The translations under genes were made by a program, and so were the position numbers. From contig CM037588.1 of the NCBI GenBank assembly GCA_021018995.1, positions 88,076,765 to 88,140,764 of the forward strand: 64,000 nucleotides of DNA. Reading direction: 5' to 3'. The first letter of the stretch is position 1. Each line of letters opens with the position of its first letter. Source of the stretch: Chloranthus sessilifolius. Lineage: Eukaryota; Streptophyta; Magnoliopsida; Chloranthales; Chloranthaceae. This document shows, piece after piece, positions 1 to 64,000 of the stretch. The notes beneath the pieces were generated by a model. It was not told the DNA's origin and did no database searches. It saw only the letters and a list, made by a program, of their open reading frames with translations.

Positions 1-2156
1 TTGGAATAAGTGTGTTAGATCTTTCCAAGTTTTGGTCATGGATGGTTCTAGGGATGTGAACCGCCTTAGTGTCAGGCCCGTCAGACTCTTTTAGAACACT
101 TTGATGAGGAGTCATTCATCTCCACCGTACTGACACATATCCCCACAGTAAGAATTTAAGTGGGCAATGGGGTTGCCAGTGCCATTATATTTATCAAATA
201 GTGGCATCTTAAATTTTGGTGGTAGGGGGACATTCGAGAATAGACACAAGTCTGAAAAGTCTGTCGAATGTAGTTCTAGCCCTCTCATCTTCGTCAGCTG
301 CTTTTGTATCCTGTCTATCTGCACTTTCAGCTGCTCTGATTCTTTCGTAGTTTGGACTGCCTCCCCATGGTTTGGCTCGGCCTTGGGTGTGACAATGACG
401 GGCTTGGGGGGGCCGAAGCTGGCAGCTCCACCACTATTGCGGATCTCGTCCTCCTGGTACTGTCGGTCATTGTACTAGTGAGGGACGAGATCTGCTATTT
501 GGACCTGAGGGGTGATGGGTTGGACGACCTGGTGGGGCCACAAGGCTTGTAGGGGATGGGAGGGAGTGAATGGATGAGTGTTTTGTAGATGAATGATGTG
601 CTGAGCTGGGTGTATATTCTTGGGGTGATGGGGGTGTGGTTGATGTGGCGGGACGCTGTAGGCATGGTTTTGAGGCATTGGGTGGACCAGATTTTTCGTT
701 GGAGGCGGGATGGGGGCATAAGGGGTGTAGGTGAATGAAGGATATTGGTGAAGGGGTACGGGGTTTGTGAACAGGCCTTGATGAATGTGGGTGGATGGGC
801 CTTGGGTTTGAGCTTGATTGTTTTGGAAAGCTTGGGTTGATGGGCCTGGGTGTGGAGGTTGGTATGATTTTGGGCCAACGGGCCCTGCTGGGTTTGGGCT
901 AATGGACCCTATGGGTATTGGGTATGGGGTGATGGGCCTTAGGCTTGGGTTTGATAGGTTTGGGTCCAAGGGCCCTGGGAGGTTTGGAACTGGGCCTGGG
1001 CTTGTGTCTAGGGGGTTTGGGCCTGGGGCCATGGGCTTTGAGGGTTTTGGGCTTGGGTTTGGGTTTGATGGGTTTGGGCTTGCGCCCATGGGCCTTGAGG
1101 ATTTTAGGCCTGGGTCTGATAGGTTTGGGCTTGGGCTCATGGGCCTTGAGGATTTTATATCTGGGCTTGGGTCTGATGGGTTTGGGCTTGGGTGCATGGG
1201 CCTTGAGGATTTTGGGCCTGGGCTTGAGTCTGATGGGTTTGAGCTTGATGGGTCTGGGGGGCCTAAGCCTGAGCCTGGGTTTGGGTCTGTTGGGCTTAGG
1301 CCTGGGCCTGGAATTGAGGTGGGGGATCTTGGATGGTATGAATGATTGGTGGTTGGGCATGGTCATGGGGGAATGGGGTATGGAGGTTTTGGAGACCTAG
1401 ATGTGGGGTTTTGAATGTGGGATTCCAAGAGGTAGCCCATAGGGCATACATCTTTCTCACGTCCTCCATTGAGGGCATGGATTCAGGTGTGAGATTGGAG
1501 GGTGGTGGCCCATTCAAGGACAGAGGGGGTTGGGTGAAATTGGGCATGACCTGGGTATAGGGGGTATGAATGACTGTACTTGGGGGGTGTGGATGTACCG
1601 CTAAGGAAGATGGTGAGTTATTGGTCACATCTTGGGTAAAGTTGGGCATGACCTAGGTAAATGGGGGGGTATGTTGGGAAGTGGATGGGCCATGTGATAA
1701 GGTGGATGGGATATAAGATGTAGGGGGCATGGATGGTGAGGTGGATGGGATGTGGGAGGTAGGCGGGGGATGGGGTTCCCGATGGGGTCTTTGGGAATGA
1801 GGGGGTGCGGTAAGGGTGTACGGATGGGAGGTGGGGATGTATGGGTTGGTTGGGAAGCGAGGTGTTTTAGTAGAGGATGAGGTAGGGGCATGTTGGTAAA
1901 ATGTAAGGGCGGGGGATGGGGTGGATGCGAACACGGGTGCCCCAAATGGACCCGTGACATCGAACCGGGTTTGGGTGAAGGTGTTGTAGATCGGGTCTTC
2001 TCCTATATGGGAATGGGATGGGGATGATGGCAGGGATGTATCGACACTCGACATGATCTGTTGACGAGTGTTGTATCGATGTCTCGGGTAAGGGCCGAAT
2101 ACCTTCCTGGTTCTCCTTCTACGGGCCGGGTTTGAAGTTGCCGTGGTGACGGTCAC
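1..2156 (-). pseudogene. gag: Tat-1 gag, decayed, 3' end outside window
   Basis: Gag is the structural polyprotein that packages retrotransposon RNA in cytoplasmic particles. The frame starts at ATG 2156 (MTVTTATSN...), followed by a basic patch RRRRTRKVFGPYPRHRYNTR shared with Tat-2, then a long Pro/Ser/His-rich low-complexity stretch (about 475-2050). The conserved capsid-like core lies at about 112-324, with PPKFKMPLFDKYNGTGNPIAHL. At 112 a TGA interrupts the core at a place where Tat-2 has Arg, consistent with CGA to TGA. The same frame then continues to base 1 with one further TAA; it aligns with the Tat-2 gag segment that reads DERLLIKVFQKSL. Other frameshifts break the proline-rich part. 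It is not expected to be functional. Confidence 0.85.
830..1260 (-). repeat. Minisatellite in Tat-1 gag proline-rich region
   Basis: Imperfect tandem units recur every 50-58 bp. On the plus strand a block reading ATGGGCCTTGAGGATTTT or close to it starts near 1031, 1088, 1138 and 1196. On the coding strand they encode degenerate Pro/Ser/Asn/Lys units such as SSRPMSPSPNLSDP. Tat-2 gag has its own tandem Pro-rich array at the same place (19044-19517) with a different unit. Confidence 0.75.
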
Positions 2157-2340
2157 AAAAATATATTTTTTGCTTTTTGCTTTTTCTTTTTTTTTTTTCT
2201 TTTGTTTTTTTTTTGTTTTAAAAAATGATTTTTTTTGGTTTTTTTGAAGATGATTTTGGTTGTTTTTTTTTGTTTTTTTTTTTTTTTTTTTTTTGAAGAT
2301 GATTTTATTATTATTTTTTTTTATTGTTTTTTTTTCTAGA
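2157..2340. other. T-rich low-complexity tract upstream of Tat-1 gag
   Basis: Nearly pure T runs on the plus strand (A-rich on the coding strand) lie between the gag start and the leader. The Tat-2 leader also has an A-rich stretch directly before gag (about 18170-18225), so this is probably an element feature. No gene is seen. Confidence 0.7.
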
Positions 2341-2463
2341 TGGAAAGTAACTCCCCTCTACCTAGATGAAAGATGACCTGGTGCCCAGGGTCAATTCCCG
2401 TCTTAGGTGGTATATGCACCTTTAGCAGGGCCCACAGCGGGATCCGACACACTTCGGAAGAAG

Positions 2464-2481
2464 CGAAAGGGAACCCTTTCG
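2464..2481 (-). other. Short perfect hairpin in Tat-1 leader
   Basis: Arms CGAAAGGG and CCCTTTCG with a 2-base loop form a perfect stem. Tat-2 has a hairpin at the matching leader position (18046-18065) with different stem bases. Flanking sequence in both leaders is recognisably homologous (a GGGGATCGGG..GTTTGCGT block beside it). Retention of pairing despite base change suggests an RNA structure, for example for dimerisation or packaging; that role is inferred. Confidence 0.55.
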
Positions 2482-2650
2482 TTCTATTGAAGGCGAGGGA
2501 ATCCACGCAAACGACCCGATCCCCTGGAGCAGATCAATGAGAAGTCACCTTCTCTTGACCGGGCGGGGGCATGTTGGGTGTTATAGAATGCGGGAGGCTA
2601 CTGTGGGCACTAATACCGCTAATTGAGGAATTAGGGTGGTGGTGTGACTC

Positions 2651-2660
2651 ATTTATATCT
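2651..2660 (-). promoter_or_regulatory. TATA-like box beside Tat-1 leader palindromes
   Basis: On the minus strand this reads AGATATAAAT, a few bases downstream of the fourth palindrome and about 500 bp upstream of the gag ATG. The arrangement (palindrome cluster, then TATA-like box, then ORF) copies that of the Tat-2 antisense genes. It may be chance in AT-rich DNA. Confidence 0.3.
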
Positions 2661-2662
2661 TT

Positions 2663-2828
2663 GGCGTATATGTTATGCACGCCCGACCAAAAAAGGGCAG
2701 ATTTAGCTGGGCGTATATATTATATACGCTTAGCTTAAATCTGGGGATTTTGGTTAGGCGTATATATTTTATATGCCTGGCTATTTTATGGGGATTTTGA
2801 CTGGGCGTATATATTATATACGCCTAGC
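2663..2828 (-). repeat. Four palindromes at 47-bp spacing in Tat-1 leader
   Basis: Four inverted-repeat units sit at about 2663, 2710, 2757 and 2803. The best unit has arms GGCGTATATA and TATATACGCC around one T. The unit nearest gag is degenerate. The cluster lies about 840 bp downstream of the primer site; the Tat-2 leader has four units at the same place with a different arm sequence. Confidence 0.85.
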
Positions 2829-3668
2829 AAAAACAGCTCTGTCAGTTAATTTTGACAGTGAACAGCAAGCCCAAAAATGGGTCTTTGAACTAGTTTCCTT
2901 GGAGGAATACTCCCGAGGACAGCTGTGTATGTTATCGGGTCCCTCCTTTCCGTTTCCTAGGGATACACGGTTGTATTCGGGCTGTCTACGCTCTCACCAA
3001 TGCAGGTTTTACGGCTTTATCGGAATTGGCAACCCAACCGATATACCTCCGGCGCAAGTGCCTTCTCAAGTACACGAAGGGGTGGTTCTTTTCAGGATAA
3101 TCACCACTAGGGCTGCCGCCTTACTGGGAACCGGGTAAGTTATATCGTGCCTAAACCCCTCAAAAAACTACCCAAAATATGCAAAAATAGATTTGATTAT
3201 GTCCCCACACTGTTGGTTCACTTTTAATTACATATTTTTTTTTTAAAGGGGAGTGAATTTAAGTCTAAAATCGGGCCGGGGATGACAAGCCCATGCCGCC
3301 TCAACGGGCCGGCGTTCAATGGTGAGATATGATGACTGCAATAAAGAGTGCATGTAGGCCCGCCAAATGACTAAGGCTCGTAAATGACTAAAATTTAAAT
3401 GACGTGGAAAGTAGATGCGAGCAGGCCCGCCAAACAGCTAAGGTGGCTTAAATGACAAAACCGTAAAAAACTAAAATTTAAAAGCGCAAGTAGGCCCACC
3501 AATCGGCTAAGGCACTTAAAGGACTGAATCGTAGGGGTGAGTATGTTAGTAAAAACAACAAAAAATAATGAAAAAAATAGTAGAAAATTAGAACGAAAAA
3601 ACAGCCATGGTTAGTAAAAAATAAAAATAAAGAGAAAGGCCAACAAGAGGAGAAGCGCTAGGGTGACA
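2829..3668 (-). other. Tat-1 leader between primer site and palindromes
   Basis: This is non-coding. It aligns piecewise with the Tat-2 leader (16853-17680): the block around 3060-3140 contains the same CAGCCC(C)TAGTGGTGAT and GGCRCTTGCGCC segments, and 3260-3300 matches the GGCCCG...CCCCGG block of Tat-2. Short reading frames here are not conserved and look accidental. Confidence 0.7.
3345..3525 (-). repeat. Triplicated 65-70 bp leader repeat of Tat-1
   Basis: Three copies of a block with core GTAGGCCCGCCAA...GCTAAGG (plus strand) start near 3351, 3416 and 3486. Tat-2 has the same core, also in three copies, at 17000-17165. Both sets lie shortly downstream of the primer site. Confidence 0.75.
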
Positions 3669-3670
3669 TC

Positions 3671-3686
3671 CCTAGCAGAGTCGCCA
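3671..3686 (-). other. Primer binding site of Tat-1
   Basis: On the minus strand TGGCGACTCTGCTAGG begins 4 bases after the LTR end at 3691. It starts with the TGG expected of a site pairing with a tRNA CCA end, and Tat-2 carries almost the same sequence at the matching place. I did not assign the tRNA. Confidence 0.75.
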
Positions 3687-4424
3687 TCTGTGTGAGCATG
3701 GATCCTCTCGAACCCGTCACGGCGATGCACTCGCGATGGAATAAAATGTAGAGTCGCCACCCGGAGCTTTTGGTGACCCAGGAAACCTTTAAATCGATAT
3801 TTTGAACACCGAACTGCTAAATATGACTTTGATTTACCGGTCTTTCCCAAAGGCTCTAGGGTAGGGGCTTCGGTTATTGATCGGGAACGGTTTAGGCACC
3901 CGATCAACCCGCATGTAGCGGTCTCTATCTATGGCCAAAAATAAAAAATAAATGGGCGGAGCTTCCCCTTGTCGAAAGGCAATGCCGTCCTATCAAGCTT
4001 TGAGCCAAACCGAAATTTCGGCGGCATAACGGCTTGAATCCTTGGACGGAGGAAACACCAAGAAGGTAGAGGAAGAGAGGGGTGAGCTAGAGCTCATGGG
4101 CTTTTGTTGCACCATGGAGGACCTTCACTTCGGCTTGCTTCCGATGGCTTTGAATTGCTTAAACGGTAGAAGAATCGGTTTCTAATGCTAGGATTCGATA
4201 GATAGGAAGTGTAGGATGAAACTAGGGACTAAGCTTTGACTAAAAGGGGTGATCTAATGGTTAAAAAGGATTTAAAAAAATGATCTATGCATGCTAGAAT
4301 TCTGGTTGAAAATATAAAAAAAGAACTTTCTCTCACTAGGGCTCTCTCTCTCCTAACTCAAGCTTTCACCCTAATCTTTTCAACCTTGATTTTTTTCAAC
4401 CCTTTTGGGAAGAGGGGGATCTCT

Positions 4425-4434
4425 CTATTTATAG
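4425..4434 (-). promoter_or_regulatory. LTR TATA box of Tat-1
   Basis: CTATAAATAG on the minus strand, followed by a GA-rich start region. It lies about 280 bp downstream of the nearest LTR palindrome. Tat-2 has the same TATAAATAG at the same distance from its palindromes. Confidence 0.7.
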
Positions 4435-4712
4435 AGAAGAGGTGGGTTAGAGGGTTACTTAAGAGCTAATTGGTTTAGCAATTAGGTAATTCTCTATCTA
4501 AGGTTTTCTAGGTTTTTTGGGTTCTAGAGGTTTGGGAAATTAGTTTCAATGGCGGATGATGGGGTGGGACCATGGGTGACTTGAGGTTTGCCAATAAGCT
4601 CAAAGGGGGTGCAACCAATCTCAAGACACCCACCTTAACCAAGGGGATGGTCAAAGGGTCAAACCAGATGAAGGAAATTCGAGCATTTAATGACAGATAC
4701 TATAGCTAAGTT

Positions 4713-4931
4713 GGGTGTATATATTACATACGTCCAGATTAAGCACAGTAAAAATCCAAAAAAACAGGGGGAATCTGAGAAGATGGGTGCCCGTGTTGGT
4801 GGCCACCTATGCTGGGCGTATGTATTATATACGTCCGACCAAATTTGGCCCAAAAATGCCGGGTGTATATAATATATTCGCCTGACCAATCTGGGGCCAA
4901 ATTGGCTGGGTGTATGTAATACATACGCCTG
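4713..4931 (-). repeat. Palindrome cluster in Tat-1 LTR
   Basis: Units at about 4713, 4814, 4861 and 4908 share the arm form GGGYGTATRTA / TAYATACGYCC. Spacing is 47 bp between three of them and about 101 bp (two periods) for the fourth, so one unit seems to be missing near 4764. It is the same motif as in the Tat-1 leader and lies upstream of the LTR TATA box. Confidence 0.85.
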
Positions 4932-5252
4932 AGCAAAAGTTATCATTTTATGTGAAACTTCAAGCGGCCATAACTTTTTTATCACAACTCCAAATTGGGT
5001 GATCTTGGACTCGTTGAAAAGCTGGAGAAGTCCCCTTTCCAATGATATGTGGCTCATCCTCAGAAGTCATATATATAAAAATTTGTAGCTCTCCTCCCAT
5101 CAAATGCTCAGAAGGGTTTAAATTCAGTTTGTGAAGGGATCCTAGGGTTTTAGGTGATTCCTAAAGGTCTGGATAGATTTCCAAGGGTTCAGGGGTGCAT
5201 TTCTCCTGGAGTACAGACTGATCGGGCCTTGGGCCGAATTTCGGTGTCTACA

Positions 5253-5485
5253 ATAAGGTTGGTGTTGAGCCTGAGAAGAATGCAAGAAAATAAAGAACAA
5301 CCCATCATTATATGCAGTAGGAGCAACATATGAGAAATAAGAGGGGTGCTGATGAACCAGAAAAATGAAAACAAAAATAAGAAAAAAACTGATGAGATTG
5401 CTAAGGCAGCAAATGAGAGATCAATCCCTAATTTGCCATTTCCCAATGCACTTCGTGCACCTTCTCCTTTTAATAAGGGGAATGC
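5253..5485 (+). pseudogene. gag: Athila-C gag C-terminal fragment
   Basis: Reading from the Tat-1 junction, the frame gives NKVGVEPEKNARK, which matches the RLV(E/D)NQVG segment of Athila-A and -B gag, then a Lys-rich stretch, then LPFPNALRAPSPFNKGNAK. The last motif corresponds to LPFLQALSGPGPFGKGNAQ of Athila-B just before the protease. In-frame stops lie between. After NAK the sequence jumps to pol, so this fragment is the left side of a deletion. Confidence 0.75.
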
Positions 5486-6713
5486 TAAAGTGGATAAGGA
5501 TTTGTTCTTTTCTCAAATCAAATACTATATGTGGGAGGACCCATACCTTTTCAAGAACTATGCAGACCATGTTGTGAGAAGGTGTGCACCTGAGAATAAA
5601 TTCCACAGCATACTAATAATGTGTCATGAACAGGCTTGTGGAGGTCATTTCAGTGGAAACAAGATTGCTGCAAACGTATGTCAAAGTTGATTCTATTGGC
5701 CTACTTTATTCAAAGATGCATTTCAGTACTACAGAGCTTGTGAAAGATGCTAGCAAATGGGAAGTATTTCTAAAAGAAATTCCATGCCTTTATAGCCCTT
5801 TCTTGTAGTTGAATTATTTGACATTTGAGGGATTGACTTCATGGGTCCCTTCTCTCCTTGTGGGTATAATTTTATTCTTGTGGCTGTGGACTATGTGTCC
5901 ATGTGGGTTGAGGCCATAGCCACAATAACCAATGATCACATAGTTTTCATCAATTTCTTGAAAGACAATATTTTCTCTAGGTTTGGTACCCCCAGAGTTA
6001 ACATTAGTGATGGGGGAAGCCATTTCTGCCATAGGCATTTTAAAAATCTTCTTAGAAAGTACTCTGTCACACACAGAGTTGCCACCCCATACCACCCACA
6101 GAGCAGTGGGTAGGTGAAAATTTCTAACAGAGAGATCAAACACATTCTAGAGAAAACTGTGAGAGGAGATAGGAAGGATTGGTCCCTAAAGTTGACTGAT
6201 GCTCTCTGAGCTTATAGAACTGCATATAAGACCCAATAGGGATGTCTCCCTTTAGCTCGGTGTATGGCAAGGCATGCCATTTACCAGTGGAGTTAGAACA
6301 TAAAGCCTATTGGGCTATTAAGCCATTGAATTTTGATCTAACTATTGCTGGTATGCACAGGAGGTTGCAGCTGTCAAACCTTGAAGAGCTGAGATTGGAA
6401 GCCTACTCCAATGCAGGGATCTACAAAGAAAAAGCCAACGCTTTTTATGATTAGAATTTGTTGAGAAAGGAGTTTGCTGCAGGTAACAAAGTATGATTTT
6501 TCAATTCAAAATTAAAATTTTTCCCAGGCAAGTTGAAAACTAGATGGGAGGGGCCCTACATTGTGATGCATGTTTTCCCATCTGGAGCTGTTGAAAACAT
6601 AGATCCAAAAGATGGTAGGATCATGAAAGTCAATGGTCAAAGGATCAAAATTTGTGTTGAAATATAGTAGAGCCTGTGGTGACCATTCACCTTCAAGAAC
6701 CTCCAAAGTGTGA
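5486..6713 (+). pseudogene. Athila-C integrase remnant
   Basis: Integrase inserts the cDNA into the genome. The segment opens with [20 protein letters not shown], equal to the pre-integrase segment of Athila-B ([17 protein letters not shown]). The zinc-binding part shows CHEQACGGHFSG. The core keeps [17 protein letters not shown], an ISDGG Asp block and [13 protein letters not shown] replaces the Gln before the glutamate block (CAG to TAG), and two Trp codons read TGA. The region after 5690 is garbled before the core resumes at 5841. The C-terminal part ends near 6713 with the WEGPYIV-like chromodomain-proximal segment. It is not functional. Confidence 0.82.
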
Positions 6714-6964
6714 ATGATTTTCAGCATTGTACATTATGTATCATAACTTTCAGTAGAATGATGTTGTTGTTTTCAAATTTGTCTGTCATTGTATGTATTT
6801 TGCCAATTTTCCTTAGTTTTTCATGTAGTATAGTAAGTTAGTTGTGAGAGGAGATAGGAAGCTCTGTAATGCATGAGAAATTAGATGGAAACTGAAGAGG
6901 ATGGATGAATATTTGTTGAATAGAGATAGTGAACTGATGTGAAAAAAAATTAGGATTACAAAAA

Positions 6965-7395
6965 GACCTGTCGAGAGGTTAGAAGTGTAATTCGACAGGT
7001 AATGAAGTTGCACCTTGTGGAATTTGACAAGTATTGAGACCTGTCGATAGGATGTACCTAGTTTTCGATAGGTACTAAAGGTGATTGCTGCAATTTTGAC
7101 AAGTTCTGTGTACCTGTCAAGAGGTTGAGAAACCTCTCGTAACCTTAATCGCTGAAAAAAAACTGTTCCTGTCGAGAGGTTCGCCAAACCTCTCGAATTG
7201 AAATTTCTGAAGCATATATACATGTCGAGAGGTTTGATGAACCTCTCGAAACCTTCAGCCTGAGAGTTTGCATTTTCAAGTAATTTTAACTATTCGACAA
7301 GTTGATTCAACCTATCGAAATCTTCTTTACATCCTGTCAAAATAGTGTTTTGCTTGCTTTAAACCCATTGATAGGTTTAGTTTATCCATTCGACA
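6965..7395 (+). repeat. CGAGAGGTT motif cluster upstream of Athila-C ORF3
   Basis: At least ten copies of a CCTGTCGAGAGGTT-like motif occur here in both orientations, several as inverted pairs (TCGAGAGGTT...AACCTCTCGA). The same motif fills part of the Athila-C LTR (12857-13345). The rest of the spacer between integrase and ORF3 (6714-6964 and 7396-7724) shows nothing else recognisable. Confidence 0.8.
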
Positions 7396-7724
7396 CCTTG
7401 AGCTGAAAGTTATGTTCTTCCTCTGCCTGAGTTTCCATTTTCTTCTTTCTTCTCCCTCTTCCTAATCCCAATTCCAATTACTCTACCATTGTTCCAGTTG
7501 TATCAACTTTGTAAGGCCGACATTTTACACCTGGTTTGGGCCGATTTGGTTTTGGGTACTACAAGTTCCGAGAAGCCCTAGGTTTTTGAGTAAGTTCTTC
7601 TTCAACTTCTTCCTTGTGATTGTTCAACATTATAGTTCCATATTTTTGGTGGATTTTTCTGTGTGTGTGGTGAAGGGAAGATTGTTGTGATTATTGAGAA
7701 GCATTGTGAGGATTTTGAGTTCAA

Positions 7725-10521
7725 ATGGCTGAATTCTAGGGCACCTTGACCGATTTGCTCCAATCCCCTTCCCAATCCTCCCCAAAATCTACTGGAAAGT
7801 CCAGTAGGTTAGCCACACAACCGAAGGACAACCTACCTGCTAAGAGGAAAGTAGTTGTGGATAAGCCTAAGAAGGTGCAGAAAGGTAAGAAAGCTAAAAT
7901 TGTTGAGGAAGTGCCTTAGGAAATTCCCAGACCTAACCCTGAGCCTGAGATTGAGCTACCTGTGAACCTGACAACTCCTAATGAGTTTGTGGATGCCTTA
8001 AGTCTAATTCCTGAGACAATCTTTGACCTACCTTATTTTAGTAAGGTAGAGGAGTGTAAGGAAACATTGGCCTATTTGGAAAAGCCATCCCTGACACCTA
8101 TGTTGACCCCATTACAAGAAAAGGTCTACCCAAGACTGGTCAAGTTATGGTACCAGAACAACAGGAAAAAGCAGATGTCAGGGTTAACTGATCCTACCCT
8201 AGTGGTGTTGGTTGATAACTGGGAATTAGTGGTGGATTACCATCACATTGGGAGTCCCATCTTAATATGATCCAGCCAGCAGTTTGGGAGCCCCTGACAA
8301 TGTCTCTTTTAAGAACATGGCTAGACACTTGACCTAGGGCATTGTGGGATCTGGGGAGTCATTGATGAGGAGACTTAAACCCCAGCTTGTTTTTCATAGA
8401 TTCAATCTTGAGGAAGAATGTCTATGTCAGTGGACATCAGCAGGAGAGAAGAACCCCTATATGGATGCCCTTTACTTCTTCTCCATGGACAATTCTTTAA
8501 TGCCCCTTAGCTGATATTTGAGGCTATGGTGGATGTTAATGACAAGATAAAAAAGGGACAGGTATTTCCAAGATTGCCTTACTGGAGACTCATTACTGCT
8601 CTACTAAGGAAAGGAAACTATGTGATCAAGAAAGATAAGCCAACAGAGGGTTTGAGTCCAAAAGAATTTTAGAGGAGGGCTTGGTCCACCAACATGACTT
8701 TGATTGGGAAAAGTAAGAAGAAGCCAGCTGAGAGTTCTGAAGAGGAAGCACATCAGGTGACCAGCTCAACAGCTACACCTGTGATCTCTACAGCTCCATC
8801 AGCTAGGTCAGTACCTTTGCCTACCTCTGCTGGTAGTACTTCTATCTCCCCTTCTGCTGCTGTCAGTTCTGCTACTATCACCCCTACTGCACCTGTGATC
8901 TCTACAACTCCAGCAGCTAGCTCAGTACCTTTGCCTACCTCTGCTGGTAGTAGTTCTATCTCCCCTTCTGTTGTTGTCACCCCTACTGTACTTGTGACCT
9001 CTACATCCACATCTGTCACATAGTCTGCTGTGATTTCCTCCATTGTCACTTATGCCAGTGTGTCATTCCACCCACCACCGTACCTTCCATTTCAGTACCC
9101 ATCCCTTCCAACAGCACAACCATCCCCTCTCCCATCACTACCATTACCCTTGTGTCAGCTCCTCCTACCACTGATCCAATATTACTCTTACCTTCTCCAC
9201 CCATACAAACCACCTACCAGAGAAAAACCAAGCAAGCTACATCCACAACCCCTCCAGCTTGCCCTTCCATTCCAAGCATTGAATTAAGCCCTGAACCAAC
9301 AACTCCACTCACATCTACATCAGCTGACCCAATTATTTCCACTTCACCATCCCTACCTTTTGAGACTGACCCCACTACCTCCATGTCACCTTTCCATACT
9401 CAGGAGGAGAAACACTTCACAACTGAGGGGTATTCATCCGTAACAGATTCCATTATGGAAGATATTAGGCATGAGTACTCCCCTTTACCTGATTCTCCAC
9501 ATCCCATCCCTTTCCACCATGCTTCCACCTCACCTTTCCACCCTATTCCAGCCATTCCACCTGTTACCCATGCCCAAATCATACCAGATACCTTTGCTCA
9601 GATCCTTTCCTTTCTCACATCCATCCTAGCCTAGCTTCAAACCAACACAGCTAACCAATCTGTTATGGCCACCTGCTTACATGTCATTCAAGCCACCCTA
9701 ATTCCATCTACCTCAACCATTCAACCTCTTACAACCCCCACTCCTACACCTATGCTCATACCAACTCCACCGTCATCTCCTCAGCTATCCTCCATAGTAG
9801 TGGTTACCACTTATGAGGTGGAAGAACCAAAACCTACACCTTCTACTAGCGACTCTTCTACCCAAACTGACCCCTTGGAAGATGACCTACCCTCTCTACC
9901 TTTTACCTATCCTTCCACCCCACCACCCGAGTCAGTTACTTTTGAAGAGGAGCTGCCACATAGCTTCATTCTACCTTCACCACCACCATTTGAGCTGCCC
10001 ATCACCCCTTCCTCCATGGATGACCCTCACCTTTGGGCCATTGTCCCATATGGAACCAACACCGTTTCACTCTTGCCATCCCTTACCAAAGGCATAGAGC
10101 AAAACCCTTATGTTGGGGAGGATGCTAAGTTTCTAGTGGATGCAGTCCTGACTTTGCATCAGTAGGCCCACGAAGAGGAAATTGGCCCAATTTTGGAGGC
10201 TCAGAGGCAGGAGGAAGGGAAGCTATGGCAGATGGACCTCAACTCCCTTGACCTGTACAAGATCTATAGGATAAAATCTGACATGCTTTCCAAATTTGTA
10301 GAGACTTTATCCCTTTATCCTACCCTAAAGCTGCTGAGTCAACTGACATTTCCATCAAGGAGCCTAGACCAAAGCCAAAGAAGAAGAAGAAGCCAGCTGC
10401 AATCAAATCCACACTTGATGCTTCTAGTACAGAGCCAGTGAAGAAGGACAAGAACCCTTTTGAAAAAAAATATGCCTGGACCCCTCCTTTTGTTTTAAGT
10501 TCAGATACCAAGTCTGATTAG
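7725..10521 (+). pseudogene. Athila-C ORF3 (often labelled env-like)
   Basis: Function is not established. The frame starts at ATG 7725 and hits TAG after three codons. The N-terminal part is Lys-rich (KRKVVVDKPKKVQKGKKAK). It is followed by a conserved globular block (about 7960-8600: TPNEFVDALSLIPETIFDLP, then VYPRLVKLWYQNN) that matches Athila-A ORF3. This block resembles the putative plant transposon protein families (Transposase_32-like). A frameshift near 8270 breaks it. A long Ser/Thr/Pro-rich disordered region follows, with a repeated segment STTPAASSVPLPTSAGS and the motif SSTQTDPLEDD at about 9850. The C-terminus is basic (KPKKKKKPA-like). I see no signal peptide or membrane helix, so an envelope role is not supported by the sequence. 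Confidence 0.8.
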
Positions 10522-12296
10522 GTGTAGATAGTGGGTGTGTTTAGACTATAAAGTTCTGATACAGTTGTTCTAGGTAGACAGGTTGTACATAATTTTCTTT
10601 TTGCATTTTGTCATCTCTGTACCTATTTTGTCTATAGTTCATGTTAATTAAATGTTCCTTTTATGTGCCTTTGTATATATCTCTGTTTTATTTCATTTTT
10701 ATCATACTTTGTGTAATTTTATTTTGCATGTACCCTGCTATTTTAGTTGTTATATTTTTGAAACAGTGAGGACACTATTCCTCATAAGTTTGGGGGTATA
10801 ACAAGGTAATTTTGAAAAAAAAATAAAAATTTATGAGATAGTTAAGCCAAGTGCAATGGTGTTTGTAGGATTAAAACAATTTAGCAGAATTCCAAACTGA
10901 GCAATTTTGAAAAAGGAAAATTTAAGAATGTATGGTAGACTATTTAATGTTTGGATCCTTTTGAAAAATTCATCATTCCCATGAAAGATATCATCAAGAA
11001 ATATTGTCATAATTAGTATGTAGTGAACCATTAAGGAGAGAAAAAGTAAGAACATGTCTTGAGAGTCCTAAGGAAGACCTTACCCGGTGAGATTTGGGCC
11101 TGTAATTTTTTTTTTTAAGAGTGTTTTGGCAAATCTTTTTGCTCTAGGGACTGTTTGAACCTATTCTGTCTCACTAGAAGTTATGCAACTCAAAATTGAA
11201 ATAGCTTGACAGTACTCATGACATTAAAGACATGATGTAAGGTCCTCCTTCGAACAATTTGAGCTTGAATTTTCCTACCTTTCAACTGCCCTTGATACAT
11301 ACCATTTGAGGCTTAAAAATCCAAGTTTTCTTTGAAAGAAATCAGAGAATTTAAACCCAAACCTCTTGACCTATTTCAGTTCACCCTTAATCTAAGAATT
11401 CAGGAAGTGGAGGGAGAAGTGAGGTTAGAGGAGCAGGGTTTGATATTTGGTGGAAGGAGAAGGGAGAAAATCTAAGAAGAACAGTGTTTCAGTTGTGGAG
11501 TTGTGACATTGTGGCACACATATAAAAAAAAGGAAAAATGAGAAAAATGCAGAAGAAAAGAAAATAAAATACAAACAGAAAAACAAAACAAAAGAAAATG
11601 CTAAGAGAAATCACTTCATTTGGAAATTGGAAGAAGATGAGAAGTTGATCACTTCAAATATGAAAATATCAAAGAAGATGAAGATGTGCTGAGATGAAGA
11701 AGGTGTGTGCACCACCTCCTTACCTTACTGACTTCTCAAATTTAAATCCCTCTTTACCCTTTTATTTTTTATAAACCTCACCCATAAGCAACATTATAAC
11801 CCAATAAAAAGACCTTATTGATCTGAAATTGATTTAGCTGTCATGTGGAGATGAGGAACTGTGTAATCTATGATGAAAAGAGTTAGAGAATTTTAGGAAT
11901 TAGAGCAACTGCCTATATTCATGCTTACAGTCCTATTTGAGGGCTGTAACTGCTCTTGAGTTTGAGTGAAACAGGACACATTTGAAATCATTTGAGAGAG
12001 TATGCCTGTGAGATAATTGGGTCTGGGATTGGGCTTGTTGAGGTATTGTTTGAACCTGATTCTCAAATTAATGGTGAAGTATATATTGTTTTTGCATATA
12101 TCATTCTTTTGATGATTTCAGATTGGTTGTGATAAGTTTGAAAAAGGACTTAGGTATTAAATTTGTTTACATTTACTATTTTGAAACTTCTAAATTGAAA
12201 AGGGCAAGGTATGGAATAAAAATGAATTTGTTGACACCTAACTTGTAATTGTTTGCACTTGATTTAATTATGTTCATATTGAAGTTTGTGGGTAAC
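10522..12296 (+). other. Athila-C 3' non-coding region
   Basis: About 1.8 kb lies between ORF3 and the 3' LTR with no credible ORF. Parts match the same region of Athila-A and -B, for example the block around 11800-11960 (AACCCAATAAAAAGACCTT, then ATGTGGAGATGAGGA) found inverted at 31540-31720. A long untranslated 3' region is usual for Athila. Confidence 0.75.
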
Positions 12297-12420
12297 TTCA
12301 CTGAAAACCCTTAAGAGACTTCACTCCTCCACTAGGGATCACCTAGGGTTTAAGAGGATTAATGAATATATGCTAAATGCATCTATGCTCCCTACAAAAG
12401 TGGCATTTTCTATTTTTAAT
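12297..12420 (+). other. Conserved non-coding block before Athila-C 3' LTR
   Basis: It contains GACTTCACTCCTCCACTAGG, then GATCACCTAGGGTTTAA, then a stretch reading GCATCTATGCTCCCTAC. The same block, nearly base for base, occurs in Athila-A (31087-31205, inverted) and Athila-B (45418-45535, inverted), although their LTRs and coding regions have diverged more. Confidence 0.75.
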
Positions 12421-12460
12421 ACTTGTTTTTAATCTTTCCTTTGCTTATGGACTAGCAAAT

Positions 12461-12474
12461 TTTAGGTTTAGGGG
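12461..12474 (+). other. Purine-rich tract of Athila-C
   Basis: TTAGGTTTAGGGG directly precedes the LTR start. The other two Athila elements have TTAGGTTTGGGGGTG at this place. This is the expected primer position for plus-strand DNA synthesis. Confidence 0.65.
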
Positions 12475-14252
12475 TGTATTAATCAGTGAAAAATACTATT
12501 TTTCACTTCCTAACCTGACCTTTGATGGACCTTTGAGTTGACTAATCATGTGTCTTAAGTGTGTTTTGTAGATAGAAATAAATTGCAGTCATAGTACAGA
12601 AATCCATCAAAAAATGCTAAGAAGATACCTGCTACTTCAACATGTGCACTTACAGCCCAAGCAATCAGTCATCAAGCAGATCCACAAAGCCTCAAAATTT
12701 TATGGCAATGTCATGTGTCCAACTGTGTACACACGGGAGCAAACTAGCAGCTGTATTTGATGAAGAAAGAACCCCTTAAAAGGGCACTGAGTGCTGGACA
12801 GATGAAAGACATCACCCCAAGCTGTGTACAAGCTGTGGAAGCAAAGGAAGTAACATGTCGAGAGGTTAAATCAACCTATCGAGAGCTGTAGGTACTGAAT
12901 GGAAGCTATCGAGAGGTGCTATCATCCTATCAAGAGGTTCTGAGGAGGAGAAATGATGTTGTCGAGAGGTTTACAGAACCTATTGAATGGTTTAAACTAC
13001 AGCAAAAGAACCTGTCGAACAATGCAAAAGATCCTTTCAAGAAGTCACCTGAAGCAGCCATCCTCGCGAAGTGCAGAAGGCTGAAAATGAACATGTCGAG
13101 AAGTTCCCAGAACCTATCGAACAGTCAAAGCCAACCTGTAGAAGACATACCTGAAGCTGCATGAAATCTCGCGAGGTTGCATCAACATGTCGAGAGGATG
13201 CCTGAAGCTAGCACAACAGTTAGGCATTGAATTCATCCTGTCAAGTAGTTTAATAGAACCTGTTGAAAGTTAAATTCAACTTGTCAAATGGAGCATAAAA
13301 TAGACTCAAATCATGTTGAGAGGTTCTCTGAACCTCTCGAAGCACAATTTGGGAACTTCTCAGTTCCAACTGAGAATGCACATCAAGTCTGTAACTTGTT
13401 GCACAAATCCCAAGGCTGTTTAGGTGTTTTGGAGGTATTTTTTGAAATGTAAATGAGCACAAATGTGAACTCTCTAACCACCTCTCATAGACTTATCCAA
13501 TTCAAACCAATTGGTGGGTGATTCTAGAAGCAAAATCATCCACATCAGCAGCTCAGAATAACAAAATTATTTCCTTGAGCTCTGATTGGCTGAAATAGAT
13601 CTGAAATAGAAGGGAAGAGTATAAATGGAGAGGAAGTATTACATAAGAACCATCCAGAGAGAGAACCATGGTTGGCTAAATACTTGTAGTAGCTAGGGTT
13701 AGGTAGATATTTAAATTGATAGGTTGAGAGCTTGTATGAGGATTGGATAATGCACAGACTGTAAATCTGAGAACAATGTATTGTAAGTTGTTTGGATTCA
13801 ATAAATTGTTGATTTTAAAGTTCAATTAAATCTATAGATCTTATGGTTCCATTAGATTCTCAATCGAATTTATGTATTTGGGACATGACCATTCATTTAA
13901 CCTTTAGATCTCTTGATTGCCATCTGATTTTCCTAGATTTAATATCCCTGTCGATGCTTGAGCTTGTAGCCTTTCATCCACAACATTTACAGTAATTTTT
14001 CTATTCTAATTGAGGCCTTTGGATTGGAGGAAATCCCTAGGATGATCTGTGACCATTGAAGTGGACAAATCAAAGCCTTAAGATTAATTCAATCCTCTGG
14101 TTTAGATTGGATTTTTCTACCTAATCTATGCTTGTAGCCAGATGAAGGATTGTTGCAAATCAATCCTCTGCATTGTTGTTTAACCAATTAATTTTTAGTG
14201 AGACCAAAATCCCAAGCTGCTATTCTCCACCTTTGATTTTAGTTTCCCAAAA
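12475..14252 (+). repeat. 3' LTR of Athila-C, truncated by Tat-2
   Basis: It starts TGTATTAATCAGTG and follows the same course as the Athila-A LTR (CCTAACC...TTGATRGACC, GTAGA.A.AATAAA). It continues to 14252, inside the segment homologous to CTCCACCTTTTGAGTTT of Athila-A, where Tat-2 begins. A TATA box TATAAAT sits at 13620-13626. The remaining part of the LTR should lie beyond the far end of Tat-2, outside the window. Confidence 0.82.
12857..13345 (+). repeat. CGAGAGGTT motif cluster in Athila-C LTR
   Basis: More than a dozen copies of (C)TRTCGAGAGGTT and its complement occur here, often in inverted pairs, with variants where GAG has become AAG or TTG. The cluster lies about 275 bp upstream of the LTR TATA box. 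It is the same motif as in the internal cluster at 6965-7395. Confidence 0.8.
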
Positions 14253-14520
14253 TGTAATATCCCGAAAGTTTGAGCGTTAAGCAGTGACCTCGGGATCCAT
14301 GCCCGATTGGTCGTAGGTTTGACCAAGTGATTGTCAAACAATGGACTCATGAAGTGATGAACTAATGAGATGTAAATTTGACCTAAGCGTAGTGTATGGT
14401 ATGAGTTTAAGGCCACATACACCTATCTCTGGTGTATGTGCCTAACATCGAAACTTGAGAGAGGATATAAGGGTTTAATAACCTAGGTTTTCATTGTTGG
14501 TTGGTAAAGAGAGTTAAGAA

Positions 14521-14544
14521 GAGAGATAGAGAGAGAGAGAGAGA
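14521..14544. repeat. GA microsatellite
   Basis: A run of GA units with one GATA interruption, within the Tat-2 LTR. Confidence 0.9.
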
Positions 14545-14850
14545 TCCAAGGTGAGTTAATGGCAAGGAGTTAATGTGGCTAGATTGAAGGGAAGATTGAG
14601 CAATAAATGACGGATTCAACGTGATTGAATTTGTGGGAGCAAAAGCTAGAACCCTAGCCACTTAACCAACTAATCCATCTTTGTAAAGATTGATTTGAGG
14701 TGAGTCCTTATTAGATTTAAATGCATAAGTCTTGATGGTTAAAATTAGTCAAATGTAGTTAAAAAGATAGATTAAAGGCATGGAAAAGGGAATGAATTTA
14801 TAAGGAAAAGATTTGGAAGAACAGCCCGAAAAGGGGCTGAGTTCTGGCCA

Positions 14851-14999
14851 AATCGATTAATCAATTTTGAGAATTGATTAATCCATTTTGGTCTAGAAGT
14901 TGAAAAAGCAAGAATGCCCGATTTCGATTAATCGATCTGGAAATCGATTAATTGATTTTGAAAGTCGATTAATCGATTTGGAAATCAACTAATCGACTG
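14851..14999. repeat. ATCGATTAATCGAT palindromic array in Tat-2 LTR
   Basis: About six copies of the self-complementary sequence AATCGATTAATCGATT or close variants are separated by about 10-40 bases of TTTTGAAA- or GGAAA-type spacer. They lie about 400 bp upstream of the GGCGCAACTA palindromes. Variants keep the dyad in part. Confidence 0.8.
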
Positions 15000-15406
15000 A
15001 GTACCTCCACTGGAATGTACCTCCAGTGGCCCGATCGAAATACCTTTCGAGAGAGGTACAATTTTGAGCTTTTGATGGCATATATGGAACCCTTAGGAAT
15101 CACCCCAAAACCCTCAGGAATCACCCTAGATCCCTTAGAAGCCTATCCCGAACCTTTAGAAACCAATCTCGACCCTTAGAATCTATTTTTAACCCTAAAC
15201 CTAACCTTACCAGGCTATGGATAAAGAGTGGTGCATCAAAACTGGCTACGGTCCTCTACTGTGATCGAGTCTTATACCGTTGCAAAGTCGAGATCATCAA
15301 CTTTTCAATGGTCGAAGAATCGCACCCATCGGAGGTATATGTCAAAAGATATGGCAAACCGAGCTTAGAGGACATGAATGTAAAGTCATGTGGGCCCCTT
15401 TGGGAC

Positions 15407-15827
15407 TTGGCGCAACTAATAGTTGCGCTAGTATTAAACTTTTCCTGGCGCAACTATTATTATGTGGGCCCCTTAGGGACTTGGCACAACTAATAGTTGC
15501 GCCAGTATTAAACTTTGCCCGGACTTGGCACAACTAATAGTTGCGCCAGTATTAAACTTTGCCTGGTGCAACTAATAGTTGCGCCAGGCCAATTTTCCCT
15601 TATTTTAAGCCTGGCGCAACTAATAGTTACGCCAGATTCAAAAGTGGGCCCCACCCTCACGAGCTAACTTCTAGGCCCTGTACATACTTTTTTACTGTAC
15701 ATTTGCATGGCGCAACTAATAGTTGCGCCAGATTCAAAAGTGGGCCCCATCCTCGCGAGCTAATTTCAAGGCACTGTACATACTGTTTTACTGTACATTT
15801 GCCTGGCACAACTAATAGTTACGCCAG
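15407..15827 (+). repeat. Palindrome cluster in Tat-2 LTR
   Basis: Seven clear units (15407, 15481, 15525, 15563, 15611, 15707, 15803) and one degenerate unit (15444) are present. The ideal form has arms CTGGCGCAACTA and TAGTTGCGCCAG around a single central A. Later units are 48 or 96 bp apart, earlier ones about 37-44. The cluster ends about 280 bp upstream of the TATA box. Confidence 0.9.
15611..15802. repeat. 96-bp tandem duplication carrying the palindrome
   Basis: Two units (15611-15706 and 15707-15802) each hold one palindrome followed by GATTCAAAAGTGGGCCCCA and a CTGTACATAC...ACTGTACA segment. They differ at a few bases. This shows how palindrome number can grow by unit duplication. 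Confidence 0.85.
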
Positions 15828-16109
15828 GCATATGAACAGTAATTATTATATTTTGCCCTAAATTTTGTGTTTGGGGTTTGACTTGTTGACCACCTTGAGC
15901 TTTGGGGTATGTTTTGATAGATCTGTTGCACCCTTTTGAAGCCTATTTGCACCCCTTTTAGTGGCTTAAGGCCTCACCACATTATCTACCATTGGAGGAC
16001 CTTCTCACACATTTGAAGGCTCCAAACAACTTAGGAAACCGTAGATGTTAGATTACCTAATTCTTAACCATGCTTAGCATCTAAACACCCTCCTAATCCA
16101 CCCATTTCC

Positions 16110-16118
16110 TATAAATAG
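16110..16118 (+). promoter_or_regulatory. LTR TATA box of Tat-2
   Basis: TATAAATAG followed by a C-rich start region. The position relative to the palindromes matches Tat-1 within a few bases. Confidence 0.75.
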
Positions 16119-16836
16119 AGCCCCCCTCCCCTTGGTTTAAGGGTTGAGAATTTTGCTTAAGAGAGAAAGAGCTCCAAGTGAAAAGTTCTTCCTCCCTTTG
16201 GTGCACTATTTTTACCTAAAATCCAGAATTCAAAAACCCTTCCCAAGCGTGCTCTTACACCCAAAACCCTTAGCCTAGGTGTGTGTGATCCCCTAGCCTC
16301 TCTTCTCCATCTCTTAGCTAGTAGGCCTTAGTGGTTAGAACTCCTTTTTGCACCATTTAAGCCTCCAAAAGCTCATCAAAAGCAAGTCACACAAGGCTCC
16401 TCTACGGTGCTACAAGGGCCCGAGGGCTCCGGCTCTCCCCTTTCTTCTCCTATCTCCTTTTGCTCTCCCTACCCTCTCATTTTGTGCCGTTACGAATTTT
16501 TGTTAGGAATGGAGGGGCACAAATAGGATTGGAGGCCCATTTGGGCAAGAGGGAACCATTTTCTTTTCCTTTACTTCATTCTATTTTTGGCCATTAGTAG
16601 AGATCGCGTTAAGCGGGTTGATCGGGTGCTTAACACTTTTTCGATCGATAGCCGAAGCCCCTACCCAAGAGCCTTTGATGTGGACCATATTCAGAGTCAT
16701 ATTTTTAGCAATTAGGTGCTCATAAAAATGAACTAGGTATCCCGGGACACCGAAAGCTCTGGGTGGTGTCTCTATATTTTTTGTTAGAGAGCGCATTGTT
16801 GCGACGAGATCGTCTCGATTCCCACGGTTGCATAGA

Positions 16837-16852
16837 TGGCGACTCTGCTGGA
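16837..16852 (+). other. Primer binding site of Tat-2
   Basis: TGGCGACTCTGCTGGA starts four bases after the LTR end and matches the Tat-1 site except at the last positions. The tRNA is not assigned. Confidence 0.78.
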
Positions 16853-16999
16853 GAATAGCTTGTAGAGCTTCCCCTTGAACTAGGCCTTTTTATATTTTTC
16901 CTAACATTTATTGCTATTTTTTTATCTTATTTTTGCTATTTTTTAACTCACCCCTTCGATTAAGTCATTTTTCTCACCCCTACTTTTCTGTCATTTACA

Positions 17000-17165
17000 T
17001 GCCTTAGCCGATTGGCAGGCCTACATGCGCATTGTCTCTTAATTTCCTTACTTTCCCACTATTTTAGTGCCTTGGCCAATTGGCGGGCCTACTTGTGCAT
17101 TGTCTTTCAATTATTTTAATCTTCCGTCGTTTAAAGTGCCTTAGCCGATTGGCGGGCCTACTTGA
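17000..17165 (+). repeat. Triplicated 68-bp leader repeat of Tat-2
   Basis: Three copies with core TGCCTTAGCCGATTGGCGGG start near 17000, 17068 and 17137, each followed by CCTACTT.NGCA. Tat-1 has the same core in three copies (3345-3525). Confidence 0.82.
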
Positions 17166-17681
17166 GCACTCATATTCTGCCAGTGGACACCGGCCCGTAT
17201 TGGCGACACGGGATAATCACCCCCGGTTTTTGAACTAAATAAAACTTCCAAAAAAAAAAGAAAAAAGCTTTGAAAAAAATTAAAATTGAACCAAGTTAGG
17301 GAGCTTAATTAATTTGTTTTGCGGGTTAGATTTTCAAAGGGGTTGGGGTTAGGCAAACACATAAACACCCAGGTCTTAGTTTGGCAACAGCCCCTAGTGG
17401 TGATGATCCAAAAAAGTCGCAGCCCACCTAGTATCTGAGAAGGCGCTTGCGCCAAAGGTATATTAGGTGGGTTCCCATTCCATAGCTTAAAACCCTTGGG
17501 GAGCGCGCTAGCGAGTTATACCGGACTGAAACCTTTTAGGTTTTGTGAGGAGAGAATCGATCACCAAAAAAAAAAAATATCGCTTAGTTCCCGAAAGCCT
17601 AGCTTCCACAAAAAACCAAAAAAGAGACTCATTTCGGGTATTGGTGGCTGCTGTCAAATATTCTGGAGAAGCAGATTTTGC

Positions 17682-17849
17682 CTGGCGCATGTATTAGTTG
17701 CGCCAACCCAAAAACTTGGAAATTATAACTGGCGCATATATAAGTTGCGCCAGCTTTAAAGTCCATTTTTTTTACCTTGGCGTAACTAATAGTTGCGCCA
17801 GTGTAAAAAGGCTCCCCTGCAACCTGGGCGCAAGTATTAGTTGCGCCAA
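17682..17849 (+). repeat. Four palindromes at 47-48 bp spacing in Tat-2 leader
   Basis: Units start at 17682, 17729, 17777 and 17825, with arms like CTGGCGCA and TGCGCCAG and variable centres. They lie about 830 bp downstream of the primer site. Number, spacing and position equal those in the Tat-1 leader, while the inner arm sequence differs. Confidence 0.88.
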
Positions 17850-18045
17850 GTCTGTCTACACAGCCCCAGCCCGAATCCTTGGCCCTTTCCACCTCCCGAG
17901 TTCCTCGATTAGTGTGCTTAGTGCCTTGTTTAGGCCCCACCATCTCCGACACCCAATACGCCCCCGCCGATCAAAAGAAGGCAACTTCTTTTTGGCTCAT
18001 TCCGGGGGATCGGGTTGTTTGCGTCGATTTTCATGCCTTCAATAG

Positions 18046-18065
18046 ATCGAAGGTTCCCCTTCGAT
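18046..18065 (+). other. Hairpin in Tat-2 leader
   Basis: Arms ATCGAAGG and CCTTCGAT enclose a TTCC loop. It is flanked by sequence homologous to that around the Tat-1 hairpin at 2464-2481. The pairing is kept while stem bases differ. Confidence 0.55.
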
Positions 18066-18226
18066 TCTTTCGAAGTGCCTCAAAATCGTAGCAGTGGGTC
18101 TTGAATTAAGGTTCGAGAGCCACCCGAAAAGGGAATTCCAAGGCCTCGGAACCTTCATTTTTCAAAACTCTTTCAAAAAATTCAAAAAATAATAAATAAT
18201 TAAAACCCAAAAAGAAATAGATAATT

Positions 18227-21200
18227 TGTGGTGCCGGCACAACGGCATCATCTTGCCCTCCGTCATCCCGTAGGGGAAGAAGGAGAAGGATTTTTGGGCC
18301 TTATCCAAGGCACCCTTACTCGACCCGCTCTAAAAAAATGTCCTGGGTAGTGGACCCGGCTTACACCGATCCCGACTCATCCCCGCCACATTCTCCAACC
18401 CACTCTCATTCGGGAGAAGTTTTTTCCACCATCCCCCTCACCCAACCCCCCTTTACCGTCCCCTGCCCATTCGACACCCCCATATTCCCAACCATTACCC
18501 CCCAAAATATCAAAAGTCCTACCCCTCATTCTCCATCTTTTGCCTAAGCCATGCCCATGCCAAGTCCAACTCACCTCCCATCCACATCCATACAAAACCC
18601 AACCCATTTTCCCAATCCACATGCATGCCCCAATTCCCATCATCCCCCTATAGACCAGATCCACCAACATTCACATACACCACTTCCACCCTATGCCATC
18701 CCCACCAATCCCCCCATCTACCCGGGCCATGCCCAATTTCACCGAGGCCATGCCCAATTTATCCTCCACATCCATCCCACTCATACCCCATCAACCCTTA
18801 AATCCCCCATCTCTATCCAACCCTTCCTCCATGACCATGAAGGAGGAGATGTTCCAAGCCTATTCCATGTGAAAGGCTTCTCAAAACACCTCCTCTCCTC
18901 CACACCCCATGAACCCATCCCATACCCTAGCCAACTCCATGCCTCACTCCCCCATGACCCCCATCAACCCCCCATAATCCACACCACTCAAACCCCCATT
19001 ACCCACTCACCCCAAGGCCCATTGGCCCAAACCCCCTTGTCTCACATATCCCAGGGGCCCATGGCCTAATACCCCACAACCCAAACCTACCCAGGGCCCA
19101 TGGCCCAATACACCACCACCCAAACCTACCCAGGGCCCATGGCTCAGACCCACCAAGGGCCCATGGCCCAGACCTACCTAGGGCCCAAGGCCCAGACCCC
19201 ATCAAGGGCCCATTGCATAGACCCACAAAGGGCCCATGACCCAGACCCATCAAGGTTCATGGGCCAGACCACCAAGGGCCCATGGCCCAGACACATTAAG
19301 GCCCATTGGGCCAAACCCACCAAGGGTCCATGGCCCAGACCCATGCCACATGGCCCAAACCCATCAAGGCCCACTGGGCCAGACCCAACAAGGGCCCATG
19401 GCCCAGACCCCTCAAGGCCCATTGGGCCAAACCTACCAAGGGCCCTTGGCCCAAACCCACCAAGGGTCCGTGGCCCAAACCTATCAATGGCCCATGACCC
19501 AGAATGACCAAGGGTTCATAGCCTAAGCCCGAACCCCACACTAACACCTTCCACAATACCCCCAACATTTAACCCAACCTTCACAGCTGGGTCTAACCCA
19601 TGTAATCCCCCAAACCCAATTTTCCCATGACCCTACACCCCAAGGCCATCTCCAAACCTTCCCCCATACCCAATGGCCTTATCAGGCCCCACCTCAAAAC
19701 CAAATTCCCATCACCCAACAAACTTTTCCTCACCCCCAATGGGCTCACCCAACCCCTACTCATGTCATATCCATCCAACCCATGCAACAACAACAAGAGA
19801 ATCCCGCCCTCGCTGCACACTATGCCGACCAGCAGTATGAAGAGGACGAGATTAGGAATAGCGGGGCCTATGTTGGGGCTTTGACCAGCCTCAACCCTCC
19901 TCCCACAATTGCCCATCCCCTGGAGGCCCAGAGTGAAGTCCAACTGACAGCGGAGAAAGTGACCCCTGTATCAAAAGAGTCAGAGCAGCGAAAAGAACAG
20001 TTGGACAAAATACAAAAGCAGCTATTGAAAATGGGTGGTGTTGAAATCCACGCCACGAAATTTACAAACTTATGTCTGTTCGCTGAGGTCCCAATGCCCC
20101 CCAAATTCAAAATGCCAGCCTCTTACAAATATAATGGCACGGGCAATCCTATTGCGCACTTGAAGTCCTACTACGGGGACGGGGAGGACGAAAGACTACT
20201 AATAAAAGTCTTTCAAAAAAGTCTGATCGGGCCGGCTTTAAGATGGTTCACATCATTAGAACCGTTTATGATGAAAACATGGAGGGACTTGACGCATCTC
20301 TTTCAAGAATATTATGTCTACAATATAGACATCGAGCTGCGTAAGTCGGACTTGGCCCGTTTGAAGCAGAACCAGAAGGAGACCTTCCGTGACTACTTAG
20401 GGCGATGGAGAGCACTGGCAGCTCAGGTCAGGAATAGAATACCTGATGATGAACAAATAGAGATGATTTAAAAGAACACTCTACCAGTAATCTCAGACTT
20501 TTTGGTGTACCAGCAGCAGTCTAGTTTTGCTGATCTGGTGAAAAATGATAACCGATGTGAGGATGCCATCAGGGAGGGTCGCCTGAATAAGAACGTGCCA
20601 AGTGGACCCAGTGGGGTTAGAAGATTTTCAGAGCAGAGGAACGAGAATAGAACAGGGGGCGATGTCCAGAATATAGTTAATACCAGGACCAACAATAATA
20701 CTACCCCGTTTCAATTTCAGGCAGCCCCACCAGCACCTGTTAGGCCTGAGCAAACGAAAAGAATGGGGAATGGGCAAGGAATGCGAATGACCTTGGAATA
20801 GAGGAGAGCCCGCTACGACCGAGTCTTCCCACCTCTGGGGCAATCTTTGAGTGTACTTTTTCCCCTGTTAGTAGAAAAGTGATTAGTGGCTATCCACCAA
20901 CAGCAACCTCCTCCTCACCTGATCCCGTGAAACTATGACCCAAATACCCACTGTAATTTTTAGCAGGGTCCGGGTCACCCTACTGATCGCTGCTTCCCAT
21001 TGAAGCATGCCATCCAGGATTTGATCGATGCCAGGAAAATCATTCCTCCTGCACCCTCTCAGCATGCTAATATTCACCAAGTGCCACTACCCCCACATCC
21101 TACCGGAGGAGTAGGTTCCAGACCCACCGTCGGAATGATAGAAGATGAGGGGGAGTTTGAATTTGACCCATCCGATTATATCAGTGATCGGGAGAATGAT

Positions 21201-21251
21201 GTGGCACCATGGCCGAGGAATGATGAAGAAAGGAATGTTGGGGGTAATTGA
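18227..21251 (+). pseudogene. gag: Tat-2 gag, decayed
   Basis: Encodes the particle protein. The homologue of the Tat-1 start Met is not clearly kept. The basic patch RRRRIFGPYPRHPYSTRS (about 18267-18330) is followed by a Pro/His-rich region, a tandem repeat array, then the capsid-like core (about 19950-20470: PPKFKMPASYKYNGTGNPIA, GPALRWFTSLEPF, FRDYLGRWRALAAQVRNRIP). A zinc-knuckle-like segment (NYDPNTHCNF.QGPGHPTDRC, about 20930-20990) and HAIQDLIDARKIIPP follow. In-frame stops lie at 18545, 19067, 19524, 20469, about 20799 and four places between 20875 and 21251. A frameshift lies within the repeat array near 19200-19330. It is not functional. Confidence 0.87.
19044..19517 (+). repeat. 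24-bp minisatellite encoding GPMAQTHQ units
   Basis: About 17-18 tandem copies of GGGCCCATGGCCCAGACC plus a six-base spacer (CACCAA-like). They encode octapeptides such as GPMAQTHQ in one frame. A one-base slip moves the array to another frame near 19200-19330. Two units are shortened or extended. Tat-1 gag has a different tandem array here. Confidence 0.88.
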
Positions 21252-22065
21252 ACCCCTAAATTTAGGGGTAATTGAACCCCTAAATTTCCCAAATCCAACC
21301 CCACAATTTGAACCTTTGAATCTTCGGGCATACTTTCCGTCCACCACACCCGTCAACTATGTAAATATCAATGCATACCAACCATACACAACAACCCCCA
21401 TCAATTACCCTATAAATTCCCATGCCCCCAATCTTGCACCCGCACCTACCAGTTATCAATGGCCTACGCCCGCCCCATTTCAACTACCACCATACACCAC
21501 AACCCCCACCGATTACCCTTTAAGCCATCAGGCTCCCAATCCAACACCCGCACCCATGAGTTATCAATGGCCCGCGCCCACCCCATCACCTCCAGTTCAG
21601 CCACCGGCAAACTCCACCACCCTGATCAATTACCTAACGGCCCATCAGACCCCCCATCTGCCGCCAGCACCCACCAGCTATCAATGGCCTACTTTTACCT
21701 CCTTTCCTCTAATGCCACCACCCTCAAGCTTCACCACCCCCATTTGGCCCAATCTTTCCACCCAACCCACTGTCATCGAGGTGAATCAAGTATTACCCAT
21801 ACCTCCTGAGCTGACAGTACAAGTACCTCAAGAACCGATAGCCATACCTTTCCAGCTCTCGGGACCCCCATATGATCCTCATCAGGTCCTGTTAAGCTAC
21901 GAACAAACAGATGTCAATGCCGACAATAGCAGCAGAGAAGGGGTAGTAAATTTTGTTACCAGGTTAAGGAGGATATCAAAGCAGCCAAAAGTACCAACGG
22001 CAGCACAGGCCCAATCCGAAGGAAAGAAAGACAGCGCGATGAACCCCTTCGAGAAGATGAGTTGA
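21252..22065 (+). pseudogene. Tat-2 gag-protease linker, proline-rich
   Basis: An open frame (read through from about 21145 to TGA at 22063) gives a Pro/Thr/Tyr-rich linker. Three repeats of 36-39 residues share INYP...HAPN..PAPTSYQWP, with TATCAATGG at 21454, 21562 and 21679. Just upstream a 19-bp segment (GGTAATTGAACCCCTAAAT) is duplicated in tandem near 21243-21285, which shifted the frame away from gag. The C-terminal part (FQLSGPPYDPHQVLLSYEQT) is a more ordered segment. It is probably a disordered spacer of the polyprotein. Confidence 0.7.
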
Positions 22066-22620
22066 GAACATATACTAGAGACTCAGCTGAGGAGAATGCC
22101 TGCCCATATCATTGTATGGGATCTGTTGATGACGTCCCCACTCCATTTCCAAGCATTAATGGTGGCGTTAAAAAATGTGCATCTATAACTCCAAGTTTGC
22201 CTAGACGAAGTCGGGCAGATAATTGGTCAAGTGATGTCTCCAAATGCCATTTCATTTTCTGATGTCGGTTTACTTGAGGAAGGAGGTAGTCACTCAAACT
22301 CTTTAAATATAATCGTTGAGTTTGAAAATATGATTATCCCCTTGGCACTAATTGATAATGGGTCTGCATTGAATATATGCCCGTTAAGAACCGCCACCAA
22401 GATCAGGGTAGATCCGTGCATGTTAAGGCCCACCAGAACCAGCGCTAGAGGGTTTGGCAAAACCAGGAGAAAAATAATGGGAGAAGTTGATCTTAAGCTG
22501 TTGATAGGGCCAATGACCTTTTCCATCTTGCTTCAAGTCATGGATATCAAATCCTCATTTAATATGTTATTGGGCATAAGATTATCACAATCATCAAAGA
22601 GGGGCACAGTGAGAAAGGGA
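22066..22620 (+). pseudogene. Tat-2 aspartic protease
   Basis: The retroviral-type aspartic protease cleaves the polyprotein. In frame with the preceding linker after a TGA, the segment reads EHILETQLRRMPAHIIVWDL, then QVMSPNAISFSDVGL. The active-site motif IDNGSALNICP is at 22351-22383 (catalytic Asp 22354-22356). LLIGPMTFSILLQVMD and NMLLGIR follow, the flap and C-terminal hydrophobic parts. A TAA lies near 22180. The sequence after LLG diverges, so a deletion has removed the usual RPWIH-type end. Confidence 0.82.
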
Positions 22621-22934
22621 AGGCCACCAATAGTGTGGAGAAACCTAACATACTGGATATATCGCACACTGCGGAGGATGTCAACCTCCACAATTTTGAG
22701 TATGAGGTGTCAGCCATACTGCCAGAACCCATTGAGGGCCTCATGTCTAAAATGGGAGGCTTGTATGGTAGCGGTAGTAGCAATGCTCCAAAAGTGGGGC
22801 AATCAAAAAGGAAGGGGTCTAGGACCCAAATTACAAGGCAGAAGAGAGCCAATTATGGCTAAGGGACAGAAAGTGAGATTTGGGTTAGGATACAAGCCCA
22901 CAGAGCAAGAGGTCTGAGAGGCCAAAGAGAAAGC
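22621..22934 (+). pseudogene. Tat-2 G-patch-like segment downstream of protease
   Basis: Two overlapping frames give FEYEVSAILPEPIEGLMSKM and then WGNQKGRGLGPKLQGRREPI followed by KFGLGYKP-like residues (KVRFGLGYKP). The GRGLG...LQGR pattern resembles a G-patch, a glycine-rich nucleic-acid-binding motif found next to the protease in several retroelement groups. A one-base slip near 22750 separates the two parts. The assignment is by motif only. Confidence 0.62.
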
Positions 22935-23640
22935 TAGGGTCGCCGCGGCTGCAAGAGCTCAATGAATCAACATAGAAGAGAAACCTCGCCCTAGGCCGCA
23001 CATCAGGGATTCCTTTGTCAGCATAGGGGTCATAAAGATCGATCGAAATGGGGCAACCCATTTGACCCCACAAAAACCCATAGCCCCAGTCCATCCCACC
23101 AATCCTCAGATCTCCCTTCCTAGCTTGGAGATAGATTTGGCCGCATTGTCCCTTTTCGAGGAACGACAGTCGGTACCTGAACAAACCCCCCCTGTGGTAA
23201 ATCACCACAAAATCGAGTTATCTTTTGAGGACATGATCTCAGACAAAATGGTGACCAATATGATGGAGGCTGACTCCAATGAGCTATATCAGTCAGCACC
23301 CTCCATCCCAACAGGTAAAGAAGGGGCCCCTCAGGTAGGCAACTGGGCATCTTTGCCCCAAATCCTGGAAGCAGGGAGTGGCCTAACATTTGACACCCAT
23401 TTCTAAAAAAAAAACAACCTATAAAAAGTGAGATAAGCCCTTGGCAGGCAATACCTTGTATATACACAAACCCGCCTTGCCAAGGGACCGTCTCCGAAGA
23501 AAACAAACATCTCAAAAACATGGAAAAAATACAAAATCTCAAAAACATGGAAAAAATACAAAATTTCAAAAACCCGAAAAAAATACAAAATCCTAAAAAC
23601 ATTGAAAAAATCCAAAGTCCAAAAATATCGTCATTTAAAA
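22935..23640 (+). pseudogene. Linker between G-patch and RT in Tat-2
   Basis: Fragmentary open frames (for example 23062-23406, with LPSLEIDLAALSLFEERQSV) have no recognised domain. From 23508 to 23625 a 27-bp unit is repeated about four times, encoding the nonapeptide EKIQNLKNM and variants (EKIQNFKNP, KKIQNPKNI). It is probably a variable polyprotein spacer. Confidence 0.6.
23508..23625 (+). repeat. 27-bp tandem repeat encoding EKIQN nonapeptides
   Basis: Units begin with AAAAACATGGAAAAAATAC or a variant and recur every 27-28 bases. A-rich composition differs from the flanking pol sequence. Confidence 0.8.
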
Positions 23641-25390
23641 TTCCAGAAAATGTCCCACAAAAGGATGGCTTAATCAAAATGCCCGTCCCATGTGAAATCG
23701 ACCCCTTCCCTGTTGAAATACAAGAAGAGGTAGGGATCACGAGTCTGGACGAAGATGCCCCCTTTGAGGAGCTCCCTGATGAGCTCCTTGACCGATTTGC
23801 CGACTTTGAGTATGGCCCTACCCCCATTGTCGAAGAGACCGAAGACGTCAATCTAGGAACTGAGGAGGTTCCCAGGATAACCAAAATCGGAATGTCACTA
23901 TCTCCTGAGGAAAGAAAAAGCATGATCGACTTTCTTCGGTCATACCAAGACATTTTTGTCTGGTCGTACGAGGACATGCCTGGTCTGGATACCGATTTGG
24001 TTGAGCATGAGTTGCCCCTCTACCCTGATATGAAGCCTGTAAAGTAGAAGCTAAGATGTCTCCAACCCGAATGGATGCTGAAAGTCAAAGATGAGGTCAT
24101 CAACAATACGATGTAGGGTTTCTCATGGTATCCAAATACCCGCAGTGGCTAGCTAATATTATGCTTGTACCAAAGAAGGATGGAAAGGTCCGCATGTGTA
24201 TCGATTTCCGCAATTTAAACAGAGCAAGCCTAAAGGACGATTTCCCACTACCACACATCGGCATCTTGGTTGATAACACTGCTAAGCATGGAATGCTCTC
24301 ATTCATGGATGGATTCTCAGGATACAATCAGATCAAAATGGCAAAGGTTGATCGCGAGAAGACAGCGTTCATTACCCCCTGGGGAACCTTCTGCTATCGA
24401 GTCATGCCATTCGGGCTGAAGAATGCTGGTGCAATGTACCAGAGAGCTATGACTGCACTATTTCATGACATGATGCACTGAGAGATTGAAGTGTATGTCG
24501 ACAACATGATAGCCAAGTCACTGGAGCCAAGCGACCATCAGATAAACCTTCAGAAGCTGTTTGAAAAGCTGAGGAAGTATCGACTACATCTGAATCCACA
24601 GAAGTGCGCATTTGGTGCTATGTTTGGGAAACTTCTAAGGTTCATCGTCAGCAGGAGAGGGATCGAGGTCGACCCAATTAAAGTCAAAGCCATCACTGAA
24701 ATGCCACCACCGTCTATCGAGAAAGAGGTTAGAGGGTTTTCGAGTAGAATACAGTATATCAGTCGATTCATTACACTGCTAACTCTAATCTGCACGCCAA
24801 TCTTCAAGTTACTAAGGAAGAATTCGCCTGTTGAATGGAACAAAGATTGTCAAGCAGCGTTCGAAAAAATCAAAAGCTACCTCCTTAATCCACCTATTTT
24901 TGTACCACCTGAGCCAGGGAGACCACTCTTGATGTATCTCTCAAAGACAGAAGTTTCGATGGGATGTGTCTTGGGGCAGCATGATGAAATGGGAAGAAGA
25001 GAGCAGGCCATTTACTATCGGAGCAAGAAGTTTAGTGATTACGAGACGTGCTACTTTCATTTGGAGAAAGCATGCCTAGCTCTTTTATGGGCTACTCAAA
25101 GGCTCTTCCACTATTTACTATCTCAGGCGGTTCTGCTCTTGGCCCAAATGGGCCCATTAAAATACCTATTTGAAAAGCCAGCTCTCACTGGACGAACCAC
25201 ACGATGGCAACTTTTATTATCTGAATTCGACATCATGTACGTCACTCAGAAATCGATCAAGGGGCAGGCACTTGCTGATCATCTTGCTGATAATCCTTTA
25301 CCTGACTATGAGCCGTTAAGAACCGAATTCCCAGATGAAGATATCTTGTTCATGACGGAAGATGATATAGAAGAAGCAGAGGAATCTAGG
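23641..25390 (+). pseudogene. Tat-2 reverse transcriptase and first RNase H
   Basis: RT copies element RNA into DNA and RNase H removes the RNA strand. Ahead of RT is MSLSPEERKSMIDFLRSY...DIFVW. The RT fingers read MLVPKKDGKVRMCIDFRNLN, the palm SFMDGFSGYNQI and MPFGLKNAG. The YxDD box reads YVDN (24494-24505): the second catalytic Asp is Asn (GAC to AAC), which should abolish activity. TAG after KPVK (24045), TAG near 24115 with a frameshift, and TGA at 24479 also break the frame. RNase H follows from about 24930 (LLMYLSKTEVSMGCVLGQ, HLEKACLALLWA, GQALADHLAD); the first catalytic Asp position reads Ser (LSKTE). Confidence 0.9.
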
Positions 25391-25800
25391 GTAATGCACT
25401 TTGATGTGATAGCAAGTGTCGAGGGTCAAGGAGTTGGTGCCATCCTGATTTCACCAAAAGGATCCCATGTGCCGGTCTCTATCAAGCTCAACTTCCCTTG
25501 CACTAACAATATGGTTGAGTACGAGGCTTGTGCTGCTGGTCTACAGGCAGCTCTCGATCTGAATGTAACTCACCTTCGAGTATTTGGTGATTCATAGTTA
25601 ATCATATGCCAAACGAATGGTGACTGGAAGATGAAAGATGAGAAACTGATCCCCTATCATGAACACCTCGAGGATTTGATAGCTTGCTTCCAAGATGTGA
25701 CTTTCTCATACGTCCCCCGGATAAGGAATCACTTTGTCGAGGCATTAGCAACTTTGGCGTCAATGATTGAAATCCCCTATGGTGTTGAGATGAAGCTGAT
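25391..25800 (+). pseudogene. Second (archaeal-like) RNase H of Tat-2
   Basis: MHFDVIASVEGQGVGAILIS, CTNNMVEYEACAAGL and VFGDS (then TAG at 25595, probably CAG originally) followed by WKMKDEKLIPYHEHLEDL and YVPRIRNHFVEALATLASM form an RNase H fold after the first one. An extra RNase H between RNase H and integrase defines the Tat lineage. Catalytic D, E and D are visible (MHFD, EYEA, GDS), but the first strand is degenerate and the stop breaks it. Confidence 0.85.
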
Positions 25801-27121
25801 TGTGATCAAGCAGAGGAATGAGCTGGCCTTCTGCCTCCAGATTGAAGAACCTACAAAGGCTAATGATGAGCCACATTGGTTCTCAGATATCAAGAATTTC
25901 CTCGAGACCCTAACTTTCTTGGAGGGTACATCTAAGATAGACCGATGAACCATTCAACGTTTAGCGGCAGGTTACGTAATTTGTGGGGAATGCCTCTACA
26001 AGCGATCATATAATAACATCTTACTTAGGTGCCTTACTGAATGTGAAGCAGTCAATATTATGAAAGAAATCCATGAGGGAGTATGTGGAGCCCACGTCAG
26101 CGGTCACATGCTCACCAAGAAAAATCTGCGACAAGCATACTTTTGGACCACTATGGAATTAGATTGCTGCAAACATGTTCAAAAATGCTACAAATGTCAA
26201 GAACACTCTAGTCTGATACATGCTCCTTCCATTGATCTTCACTGCATGACCACTCCTTGGCCATTTGCTACCTGGGGCCTTGACGTTGTCGGAATGATCC
26301 GAAAGCATCAAACGGACATTGGTTCATCCTCATCACCATTGAATACTTCACCAAGTGGGTAGAAGCGGCATCATATGCCAAAATCACGGCCAGTCACGTT
26401 GAGAAGTTTCTCAAGAACAATATTGTGTGCCGATTTGGAGTACCCAAAGATATCATCACCGACAACGGAACAAACTTTGCGAATAAGCGTATTCGAGGCC
26501 TCTGCAAGCAATACAAGATCAAGCACCATCTCTCGTCCCCTTATCGAGCTCAAACTAATGGAGCTGTGGAAGCCGCGAATAAGACAGTCGCTCGCATCCT
26601 TGAGAAAATGGTTGTCACTTATCGTGATTGGAGAAAAATGCTGCCATTTGCTTTGTGGGCCTACAGAACGTCAATCCGTACCGCTACAGGGGCAACACCA
26701 TTCTCCCTTGTGTATGCAACTGAGGCCGTCCTACCGGTAGAGGTTGAAGTACACTCGCTCCGAATCCTCATAGAATCAGGCTTACTCGAAGCAAAGAGAG
26801 AGATCTCGCTTTAAACAGCTGAACTTATTAGACGAGAAGGGACTCCTAGCCTTTTGTCACACTCAAGTTTATCAGGGGCGAATCGCACGCGCTTACAATA
26901 AATGCGTCCGCAGTCGAGATCTAAAAGTGGGAGACACTGTGCTGAAGAAGATCTTCCCTTCCCTCCAGGCCGATCCGAGAGGAAAGTTCAAGCAAAACTG
27001 GGAAGGACCTTACGTCATCCGAGAAGTGTTGCCAGGATATGCCATCCGCCTTGCCACCATGGACGGAGACCATCTTCCTGAGCCCACCAACACTGGATAC
27101 GTCCAACGGTTCTACTCTTAG
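25801..27121 (+). pseudogene. Tat-2 integrase
   Basis: After a connector (TGA at 25946), the zinc-binding N-terminus shows HVSGH and CYKCQEH (26090-26210). The core has GLDVVGM (Asp), ITDNGTNFA (Asp, about 26456) and NGAVEAANK (Glu, about 26570), so all three catalytic residues can be seen. Frameshifts near 26310 and 26815 separate the parts. The C-terminal part (VGDTVLKKIFPSL..., FKQNWEGPYVIREVLPGYAI) ends at TAG 27119-27121. It is decayed but well recognisable. Confidence 0.9.
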
Positions 27122-27614
27122 TCCATCGCGACAAGGTAAGTGTTGGTGAAACAGATACATGACTGCTTAAGAACCACCCGGAAGAGGCCATCATTCCAAG
27201 CACAGTAGCCCAAAAACACCCCTAAAAATAATGATATCCTTTGCTACCGCATTTGAGCCTGGGCCTTTCTTTCAATAAACCCATTTACCCTAAAAAAATA
27301 TACGTGTACATATACAAAAAAAGAGAGAAAAGATGAAGTAAAGTTAATATCAAAATCTAAAAAATTTGAAAAAGCCAAACCTTAAAAAGAGATTGCCTGA
27401 AATGAAGCAAAAATAATAAAAAAAATGTAGAAGAATCAAGGGGTACAGTAAAACCCCAAGGAAGAAAGCATGTTGAAAAAATTGAAGCCATATCAAGGAA
27501 ACCCTTTTAGCCTAGCATACCTTCAAATCCTAACCTAACCCATGGCCAAGCTACACCCTGAAGGAAACCCTCTTTGTAGGTTCGCAAGCAGTCATAAATT
27601 CTGTTAAATCAACA

Positions 27615-27745
27615 TGAACGTGGTGAAAACCTGAAAGGACACTACAGGTAAAAATAGCGAGTTTGTGCGAACCAGGTGAAAACCCGAAAGGCGCTTGGGG
27701 TAAGAGACTAAACCCATGGACGTGGTGAAAACCTGAAAGGGCATC
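27615..27745 (+). repeat. GTGAAAACCYGAAAGG triple repeat
   Basis: Three near-identical 16-mers about 50 bp apart, downstream of pol. Purine-rich, so a role as internal priming tract or RNA-binding site is conceivable but not shown. Confidence 0.7.
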
Positions 27746-28103
27746 GCTAGTAAAAAAGGAGATAAATAAAGAAAAATTGAAAAAGAAAGGTTTGGACTGA
27801 TGGAAAATATTGATGTTTGAGGAGCCTCCTTGGTTACTCCCCCTGACCCCCTTTTGGGGGCCGCTCATGCTTGTTCAAATCGGGTCCCGACCAGAATTGT
27901 CTTTGTGAAACCCGCACCGTCAAACAAATGACCCAAGGCAAGGAGAAAGGTTTAACTCAATCTAAAGAGATCAATATTCCGGCCTTGGTAAAATTCGGAA
28001 ACCCACCCAGGTCTGACTCCAAAGAAAGGGTTCGACCATGCTCAAAAGTAAACCCAGGGGTTTCCCAAAGTATCACCCAATGATTAAGGCATAAAAAAAA
28101 AAT

Positions 28104-28146
28104 TAATAATAATAATAATAATAAGTAATATATATATATATATAAA
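28104..28146. repeat. TAA and TA microsatellites
   Basis: About seven TAA units are followed by about nine TA units in the Tat-2 3' non-coding region. Confidence 0.9.
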
Positions 28147-28429
28147 CCAAAAATAGATTTGTATAGATGTATATAATTGCCTTTTGCATCACTTATACCA
28201 CATCCCAAAAAATAGTCGGTGTGATGACTAACGCGTTTTCCTTTTTACAGGTATAAAGAAAAAACAACAAAAACATAAGAAAATATGTATACCAAAAAAT
28301 GTGTGTATCTGTAAAGGGGTTTTCTATGCCCCTGTTCTATGTATCCAATCTGTGCAAAAGTTACGTTGCGGGGAAGGAGTTAACCCAACTCAAGGCTTCA
28401 AAGCTGATCTCAAAGATAAAGGTCATCCT

Positions 28430-28889
28430 CTACATTCCTCTCACCCAAGCGACCATGGTGCTCTTGAACCTCTTCCGAGAAGAGTCGGCAGCTCCAAAAG
28501 CAACGCTCAGTGATCCCTTCAAACGGAGAACCTGGCTCTCCACTGTGTTTTCTCTAACCCTCTCGCATGCCAAAAGTCCTTGCAGGACCCTCTTCTCATC
28601 CACCAATAGCTCGATACGGGCTTGGAGTTCCGTCTCTTTCTTTGGCTAGGGGCCTCCAGTATCAACGATCTCTTATAAATCCGGGCCATGAGCGATAGGC
28701 CGCTTAGTCAATAGCTAGGCCTCGTACTCAAGAGAAGTTTTAACCGAGTCTCCCTGCTCAAAATCACACATCAGTGTCGACTGATGTGTCTCCCAAAGAG
28801 TAGCAATCCGATCTATGTCCCCAGAGGATCCCTTAGAAAAGATCAAATCACATAAAGGGGGTCTGCCCTCACAAGGCACCTGCTGAGGG
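28430..28889 (-). pseudogene. Antisense gene 1 of Tat-2 (DUF7745-like), 3' part
   Basis: This is the downstream part of the gene split by Athila-A. When the insertion and one copy of GAGGG are ignored, the minus-strand frame passes from 41650 to 28889 without a shift and gives a sensible continuation. Visible segments are LIFSKGSSGDIDRIATLWET, then TAG, then a heptad-like ELQARIELLVDEKRVLQGLL segment that suggests a C-terminal coiled coil. Further in-frame stops lie near 28673 and 28648. The stop at 28430-28432 ends the frame. Confidence 0.7.
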
Positions 28890-31032
28890 TGTTGGAAAAT
28901 TCTAGTATGCTGATTTATGGTGTAAAAATCCAGAGAGATTCAAAACATCTAAAATATCCTGGGCCTGCAAGATACATGATATTTGTAGCAAGTTTTAAAA
29001 GTAAGGGAATGTCCACAGGGAGGCTGGTTAGAAATATGATAAATCTCCATATCTGTAAGAGATCTAGCACCCTAGCTATTAGTAATTTAGCTAAAAGATA
29101 GGGGAGAAGTTTAGATCGGGTTGTCACTTAAACTAACTATAATTAAAATGCAGATTATCTTAGATCGAATCTGGAGCCTCAAATCTTGTAGGTGGAAGGT
29201 TTAAAAACTCAAAAGGTGGAGAAGAATAGCTTGGAGGTTGTTTTCACTGCAATCAGGTTGAGCTAAGCATATTACAGGGGTTCAAAAGCACACACAAGTC
29301 CCTCGACTGGCCACAGGCACTGTCCGCAAGCACAGCTGCAGGGTATAAACTTCACTTGAAATCACGGGATCCACCTGGCTTTAAGGCTATGATCTGTCCA
29401 CTTTAATGGTCACAGACCATCCTATAGGCTTTATCGAATCCATGGATTATAGTAGATGAATCCAATTGAGGCCTGAGCTCAGATTTACCTTAAGGTTATG
29501 ATCTGTCCACTTTAATGGTCACTGACCATCCTAGAGATCTCCTACAAAGCCAGAGCCTCAATTAGAACAATTAAAACCACTATAGATGTTGCAATTTCCA
29601 GGTCACAGATGCGGGAAATTATATGGATATCAGATCCAGGGAATTCAGATGATATCCAAGAGGTCTACCAGTTAAGTGGGTGAGCTGATCAAGCAACTCC
29701 TCCACACAAATCCGATCGAGTACCAAAAGGAATCAAAAGAGCTTTAGATCTAATTAAAACATTGAAAATAATATTTACATTGCAAACAAGGTCACTCTTA
29801 CAATGGATGCTCTCAGATCTGTAGTCTGTGCAACAATTAACCCCAGCAACACTCTTAACCTTACCCAATTACAGATCTAACTCACCCCTTGGTGCTCCTA
29901 GGGACTTAGCCAACCATGGTTGGGCTAAAGGAAGGGAAATAGAATCTCGCTGCAAGCTCTGATCTCCAAGAAATTGTCCATAAATTTGATCCTCCTTCAA
30001 TGGCAATTGGGGATCTCAATATATAGCTTTCTCCTCTATTTTTCCTGCCAAAAATCCCTTCTAGATGGTTGTCAGAATTTATTAGAGTTCTGTTAAAGCA
30101 CGTGGGTCGGTTAGGGCTTGCTAGGGCACCTTCTAGAACATTGCGTCGGTCACCAAAGTGCCTCGATTTACGTGCAGTAGGTCACCATGTCACAGTGTGT
30201 GCATAACATAGTTTCTAAGAAGTTCAGCACACGATTTCGACAGGTTGAAGAAGCTTCCGACAGGTTAAAAGTAAGCTTGTAGCCTCTTTCAATAGGTTCC
30301 CTGCTCTCCTCGATAGGTTTCGATAGGTTGGGCTTAGATGCTTCAGCTTCACCGCACTTGATCTGGGGCCTTCGACAAGTTGGAAGAGTAATTCGATAGG
30401 TTGAGGATTCACATTCTATTACTTCGATCGGATGACCCTTGTTCCTATTGAAAGGTTCAAATCATTCTACGATAGGTACTGTCTCAGCACTTCTATTTCG
30501 ATAGGTTCAGTGGACCATTCGATAGGTTCAGGGAACCTTCCGATAGGTATCCTTTTTCCTCAAGCTAACTTTCGATAGGGTGAATTCTCTTTCTCTTTCA
30601 ACTGCTCAATAGGTTCTTGGATCCTATCGAATTCTTCACTTTTGTACGAATTCTTCCTTTTTGTCTTTTGATCCTGTCGAACCCTTCTCAACTGCACGAA
30701 TTCCTTCCTTTCAATGCTTTTAGCTCCTATCGAACTCTTCAGGTGACCAATCGATAGGACATTTTCAACCTATTCTCACTTTCTTCACCTTGCTCTGCTG
30801 CAGCCACGCGTTCCAAGGGTTCAATGATATGCTACCCTTTGGTGTGCTATAGCTGAGTTCGTCTTGTGCTGAGAGATGGCTCCTTGTTGGGCATTCTTGA
30901 ATGCTTTTCTTTCCTAATATCTTCTTTTATTGTTGTCTACAAAATAAACTTGACAAGGGCTTATTAGTGTGCTCACAGGTCTATCAATGGTTAGGTTATA
31001 GGGTGAAAAGTGACATTTTTCACCACTTAACA
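28890..31032 (-). repeat. 3' LTR of Athila-A
   Basis: About 2.14 kb, from TGTTGGAAAATTC to ...CACTTAACA on the plus strand. TATA-like TATATATTG (minus strand) is near 30018-30026. The TTCGATAGGTT cluster (about 30236-30760) lies upstream of it. Confidence 0.92.
30236..30760 (-). repeat. CGATAGGTT motif cluster in Athila-A 3' LTR
   Basis: More than 15 copies of TTCGATAGGTT or CCTATCGAA, in both orientations and with variants CGACAGGTT and AATAGGTT. Some form inverted pairs, for example around 30605-30632. The cluster ends about 210 bp upstream of the TATA box. Confidence 0.82.
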
Positions 31033-32770
31033 CACCCCCAAACCTAACCTTTGCTAGTCCCTGAGCAAAGGAGAATTAAAAGGAAATAAAAATGCCACTT
31101 TCGTAGGGAGCACAGATGTATTTAGCATATGCATCAAGCCTTTTAAACCCCTAAGTGATCCCTAGTGGAGGAGTGAAGTCTCCTGAGGGTTCTCAGTGAA
31201 GGTACCCACAAACTTCTCCAATGCAGCTTAGTTAATGATAGTGCAACCTGTTAAAGCAGAATTTAAGCAAATCAAATAAATTCAAATCATGCCCATTCAT
31301 TAAGGGAAATTCAACAGAAAAAACATCCATTTGGAAATATGAAAGTTTGCTAAAATCTCTCCATCATCACTCAGTTTATGTCCAGGCATTGCTTCTAAAA
31401 TTTTATGCATAACTCACCATCAATTTGAGGATCCTGCTTAGATACTTCCCCCTTCAATCTGGATTTCAGACCCAAGTCTCATCAGGGCTGTTCACTCATC
31501 AGTACAGAGAAGAGGGGTAAATCATGTCACTCAGCTCAAGAGCAGTTACAGCCCTCAAATAGGACTGCAAGCAGGAGCATAGGCATTGCCTGAATTTATG
31601 ACTTTTCCAGCTCTTTTTCACCATAGATTAAGCGGATTCTCATCTCCACATGATAGCTCAATCCACTTTCAGATCAGTAAAGTCTTTTTATTGGGTTGTA
31701 ATGTGGATTAGGGATGAGGTTTGTGGAGGAACAAAAAGCGATAACAGAGTTTGAACTTGAGAAATCAGTAAATGTTAGGAGGTGATTCATGACTTCACCT
31801 TTAATTCAGCACAATTCCATCTACTTTTTGAATTTTTAGAGCTAAAGTGGCTAGCTTCTTCTCTTACTTTCAATTTTTTTCAATGAAATGACTTCTCTTT
31901 CTCATTCTTCTATTTTTTTTTTTTTTAATGTAATACCACAAATACCATCAACTACATTTTTCTTTCTTTCACCATGATTTAGGACCTTGCTCCTCTAACC
32001 TTTCTCCTCCTTCCTCTTCCTGATTTCTCTGATTGAGGGTGAAATGAAATAGGTCAAGAGGTTTTGGGTTTAGAATTTTTGGTTTTCATCAAAGAAAATT
32101 GGGGCTTCTAAGGCTCAAGTGGTGTGCATCAAGGGCAGTTCAATGGTGGGGAATTTTAGGCCCAAACTGTCCAAGAGATGACCTTACTTCATGTCTTCCA
32201 TGTTCTGAGTGCTGTCAAGTTGTTTCAACTTGGATTTGCCTAACTTCTAGTGATCCAGATTAGGTCCAGTCAGTCCTCAAAGCAGAATGAATTGCCAAGA
32301 CACTCTCCAAAGAAGTTTTCAGGCCTAATTCTCACTGGGTATGGCCTTCCATCCAATTTCTGAAGAGTATCTTCACAGTCTCTTCTCGTTGCTGGTTTAT
32401 CACACATCAAAAACTTCCTGCAAAGATTCTTGACATTTTCTTTAATGTTAAAACTTCAGCTTACTTCAGTTGCAAATGGTTTTTAAAATTTTCTTAATCA
32501 ACAATTATGTGGTGAATTCATTCTTTTTTCGATTATTCCTTTTTAACTTGGCTGCACTAAAATTAACTAGTTTATTGGCATACATGCCACACCCCTAAAC
32601 CTAAACTAAACAGTGTCCTCACTGTTTCGAGAAAATGCAATCAAGGGAGAGACAGTGTAAGAAGATAGCTATAGAATAACACAACAAAAATGTCAAATAT
32701 ATACAAGAGACAAATGGAAAAGAAAAACTGAAGGAACAAATGGTCACATTCAGATACAACGTGGTGCCAG
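31033..32770 (-). other. Athila-A 3' non-coding region with conserved block and purine tract
   Basis: About 1.7 kb with no credible ORF. The purine tract GGTTTGGGGGTG (minus strand) directly precedes the LTR at 31033-31046. The block 31087-31205 is nearly identical to Athila-C 12297-12420 and Athila-B 45418-45535. Confidence 0.78.
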
Positions 32771-35697
32771 CTACCCCTTAGATACAGGGGCCTTGCCCTT
32801 GGATTTGGATTTCTGCGGTTGTTTTACGGGTGCCTCCTCAGACTGGGAAGCAGGCTGTTTACCTTTAGGATCAACAACAGGCACAGAATCTGAATCCGAA
32901 TCAGAAGGGAAAAGTTCCAAGGGGTCCAATCCTAAAGCCACAACAGCCTTCCTTCTTTCATCCCTAGAGAGGAGGGTGCCATGGGGGTCAGATTGAGTGG
33001 ATGACTTGGTGTGCTTAGCGGCTTTGGATGAGGTAGCAGGTCATTTTCCTCTTTTGATAGAGGCAGCATAAGAAGGAGATCTCTTGGCGGTGGCGGTTCT
33101 TTTAGAAGTAGTCCTTTTTGGTTTGGGAGGGATAGGTTGGTCAGGTGGAGGTACTGGACGGGGAGGAGGGAGGAGGTTCTGGGAAGTGGGGGAGGCGATG
33201 GCGAGGAGGAACATCCATAGGTGGGGTTGTTGAAGGAATAGTTGTAGAGGGGGGACATGGGGGGGAGGAGGGAGGGGTAGCAAGAGGTGCTGTAGCAAGA
33301 GGGGTAGGCTCAAAGGGTTGAGAGAACAAGGAAGCAGCCTTTTTCTCCAAAATATCAATCTTCTTGGCAGCATAGAGGAGGTTAGCATCTGAGAGCTCCT
33401 TGGTGACCTTGATGATCTCCTGAGCATTGGCTAACTTTTTCTTGAGGAGCTCAGAATTCTTTTTCTCATACTTGGCAATGAGACTCTCAGCCGCTGCCAA
33501 TTGTTTTGCTGACTCATAACGAGTCAAAATCTCACACCACCCCTCAGAGATATCTCAGAGCTTGATTCGGGGCTCCAATTCGATGTTGACAATCCGTTCT
33601 TCATAAGGGGCTTCCAGGGAAGCCCGAAGTGTAGCCATACCTCTCAAGACATCCCTGTGGATGTAAGGGTTGTCCCTCATTGCATACAGGAGGGTGAGGT
33701 AGGGGGTATGCACATGGATTGGCGAAGGACAAGAGGTAAGGATAAGGGTGGAGTGGATGAAGAGGAGGGGGTGAAAATAACTAGATCCTCCCATGGATCA
33801 GTTTGGGTGGAGGCATCCTGGAAAACAGGGGGGGAGGAAACGAGGAAATGGGTGGTGGGTATATCAGCAACTGCAGAAACAAGTGCAGGTGGGGATATAG
33901 GTAGAACAGGTGCAGGGGGGGAAGGTGAGGGTAAAGATGGAGAGGCTAACTCTACAGACAGGATATCAGTAGGGATGGGGGAGGCCATGGGTGAAAAGGG
34001 AGGAGAGAAATGGAAAAGTGAGGGATCAGGGGAGAGAGGAGAAGTGGAAAGGGGTAGGGAGATTGAAGTGGGGGGAGTGAGCGTGGATTGAATTGATTGG
34101 AGACATAAACTCATGAGGGCCTGGGTGTCAGTATTAGTGGTTAATTGGGCCTGAATGGACTGTAGGAGGGAGAGGATTTGGGTGAAAGTATCAGGCAGGG
34201 TGGAAGTAGAGGGGATGGGTGTTTGAATGGGATGGAAAGGAGAGGATGGGGCATGGGTAAAATGAGGACGAGTGGGGTGAGGGGAGTCAGGCAGTGGGGT
34301 GTACTCATGAGCAACATCCTCCACAATTGAAGAAATGAGGGCAAAGAAACAAGTGGAAGTGAACTGGTCCAAACCATGTGTATGTATAGGTAATGGTGGA
34401 GGGGGGGAGCCAGGAAGGGGCTGGAGGGAGGGTAGGGAGGACATGGTGGGGATAGGCTCAGAGAAGGTGGGGATTTCCAGGACCCCAGGTTGGAATTCCT
34501 GGGTGGTGGGTGGATGGGGGACAGAGACAGATGTGAAAAGCAAGGTGGGTGGAGGTGTAGGTGATGGTGTAGGTAAGGTGGATGAAAAAATGGGTGCAGT
34601 AGGGGAAATGGTGGATGGGGGAATGTCAGCAGGATGATCTGCTGCTGAGGTAGTGGGCACCTCCTCCTCTGCCTCAACCGGCTTGGTCTTTTGAATCAGG
34701 GTTAAACTTGTAGACCATGCCCTCTTTCCAAAAACCTTGGGAGCCATTATCTCCACTGGCTCAGCCTCCTTAATCCTAAACTTTCCAGCTTTGAGCAGAC
34801 AGGTGATGAGGCTGCTAAAGGGTAAACCTCCTCCCTTAGCAAAAGTCTATCTTTTTAGCACCTTGTCATTTATGTCCTCCATAGTTTCAAAAATCAGCTT
34901 AGGTGCATTCACGAACTGCCCCTTGGAACAATAGAATAAAGCATCCACTAATGGGAACCTTCTCTCTTGTAAATGTCCTGTAACATAGACATTTTTCCTT
35001 AAGATGGTATCCATGAATCTGAGGTTAGGATGGAGGTCTCTTCTCATCAGGGATTCTCCAGAACCCACAATCCCATTGGTTAGCTGCTTGGCCATATCCT
35101 TAAATGTAGCTCCAACAAGTGTTCCCTCAGTGCGGTTGGAGTCAAATTGGTATGGGACCCCCAACATCATTCCTATGTCTCTGTAATCGATGGTTAGTTG
35201 CCAATCATCAATCAAAATCTCTAGGACATCATCAGTCCCCTGTGAGACGTTCTTCTTCAGATTTTGGTACCATAACTTCACCAGCCTGGGATACACTGAT
35301 TCTTTTAATGGCGATAGTAGGGGCAACAAGCCTTTTTCTTCAAATAGCTCAGTGTTTCCTGGCACTCACCAATGTTGGTAAAATATGCCAGATCAAATTC
35401 AGTCTCAGGGATAAGGCTCAACTTGTCTACAAATGCATTGGGGGAGGTCAGTATAGCCAGAAGCTCTACCGTAATGGGTCTGTCAGGGGTAGATCTCTCT
35501 AAGGGTGGTTCTAGCCCAGGTTCCTGAATTTTAACACCTTTGGCTTTCTTAGCTTTAAGACCCTTTTTGGGTGTCTCCTCGGCGAGCTTCCTCTTTACAG
35601 GTGGTTAGGTAGCAGGTAGCACTTTCTTGGAGGATTTAGGGGTGGATGCAGTTGATTTTCGGCGTAAGCTGGCTAACGTTTTCTCAGGCTCATCCAT
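32771..35697 (-). pseudogene. Athila-A ORF3
   Basis: Unknown function. Starts at ATG 35697 (MDEPEKTLASLRRKSTAS), with a Lys-rich N-terminus (KKGLKAKKAKGVK). The conserved block SPNAFVDKLSLIPETEFDLA, VYPRLVKLWYQNLKKN, IDDWQLTIDYRDIGMMLGVP and GIVGSGESLMRRDLHP is of the Transposase_32-like type seen in Athila-C. A frameshift near 35365 and a stop at 34847 break it. A long Pro/Ser/Thr-rich region follows, with DASTQTDPWEDL (33785-33815), then a coiled coil (about 33500-33310: ESLIAKYEKKNSELLKKKLA), a basic patch (TTSKRTATAKRSP) and an acidic DSDSDS tail. No membrane helix is seen. The 5' leader (35698-36000) holds AAACCCTAG boxes and a possible intron (donor GAG/GTGAGT near 35787, acceptor TCTCTCAG near 35707). 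Confidence 0.8.
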
Positions 35698-35997
35698 TAT
35701 AATCTGAGAGAGTAATTTCTCTCCAACTTGGAATGGGAAAACTTAGAAAGACAACAGAGTGGTGGTAGGAAGGCAACTCACCTCCAAGTACCTAGGGTTT
35801 CACAGAGCTAGCGATGCACCGTTCAAATTTCTCCAAAATCATGGGCAAAATGCTCCTCTACGCAAGCTAAATGTATCGACAAGATGGCATGCTAAACAGC
35901 AGAAGATTCCATGAGGATTTAGTAGAGAAAGAGGGAGGCAAAAAATGAGGAAGAAAGCTAGGGTTTTTCAGAGAGGGAGGAATGAAGCACAAATGAC

Positions 35998-36350
35998 CTA
36001 TCGACAGGTATATAAAGGTGAAAATGCGATTCCGATAGGATGAATGGAATGGTTTCGATAGGTTAATATGTCCTATCGAAAGCTTGAACATCAAAGCTTT
36101 CAAAAGGGATGATTTTTAGGGATTCCGATAGGTGCGACCATCCTATCGATAGGTTTAAATGGCAGAGACAACATCTTTTCGATAGGTGCTTGATATGTAC
36201 CCAACACCTATCAAAATCTTTGTTTGCCCTTATTTAACCTGTCGAGAGGTTGGTTTTACCTGTTGAAACATACAATACCTATCGAAACCATTAGATATCC
36301 TGTCGAAATCACCAAGAAACATAACGAAAGGTAGATTTGGCCTATCGAAG
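35998..36350 (-). repeat. CGATAGGTT motif cluster upstream of Athila-A ORF3
   Basis: About 14 copies of CGATAGGT(T) or its complement, with variants. CTTTATATACC at about 36009-36019 may be the TATA box of ORF3. It is the same motif as in both Athila-A LTRs. Confidence 0.8.
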
Positions 36351-36607
36351 GCTCCAAAACGCAGATAAAACTGTCTTTTTGGGCACCCTTAGCTTCAGCA
36401 CTTATCAGGCTTTGTTGCTGTGCAGCCCTATGATTGGATTCTTTTGTGGATGAGCTCCCAGTATTTTAGAGCAGCTGGCAAATTTGAAATGTTGACCCAC
36501 TAGAGAACATGGTATGTTTATTGCAAAAGAATTCTACTAGAAATGCAAAGTAAAAAAAAAAACATAAGCAAAATATGGTACATATGACACTTACTCAACT
36601 GCAGGTG
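36351..36607 (-). other. Pol deletion junction region of Athila-A
   Basis: The gag-protease frame stops at 36608 and the ORF3 promoter cluster begins within about 260 bp. In Athila-B the same two points are separated by about 3.8 kb of RT, RNase H and integrase. Only a T-run and AT-rich sequence lie here. Confidence 0.7.
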
Positions 36608-39181
36608 CTAATTTGGAGGATCTGGAGTGTTAACGGCCTCCCCATGTTTCTCAAATTTGTCGTCCTTTTTGGATCCATTCCTGAGCAATTGTTCAACCCC
36701 TCGTTGCAATCTTGTCTCTATAGGCCAATCATTGCTCTGCAGCAGCTGTTGAGGATTATCATGCAGAGCCTCTTCCAGCCCTGCAATGGAAAAACATGTT
36801 TCATCAAAAGGGGGTTGAGAGCTGGTGATGTACACATACAGCTTTACTTTCATGTTGCCAAAGGAGACCTTCATGATTCCAGATCTACATTGAATGCAGG
36901 CATTGGAACTGGCCAAGAAGGGCCAACCCAGAATCACAGGGATGGAGGAAATATCTTTACTTATCTCCATATCTAATACCACAAAGTCAGCAGGGTAAAA
37001 AAACTTGTCAACTCCCATAAGGACATCCTCAATGACTCCCACAGGCTTCCATTCGGACCTGTCAGCCAGTTGCAGAACCACCGGTGTGGACTTCAAGTCT
37101 CCCAAGCCCAATTTTTCATAGACTGCGTAGGGTAGCAAGTTCACACTGGCTCCTAGGTCCAATAGGGCCTTCTCAATTTTATAATCCCTAATGATGCAGG
37201 GGATAGTGGGCACTCCAGGGTCTTGAAGTTTGGTGGGAGTTGCGATGGACAGAATGTGTTTTACCTTCTCTGCTGAAAAGATTTTCTTGGATAGGTATGT
37301 CCTAGACTGTCTTTTGTGGGTGCATAATTCCTTTAGAAATTTGGTGTGGACTTGTTTGATGGCATCCAGTAAAGGCAGATTCATCTTTACTTGTTTGAAA
37401 GTCTCCACCATTTCCTCAATTTTACCCTGCCCTTTGTCAAAAGGGGAGGGTCCTTGCAATGGCTAGAGAAATGGCAAGTGTAGGGGTGCTCCCCCACTTG
37501 CAACCTTAGCCAATGGGGCTTCTTTCTTTTTTATTTTTTCTTTTTCTTTAGGATTCATATCATCTTCTTTATTGACAGTGGGTTGTTCCTGCAAGTCCTC
37601 CATTGGTGGCCTCTGTTGTGTTCTTGGAAAACTCATTCCATTTTCTTCATTCAAACTTCTCACAGGCTTACAGCCCACTTGATTTTCCACTAGCCTACCA
37701 CTCCTCAAAGTTGTCACAGATTTGGCTTCCTCATAGGTGGAGGAAACTTCACCCACTACAAACTGTCTTCGTGGATTATCCTGTGGTTGGCTAGGTAACC
37801 TTCCTCCCTCTCTCCTAGTCAGAGCATCAGACAGCTGGCCAAGTTGGTCCTCTATCTTTTTGATGCTCTGGTTGTGAGAGTGCACAGTTTGAGTTAAGGT
37901 GTCCAAGTTCTGTAATGAAGATAGAACTTGTTCCTCAAAAGATGGTGTTCTCATAGCTGGAGTAGGTGCAACTTGCTGCATAGGAGGAGCTACAGGTTGG
38001 GCCATGGTTTGATGATATTGAGGTCTTGGGGCATAACCTTCATGGGCTCTTTGAGGGCATGTTGTCAGCTGCTGGCTGGGATATCCATCTTGTCTCCACC
38101 TCAGATTGGGGTAGTTTCTCCATTGATTCCCAGCAGCAGGCTGCTGCCCATAGGCTTGAGTTGCAGCCACATGCTCTGTTACAAAATTAAAAAATTGGGC
38201 AGCTGATGGGCATTCATCTAGGGAGTGAGCAGGGGACTGGCATATAGCACATGCCTCCTCCACTCTAGCAGCCACAGGTGATTGCATTGCTCCCATCAGC
38301 CTATCAAATTTTAGAGTTAAGCTGTCCACTTTCCTTTACAACTCACTTGGCACACTCACTTCATATATCTTTCCTCTTGAGGTGCTCTCTTTCATCAATT
38401 TATAAGGGTCCAGATCTCTTGCTAAGGTTTCCCTTTGCATAGAGTTTTCACTGATGATGTCAAAGAGCTCCCATGCCTCCTTAGCAATTTTATGAAGGTA
38501 GGTGCCACCACAAGAGGCATCTATCATATCTCTACTTTTAGTATCAATTCCTTGGTAAAAGCTTTGAACCAATTGCCATTAAGGGATTTGATGTTGGGGG
38601 CATTTCTTGAGGAGTTCTTTAAATCTCTCCCAGGATTGATGAAGGTCTTCAGTTGGATCTTGGGTAAAAGAGATGATACCATTCCTCAACTGATTGGTCT
38701 TTGACGTAGGAAAGAATTTGGCCAAAAATTGACATTGGAGATCACTCCAGGACTGTATACTATTAGGTGGAAGCAGGGACAACCAGGTCCTGGCTCTGTC
38801 CTTTAATGAAAAAGGAAAGAGCCTCATCCTAGTTGCCTCCTCCCCCAAACCTGTGATGTTGAAGGTAGTGCGTACTCCTAAAAATTCGTCTATATGCTTA
38901 TAAGGGTCCTCCTTGGTCAGGCCATAAAATGTGGGCAACATCTGAATGATGGACGATTTGATCTCATAGTTTCCTTGAGCAGCAGGGAACTGAATGCAAA
39001 AGGGGGAATTGTAGACTCCTGGTGCATTGAATTCCTTGAGAGTTCGAGGCTGCTGCTGCTCACCCATTTCAACATATTCAAATTCAACAGTTGTGGATGT
39101 AGTTGGTCTGGATCTGAGAAGTCTTTCAACCTCTGGATTTAGTGGAATAATCTGAGGTTGCAGAGTTCTCCTACCAAACAT
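36608..39181 (-). pseudogene. gag: Athila-A gag-protease, nearly open
   Basis: One continuous frame from ATG 39181 (MFGRRTLQPQ) to 36608 has only three internal stops (38579, 38336, 37463) and no frameshift seen. The capsid core includes LKEFNAPGVYNSPFCIQFPA, GLTKEDPYKHIDEFL, SLKDRARTWL and FLAKFFP. The nucleocapsid knuckle CAICQSPAHSLDEC has the intact CX2CX4HX4C form. The protease has LLDLGASVNLLPYAVYEKL, the DLGAS form usual in Athila, and ends SVILGWPFL-like (IPVILGWPFLASSNA). The frame ends without entering RT. Upstream, 39182-39471 is a short leader. This is the least damaged long frame in the window. Confidence 0.88.
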
Positions 39182-39473
39182 ACAACACTCACAACTGAAT
39201 GCAGAGTAAATCCTCACAAAACTGAAAGAAGCAACACAACTGACTAATAATCTAAACGATAAAATCAGCAGATCTGAAAATAAATAGGGGAAAAAGGGAT
39301 GCAAACTATAGAGTAGCCTTCAGCACAACTCTCCTCTCACTCTGTACTCAAATCTGGTGGAATGGACACAAAAAATACAGAAAAATAGCAAAACTCACAA
39401 ATGTAGTTAGTAAAATCAAACAAAAACTATAAATCTATGATCAAAACTTAGATCTATCAATTTCTAAACTGCC

Positions 39474-39491
39474 TCCCCGGCAACGGCGCCA
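39474..39491 (-). other. Primer binding site of Athila-A
   Basis: TGGCGCCGTTGCCGGGGA on the minus strand, the canonical Athila site for tRNA-Asp, six bases from the LTR end. Confidence 0.92.
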
Positions 39492-39497
39492 AAAACT

Positions 39498-41644
39498 TGT
39501 TAGGAAATTCCAGTGTGCTGATTTATGGTGTAATAATCAAGAGAGATTCAGCACATCTAAAATATCCTTGGCCTGCAAGATACAGGATCTTTGTAGTAAG
39601 TTTTAAAATTAACTAAGGGAACGTCCACAGGGAGGCTGATTAGAAATATGATAAATCTCCAGATCTGTAAGAGATCTGGCACCCTAGCCATTACTAATTT
39701 AGCTAAAAGATAGGGGAGAAGTTTTGATTGGGTTGTCACTTAAACTAACTACAATTAAAATGCAGATTGTCTTAGATCGAATCTGGAGCCTTAGATCTTA
39801 CAAGTGAAAGGTTTAAAAACTCAAAAGGTGGAAAAGAACTGCTTGGAGGTTGTTTCCACTACAATCAGGTTGAGCTAAGCATATTACAGGGGTTCAAAAG
39901 CACACAAGTTCCTCGGCTGGCCACAGGCATTGTCCGCAAGCACAACTGCAGGGTATAAATTCTACTTTAAATCATAGGATCCACCTGGCCTTAAGGCTAT
40001 GATCTGTCCACTTTAATGGTCACAGACCATCCTATAGGCTTTATCGAATCCATGGATTGTAGCAAATGAATCCAATTGAGGCCTGAGCTCAAATTTACCT
40101 TAAGGTTATGATCTGTCCACTTTAATGGTCACAGACCATCCTAGAGATCTCCTACAAAACTAGAGCCTCAACTAGAATAATTAAAACCACTACAGATGCT
40201 GCAATTTCCATGTCACAGATATATGAAATTATAGGGATATCAGATCCAGGGAATTCAGATGATATCCAAGAGGTCTACCAGTTAAGTGGGTGAGTTGATC
40301 AAGCAACTCCTCTACACAAATCTGATCGAGCACCAAAAGGAATCAAAAGAGCTTTAGATCTAATTAAAACATTGAAAACAACATTTACATTGCAAACAAG
40401 GTCACTCTTACAATGGAATGCTCTCATATATGTATTCTGTGTAGCAATTAACCTCAGCAACACTCTTAACCTTACCCAATTACAGATCTAACTCACCCCT
40501 TGCTGCTCCTAGGGACTTAGCCAACCATGGTTGGGCTAAAGAAAGGGAAATAGAATCTCGCTGTAAGCTCTGATCTCCAGGAAATTGTCCAGAAATTCGA
40601 TCCTCCTTCAATGGCAATTGGGGATCTCAATATATAGCTTTCTCCTCTATTTTTCCCGCCAAAAATCCCTTCTAGAAGTTTGTCAGAGTTTGTTAGAGTT
40701 CTATTGAAGCACGTGAGTCGGTTAGGGCTTCCTAGGGCATTTTCTAAAATGTTGCATCGGTCACCAAAGTGCCTCGGTTTGCATGCAACAGGTCACCAAG
40801 TCACAACATGTGCATAACATAGTTTCTGAGAAGTTCAACACATGATTTCGACAGGTTGGAGAAGCTTTCGACAGGTTAAAAGTCAGCTTGTAGCCACTTT
40901 TGATAGGTTCCCTGGTCTCTTCAATAGGTTCCAATAGGTTGGGCTTAGATGCTTCAGCATCACTGCACTTGATCTGGGGCCTTCGACAGGTTGGAAGAGT
41001 AATTCGATAGGTTGAGCATTCACATTCTATTGCTTCGATCGGATGACCCTTGTTCCTTTCGAAAGGTTCAAATCATTCTACGATAGGTACTATCTCAGCA
41101 CTTCAATTTCGATAGGTTCAGTGGACCATTCGATGGGTTCAGGGAACCTTCCGATAGGTCTCCTTTTTCCTCAAGCTAACTTTCGATAGGGTGAATTCTC
41201 TTTCTCTTTCAACTGCTCGATAGGTTCTTGGATCCTATCGAATTCTTCACTTGTGCACGAATTCTTGCTTTTTCTGCCTTCTGATCCTGTCGAATCCTTC
41301 TCAACTGTATGAATTCCTTCCTTTCAATGCTTTCAGCTCCTATCGAACTCTTCAGGTGACCAATCGATAAGACATTTTCAACCTATTCTCACTTTCTTCA
41401 CCTTGCCCTACTGCAACCATGTGCTCCAAGGGTTCAATGATGTGCTACCATTTGGTGTGCTTTTGCTGAGTTTGTCCTATGCTGAGAGATGGCTCCTTGT
41501 TGGGCATTCTTAAGTGCTTTTCTTCCCTAGTATCTTCTTTTATTATTGTCTACAAAATACACTTGACAAGGACTTATTAGTGTTCTCACAGGTCTATCAA
41601 TGGTTAGGTTATAGGGTGAAACGTGGGATTTTCACCACTTAACA
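39498..41644 (-). repeat. 5' LTR of Athila-A
   Basis: About 2.15 kb, TGTTAGGAAATTCC to ...CACTTAACA (plus strand). It is homologous throughout to 28890-31032. TATA-like box near 40629-40636. Confidence 0.92.
40845..41372 (-). repeat. CGATAGGTT motif cluster in Athila-A 5' LTR
   Basis: Counterpart of 30236-30760 with the same order of motif copies and some point differences. Confidence 0.82.
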
Positions 41645-42628
41645 GAGGGCAGCCGAACTGATGCAACACTCGAAATGGGAAGTAAAAGGTGTTGCTCGTC
41701 AATCCTAGGAGGGTGATGCCCTCGTGATCTCTACTATGAATTATCGAGAAGGTCCGGTCCAGCCAAGGGAGCCTCCGTGTCAGCTCGGCATCAATCAACC
41801 AAAGTTTCAGAGTTGACATATCGCCCTGGGGGAGCAGATGGTATCGACCCAGAAAACGTTGGACCACCTCACCTAGGGCAATATAAAAGTGGGGCACGGG
41901 CCCCAAAATAGCAAAATGTTCACCCAACCAGACCTGAAGCAACAAGGGGCATCCCCGAAGGCCCTCCACCTTACCCAAAGCAAAGGAATCAAGGCATCGA
42001 TACAGCTCGGCAAGCACTACATGCATCATGGACCGGCCTGCCTCCAGCTCCGCCAAAATATCACATACTGCCAAGGAAAAGCTCTCCCCCCAGTGAAGAA
42101 ACGAATTTCAGAGATGAGACTGAGTGCTAGGGCTTTCACATTAAAAACATTTCTAACTGGTAATTTTTGGAGGCTTTCATCACCAAAAAGTTCTTTGAGG
42201 AATTTTAGCGAACACCTTGTGGGCCCCCCAATGAGACTTTTCTCATACTCAGATTTCTTCAAACCGAGAGTAAGATGAACGGATTTGGAATAACCTGGCC
42301 GCAGCATGACTCTTGCAAGGCCCCTGTGAAGCTTCAAGCCAGACAGATTAGATAGCTCCTCAAGGGTTGGGGTTAGCTCCCGCTTCCCAAAACGAAATAT
42401 GTGGAGATTCACATCCCAAAATGAAGCGGCGGCATGAGGAAGTTCCCACTGAAGGGGAACCTTCAGAAAGGAAGGAAGGCGAGATAGCCCAAGGTGCTCC
42501 AAGTCGACGAGCTCACTCTCATTCAAGCTTCCAAACCAGGCCATTAAAAATTTGGGCCCCAAACACAACAAGGGCGGCAAATTGACTCCGGGCCCTCCGC
42601 ATAATGGAGGGCTGGAAAGCGGGTCCAT
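41645..42628 (-). pseudogene. Antisense gene 1 of Tat-2 (DUF7745-like), 5' part
   Basis: Starts at ATG 42628 (MDPLSSPPLCGG). The order of motifs (AASFWDVNLHIFRFG, ELTPTLEELSNLSGL, LKFLKELFGDE, then LAVCDILAELEAG, LAELYRCLDSFALGKVEG, GCPLLLQVWLGEHFAILG, LTRRLPWLDRTFS) fits the DUF7745 / plant mobile domain-like proteins often found with plant retroelements. Their biochemical role is unknown. A one-base slip in a G run near 42087 moves the frame. No intron is needed to read it. It lies opposite to pol, has its own TATA-like box at 42752-42760, and has palindromes directly upstream. Athila-A broke it at 41645. Confidence 0.75.
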
Positions 42629-42751
42629 GAATGTACAAAGGTCTTTTGGGGAGATAAGAATCGATGACCCGCCTTGAAAAAGAAAGGGTAAAAAGAACCA
42701 GTCAAAGAGACCAATTCAAAACAAAAAGAGGTAATTTTCAGGCTGACTCGG

Positions 42752-42760
42752 GTATATAAA
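42752..42760 (-). promoter_or_regulatory. TATA-like box of antisense gene 1
   Basis: TTTATATAC on the minus strand, 24 bp downstream of the nearest palindrome and about 125 bp upstream of the ATG. The plus strand reads TATATAAAG here, so the opposite direction is also possible. Confidence 0.5.
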
Positions 42761-42783
42761 GACCCATTGCCCCCAGGTTAAAC

Positions 42784-42935
42784 CTGGTGCAACTAATAGT
42801 TGCACCAGTGCATTTCGGCCCCCTGTCTTGCCTGGCACAACTAATAGTTACGCCAGCACAAATTTGTCCCTTTTCTTGCCTGGTGCAACTACTAGTTGAG
42901 CCAGCACAAATCAGCCGAGTTTTGACATGGCGCAA
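42784..42935 (-). repeat. Palindrome cluster upstream of antisense gene 1
   Basis: Units start at 42784, 42832, 42880 and 42927, exactly 47-48 bp apart. The first is a perfect palindrome with arms CTGGTGCAACTA and TAGTTGCACCAG. The fourth is cut near its centre by Athila-B and resumes at 59653. The motif is that of the Tat-2 LTR and leader. Confidence 0.9.
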
Positions 42936-45365
42936 TGTTAGGATATTTTAGATGCATGCTGCTAACTTTATTGGAAACAGTGATAAGAATGTGTTAGTGA
43001 GACTGAATCAAAGGTGGATTGAAAACTATAGAGCAGTAAGTCTAAAAATACATAGACCTGCAAGATACAGGGCCTGTTGTAGCAAGTTTTAATAAGTAAG
43101 AGTTTGTCCCATAGGAAAAATTGACCTAAAGCTCCAAGGGAGCCATCTTTAGTAGGCCCTCCAGATCTGACTACAAATCTAGCAATCCTAACTGGAAGGG
43201 GATTTAAGGTCACTAATGTTTAAATCCTAAGGTAACCTAATGCCTAAACTACAGAAATGGTTGAGAAGAATGATGGAGTGTGAGAAAATAAAAATAAAAG
43301 GGTGAGAAGTAAGCTATTAGTTACAGATCTGATTGGTCTTATAACTCAGACTCAAATCTGTTGCTATAGAAATCTTGTCCAATGGCTACATTATCACCAA
43401 AGAGGAGAAAGGATCCAACTCACCCCTGTGCCATGAACCAATCCCTTATGGCTATAACCTATCCACTTAAATGGTCACAAACTATCCAATATGAGAACCA
43501 CATTCCAGAGATGGGTCAGAACAAGTTTATCATTGTAGGCACTACTTCATCCAGGCTACCAGCTCAAGAATTCATAGGAACCTCAACCTCTAAAGTTATA
43601 TGTGTGGGGCTAGGCCTGTAATGTGCACTAGCCTGGACACACAAAACTAGCAAGAGTTTGAGTACTAGCTTTTAGGCCTAGCTGTTCACTGCTTTAGAAA
43701 GACAGCAGTGATCCGGTCACAAGCCTACAATCTCTACAGCCAGATCAGATCTGCCATCTGATGGTGGGTCTATACAAATACAGGAGAGTCTGTCTCTGCA
43801 CAATCTCTCACAAGGCTATAAGCACAAGTGCAGAGAAGAAGAATCCGTCTTAGATCTGTGGATTGGTCTCACCCTAGGGCTATAACCTGTCCACTTGAAT
43901 GGTCACAGACTATTCACAAAGGCTATCCTCCTCACAGAGGTCTGAGGCAGAATAAGAAGATTGCTGCCACCAACATGTTCACAAGGATACCGACACAAAC
44001 TCCCATGGGGATTCAGATTTAGTGGATCCTGTGGTGGGGCATAGGCTTGCAATGTACCTAACTTGGACACACAGGGTACTTTGATATAAATAAATCTTTT
44101 AAAAACAATCCTCCATTGCTTACAATGCAACATAGCATTGGAGGATCTCAAGGTAGCAGCCTTGTACAGAATAACCCTCAAAATTCAATCCCATACATGC
44201 ATAAGATCCTATTATAAAACTCCATTAAAACTATTCCAAATAATCATACAAAGGTATAGTCAGCAAGTGTTGGACTATAGAGAGAAGAAAAGGGAAAAAG
44301 AAGCTACCTAAACCCTAACCTTAACCTATTAGAATTCTACAGCTGGAAGAAGGAGTACAGAAGTTCCCTAAACCTAAACAAGGCTTAGGCTTATATAGCA
44401 GTCAGCTGTGGGAGCATTAGGGTTAGGAAAATCTTAATTTTATTAATGCAATTGTAGCTCATTTATGTTCCTTGGATGCCTCGGGGCATGTGCACGAAGA
44501 TTTGAGCATTAGAGTGCGTGCCCTAGTTGCTGGAAGTTCCCAGATTGTCCCTGCAGAAGTGAAGGGAAGTTAAGATCTCGAGCCTCGCTAGGTAGCAAGG
44601 ATTTCCAGGTCTTGTCACGTGATAGAATTGGTGTTGCGGGGTTGAATTGACTTGAAGTTCTTGCAGTCGTGAGATATATGGTTTGGTCATCGCGGGATTG
44701 CTCTGTTCGTCGCAAGATTGCGCTTTCTATTTGAATGGTGCGAGAATCATGCGCGCAGTTCATTCCTTGGTGAATCTCGCGAAGATCCTCATGAAGAAGC
44801 AATGTGCATAGGCCTCTGGATCGCGCGAGTAGTTCCCTGAAGGTCTGTATCTCGCGCCCACTGTGCGCAGGAATGCATGGAGCTCTCTCTCCTCGGTGAA
44901 TCGCGCAAAGATTAAAGGCTCCTTTCTTGAGCTGCGCGAGACTGCGTGAGAGCTTATGACTGATCCTCGTGAGAACTGTGCGAAGTCTACTTTCTGGGTT
45001 CTTCTATCATTCATCTGCGCGAGAACAGCCAGAGCAGTTGGTGTGCTGCCTTCAGAAACCCGCGACAACTACGCGAAGCCTTTTTCTCTGAAACAATTGA
45101 ACCCAGCGACATCTACGCAAGGCTCATTTCTTGGCATTTTTCTACTTTGTTGTGCCTATGCTACAACCAATTCTCTATCTAGGTCCAACCTCCTTTCTCC
45201 TGAGGAACTTTTGGGGTAAAAGTAAGCTTCTTCGCATGGTTAGGGCCTTATCTGCAGCTGCTGCTTATTACCTGTAAAATGGGCTTAACCACATTTATTA
45301 AATGACTAAGGGTCTAACAGAGATTAAGTTAAGGGGTGAAAAGTGGTACTTTTCAGGTCTTAACA
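42936..45365 (-). repeat. 3' LTR of Athila-B
   Basis: About 2.43 kb, TGTTAGGATATTTTAG to ...GGTCTTAACA (plus strand). TATA box TGCTATATAAG (minus) at 44391-44399. Confidence 0.92.
44575..45115 (-). repeat. GCGCGAG motif cluster in Athila-B 3' LTR
   Basis: Many copies of CTCGCGC / GCGCGAG and variants (TCGCGGGATT, TGCGCGAGA, ATCTCGCGAAGAT), CpG-dense in otherwise AT-rich DNA. The cluster lies upstream of the TATA box by about 180 bp. Confidence 0.8.
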
Positions 45366-47197
45366 CACCCCCAAACCTAATCTTTGCTAGTCCCTTAGGA
45401 AAGCTTTGACTAATTAAATGCCACTTTCGTAGGGATCACGAGTACATTTAGCATATGTACCAAGCCTTTTAAACCCCTAGGTGATCCCTAGAGGAGGAGT
45501 GAAGTCTCCTGAGGGTTTCAAGTGAAGATCCCCACAAACTTCACCTTTAGAACAGTTAAGTATAGTGCAGTTAATGACAACACAGATTTCAATGTATAAA
45601 GCTTCAATCCACTTTCCTTTGGAATTCAGAGGAAATTGTAGCAGTAATGCAGACCATTTAAAACTTATAATTAACATGTGTTTGTATCACCACCATTCAT
45701 TTTACATTAGAAATTCAATGTGTAAGAATCAGTACAAAGCTTGCCTTAAATTTGAAAATCAGGTTGGATACAACCCCAATGAGGTTTAAATTCAGACCCA
45801 ATTCTCACCAGGGCTATCTCTCAACATTGACAATCTGAGGGTGTTCACATTCAAAATAGCTCAAGAGCAGTTATATACCCCAAATAGGCCTGCAAGCATG
45901 AGCATAGGCAAGACTTCTAATTTCTAACATCCTTATGACTTTTCACCATAGATTGGACAACTCCTCATCTCCCCATGACAGCTCATTTCACTTTCGATCT
46001 ACAAGGTCTTTTTGAATGGGTTATGAAGTGGCTTATGGGTGAGGGATATAGAGAATGAAGGGGTAAAAAGGGAATCAAAATTAAGAAATCAACAAGGTAA
46101 GGAGTGATTCATGACTTCACAATCTTCATTTTAGCAAAACTTCATCTAACTTGATATATTCCAGAATCAAAGTGGCCAGCTTCTCCTCTTCTTTTCAATT
46201 TTCAGATGATGTTCTTCTCTAGACTTCTCTTTCTTTATCTCTTTTTATTTTTATTCAATCATTTTTTTGATTTTTATGATGAACTGTCACACAAATACCA
46301 TTGATACACTGATGTTCATAAGTTGCTTTTCTTCACCTTCCACCAAATGTTGGACCACTCTCACTATCTTTAACTCCTCCTTTACCTTCTGAATTCTCAG
46401 AGTGAGTGTGAGGTTGAATCAAGTCATGAGGTTAAGGTGCAAGTACTCTGGTGTTTGTCAAAGAAAAGTAGGATTTTTAAGGCTCAACTAGTGTATGCAA
46501 AAGGGTATTTTTTTTAAAGGTTGGATTTTCAGGCTCAAACTATCCAAATGAAGGCCTTGGATCATTTCCTTAATGTCATGAGTGTTGTCAATTAGTTTTG
46601 ATTTGGAGGTGCCTAACTTCGAGTGAAAAGGTCCTAACTCAATCAGTCCTTAGAGCATAAATAATGCCAAAAACACTCTTCAAAAGAAAATGATGGGCCC
46701 AAATATCACTAGGTATGATCCTCAAATTAACCCATGGGGTGTATTTTCACCTGTTTCTCTCCTCTTAGGTTCACTAAATGCTAAATGAAAAATTTTCTGA
46801 TGTTAGCTTCATGGTGGAGCTAAGATTTTAAAATTTTAAGTGTCAAAATGTCTACAAAAATATTTTAATATTTTCATAAATTTCCTCATTGCAGCAAGTT
46901 AAGTGAAAATTAACTTTATTCATCCCAATTATAGCACCACTACTGTATTAAAGTTAACTATTCTATTGGAAGACCTACCCTGCCACATCCCCAAACCATG
47001 AGGAGCAGTGTCCTCACTGGTTCAAAGGTGGGAAAGTGCAGGGTAATAGTCAGGAACAAAAAGGTAAACACACACAGATAATGCACACAAATCAATATAC
47101 AAAAAAAAAATTCTATTAACTGAGAAGAGATGTACAACTATAATTACAATGAGAAGATAAGAAGTGAAAGGAAAGAAAAGCCTAAGTACAATCTAGG
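45366..47197 (-). other. Athila-B 3' non-coding region with conserved block and purine tract
   Basis: About 1.8 kb without a credible ORF. Purine tract GGTTTGGGGGTG next to the LTR. Block 45418-45535 is shared with Athila-A and -C. Confidence 0.78.
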
Positions 47198-50100
47198 TTA
47201 AGAGGATGAGGAATCAGAATCAGAATCTGTAAACCAGTCCCAACCCATCTTTTGTGCATGTTTCCTAAGTGCAGCTTTGTCCTTTTTCTTCCTTGCTTGC
47301 TTCTCAGTTGGACTCTTTTTCTTCTTTGATTTGCTCTCAGCTGGACTCTTTTTCTTTGGCTGCCTTGGTTTCTTATGTTGGGCTAGTGGTTTCTTCATGG
47401 TTGGAGCCTTTGGTGCCCTCACCCTTATTTTTTTAGTTTTGGGTTCAGGAGGGAACATAGGGGATTTTCCTTTGTCTTGCTCTGTGGGGGCCACTGGAGA
47501 CTTCCCTTTGGCAGGCTGGCCATGTGGTGGTGCCTCCTCAAACTGGGCAGCTGGCTCTTTGCCAATTTTAATAGAGATTGTTGTGGAAGCAGTCCTCTTA
47601 GCAGTGACTTTCCTCTGTTTAGGATAAGTTTGCTCAGTAGGGTGTGCAGCAGGAGTTGGGGTAGGTTGAGGCTTCTCAGTAGGGGGTGCAGCAGGAGGGG
47701 CAGCAGGGGACTTCCCTTTATCTGGCTGGCCATGTTGTCGTGCCTCCTCAGACTGGGCAGCTGGGGTTTGAGAAGGTTTAGGCTCAGGTTCTGGCATGAG
47801 TACAAAGAGTGGGGTGGGCTGTTGAGCTATAGTTCTGACAGCAGCCAATGCGGCTTCCAAAGATGCTATCTGGATTTTGGCTTTGAGGAGGTCAGTTTTA
47901 TGTATTTCCTTTTAGCATCGGATGATTTCCTGGGCATTGTTGAGTCTCTTTTCGAATATCCTGGCCTTCATCCTCTCCACATTGGTGTTTGCCTTCTCCA
48001 GCTCCAAATTCATCTGATGATAAGCAGCCATGGTTTTTACCTTCTCATAGGCCTCCAAGATGTTAGTCCACCTAAGTGAAAAGCCTAGTAATTGCTTTCT
48101 GTGGGCTTCCTCAATTTCACTGAGCTACTACAGCAGGGGGGTCTCTATGGATTGCCTATGTTGGGCCATGCCCCTCAAGACATCCCTCCTAAGGTAGGGA
48201 TTGTCTCTCATGGCATGGAGGATGATGAGGTAGGAAGGGATGTAAAAGGAGTGTTTGGGTGCAATGGGAAGAGAAGAAGTGGAAGGATCCGAATGTGATT
48301 GGTCCTGGGTGGGGGAAGTGGAGTTATCAGTGGGTAAGTCTAGTTGTTGGGGGAGGATAACAGGTTCTGGGTCTATTTGGGTCTGTTTGTCAGTGAATGT
48401 TGGAGGGGATAGGATAAGAGGTGATATTGAAGATATGGGGGGGAAAGAAAATGAGGTAGGCTCACTAGGAGTAGGGGGTGATGGTGGAGGGAAAAAGGGA
48501 ATGGTGAAAGGTATGAAAGAGAATGGTTGGGTTGTGGGGACAGGACTGGGAGGGGAAAGAACCAGGGGGGTTGGAGTGGATTGTTGAGGGATGGGTGGGT
48601 TGGTCAATGTCTGAAGTATGGATTTGATGGATGTGAGTTTAGTTTGCATCTGGTCCTGTGTGTGTGTTGTGGTGGATAGTTGGGATTGGATATCTTGGAT
48701 GAGGGAGAGGATGAGTGTCAGTGTGTCTGGGTTGGGACGTTGAGATTGGGTAGAGGATGGAACAGGTTGAAAAGGGGAGGAAGGGGCATGATGGAAAGTG
48801 GAAGGAGGAGGAGAGTGGGGTTCTGGTGAGTGATGTGGTGATGTAGTTGGGGAATCCAGGAGGGGGATGTAGTGGGTGGGCATGGTGTCAAGGAGACTAA
48901 CCATAAAGGCTTGGAATCCTATGGTTGTGTTAAGGTTGAGGTCTATGTCTGTGAATGGGGATGCAGTAGGCATGGGAGGAGTGGTGTCTTCTTCAATGTG
49001 AGGTGTGTCAGTGGAGATAAAAGGGATTGTGGGTGGTGTCTGGGAGATGGTGGGGGTTGTCTCAGTGGTTTTCCTTTTCTTGTAGGAAATGAGTGGAGGG
49101 CTGTCAGGTTTATGTGAAGATGATGGGGGTATTGGGGCTGTGTATTAAGGTAGGGTAGGGGATGGTGAGGAGCTGACATGGGGGGTGGTGTCCTCCCAGG
49201 TACCAATCACAAGAGAAAGGGGTGTGGGCATGGATAATGAAGACAGAGGAGGGTGAGAGAGAGATGGAAAAGGGGTAGGGGATGTTGTCAGGATAGGGGA
49301 TCCTGGAGTAATAGGTGGGGGGATGTGGGGGCTGCTGCAACAGTGATAGTGACAAGCTCTGAAACCACCTCCTTGGTAGCAGGGGTAGGCCTTGTAATAG
49401 CTTTCTCATCATCTTGCTCGACAGGGGCCTGAGTCTCAGCTCTCTTCTTCTTCTGTGCTTCCATCAGGCTTCTGCTGATTCCCCATTGCCTCTTGGCAAA
49501 AGTTGTAGGGGAAAGGGTGGTAGTCTCCTCTGTTTTTGCTATCTTGTACCCCCCTTTAGAAGTAGTTTGGTGATGAGTCTGGCATAGGGGAGTGTGTGTG
49601 GCTTCTTGTGCTACCCCAATTTCTCCACCAGATCCTTCATTGCTTTAAACATTAACCAGGCGGCATAGAAGCCATGTCCCAGAGAGAATGAGTAGACAAC
49701 ATCAGCAATAGGAGCTCTCCTCTGTTGCTGATGGCTTAAACAGTAGATGTTCTTCCTCAGGACCTGGTCAATAAAAAGGAGTCTGGGCCCCAACTCTCTT
49801 CTTCTGATAGAATCCCCTGAGGCCTTTAATCCTCTAGTCAGAGCCCTTACAATTGTATCAATTGAGGCACTAAGGGGAGGGCCATATCCACAGCTAGTGT
49901 CAAATGCAGCTGGGATGCCCAATACCTCTATAATTAGCTTGGGGCTAACTAACATTTTGAAATCATCAATCAACACAAGGAAACCTACTTGTCCATCTTT
50001 GTCCTTGGTGACCCTGATGTGCTGATAAAAGACTTGCACTAGCCTAGGGTAGGCAAGTGCTGGAATTCCTCTCATCAAGGGTGTCAGGCCAGCCTTGCTC

Positions 50101-50348
50101 ATAAATTAAACGGCAGGGGCAGAGAGAGGCTCCTTCTCAAAGAAGGGCAGGTCAAAAGCTGTCTCAGGCTCCAAGGGGATTGAAGCCATGAGCTCAGAGG
50201 GTGTAGAAAACTCAGGGGTTGGCTCCTCCACCTCCTCAACCACTTCCTTCCCTTTTTTCGATGACTTTGAAGTCTTGACCTTCTTAGGAGTGGTCTCAAC
50301 AGGGGCCTTATACTTGCCCCTTTTCTTTGGTGCACTCTTAGGGGCCAT
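47198..50348 (-). pseudogene. Athila-B ORF3
   Basis: Unknown function. Starts at ATG 50348 (MAPKSAPKKRGKYKAP), Lys-rich, then PETAFDLPFFEKEPLSAPAV, a TAA at 50103, and the conserved block ALAYPRLVQVFYQHIRVTKD, LIDDFKMLVSPKLIIEVLGI, RRELGPRLLFIDQVLRKNIY. This is more divergent from Athila-A and -C than they are from each other. A Pro/Ser/Thr-rich region with DKQTQIDPEP (near 48371-48391), a coiled coil (about 48130-47860: MNLELEKANTNVERMKARIF), Lys-rich repeats (SPAESKSKKKKSPTEKQARK) and an acidic DSDSDSSSS end follow. Several frameshifts and stops occur. No membrane helix is seen. The leader upstream has AAACCCTA boxes and a donor-like TAGG/GTAAGC near 50403. Confidence 0.78.
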
Positions 50349-50635
50349 TATAAACTCTACTTTTGAATATGAGAAAGGGAGATTGAGATCTGAGTGCTTA
50401 CCCTAAAATCGTAGGGTTTGGTTCAATCTGATGCACAGTGCACCACAAGGTGTCTGAGCAGAGTGTAACTGATGGGGATGACGTGAGGAACAAATTTGTA
50501 GGATCTAGTGTGAATGATGGGTTGTAGAATGGATGCTGGAGGAGAGAGGTAGAAGAGCGCCGGAAGTTAGGGTTTTGCTGGATGAAGAAGGAAGAGAGTA
50601 CTGGAAAGGGAGACAAGCGCGGGGTTAAAATACTT
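50349..50635 (-). promoter_or_regulatory. Probable promoter and leader of Athila-B ORF3
   Basis: TATTTTAA (minus, near 50625) could serve as TATA box, followed by a CT-rich start region with CAAAACCCTAAC and CAAACCCTACG, typical of plant 5' untranslated regions. GTAAGC near 50403 could be an intron donor. There is no experimental support. Confidence 0.45.
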
Positions 50636-50936
50636 GTCACTAAGCTTGGCGCGCTTTGGAAATATCTGGTCGCGGTATTGGAAATGAAACCTAGCGAAGG
50701 TGTAATTGCAACTTGGATTGCATGAGAGTCTCTCAGGTTTACTTTGGAGCGTGCGACACCTTGTGAAGAATTCTATGTGAATTGCGCTAGAGGCTCCCAG
50801 GCCTCCCTTTGGATTGCGCGAGAGGCTCTGAGGTTCACTTTGAATCTCGCGGTCACTTTTGAATCTCGCGACAGCTAATGAAGTATTCAATTTGAATTGT
50901 GCGAGAGTCTCCCAGGCCTCCTTTTAGACCGCGCGA
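50636..50936 (-). repeat. GCGCGAG motif cluster upstream of Athila-B ORF3
   Basis: At least eight copies of ATTGCGCGAGAGGCT, ATCTCGCG and related forms, the motif of the Athila-B LTRs. The spacer 50937-51279 to the integrase stop holds nothing recognisable. Confidence 0.8.
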
Positions 50937-51279
50937 TAGGAAAGTATTAAACAAAGAGCATGTGCTCTTCAATCTGCCATTTTGATTTGTATTGTGGCTG
51001 GATCCTAGGCATAGCTCACCACCAGGGGTACCCCTAGACACATTAAAATAAAACATTCAAGCATAGACAACAAAAATCATCATCAAACATTGTGCATTCA
51101 AGTAAAAACCATCAATTCAAGAGCGGTAATCATCAAACCAAGCATAAAGATAAACCAGACCAGACAGATGCATACTCAAGGGAGGCGACTAAATTTTCCT
51201 CTAAAATTTGAACAAAAGAAAGCAATACAAATATAACAGAACCAAAGTACATATGATACAATATTGACACACCTGTGGA

Positions 51280-52402
51280 TCAGTTTAATGAAGGGTCCCC
51301 TTGAAAGTGAATGGTGTCCATAGGTTCAGCAGGTTTTTCTAAACAGGGCTTAAGCCTCTGACCATTCACCTTCCAGGTTTTCCCAGACTTGGGATCCTTG
51401 ATTTCCACAGCACCAGATGGGGAAACGTTCATGACAATATAAGGACCTTCCCATCTGGATTTTAATTTTCCAGGAAAAAATTTAAGTTCGGAGTTAAACA
51501 ACCAAACCTTATCACCAGCCATGAAGCTCTTTCTTAACAAACCCTTGTCAAAGAAAGCCTTGGACCTTTCCTTGTAGATCCGGGCATTGGCATATGCATC
51601 CATCCTCAGCTCTTCCAGTTCTGACAGCTGCAGTAACCTGTGATGACCAGCAGAAGTTAGGTCTTGATTTAAATTCTTTATGGCCCAATAGGCCCTGTGT
51701 TCTAACTCCACTAGGAGATGGCAAGCCTTGCCATAAACTAGTCTGAATGGGGACATCCCAATGGGAGTCTTATAGGCAGTCCTGTAAGCCCATAATGCAT
51801 CATTTAGCTTATTAGCCCAGTCCTTTCTGTCAGTCCTCACTGTCTTCTCAAGGATGTGCTTGATCTCCCTATTTGAAATTTCAACTTGCCCACTGGTTTG
51901 TGGGTGGTAGGGAGTAGTAATCCTATGGTTGACAGAATATTTGTTAAGCAAGCTCTCGAAATTTCTGTTGCAGAAATGGCTAACCCCATCACTGATAATG
52001 ACTCTAGGGGTGCCAAATCTTGAGAAGATATTCTACTTTAGAAACTTGAGGACAACCTGATTATCATTGGTTCTTGTGACAATATCTTCTACCCATTTTG
52101 AAACATAATCCACTGCCACAAAGATGAAATGATAACCATTAGAAGGAGGAAAGGGGCCCATAAAGTCAATACCCCAGACATCAAATAGTTCCACCACAAG
52201 GATGGGCTGCAAAGGCGTTGAGTTTCTTTTGGACAGCCCTCCTAATTTCTGACATCTTTCACAGGTCCTGCAGTGTGTATTGGCATCTCTGAATAAAGGA
52301 GGCTAATAGAACCCACACAATAAGATTTTGTCAGCTATTTTTCTTCCACTAAAGTGGCCTCTATAGGCATTTTCATGGCACATGGCCAGAATACTGGGGA
52401 CA
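51280..52402 (-). pseudogene. Athila-B integrase
   Basis: The zinc-binding part shows CHENAYRGHFSG and HCRTCERCQ, reached by a one-base shift near 52415. The core keeps WGIDFMGPF (Asp), [10 protein letters not shown] (Asp) and [15 protein letters not shown] (Glu), then [18 protein letters not shown] and the C-terminal [20 protein letters not shown]. From 51951 to 51280 the frame is open for 223 codons. A TAG in the core near 52033 and the frameshift disable it. Confidence 0.9.
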
Positions 52403-53164
52403 TCACTTTCTGGAACACAGTTTCGAAATGATTTGGTCTGCACAATACTTGTATAAGCAAGGTACCTCCCAGAAAAAGAATTTGACCTGTGAGAAAAACA
52501 AGTCTTTGTCTAGTTTTATCCAATGGGCAGAAATCTTACCTATAAGTAGATAATTTACAATGTGTGCATACCAAGGAACCAAGGATTGGATGGCAAACAA
52601 TTGCTCATCGGGGAAAACATCATTTGTAGGATCATCAACACATTTTTCCAACACAATTCTGGACAAGTAGTCAGCCACCACATTTTCCACAACCTTTTTT
52701 TCCTTGATTTCAATGTCAAACTCCTGTAACAGGAGTATCCATCTAATTAGCCTGGGCTTAGCGTCTTTCTTGGACAATAGGTACTTCAATTGTGAGTGGT
52801 CTGTGAAGATTATAGTTTTAGACCCAAGTAGGTAAGGTCTAAGTTTGCCCACAGCAAAGACCACTGCCAGAAGCTCTATCTCAGTTGTGGTGTAATTCAG
52901 TTGAGCTTCGGCAAGTGATTTGCTGAGATAGGTAATGACCACTGGCAGCTTATCTTTCCTTTGGCCCAAAACAACACCTATTGCCAAAGTGGATGCATCA
53001 CACATCAGCTCAAAGGGGAGTGCATAGTCAGGTGTTTGGAGTATAGGGACAGAGGTGAGGCATATCTTCATAGTTTCAAAAGCCTCAAGACATTCAGCAG
53101 AAAAATCAAAGGGCACATCCTGGCAGAGCAGGTGGCACAATGGTTTAGTAATTTTGCTGAAGTC
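52403..53164 (-). pseudogene. Athila-B RNase H and connector
   Basis: Open from 53140 to 52403. [20 protein letters not shown] (Asp), [15 protein letters not shown] (Glu), [14 protein letters not shown] (Asp) are the catalytic blocks; [18 protein letters not shown] and VVADYLSR close the domain. The connector [17 protein letters not shown] leads to integrase. The same connector is the right-hand breakpoint of the Athila-C fusion. Confidence 0.9.
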
Positions 53165-54481
53165 TTATATGAACCTCATGTAGAATCTTGCATGTCCAAG
53201 GAAAGATCTGATTTGTTTGACTGTTCTTGGAGGGGACAAACTTATAATGAGGTCAACTTTGGACTTATCTACCTTAATCCCTTCTTTAGAGACTACATAG
53301 CCCAACACAATACCTTGTGTTACTATGAAGTGGCTCTTTTCCGAACTTAAGACTAGATTGGTCTCCTCACATCTTTGCAAGACCGGGTGGAGGTGTTGCT
53401 GACATTGGACAAAACTATCCCCATATACAGAAAAATCATCCATAAAAATTTCCAAGAACTTGCCAATCATATCAGAGAATATGGCATACATACACCTCTG
53501 AAAGGTAGTTGGGGCATTACACAACCCAAAAGGCATCCTTCGGTAAGCAAAGGTGCCAAAAGGACAAGTAAATGTAGTTTTCTCCCAATCATGAGGGTGC
53601 ATAGGGATCTGGTTGTACCCTGAGTACCCATCATGAAAACAGTAAAAAGCTTTTCTAGCCAACTTATCCAAAATTTGATCAATGAATGGGAGAGGGAAGT
53701 GGTCTTTTCTGGTTCTAGAGTTGAGCTTTCGATAATCTATGCAAACCCTCCAGCCAGTGGTCTCCCTGGCTGGTTTCAACTCTCCAGACTCAGTTGTAAC
53801 AACTGATATGCCAGATTTCTTAGGCACCACTTGGATAGGTGCCACCCATTTAGAATCAGAAATGGAGTAAATTACCCCAGCATCTAGTAATTTAATGATT
53901 TCTTTGAGGACCACTTCCTGCATGTGAGGCTTTAATTTCCTCTGCATTTCCCTAGAGGGTGTTGAGCCCTCCTCTAAATGGATCTTGTGCATACAGATTG
54001 ATGCATCTATCCCTCCTAGATCTCCAATGGTCCAGCCAATTGCCTTTTTGTGCTTCCTCAAGAATGTTAGTAATTCTTCCTCTTACTCATTGGTAAGAGA
54101 GGAGGAGATAATTACAGGAAGTTTTTCACCTTTCTCAAGGAAGGCATATTTCAATGTTTCTGAAAGCTTCTTGAGATCTAGATCAGGGGCTTGTTGGGTG
54201 AATGGCAGGATTGGTGCTTTGTTGGTTGGAGGAAGAGGCAGCAATGTAGGTTTCCAAATGGAATGCTGCACTAAGCCCACAAAAGACCTCAATGTGGTCA
54301 TGTGTTCTGGCATAACAGCTGGGCTTCCTTCCTCTACCATGTCCCAAACTTCAATTAAGCTTGTGACAATATTGCCCCACTCCAGAAGAGTGGGCAATTC
54401 TTCTTCAACAACTTCCTCTAGTACATCCACTGCAAAGCTTTCCTCATTGTCCAGCTGAGGGTACTTTACATTGTTGCACAC
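53165..54481 (-). pseudogene. Athila-B reverse transcriptase
   Basis: The frame is continuous with gag and RNase H apart from TAA at 54083 and at 53165. RT blocks VAPIQVVPKKSGI, WRVCIDYRKLNSRTRKDHFP, CFHDGYSGYNQIPMHP, FGTFAYRRMPFGLCNAPTTF and the catalytic box FMDDFSVYG are intact, then LGYVVSKEGIKVD and IRSFLGHARFYMRFI. The two Asp of the box are kept, unlike in Tat-2. The segment 54481-54083 is the acidic connector before RT. Confidence 0.92.
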
Positions 54482-55129
54482 ATATTAAGTTCAACCTTCA
54501 TATGTCCGAAAGTTACCTCCATGATCCCTGACCTGCACTAAATCCAAGCATTGGCAGTGGCCAAGAATGACCTGCCCAAAATAACAGGTATAGGGGTTGT
54601 ACTCTTGTTGCAGCCCATGTCCAAAACAAGGAAGTCTGCAGGGTAGAAGAACTTGTCCACCCCTACTAAGACATCCTCAACCACTCCCATAGGTCTCCTT
54701 TCAGACACATACCATTAACAAAGACAATGGGGTGGGTTTTAGCTCCCCAAAACCTAGCTGCTGATACACACTACATGGCAGCAGGTTTACACTGGCTCTA
54801 AGGTCTAGAAGGGACCTTCCAATTGTGTGGTCTCTAATTATGCAAGGGATAGTGGGTATCTCTGGGTCATGCAACTTCTCTGGCATTGTCATGTTTAATA
54901 CAAAATTAACTATATCAGTTACAAAGACCTTTTTGGACAAATGGCCTCTAGCTTTTCTTTTCTGGGTACAAAGGTCTTTTAGAAATTTGGCATAGGTTGG
55001 GACATGTCTAATTGCATCAAGCAAGGGCAAATTGATTTTTGCCTGCTTAAAGGTCTCCATCATTTCCTCTATCTGTGCATTCCCCTTACCAAAAGGGCCA
55101 GGGCCACTCAAAGCTTGAAGAAATGGCAA
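54482..55129 (-). pseudogene. Athila-B protease region
   Basis: GPFGKGNAQIEEMMETFKQA, VPTYAKFLKDLCTQKRKARG and PGIPTIPCII-like segments lead to the active-site region, which reads LLDLRASVNLLPCSVYQQL. The Gly after DL is Arg, which should disable the enzyme. A frameshift follows after 54701. Confidence 0.82.
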
Positions 55130-56911
55130 CTGAGGTAATGCTGGTTCCTCAACTGCAAGCCTATGACTAAACTTTTATTTTTTTCTTTTTTCATCTTTTA
55201 TTTTCTACTGAGGCTCAACTACAGCCTCTTTATTTTTCCCCTGTTGTAGGGTAGTAGGCAACTCTTGGCTCTGTGGTCTAACAAATTCTTTTTCACTTTC
55301 ATTTAAAAAGTCTTTGGAAATGACCTCTCCTTGTTCCTTCCCAACCTGGTTGTCTACCAGCCTGCTAGACCTTAGGGTTGTGATAGCATTAGCTCCCTCG
55401 AAACTTGAGGAACCCTCTCCAATCGAATATTGGCCCTTAGGGTTGGCCACTGGCTGGCTTGGCAACCTACTCTCTTCTCTTTTGGCCAAGGATTGGATAT
55501 TTGGTCTAGCTGCTCTTCCATTTTCTTTATGCTTTGACTGTGAGAAGTCACAGTCTGAGTCAAGATTCAAAAGCTTTGCAATGAGGTCAAAACCTGATCC
55601 TCGAAAGAAGCATTTCAGGGCTGAGGTGGGGGAACTACTAACTGATTTTACTATTGGGGCAGCTGCTGATGCTAGAAATTTGACCTTGGGGCATATCCCT
55701 GGTTAAATTGCTGCTATGGCCTTTGAGGTAAGGCCAACATCTGTTGTGACTGCATGTAATTGTCTTGTCTCCACCTCAAATTTGGGTGGCCTCTCCACTG
55801 GTAACCAGGATTTTTGTGCTGGTATCCAAATGGCTATTTGTTGTAGCCAACAGATTATTGCTGGCCAAATGATTGGGCAGCAGCAGCTTATTCCATCACA
55901 TACTCAGGATATTGCCCTGTAGATGGGCACTCTTCCACTGTGTTGTAGAGATTGGCATATCAAACATGCCTCCATCACCTGTGCAGCCAATCTGGGTTGC
56001 ACCACAGTTAAGAGTTTATCAAACTTATCAGAAAGATTGGCCATCTGCATTTTCAGGTCATTATTCCCAGTTACTTCATACATCTTTCCTTTGGAAGTTT
56101 CAGCAAGTCCCATTTTAGAAGAAGGCTCTTGAACAGTTCTTGACAAGGACATCTTTTGAAAAGCATTTTCACTGATGACCTCGAACAAGTCCCATGCCTC
56201 ATCAGCTGTTTTGTGCATGTAAGTTCCACCACAAGAGGCATCCACCATGTCTTTGCTTTTCTCATCAATCCTATTATAGAAGCTCTGGACAAGCTGCCAA
56301 TCAGGGATCTTGTGGTTGGGACATTGTTTGAGCATCTCCTTGAATCTGTCCCATGCTTGATTAAAATCCTCAATTGGAGATTGGGCAAAAGCAAATATTG
56401 CTTTCCTAAACTAGCTGGTTTTTATCTCTGGGAAGAATTTTGTCAAAAATCTTGTCTGGAGGTCTTTCTAAGAAGTGATGCTGTTGTTTGAGAGAGTAGC
56501 TAACCAGGTGTTGGTCCTGTCCTTTAGGGAGAAAGGAAAGAGCCTTAATCTAGTGGCTTCTAGTCCCAAACCAGCAATAGAGAATGTTGTGCACAGGGCT
56601 AAGAATTGGTCAATGTGCTAGTAAGGGTCTTCCTTGCTGAGCCCATGGAAAGAGGGAAGCATTTGGATGATTGAGGTTTTAATGTCATTATTTCCCTGGA
56701 CATCTGGGAATTGAATGCTGAATGGGGAATTATAATCATCAGGAGCATTCAATTCCTTCAATGTCTTGGGTTGCTCTTCACCCATGACTGCTATCTCAGT
56801 TTCAGTAAGGGGGCCAATTGTGGTGTGTCTGGGCCTTCTTGGTCTTCTGCCCCTTTCTATCTCAGGGTTAGGAGGCTCTAATGTGGGACTGAGGGATCTC
56901 CTTCCTAGCAT
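55130..56911 (-). pseudogene. gag: Athila-B gag
   Basis: Starts at MLGRRSLSPTLEPPNPEIER (ATG 56911), homologous to the Athila-A start. Core segments LKELNAPDDYNSPFSIQFPD, GLSKEDPY, SLKDRTNTWL and KIPDWQLVQSFYNRIDEKSK are clear. The zinc knuckle starts CLICQSLQHS and is broken by a frameshift at about 55940; the frame is recovered by 55570. Several single stops (after EDPY and later). The stretch 56912-57214 is a short leader. Confidence 0.85.
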
Positions 56912-57214
56912 GCACACACACAACCAGCAGGGAAAACTACTTGCAGACACATTGCATTTAACAAATTTACAACTATCCTAATCAACTGCTATGGAATTTT
57001 CAAAGGAGAAATAGACTGAGTTTTTTTTTTAGGGTTAGAGAAGTGCAAACAGAGGTAGCAAGACTCCCAGTGCAGTTCAACATTCCTTCTCTGCTACTGT
57101 CCAGATCTGCAAGAAAAATTCCAAATGTAAATTAGCAATATCAATTATTCACAAGCACAACTACCAAAGAATAAAAAATATATAAAAATGTAGGGTCTAC
57201 TAATAGATCAAGAC

Positions 57215-57232
57215 TCCCCGACAGCGGCGCCA
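57215..57232 (-). other. Primer binding site of Athila-B
   Basis: TGGCGCCGCTGTCGGGGA on the minus strand; two differences from the canonical tRNA-Asp site of Athila-A. Confidence 0.88.
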
Positions 57233-57238
57233 AAAACT

Positions 57239-59652
57239 TGTTACGATATTTTAGATGCTTACTACTAACTTTATTGGAAACAGTGATAAGAATGTGTTAG
57301 TGAGACTGAATCAGAGGTGGATTGAAAATTGTAGAGCAGCAAGTCTACAAATACATAGACCTGTAAGATACAAGGCCTGTTATAGCAAGTTTTAATAAGT
57401 AGCAGTTTGTCCCACAGGGAAAATTGATCTAAAGCTCCAAGGCATCCATCTGTAGTAGGCCCTCCTGATCTGACTACAGATCTGGCAATTCTAAATGGAA
57501 GGGGATTTAAGGTCACTAATATTCAAATCTTAAGGTAACCTAATGCCTAAACTACATAAATTGTTAAGAAGAATGATGGAGTGTGAGAAAATAAATATAA
57601 AAGGGTGAGAAGTAAGCTATTAGGTACAGATCTGATGGGTCTTATAACTCAGACTCAGATCTGCTGCTATAGAAATCCTATCCAATGGCTACATTATCAT
57701 CAAAGAGGAGAAAGGATCCAACTCACCCTTGTGCCATGAACCAATCGCTTATGGCTATAACCTGTCCACTTAAATGGTCACAGACTATCTAAGAGGGGAA
57801 CCACAATCCAGAGATGGGTCAGAACAAGTTTATCATTGTAGGCACTACTTCATCCAGGCTACCAAATCAAGAATTCATAGGAACCTCAACCTCTAAAGTT
57901 ATGTGTGTGGGGCTCGGCCTGCAATGTGCACTGGCCTAGACACACAGAACCAGCAAGAGTTTGAGTACTAGCTTTTAGGCCTAGCTGTTCACTGCTTTAG
58001 AAAGACAGCAATGATCCAGTCACAAGCCTACAATCTCTATAGCTAGATCAGATCTGCCATCTGATGGTGGGTCTACACAGATACAGGGGAGTCTGTCTCT
58101 GCACAATCTCTCAAAAGGCTACATGCACAAGTGCAGAGAAGAAGAATCTGTCTTATATCTGTGGATTGGCCTCACCCTAGGGCTATAACCTATCCACTTG
58201 AATGGTCACAAACTATCCACAGAGGCTATCCTCCTCACAAAGGTCTGAGGTAGAACAAGAAGATTACTGCCACCACCATGTTCACAAGGCAACCAGCACA
58301 GGCTCCCATGGGGATTCAGATTTAGTGGATCCTGTGGTGGGGCATAGGCCTGCAATGTGCCTAACCTGGACACACAGGGTACTTGAATCTAAATAAATCC
58401 TTTAAAAAGAATCCTCCATTGCTTACAATGCAACATAGCAATGGAGGATCTCACGGCAGCAGCCTTGTACAGAACAACCCTCAAAATTCAATCCCATACA
58501 TGTATAAGATCCTATTATAAAATTCCATTAAAACTATTCCAAATAATCATACAAAGGTATAGCCAGCAAGTGCTAGACTACAGAGAGAAGAAAAGGGAAA
58601 AAGAAGCTGCCTAAACCCTAACCATAGCCTATTAGAATTCTACAACTGATTCAAAAAGGAGTACAGAAGTCCCCTAAACCTAAACTAGGCTTAGGCTTAT
58701 ATAGCAGTCAGCTGTGGGAGCATTAGGGTTAGGAAAACCATAATTTTATTCATGCAATCATGGCTCATTTATGTTCCTTGAATGCCTCGAGGTGTGTGCA
58801 CGGAGATTTGAGCATTAGAGTGCGTGCCCTAGTTGCTAGAAGTTCCTAGATTGCCCCTGCAGAAGTGGGGGAAAGTTAAGATCCTAAGCCTCGCTAAGTA
58901 GCAAGGATTTCCTGGTCTTGTCACGTGATAGAATTGGCGTCACGGGGTTGAATTGACTTGAAGTTCTTGTAGTCACTGGATAGATGGTTTGGTAATCGCG
59001 GGATTATGCTTTCCATTTGAATGGCGCGGGAATCGTGCGCGCAGTACATTCCTTTGTGAATCTCGCAGAGATCCTTGTGAAGAAGCAATGTGCATAGGCG
59101 TCTGGATCGCTCGAGCAGTTCCTTGAAGATCTGTATCCCACGGCCACTGTGCGGTAGCTGCGCGCAGGAATGCCTGGAGCTCTCTCTCTTCAGTGAATCG
59201 CGCGAAGATTAAAAGCTCCTTTCTTGAGCTGCGCGAGAGCTTATGACTGATCCTCGCAAGAACTACGTGAAGTCTACTTTCTGGGCTCTTCTATCATTCA
59301 TCTGCGCGAGAACAGTGCGAGCAGTTGGTCTGTTGCCTTTAGAAACCCGCGACAACTGTGCGAACCCTTTTTCTCTGAAAGAATTTAACCCTGCGACATC
59401 TATGCGAGGCTCACTTCTTGGCATTTTTCTGCTTTGTTGTGCCTATGCTGCAGCCAATTCTCTATCTGGGTCCAACCTCCTTTCTCCTGAGGAACTTTTG
59501 GGGCAAACGTAAGCTTCTTGGCATGGTTAGGGCCTTATCTGCAGCTGCTGCTTATTACCTGTAAAATGGGCTTAACCACATTTATTAAATGACTAAGGGT
59601 CTAACAGAGATTAAGTTAAGGGGTGAAAAGTGATACTTTTCAGGTCTTAACA
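57239..59652 (-). repeat. 5' LTR of Athila-B
   Basis: About 2.41 kb, TGTTACGATATTTTAG to ...GGTCTTAACA (plus strand), homologous throughout to 42936-45365. TATA box near 58698-58705. Confidence 0.92.
58995..59400 (-). repeat. GCGCGAG motif cluster in Athila-B 5' LTR
   Basis: Counterpart of 44575-45115 with the same series of TCGCGC / GCGCGAG units; some copies have lost a CpG (for example TCGCTCGAG). Confidence 0.8.
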
Positions 59653-59672
59653 CGCAACTAATAGTTGCGCCA
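59653..59672 (-). repeat. Second half of the palindrome split by Athila-B
   Basis: CGCAACTAATAGTTGCGCCA begins with the target duplication CGCAA and completes the unit started at 42927. Confidence 0.9.
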
Positions 59673-60051
59673 CACTCTGAGCTCCCCCTCCTCAGCCATT
59701 TCGAGACCTAACTTGGGGGACTTACACCCCTTTTGTTTGTTTGCTTCACGCACCCTGTTCATTTAACAACTAAGCATTTATTCTGTTTATTTATATGCAG
59801 GACCGACCTACATCAAGGCATGCAACCCAAGGAGGTCACATTCCAAAGACATTTTGGGCCAATACATCCTGCAGAGAAACGAATTTGATACCAGGCAATC
59901 GGGTAGTAAAATCAAAGCAAGACTATCTCCCAAATAATAATAAATATAAAATTTGTTTCGAAAGTACCTCATCGACCATTCCCCAAATTGTTTAAAATAG
60001 ATCCAAATCAAATTCCAAAAATACTAAGTTTTCCACAAAGAAGCTAAGAGC
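59673..60051. other. Spacer between the two antisense genes of Tat-2
   Basis: Between the gene 1 palindromes and the stop codon of gene 2. It must hold the 3' untranslated part of gene 2. No ORF or repeat stands out. Confidence 0.6.
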
Positions 60052-62511
60052 CTATTCCTGGTTGGAGCCCTTCGACTTCTTATGACGACGAGAAGAACTC
60101 TGGAAAGTCAGCATGTCCCCCACCCTAGACCACGCCTGCAAGATCCTGCTAAGCAAGGAGCACGATTCCTTAGAACGAGCACGCTGCAAAGCACAAACCC
60201 AAGTCAGGAGTCAGGATCAGTTAAAGGGCAAATGATGATTAAAATGAATAAAGAGGAATAGAACAGCAAGGCACTCACCGTCTCGACCTCCCTGAGCTCC
60301 GCCAGATGATGATGGTATGCCGTATACTTCATGGCCAAGTTGAAGTCCTAGATTTATAACAATGCAATATCAAAGGTCAGGACGGCCCTAAAAGCATGTG
60401 TAGAAGGAAAAACTAAAATGAAAGGAAGTTGGGCCATCAAAGGACTTGCCCCTGGGACCACCTCAGGAAGAGGAACGTGAGCCACTTCGGCAGAGAGTCG
60501 TGCCTGTCTATCTACATCAGTGTAGAGGCTCAAGAGGAAGCTATCATCAAGGCGCTGAAAGGTCCAATAGACTACAGAGGGATCACCAACAGGGATACCA
60601 GCGTGAGAAGTCTCCGACCGACCAGCACCCGACGAGCCCTCACCTGAGGGACCCGCACCAGAGGGATCCACCCCTGACATATCAGCCGCACTAGGTTCGC
60701 CTTCACCATCCGAATCATCCCCTAGGGTGAACTGTGAACAAGATAAAGATCCACTTATAGGGGGCAAAAGCCAAATTAAAGTAGAAAGGGAACTAATCCA
60801 AGATAGGACAAATTACCTGACCAAGCAGGCCGCCAAATGCTAGAAAATTGGTGTTGGGAACAAAGTGCGGCAGAATGAACCGATGGGGCAAGCACTCGTA
60901 CTAAAGGTGATAGTCCCCGGGCATGTGAAGGGCATGAAATGGAAGCCCATTATTGAAGAAGGCCGCTGTGAGCTCCTCGATACTACCGACAGGATACCAG
61001 ACATCCGCCGGAGGGTCCACAGGTATGGCATAATGGCCCTAACACTGGTGCACCAGTTGCTCTCCCAAGTAATAAAATTTAGCCCCAGCTCCGTAAAAGA
61101 ACACAACGCGGCGATTATTGAATAAGCGAGAGGCACTTATACCTGCTCGGTCCCAGAAGGGGGAGGCAAGGTACGGATCAGGGAGGATCTGCTCAAGTAA
61201 AAAAAAAAGGAGAGAAACCAAGCAAACAACACCTCAGTCAAAGAAAATTTCCAAGCCAAAAATGAACAAAGGTTAAGAAAAGAGAGGAGATTTGTTACCT
61301 ACTCAGGGACCATCAAATCAAGTTTGGACCGTAGGCCCATTTCCAGGTGCTTTAGGCCCATGCCACGACGTCAGGCCTGATGCCAGTTGCTGAGAAGAGG
61401 ATAGGTGAGCACCTCTGAGAAAAGGAGCGGTCGCTCGGGGTGGAAGTGGTGGTATCCCCATACCTAAAGAGACAGCACATAAAGGCAGGTCAATGGCACA
61501 TAAAAGTCATGCAAAAAAAATAATGTGTGTGTGTTGACAAGGGCAAAGAAATGCAGAATTACCTCCAGGGCGGCCCAAAACCCCACGGCAGACTTCGAGT
61601 CCCCGGTCGTAACCCGAGACAAATTATACATCAACCACGCATACCCTGCTCCTCCCTAGTCATGCCTAGGGACGTCACCCTAATTATCCATCACGCTCAA
61701 TAGGGCCAAGCTGACTTGGCCCCCGCTGGCATTTGTAAAGAGGGTCTTGCCCAGCAGGAGTAGGAGCGTGATGCGAGCTAAGATGGTCGCCCGCTCTGGT
61801 GTGATGTAGAGCACCCTATCTGGCTGACCCAAGTCCAGCAACTCATCAGTAGAAAGAAGGGAGGTCAGCCAAGACTTCTTGACCTCTGTGCCATGGTTCT
61901 GCCCGTGAGGAGGATACGCCCCAATCAGTCGAATAATGTCCTCCCAGCTCGGTACCGCCAGATCAGATATCGTTATCCCCCCAATCCTGATACCGGTAAT
62001 CATGGCCCAATCGACGGGCGTCAACATCATCTCAGCGTACGACATGTGGAATGTCATGGTCTCAGGGTGAAACCTCTCAATCAGGGCCTTCAAATATGCG
62101 ACGTCGACCCTCATAGCGGGACAAGACAGGAACTCCCCAAAGCCCACATGCTCCAACAAAACCTTCACCACGGGGAGGACATAGAGGTAAAACTCATGGA
62201 AGTCGAGCCACCCCCCGCGGAACACAATATTGGGCAGGTCCTGCACCCAGAGAAAATGCACATCAGATCAAAGAAGCAAAAAAGGAGAGAGTGCATAATG
62301 GAAATAAATTGAACCTTTCACTTACCTTGCCCACTATCCCAAAGTTTGAAATGTGAGTATGCTGCTGGTGAAGGAGGCCAACCCGGGCGACCTCACCCTG
62401 CATCTCGAGCCATGGGCCCGCTCTCCGTTCCACCCAGACACACTCCTCCCCCCGCAGGCCACGAATGATCTCGGGTCCCTCCTCGGGAATGTGCTCATCA
62501 CCACCTGACAT
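60052..62511 (-). pseudogene. Antisense gene 2 of Tat-2: eight-exon plant mobile domain (PMD) gene
   Basis: Coding exons on the minus strand are 62511-62326, 62240-61563, 61463-61299, 61188-60817, 60731-60450, 60347-60279 and 60183-60052, about 628 codons. All introns are 85-110 bp and phase 0; six have GT/AG borders (donors such as GTAAGTG) and intron 60449-60348 has a GC donor (GCAAGT). The PMD core is clear: GWLDFHEFYLYVLPVVKVLL, RFHPETMTFHMSYAEMMLTP, DWAMITGIRIG, YAWLMYNLSRV and GFWAALE joined to VWGYHHF. PMD proteins (MAIL1 relatives, retroelement-borne copies) act in plant nuclei on gene and transposon silencing; their biochemistry is unknown. The C-terminus is acidic, then basic (SSRRHKKSKGS). 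Several TAG or TGA codons interrupt exons 3-5, mostly explicable as CAG or CGA originally. The start MSGGD was chosen because it follows a good splice acceptor (62513). Confidence 0.8.
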
Positions 62512-63770
62512 ACTGAGGCAACAAAAGGCAACCACATCTGGTCAAGTACAAAGATACATGTGCAACGAGCTCTTTCAAAAAAAAACAACAAAACGAAAAA
62601 AAAATAATAATAATAATAATAAATGCCTTTGTTTTACATCCAGACAAACGAAAAAAAAAAAGCGTTGTTTCTTCATGTTCACTAAAAAGGAAAAGGGCCC
62701 TTCTTTATGTTTGCTGAAACAAAAAAAGGAGAGGGCCCCTTTTCCTTGCTTTCGAAAATAGAACAAAATGCAAAACACCAAAAAAAAAAAAAGATCTCTT
62801 CCCTGTTAATGAAAAAAAAAAGAGAAAACGAATCTCCTTTTTTTATGTATAAAAAAAAAGGAGCCAAAGTTAAGAAAAAAAAAACAACAAAAACAAAAAA
62901 AACATACAAAAAGAGAGAGCCTTTTTTTCCTTTTTAAGCTCCTAAAATCGGAACCCAAAACAAAAAAAATAAGAAAAAAGGTCCCTTTATGTTAGAAAAA
63001 CCAGAAAGGACGGGGGGACCCTTCCATCATACCCATAAAATAAAAAAAAAAGAGAGAAGGAGAGGGCCAGTACGAAAAATAAGGTAGACGGTTATAATAA
63101 ATCAATATCTTAGTTTAGTTTTCAAACAAAAAAACAAAAAAAAAAATCCCTTTCCTTAAGAGAAACCAGAAATCTTTTCCCTTAATTAAATCATTAGTTC
63201 CTTAATTAATTTTCAAAAAAAAAATAAAAAACCAAAAATCCCCTTTCTCCTAGTTAATGTCCAAAAAATCATCAAAAATACCCAAAATCCTTGCTTTGTG
63301 TGCAAAATAAAAGCAAAAACCAAAAACAAGAAGAAAATCCCTTTCTTATAAAATAAAAAAAAAAAGGGAAGAGAGAATGTGTAAATATATATATTTAGGC
63401 ATCAACAAAAAATCCATAAAACAACAAAAAGAGGGCATTATTCAAAAAAAAAAGCATCAACACATCATCAATAAATATATTCACAACAAAAAATAAACCA
63501 TTATTCATCTAATAATACAGGATCATGATGATATTTACAAGGAAAAGCAAGAAAGATAAAAAAATAGAAAAAAAGAGAAGAGGAGAGATTTTTTTATTAC
63601 CTTATAGAAAAATAGGGGTCTTTGATCTAGCGTGAGCCGGCGATCGATCCACAAGCAAAAGCAACGGCAATGGGGCACGCGTAGAGGCAATGTAAAGGAG
63701 CCCTAGGAGGTAGACAGTTTTCAGTTTCAAAGAGGAAGAGGGGGGGAAATTCGAAATGATGCCCCACAGC
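62512..63770 (-). other. 5' untranslated exon and first intron of antisense gene 2
   Basis: A donor TATAAG/GTAATA at 63601/63600 and an acceptor TTGCCTCAG at 62513 define an intron of about 1.09 kb. It is strongly T-rich on the minus strand, as plant introns are, with an (AAT)n run near 62602-62624 on the plus strand. The untranslated exon would run from about 63750 to 63601. The A-rich small reading frames in this interval are composition artefacts. Confidence 0.62.
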
Positions 63771-63783
63771 CTGAGTTCGAGCT

Positions 63784-63793
63784 GTTTAAATCC
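63784..63793 (-). promoter_or_regulatory. TATA-like box of antisense gene 2
   Basis: GGATTTAAAC on the minus strand lies about 13 bp downstream of the nearest palindrome. It is a weak TATA match; its placement copies gene 1. Confidence 0.42.
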
Positions 63794-63805
63794 CCCTAGC
63801 CAAAC

Positions 63806-63926
63806 CTGGTGCAACTAATAGTTGCACCAGGGAAATGTTTGCCCTCCTTTTGCTTGGTGCAACTATTAGTTGCGCCAGGCTATTTTAAGGCCCATAGTGG
63901 CCTGGCGGAACTAATAGTTGCGCCAG
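63806..63926 (-). repeat. Palindrome cluster upstream of antisense gene 2
   Basis: Three units at 63806, 63854 and 63902, exactly 48 bp apart. The first is perfect, with arms CTGGTGCAACTA and TAGTTGCACCAG, the same as the first unit of gene 1. A CCTGGT half-unit at the next expected place (about 63949) may be a decayed fourth. Confidence 0.9.
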
Positions 63927-64000
63927 GCACTTAGGCCGGGTTCTGGGCCTGGTATGGGTCAGATGGGAAAACCGGTTACCCCACTTTTTGTTGTTTGATT

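Follow-up and report, generated by a model that had tools for sequence, protein, structure and literature searches.

Host elements and antisense genes

The window, i.e. the whole 64-kb stretch of DNA that was analysed, harbours two LTR retrotransposons called Tat-1 and Tat-2. LTR alignment found paired LTRs for both of them. The Tat lineage name comes from an earlier note on this DNA, and 'Athila' and 'leader' are working labels assigned without phylogeny. The main elements and genes are the following.

3689..5252, minus strand: aligned 5' LTR of Tat-1, 89.6% identical to its partner, which lies to the left of the window
15028..16835, plus strand: 5' LTR of Tat-2, aligned as two pieces with 88.5% and 90.5% identity to the partner, which lies outside the window (65630-67131 in the numbering of the window)
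42026..42628, minus strand: antisense gene 1, first open piece, DUF7745-like, below cut-off; the window copy is broken
41645..42074, minus strand: antisense gene 1, second open piece, PMD-like, below cut-off, interrupted by Athila A (left TSD at 28885-28889)
61680..62261, minus strand: antisense gene 2, PMD exon, PF10536 (46.8 bits, cut-off 34.9)

Sense-strand ORFs of Tat-2 matched PF03732, PF17917 and PF17919 (gag and RNase H domains) over cut-off, and its RVT_1 piece remained below the cut-off of the Pfam profile. An open natural copy of antisense gene 1 (L122) scored above cut-off for PF10536 and also for PF24924, and gene 2 of Tat-1 scored slightly below the PF10536 cut-off. Transposase_28 (PF04195) was absent from the scanned antisense ORFs, which matched PMD and DUF7745 only. 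By these profile matches, both antisense genes code for conserved proteins of the plant-mobile-domain (PMD) superfamily. Gene 1 yielded 0 matches at E <= 0.001 among 7997 candidates scored in a protein database, and a PDB sequence search gave nothing of weight, with a single match at E 0.88.

Palindrome arrays in the window

The earlier note had described six clusters of palindromes of 21-25 bp. A window scan found all six where it had placed them, and the palindromes have a one-base centre. In the list below, F1 and F2 are motif family labels, which were assigned by hand throughout (F1-F7).

2663..2824, minus strand: Tat-1 leader array, four F2 palindromes (starts 2663, 2710, 2757, 2804), pitch 47, 47, 47 bp
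4714..4929, minus strand: Tat-1 5' LTR array, four F2 palindromes (starts 4714, 4815, 4862, 4909), spacings 101, 47, 47 bp
15409..15825, plus strand: Tat-2 5' LTR array, seven F1 palindromes (starts 15409, 15483, 15527, 15565, 15613, 15709, 15805), spacings 74, 44, 38, 48, 96, 96 bp
17684..17847, plus strand: Tat-2 leader array, four F1-type palindromes (starts 17684, 17731, 17779, 17827), pitch 47, 48, 48 bp, some with dissimilar half-sites
42786..42935, minus strand: promoter array of antisense gene 1, three whole F1 palindromes (42786, 42834, 42882) and the first part of a fourth
59653..59671, minus strand: remainder of that fourth palindrome, on the far side of the Athila B insertion
42753..42758, minus strand: TATATA box of antisense gene 1, starting 48 bp past the start of the last palindrome
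63808..63924, minus strand: promoter array of antisense gene 2, three F1 palindromes (63808, 63856, 63904), pitch 48, 48 bp
63785..63790, minus strand: TATA-like box TTTAAA of antisense gene 2, starting 38 bp past the start of the last palindrome

The fourth gene-1 palindrome is split by Athila B into parts at 42929-42935 and 59658-59671, with CGCAA as the target site duplication of the insertion (42931-42935 and 59653-59657). Several palindromes of the window are imperfect, with up to three mismatches to the family word. Outside the window, Tat-1 has three further clusters, and the 3' LTR of Tat-2 has a single site.

The LTR arrays had been said to end about 280 bp before the TATA box; we measured 284 bp in Tat-2, where TATAAATAGAG lies at 16110, and 280 bp from the array end to TATAAATAGAG in Tat-1. 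The closeness of the arrays to TATA-like boxes at the antisense genes was borne out by the distances listed above. The further claim that a cluster marks every putative promoter holds for the LTRs, the antisense genes and the Tat-1 leader, whose array is followed in the sense direction by the TATA-like GATATAAATG, but it was not borne out for the Tat-2 leader, as no TATA-like box was seen near that array. Thus, not all arrays are located at evident promoters. By eye, a TATA-like box also follows the leader array in two loci of a third family (L125 and L127).

Genome-wide abundance and controls

The palindrome scan gave 45 merged matches in the window, many of which belong to neither Tat motif, compared with 7, 12, 12, 7 and 20 palindromes in five order-2 Markov controls made from it. 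With a rule that combines frame and symmetry, sites were found in 0/132 window tiles off the arrays. None of 400 shuffled sequences and none of 22 gene-body tiles had a site. In the genome, the Tat-2 21-mer occurs at 9336 places and the Tat-1 motif at 8531, with 0 for the reversed controls; exact places of the four words counted reach 19,142 in total. The Markov, shuffled, reversed-word and off-array tile controls rule out a chance origin of the palindromes.

The first 30 listed places of the Tat-2 word correspond to 23 arrays, all on C1 and all within four element contexts, namely LTR, leader and the promoters of antisense genes 1 and 2, as assigned by hand from the listings. A scan of IMG/VR for such arrays returned 0 stretches.

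Conservation of the arrays in related elements

Relatives were picked by protein or Pfam similarity, without reference to palindromes. An array was present upstream of gene 1 in all 20 copies taken from 150 protein-similarity rows. A second set consisted of 20 copies picked with Pfam DUF7745 out of 117 rows, most of them high in the list; 19 had an array by the strict rule, and the remaining one has a single degenerate palindrome. For gene 2, the array was found in 29 of the best 30 of 150 upstream regions, counting the window copy, and the remaining one was ambiguous. For gene 2 of Tat-1, 400-bp stretches taken from 150 rows had a site in 13 cases out of 20 and no site in the other seven; varying intron length may explain the site-free stretches. 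Taken together, these sequence comparisons support the palindrome arrays as a trait of element families.

Pitch of the arrays and distance to TATA-like boxes

Spacings between neighbouring palindromes in relatives are of 47-48 bp in 101/132 cases, and in 28/30 cases in the Pfam-picked set. Those of LTRs are less regular, with 47-48 bp in 11/34 and 37-38 bp in some LTRs.

At gene 1, TATATA is located 48-49 bp past the start of the last site in 13 of 20 copies, at 96-97 bp in two, and is missing in five. The Pfam-picked gene-1 copies have a TATA-like box at 46-49 bp in 13/20, and these are spread over F1, F2, F4, F5, F6 and F7-like sites. At gene 2, TTTAAA is found at 36-38 bp in 16 of 28 copies; seven have no TATA-like word within 120 bp, and five more have it elsewhere. 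Gene 2 of Tat-1 has TTTAAA at 38-39 bp in 10 of its 13 site-bearing copies. The offsets of the gene-2, Tat-1 gene-2 and Pfam-picked gene-1 sets were read by hand from the listings. The register of the array often extends to the TATA-like box of the antisense genes.

Alternatively, the arrays might have arisen by neutral tandem duplication of a 48-bp unit, of the type reportedly at the origin of satellites in Tat elements. The variable copy number fits such a process, with seven palindromes in one Tat-2 LTR and one in the other, and so does the residual similarity of the spacers, whose identity between contexts is 45-49% versus 27-30% for shuffled ones. The spacers are non-random between contexts, so shared descent accounts for part of the pitch. 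However, the palindromes (87-93% alike) are better conserved than the spacers, both within a context (59-83%) and between contexts, symmetry is preserved through motif changes, and the same arrays are found in four contexts, often at a fixed distance to TATA. We consider neutral duplication extremely improbable as the explanation of the arrays.

Motif variants

About seven motif variants, F1 to F7, coexist in the genome in one frame and differ at half-site positions 1 and 5-8. The F5 motif is present also at F5-type LTRs and a leader, and the F3 motif also at leaders. Mapping of the motif labels on the gene-1 tree required 7 changes, versus a mean of 12.4 for shuffled labels, and none of 2000 shuffles was as low. 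In this tree, the motif variants track the gene-1 clades, a pattern that simple inheritance of entire elements would be expected to produce as well. Values of dN/dS are 0.11-0.19 for gene 1 between F1 and F5 (12 pairs) and 0.20-0.28 for gene 2 between F1 and Tat-1 (9 pairs). Judged by these ratios, both antisense genes are under purifying selection.

Plant LTRs often bear sites for host factors, and the palindromes might be bound by host transcription factors, the element borrowing host regulation. A host activator would need a site adjoining TATA. In addition, most of 15 LTR rows have TTGAC words after the array; hence, host sites may well be present. Nevertheless, about seven variants occupy the same positions in one genome, and a single host factor should not need a different site for each family. 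Host factors as the readers of the palindromes are in our opinion distinctly unlikely.

The substitutions also bear on a role in RNA. Most sites lie within the expected genomic RNA, and inverted repeats are able to fold; the palindromes might be hairpins involved in packaging or dimerisation, or a source of small RNAs. In the element sense, changes that keep G-U pairs (C>T, 96) slightly exceed those that break them (G>A, 77), as expected for hairpins, but this difference does not reach significance (p 0.17, two-sided binomial test), and another orientation of the sites gives 80 versus 93. A centre of a single base is unfavourable for hairpin formation, and it is not evident what the pitch and the TATA register would mean in an RNA. 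RNA hairpins are thus a very improbable explanation.

A proposed regulatory role

On balance, we think that the arrays may well be operators for an element-encoded dimeric protein, most likely a PMD product, that would control gag-pol and the element's own antisense genes. Each palindrome would represent two inverted 10-bp half-sites, approximately one helical turn apart, read by a putative dimer. The pitch of 47-48 bp, or 37-38 bp in some LTRs, would line up the dimers in a fixed helical register, often continuing to the TATA box. The binder would most likely be one of the two antisense PMD products. In this manner, the element would have a private regulon that comprises its main transcript and the genes for its regulators, and when the specificity of a family shifts, the arrays would shift along. 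We infer binding, the identity of the binder, dimerisation and the sign of regulation. The element-specific dimeric regulator proposed in the earlier note is consistent with the family-specific variants and the conserved PMD candidates; its binding to the palindromes, its identity and any removal of silencing marks are the conjectural parts of that proposal.

Tentatively, the LTR retrotransposons of this plant could each run a regulon of this type, in which a PMD protein of the element acts as a dimeric regulator with sequence specificity. That specificity would have diversified into about seven variants within one genome, along with helically phased operators at the LTR, the leader and the antisense promoters of the element. 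The same logic may have arisen in Athila with other proteins and palindromes. An Athila palindrome family, based on Athila A, an element at 5.4-15.0 kb and a genome count, suggests a parallel case. In Athila B, a scan found no palindrome family common to the LTR and the accessory gene.

The same PMD product might instead bind the arrays as a self-limiting repressor of gag-pol and its own genes. Sites beside TATA on the regulator's own promoters suit autorepression as well as autoactivation. However, 280-284 bp before TATA is far for simple blocking by the LTR arrays. The host PMD proteins MAIN and MAIL1 have been linked to promoters with a 'DOWN' motif, and the consulted parts of these reports discuss direct recognition as a possibility (PMC7156037, PMC9899485). 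In those same parts, genes carrying the motif need MAIN and MAIL1 for their expression, which argues against repression. 'DOWN' differs from the arrays of the window in being a single non-palindromic motif of host genes, and its direct binding is not shown in those parts. We regard the repressor as rather unlikely, and by analogy with VANC, activation or anti-silencing would be the more likely sign of the regulation.

Comparison with known systems

VANDALs are DNA transposons. In Arabidopsis, their anti-silencing VANC proteins read short motifs repeated in the non-coding DNA of the element; related families use different motifs, and co-evolution of protein and motif has been proposed, according to the sections consulted (PMC5735166, PMC10398659). 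The elements of the window similarly have a repeated non-coding motif that differs between related families, with about seven variants. In contrast, they are LTR retrotransposons with 21-bp palindromes at a fixed pitch, whereas the VANC motifs are of 8-9 bp in the sections consulted, and the word 'palindrome' is absent from the main texts of both papers (PMC5735166, PMC10398659). In Pfam, the antisense products match PMD and DUF7745. The likeness to VANC would be a functional analogy only.

Retand elements have antisense TRP28 ORFs with a Transposase_28 domain, and the consulted part of their description contains no operator palindromes (PMC11963269). Unlike those ORFs, the antisense products of the window are PMD proteins. 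The product of gene23 of the maize element Grande is nuclear, as stated in the part consulted (PMC7264820). A further similarity is to Ogre elements, 57% of which are reported to contain extra ORFs with PMD (pfam10536); the consulted part of that work states neither a function nor a target site for them and leaves open what extra ORFs do in plant retrotransposons (PMC6317226). This likeness is based on the shared domain. In 2020, PMD was termed a domain of unknown function, in the part of the source consulted (PMC7156037).

Among the matches listed for the open-access literature (PMC), we recognised no earlier description of such arrays. They represent concrete candidate target sites with built-in specificity controls, i.e. 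about seven variants and their own proteins in one genome, and the 19,142 genome places could also bear on host gene regulation. If PMD products bind the arrays, it would be clear what the antisense genes of these elements do. LTR retrotransposons would then have an element-private regulation similar to that of VANC, together with a natural series of specificity changes.

Palindrome clusters of the Tat elements

The window (contig C5, 88076765-88140764) holds two LTR retrotransposons: Tat-1 lies on the minus strand and Tat-2 on the plus strand, and other elements, which we label 'Athila-type', are nested within and between them. When flanks of 20 kb (left) and 15 kb (right) were included, both LTRs were visible for each Tat element. 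The earlier note had proposed that clusters of 21-25 bp palindromes mark every putative promoter of these elements, and three additional Tat-1 clusters were found outside the window, at places predicted by this hypothesis (negative coordinates lie to its left).

Additional palindrome clusters of Tat-1 (window numbering)
-16797 to -16602: 3' LTR cluster
-14246 and -14198: gene 2 cluster, ~1.3 kb upstream of the PMD exon
-10361 and -10314: gene 1 cluster, 0.2 kb upstream of the ATG

At up to five mismatches, the two LTRs of Tat-2 differ: seven palindromes lie at 15409-15825 in the 5' LTR and a single one at 66014 in the 3' LTR. These unequal sizes indicate that arrays grow or contract. With the extra Tat-1 clusters, a regular pitch and relatives throughout the genome, the clusters described in the earlier note are borne out and form part of a larger set.

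The genome searched comprises 2.17 Gb in 32 contigs. Matches to the Tat-2 word with a central A number 4663 + 4673; there are 8531 for the Tat-1 word and 720 for the F5 word (see below), and in each case the reversed pattern has none. The set GCGYASNTANTANSTRCGC has 555 places (six for the reversed pattern), mostly the Tat-3 word among the matches listed. The first 30 places listed for the Tat-2 word, all on one contig (C1), form 23 separate arrays, all within Tat-2-like elements; read by hand, 15 are in LTRs, four in leaders, two at gene 1 and two at gene 2.

Arrays in relatives selected independently of the palindromes

Twenty gene-1 relatives spread over 150 listed protein matches all have two to four sites upstream, and none of 400 shuffled control sequences has one. 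Among 20 of the 117 matches to the Pfam DUF7745 profile, mostly from the top of the list, 19 upstream regions have sites under the strict rule and the remaining one has a single degenerate palindrome. For gene 2, sites were found in 28 relatives and the window copy among the best 30 of 150 matches listed, one locus (L044) giving no clear call. Sites are present in 13 of 20 Tat-1 gene-2 stretches of 400 bp (from 150 matches listed); the other seven may lack one because intron length varies. No site was detected in 22 tiles of the gene-1 body or in 132 window tiles away from the arrays.

Motif variants

About seven variants, labelled by hand, fit a single frame, nGCGYRnnTAnTAnnYRCGCn.

Variants of the palindrome
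F1: GGCGCAACTAWTAGTTGCGCC; Tat-2
F2: GGCGTATATAWTATATACGCC; Tat-1
F3: TGCGTACATASTATGTACGCA; third element, whose gene 1 starts at L033:8773; also leaders of three loci (L125, L126, L127)
F4: AGCGTGTATAWTATACACGCT
F5: GGCGCATGTAWTACATGCGCC
F6: TGCGTATATAAAATATACGCA; one locus, centre fitting the frame more loosely
F7: GGCGTGTGTAATACACACGCC; one locus, plus a variant at another

Except at the F6 centre, changes between variants are mirrored in the opposite arm. On a DNA tree of 19 gene-1 copies, with the F7 variant scored as F7, the motif labels require seven changes, whereas 2000 shuffles gave a mean of 12.4 and never fewer than 9; support is weak at some inner nodes, and F4 is not a single clade. 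The number of contexts sharing one family's motif is four in F1 and F2, three in F5 and two in F3. The F5 contexts are gene 1 (four Pfam-picked copies), LTRs (L161, L163) and a leader (L162). Some Tat-2-type leader sites combine an F5-like half with an F1-like half, which suggests that half-sites are read singly. By eye, the region upstream of one gene-1 copy (L072) resembles a gene-2 promoter, suggesting sequence exchange between arrays.

Pitch of the arrays and distance to the TATA box

Start-to-start spacings inside clusters are mostly 47-48 bp. In the window they are 47, 47 and 47 bp in the Tat-1 leader, 47, 48 and 48 bp in the Tat-2 leader, and 48 and 48 bp at each of the Tat-2 genes 1 and 2. 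The 132 neighbour spacings measured in relatives (20 gene-1, 26 gene-2, 20 Tat-1 gene-2, 15 LTR and 4 leader stretches) include 101 of 47 or 48 bp. Another nine, every one of them in an LTR, measure 37-38 bp and are thus shorter by roughly one helical turn; LTR arrays are the least regular (47-48 bp in 11/34). The Pfam-picked gene-1 set has 28 of 30 spacings at 47-48 bp, with one of 37 and one of 49 bp.

The distance from the last palindrome start to a TATA-like word is often fixed, too. In protein-picked gene-1 copies, TATATA follows at 48-49 bp in 13/20 and at 96-97 bp in two, and is missing in five; in the Pfam-picked copies, a TATA-like word lies at 46-49 bp in 13/20 (hand tally). At gene 2, TTTAAA lies 36-38 bp downstream in 16/28, elsewhere within 120 bp in five and is absent in seven (hand tally); of 13 Tat-1 family copies with a site, 10 have TTTAAA 38-39 bp downstream. 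The window copies have offsets of 48 bp (gene 1) and 38 bp (gene 2). In LTRs, the array ends 284 bp (Tat-2) or 280 bp (Tat-1) before TATAAATAGAG.

Downstream of the LTR array, at 15877-15891, there is a TTTGACTTGTTGACC stretch with TTGAC words, which we take to be W-box-like; it is found at the same place in most of 15 LTR rows shown (copies among L001-L030).

Antisense genes

An open natural gene-1 copy (L122, 429 aa) scores over the cut-offs for both PMD (41.5 bits) and DUF7745 (36.5 bits). For PMD, the gene-2 exon scores 46.8 bits and that of Tat-1 32.9 bits, the latter slightly below the cut-off of 34.9. Between F1 and F5, dN/dS of gene 1 is 0.11-0.19 (12 pairs, with high silent divergence of 0.84-1.43); between F1 and Tat-1, that of gene 2 is 0.20-0.28 (9 pairs, from 9 of 30 gene-2 loci). 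Four gene-1 pairs with F2 were saturated and yield no value. Inside F1, the ratio ranges from 0.16 to 0.42 for gene 1 and from 0.15 to 0.64 for gene 2. These values indicate that both products are maintained as proteins.

Athila-type elements

A different palindrome, CGAGAGGTTNNNNNAACCTCTCG, has 11 matches in the window at ≤3 mismatches, compared with 0.01 expected.

Athila-type features
7173-7317, 12859-13339, 30520, 36055, 36243, 41217: palindrome family CGAGAGGTT-5-AACCTCTCG and a CGATAGG variant, in LTRs and before the accessory ORF
28890-41644: Athila A, inserted in antisense gene 1; TSD GAGGG (28885-28889, 41645-41649)
42936-59652: Athila B, inserted within a gene-1 palindrome; TSD CGCAA (42931-42935, 59653-59657)

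In the element at 5.4-15.0 kb, the palindromes lie in an LTR-like stretch (12859-13339; LTR predicted from alignments) and at 7173-7317, upstream of an ORF alignable with Athila A's Transposase_32-like ORF. Athila A itself has variants in both LTRs and upstream of that ORF; a scan of Athila B revealed no such family. The accessory ORFs of Athila A (34847-35365) and Athila B (49611-50102), in element sense, match Transposase_32 (PF20167) weakly, below the cut-off. With its five-base centre free, the 25-bp word has 1960 exact genome places (reversed control, 0). A weak preference for palindromes is described for LTR retrotransposons including Athila (PMC6911290).

Proposed regulation and comparison with known systems

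Symmetry, one-base centre and pitch would fit one dimer per palindrome, with neighbouring dimers and the TATA complex touching in a fixed helical register. The joint change of family-private motifs at several sites of one element would fit a binder that is a protein carried along by the element. Both antisense genes found are PMD genes with sites at their own promoters, and the simplest scheme would thus be a loop in which the PMD product acts on promoters of PMD genes. Sites and their evolution lend good support to the element-specific regulon proposed earlier, through the family-private motifs and the arrays in protein-picked relatives; binding and its effect are predicted from these patterns.

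Among the best matches listed in the open-access PMC literature, we recognised no earlier account of such arrays. In the portion of Vicient 2025 considered (PMC11963269), a regulatory role is suggested for antisense TRP28 genes in Retand, and the stem 'palindrom' occurs only within one reference title, given twice. Passages of other papers report PMD in 57% of Ogre elements (Neumann 2019, PMC6317226), a promoter upstream of the Grande antisense gene23 (review of additional ORFs, PMC7264820) and a link between host PMD proteins and a promoter motif (PMC7156037, PMC9899485). As for the sign of regulation, repression by the predicted binder is a possible alternative; we favour activation or anti-silencing, given the position of the LTR array 280 bp upstream of TATA and the analogy with the VANC anti-silencing proteins (PMC5735166, PMC10398659).
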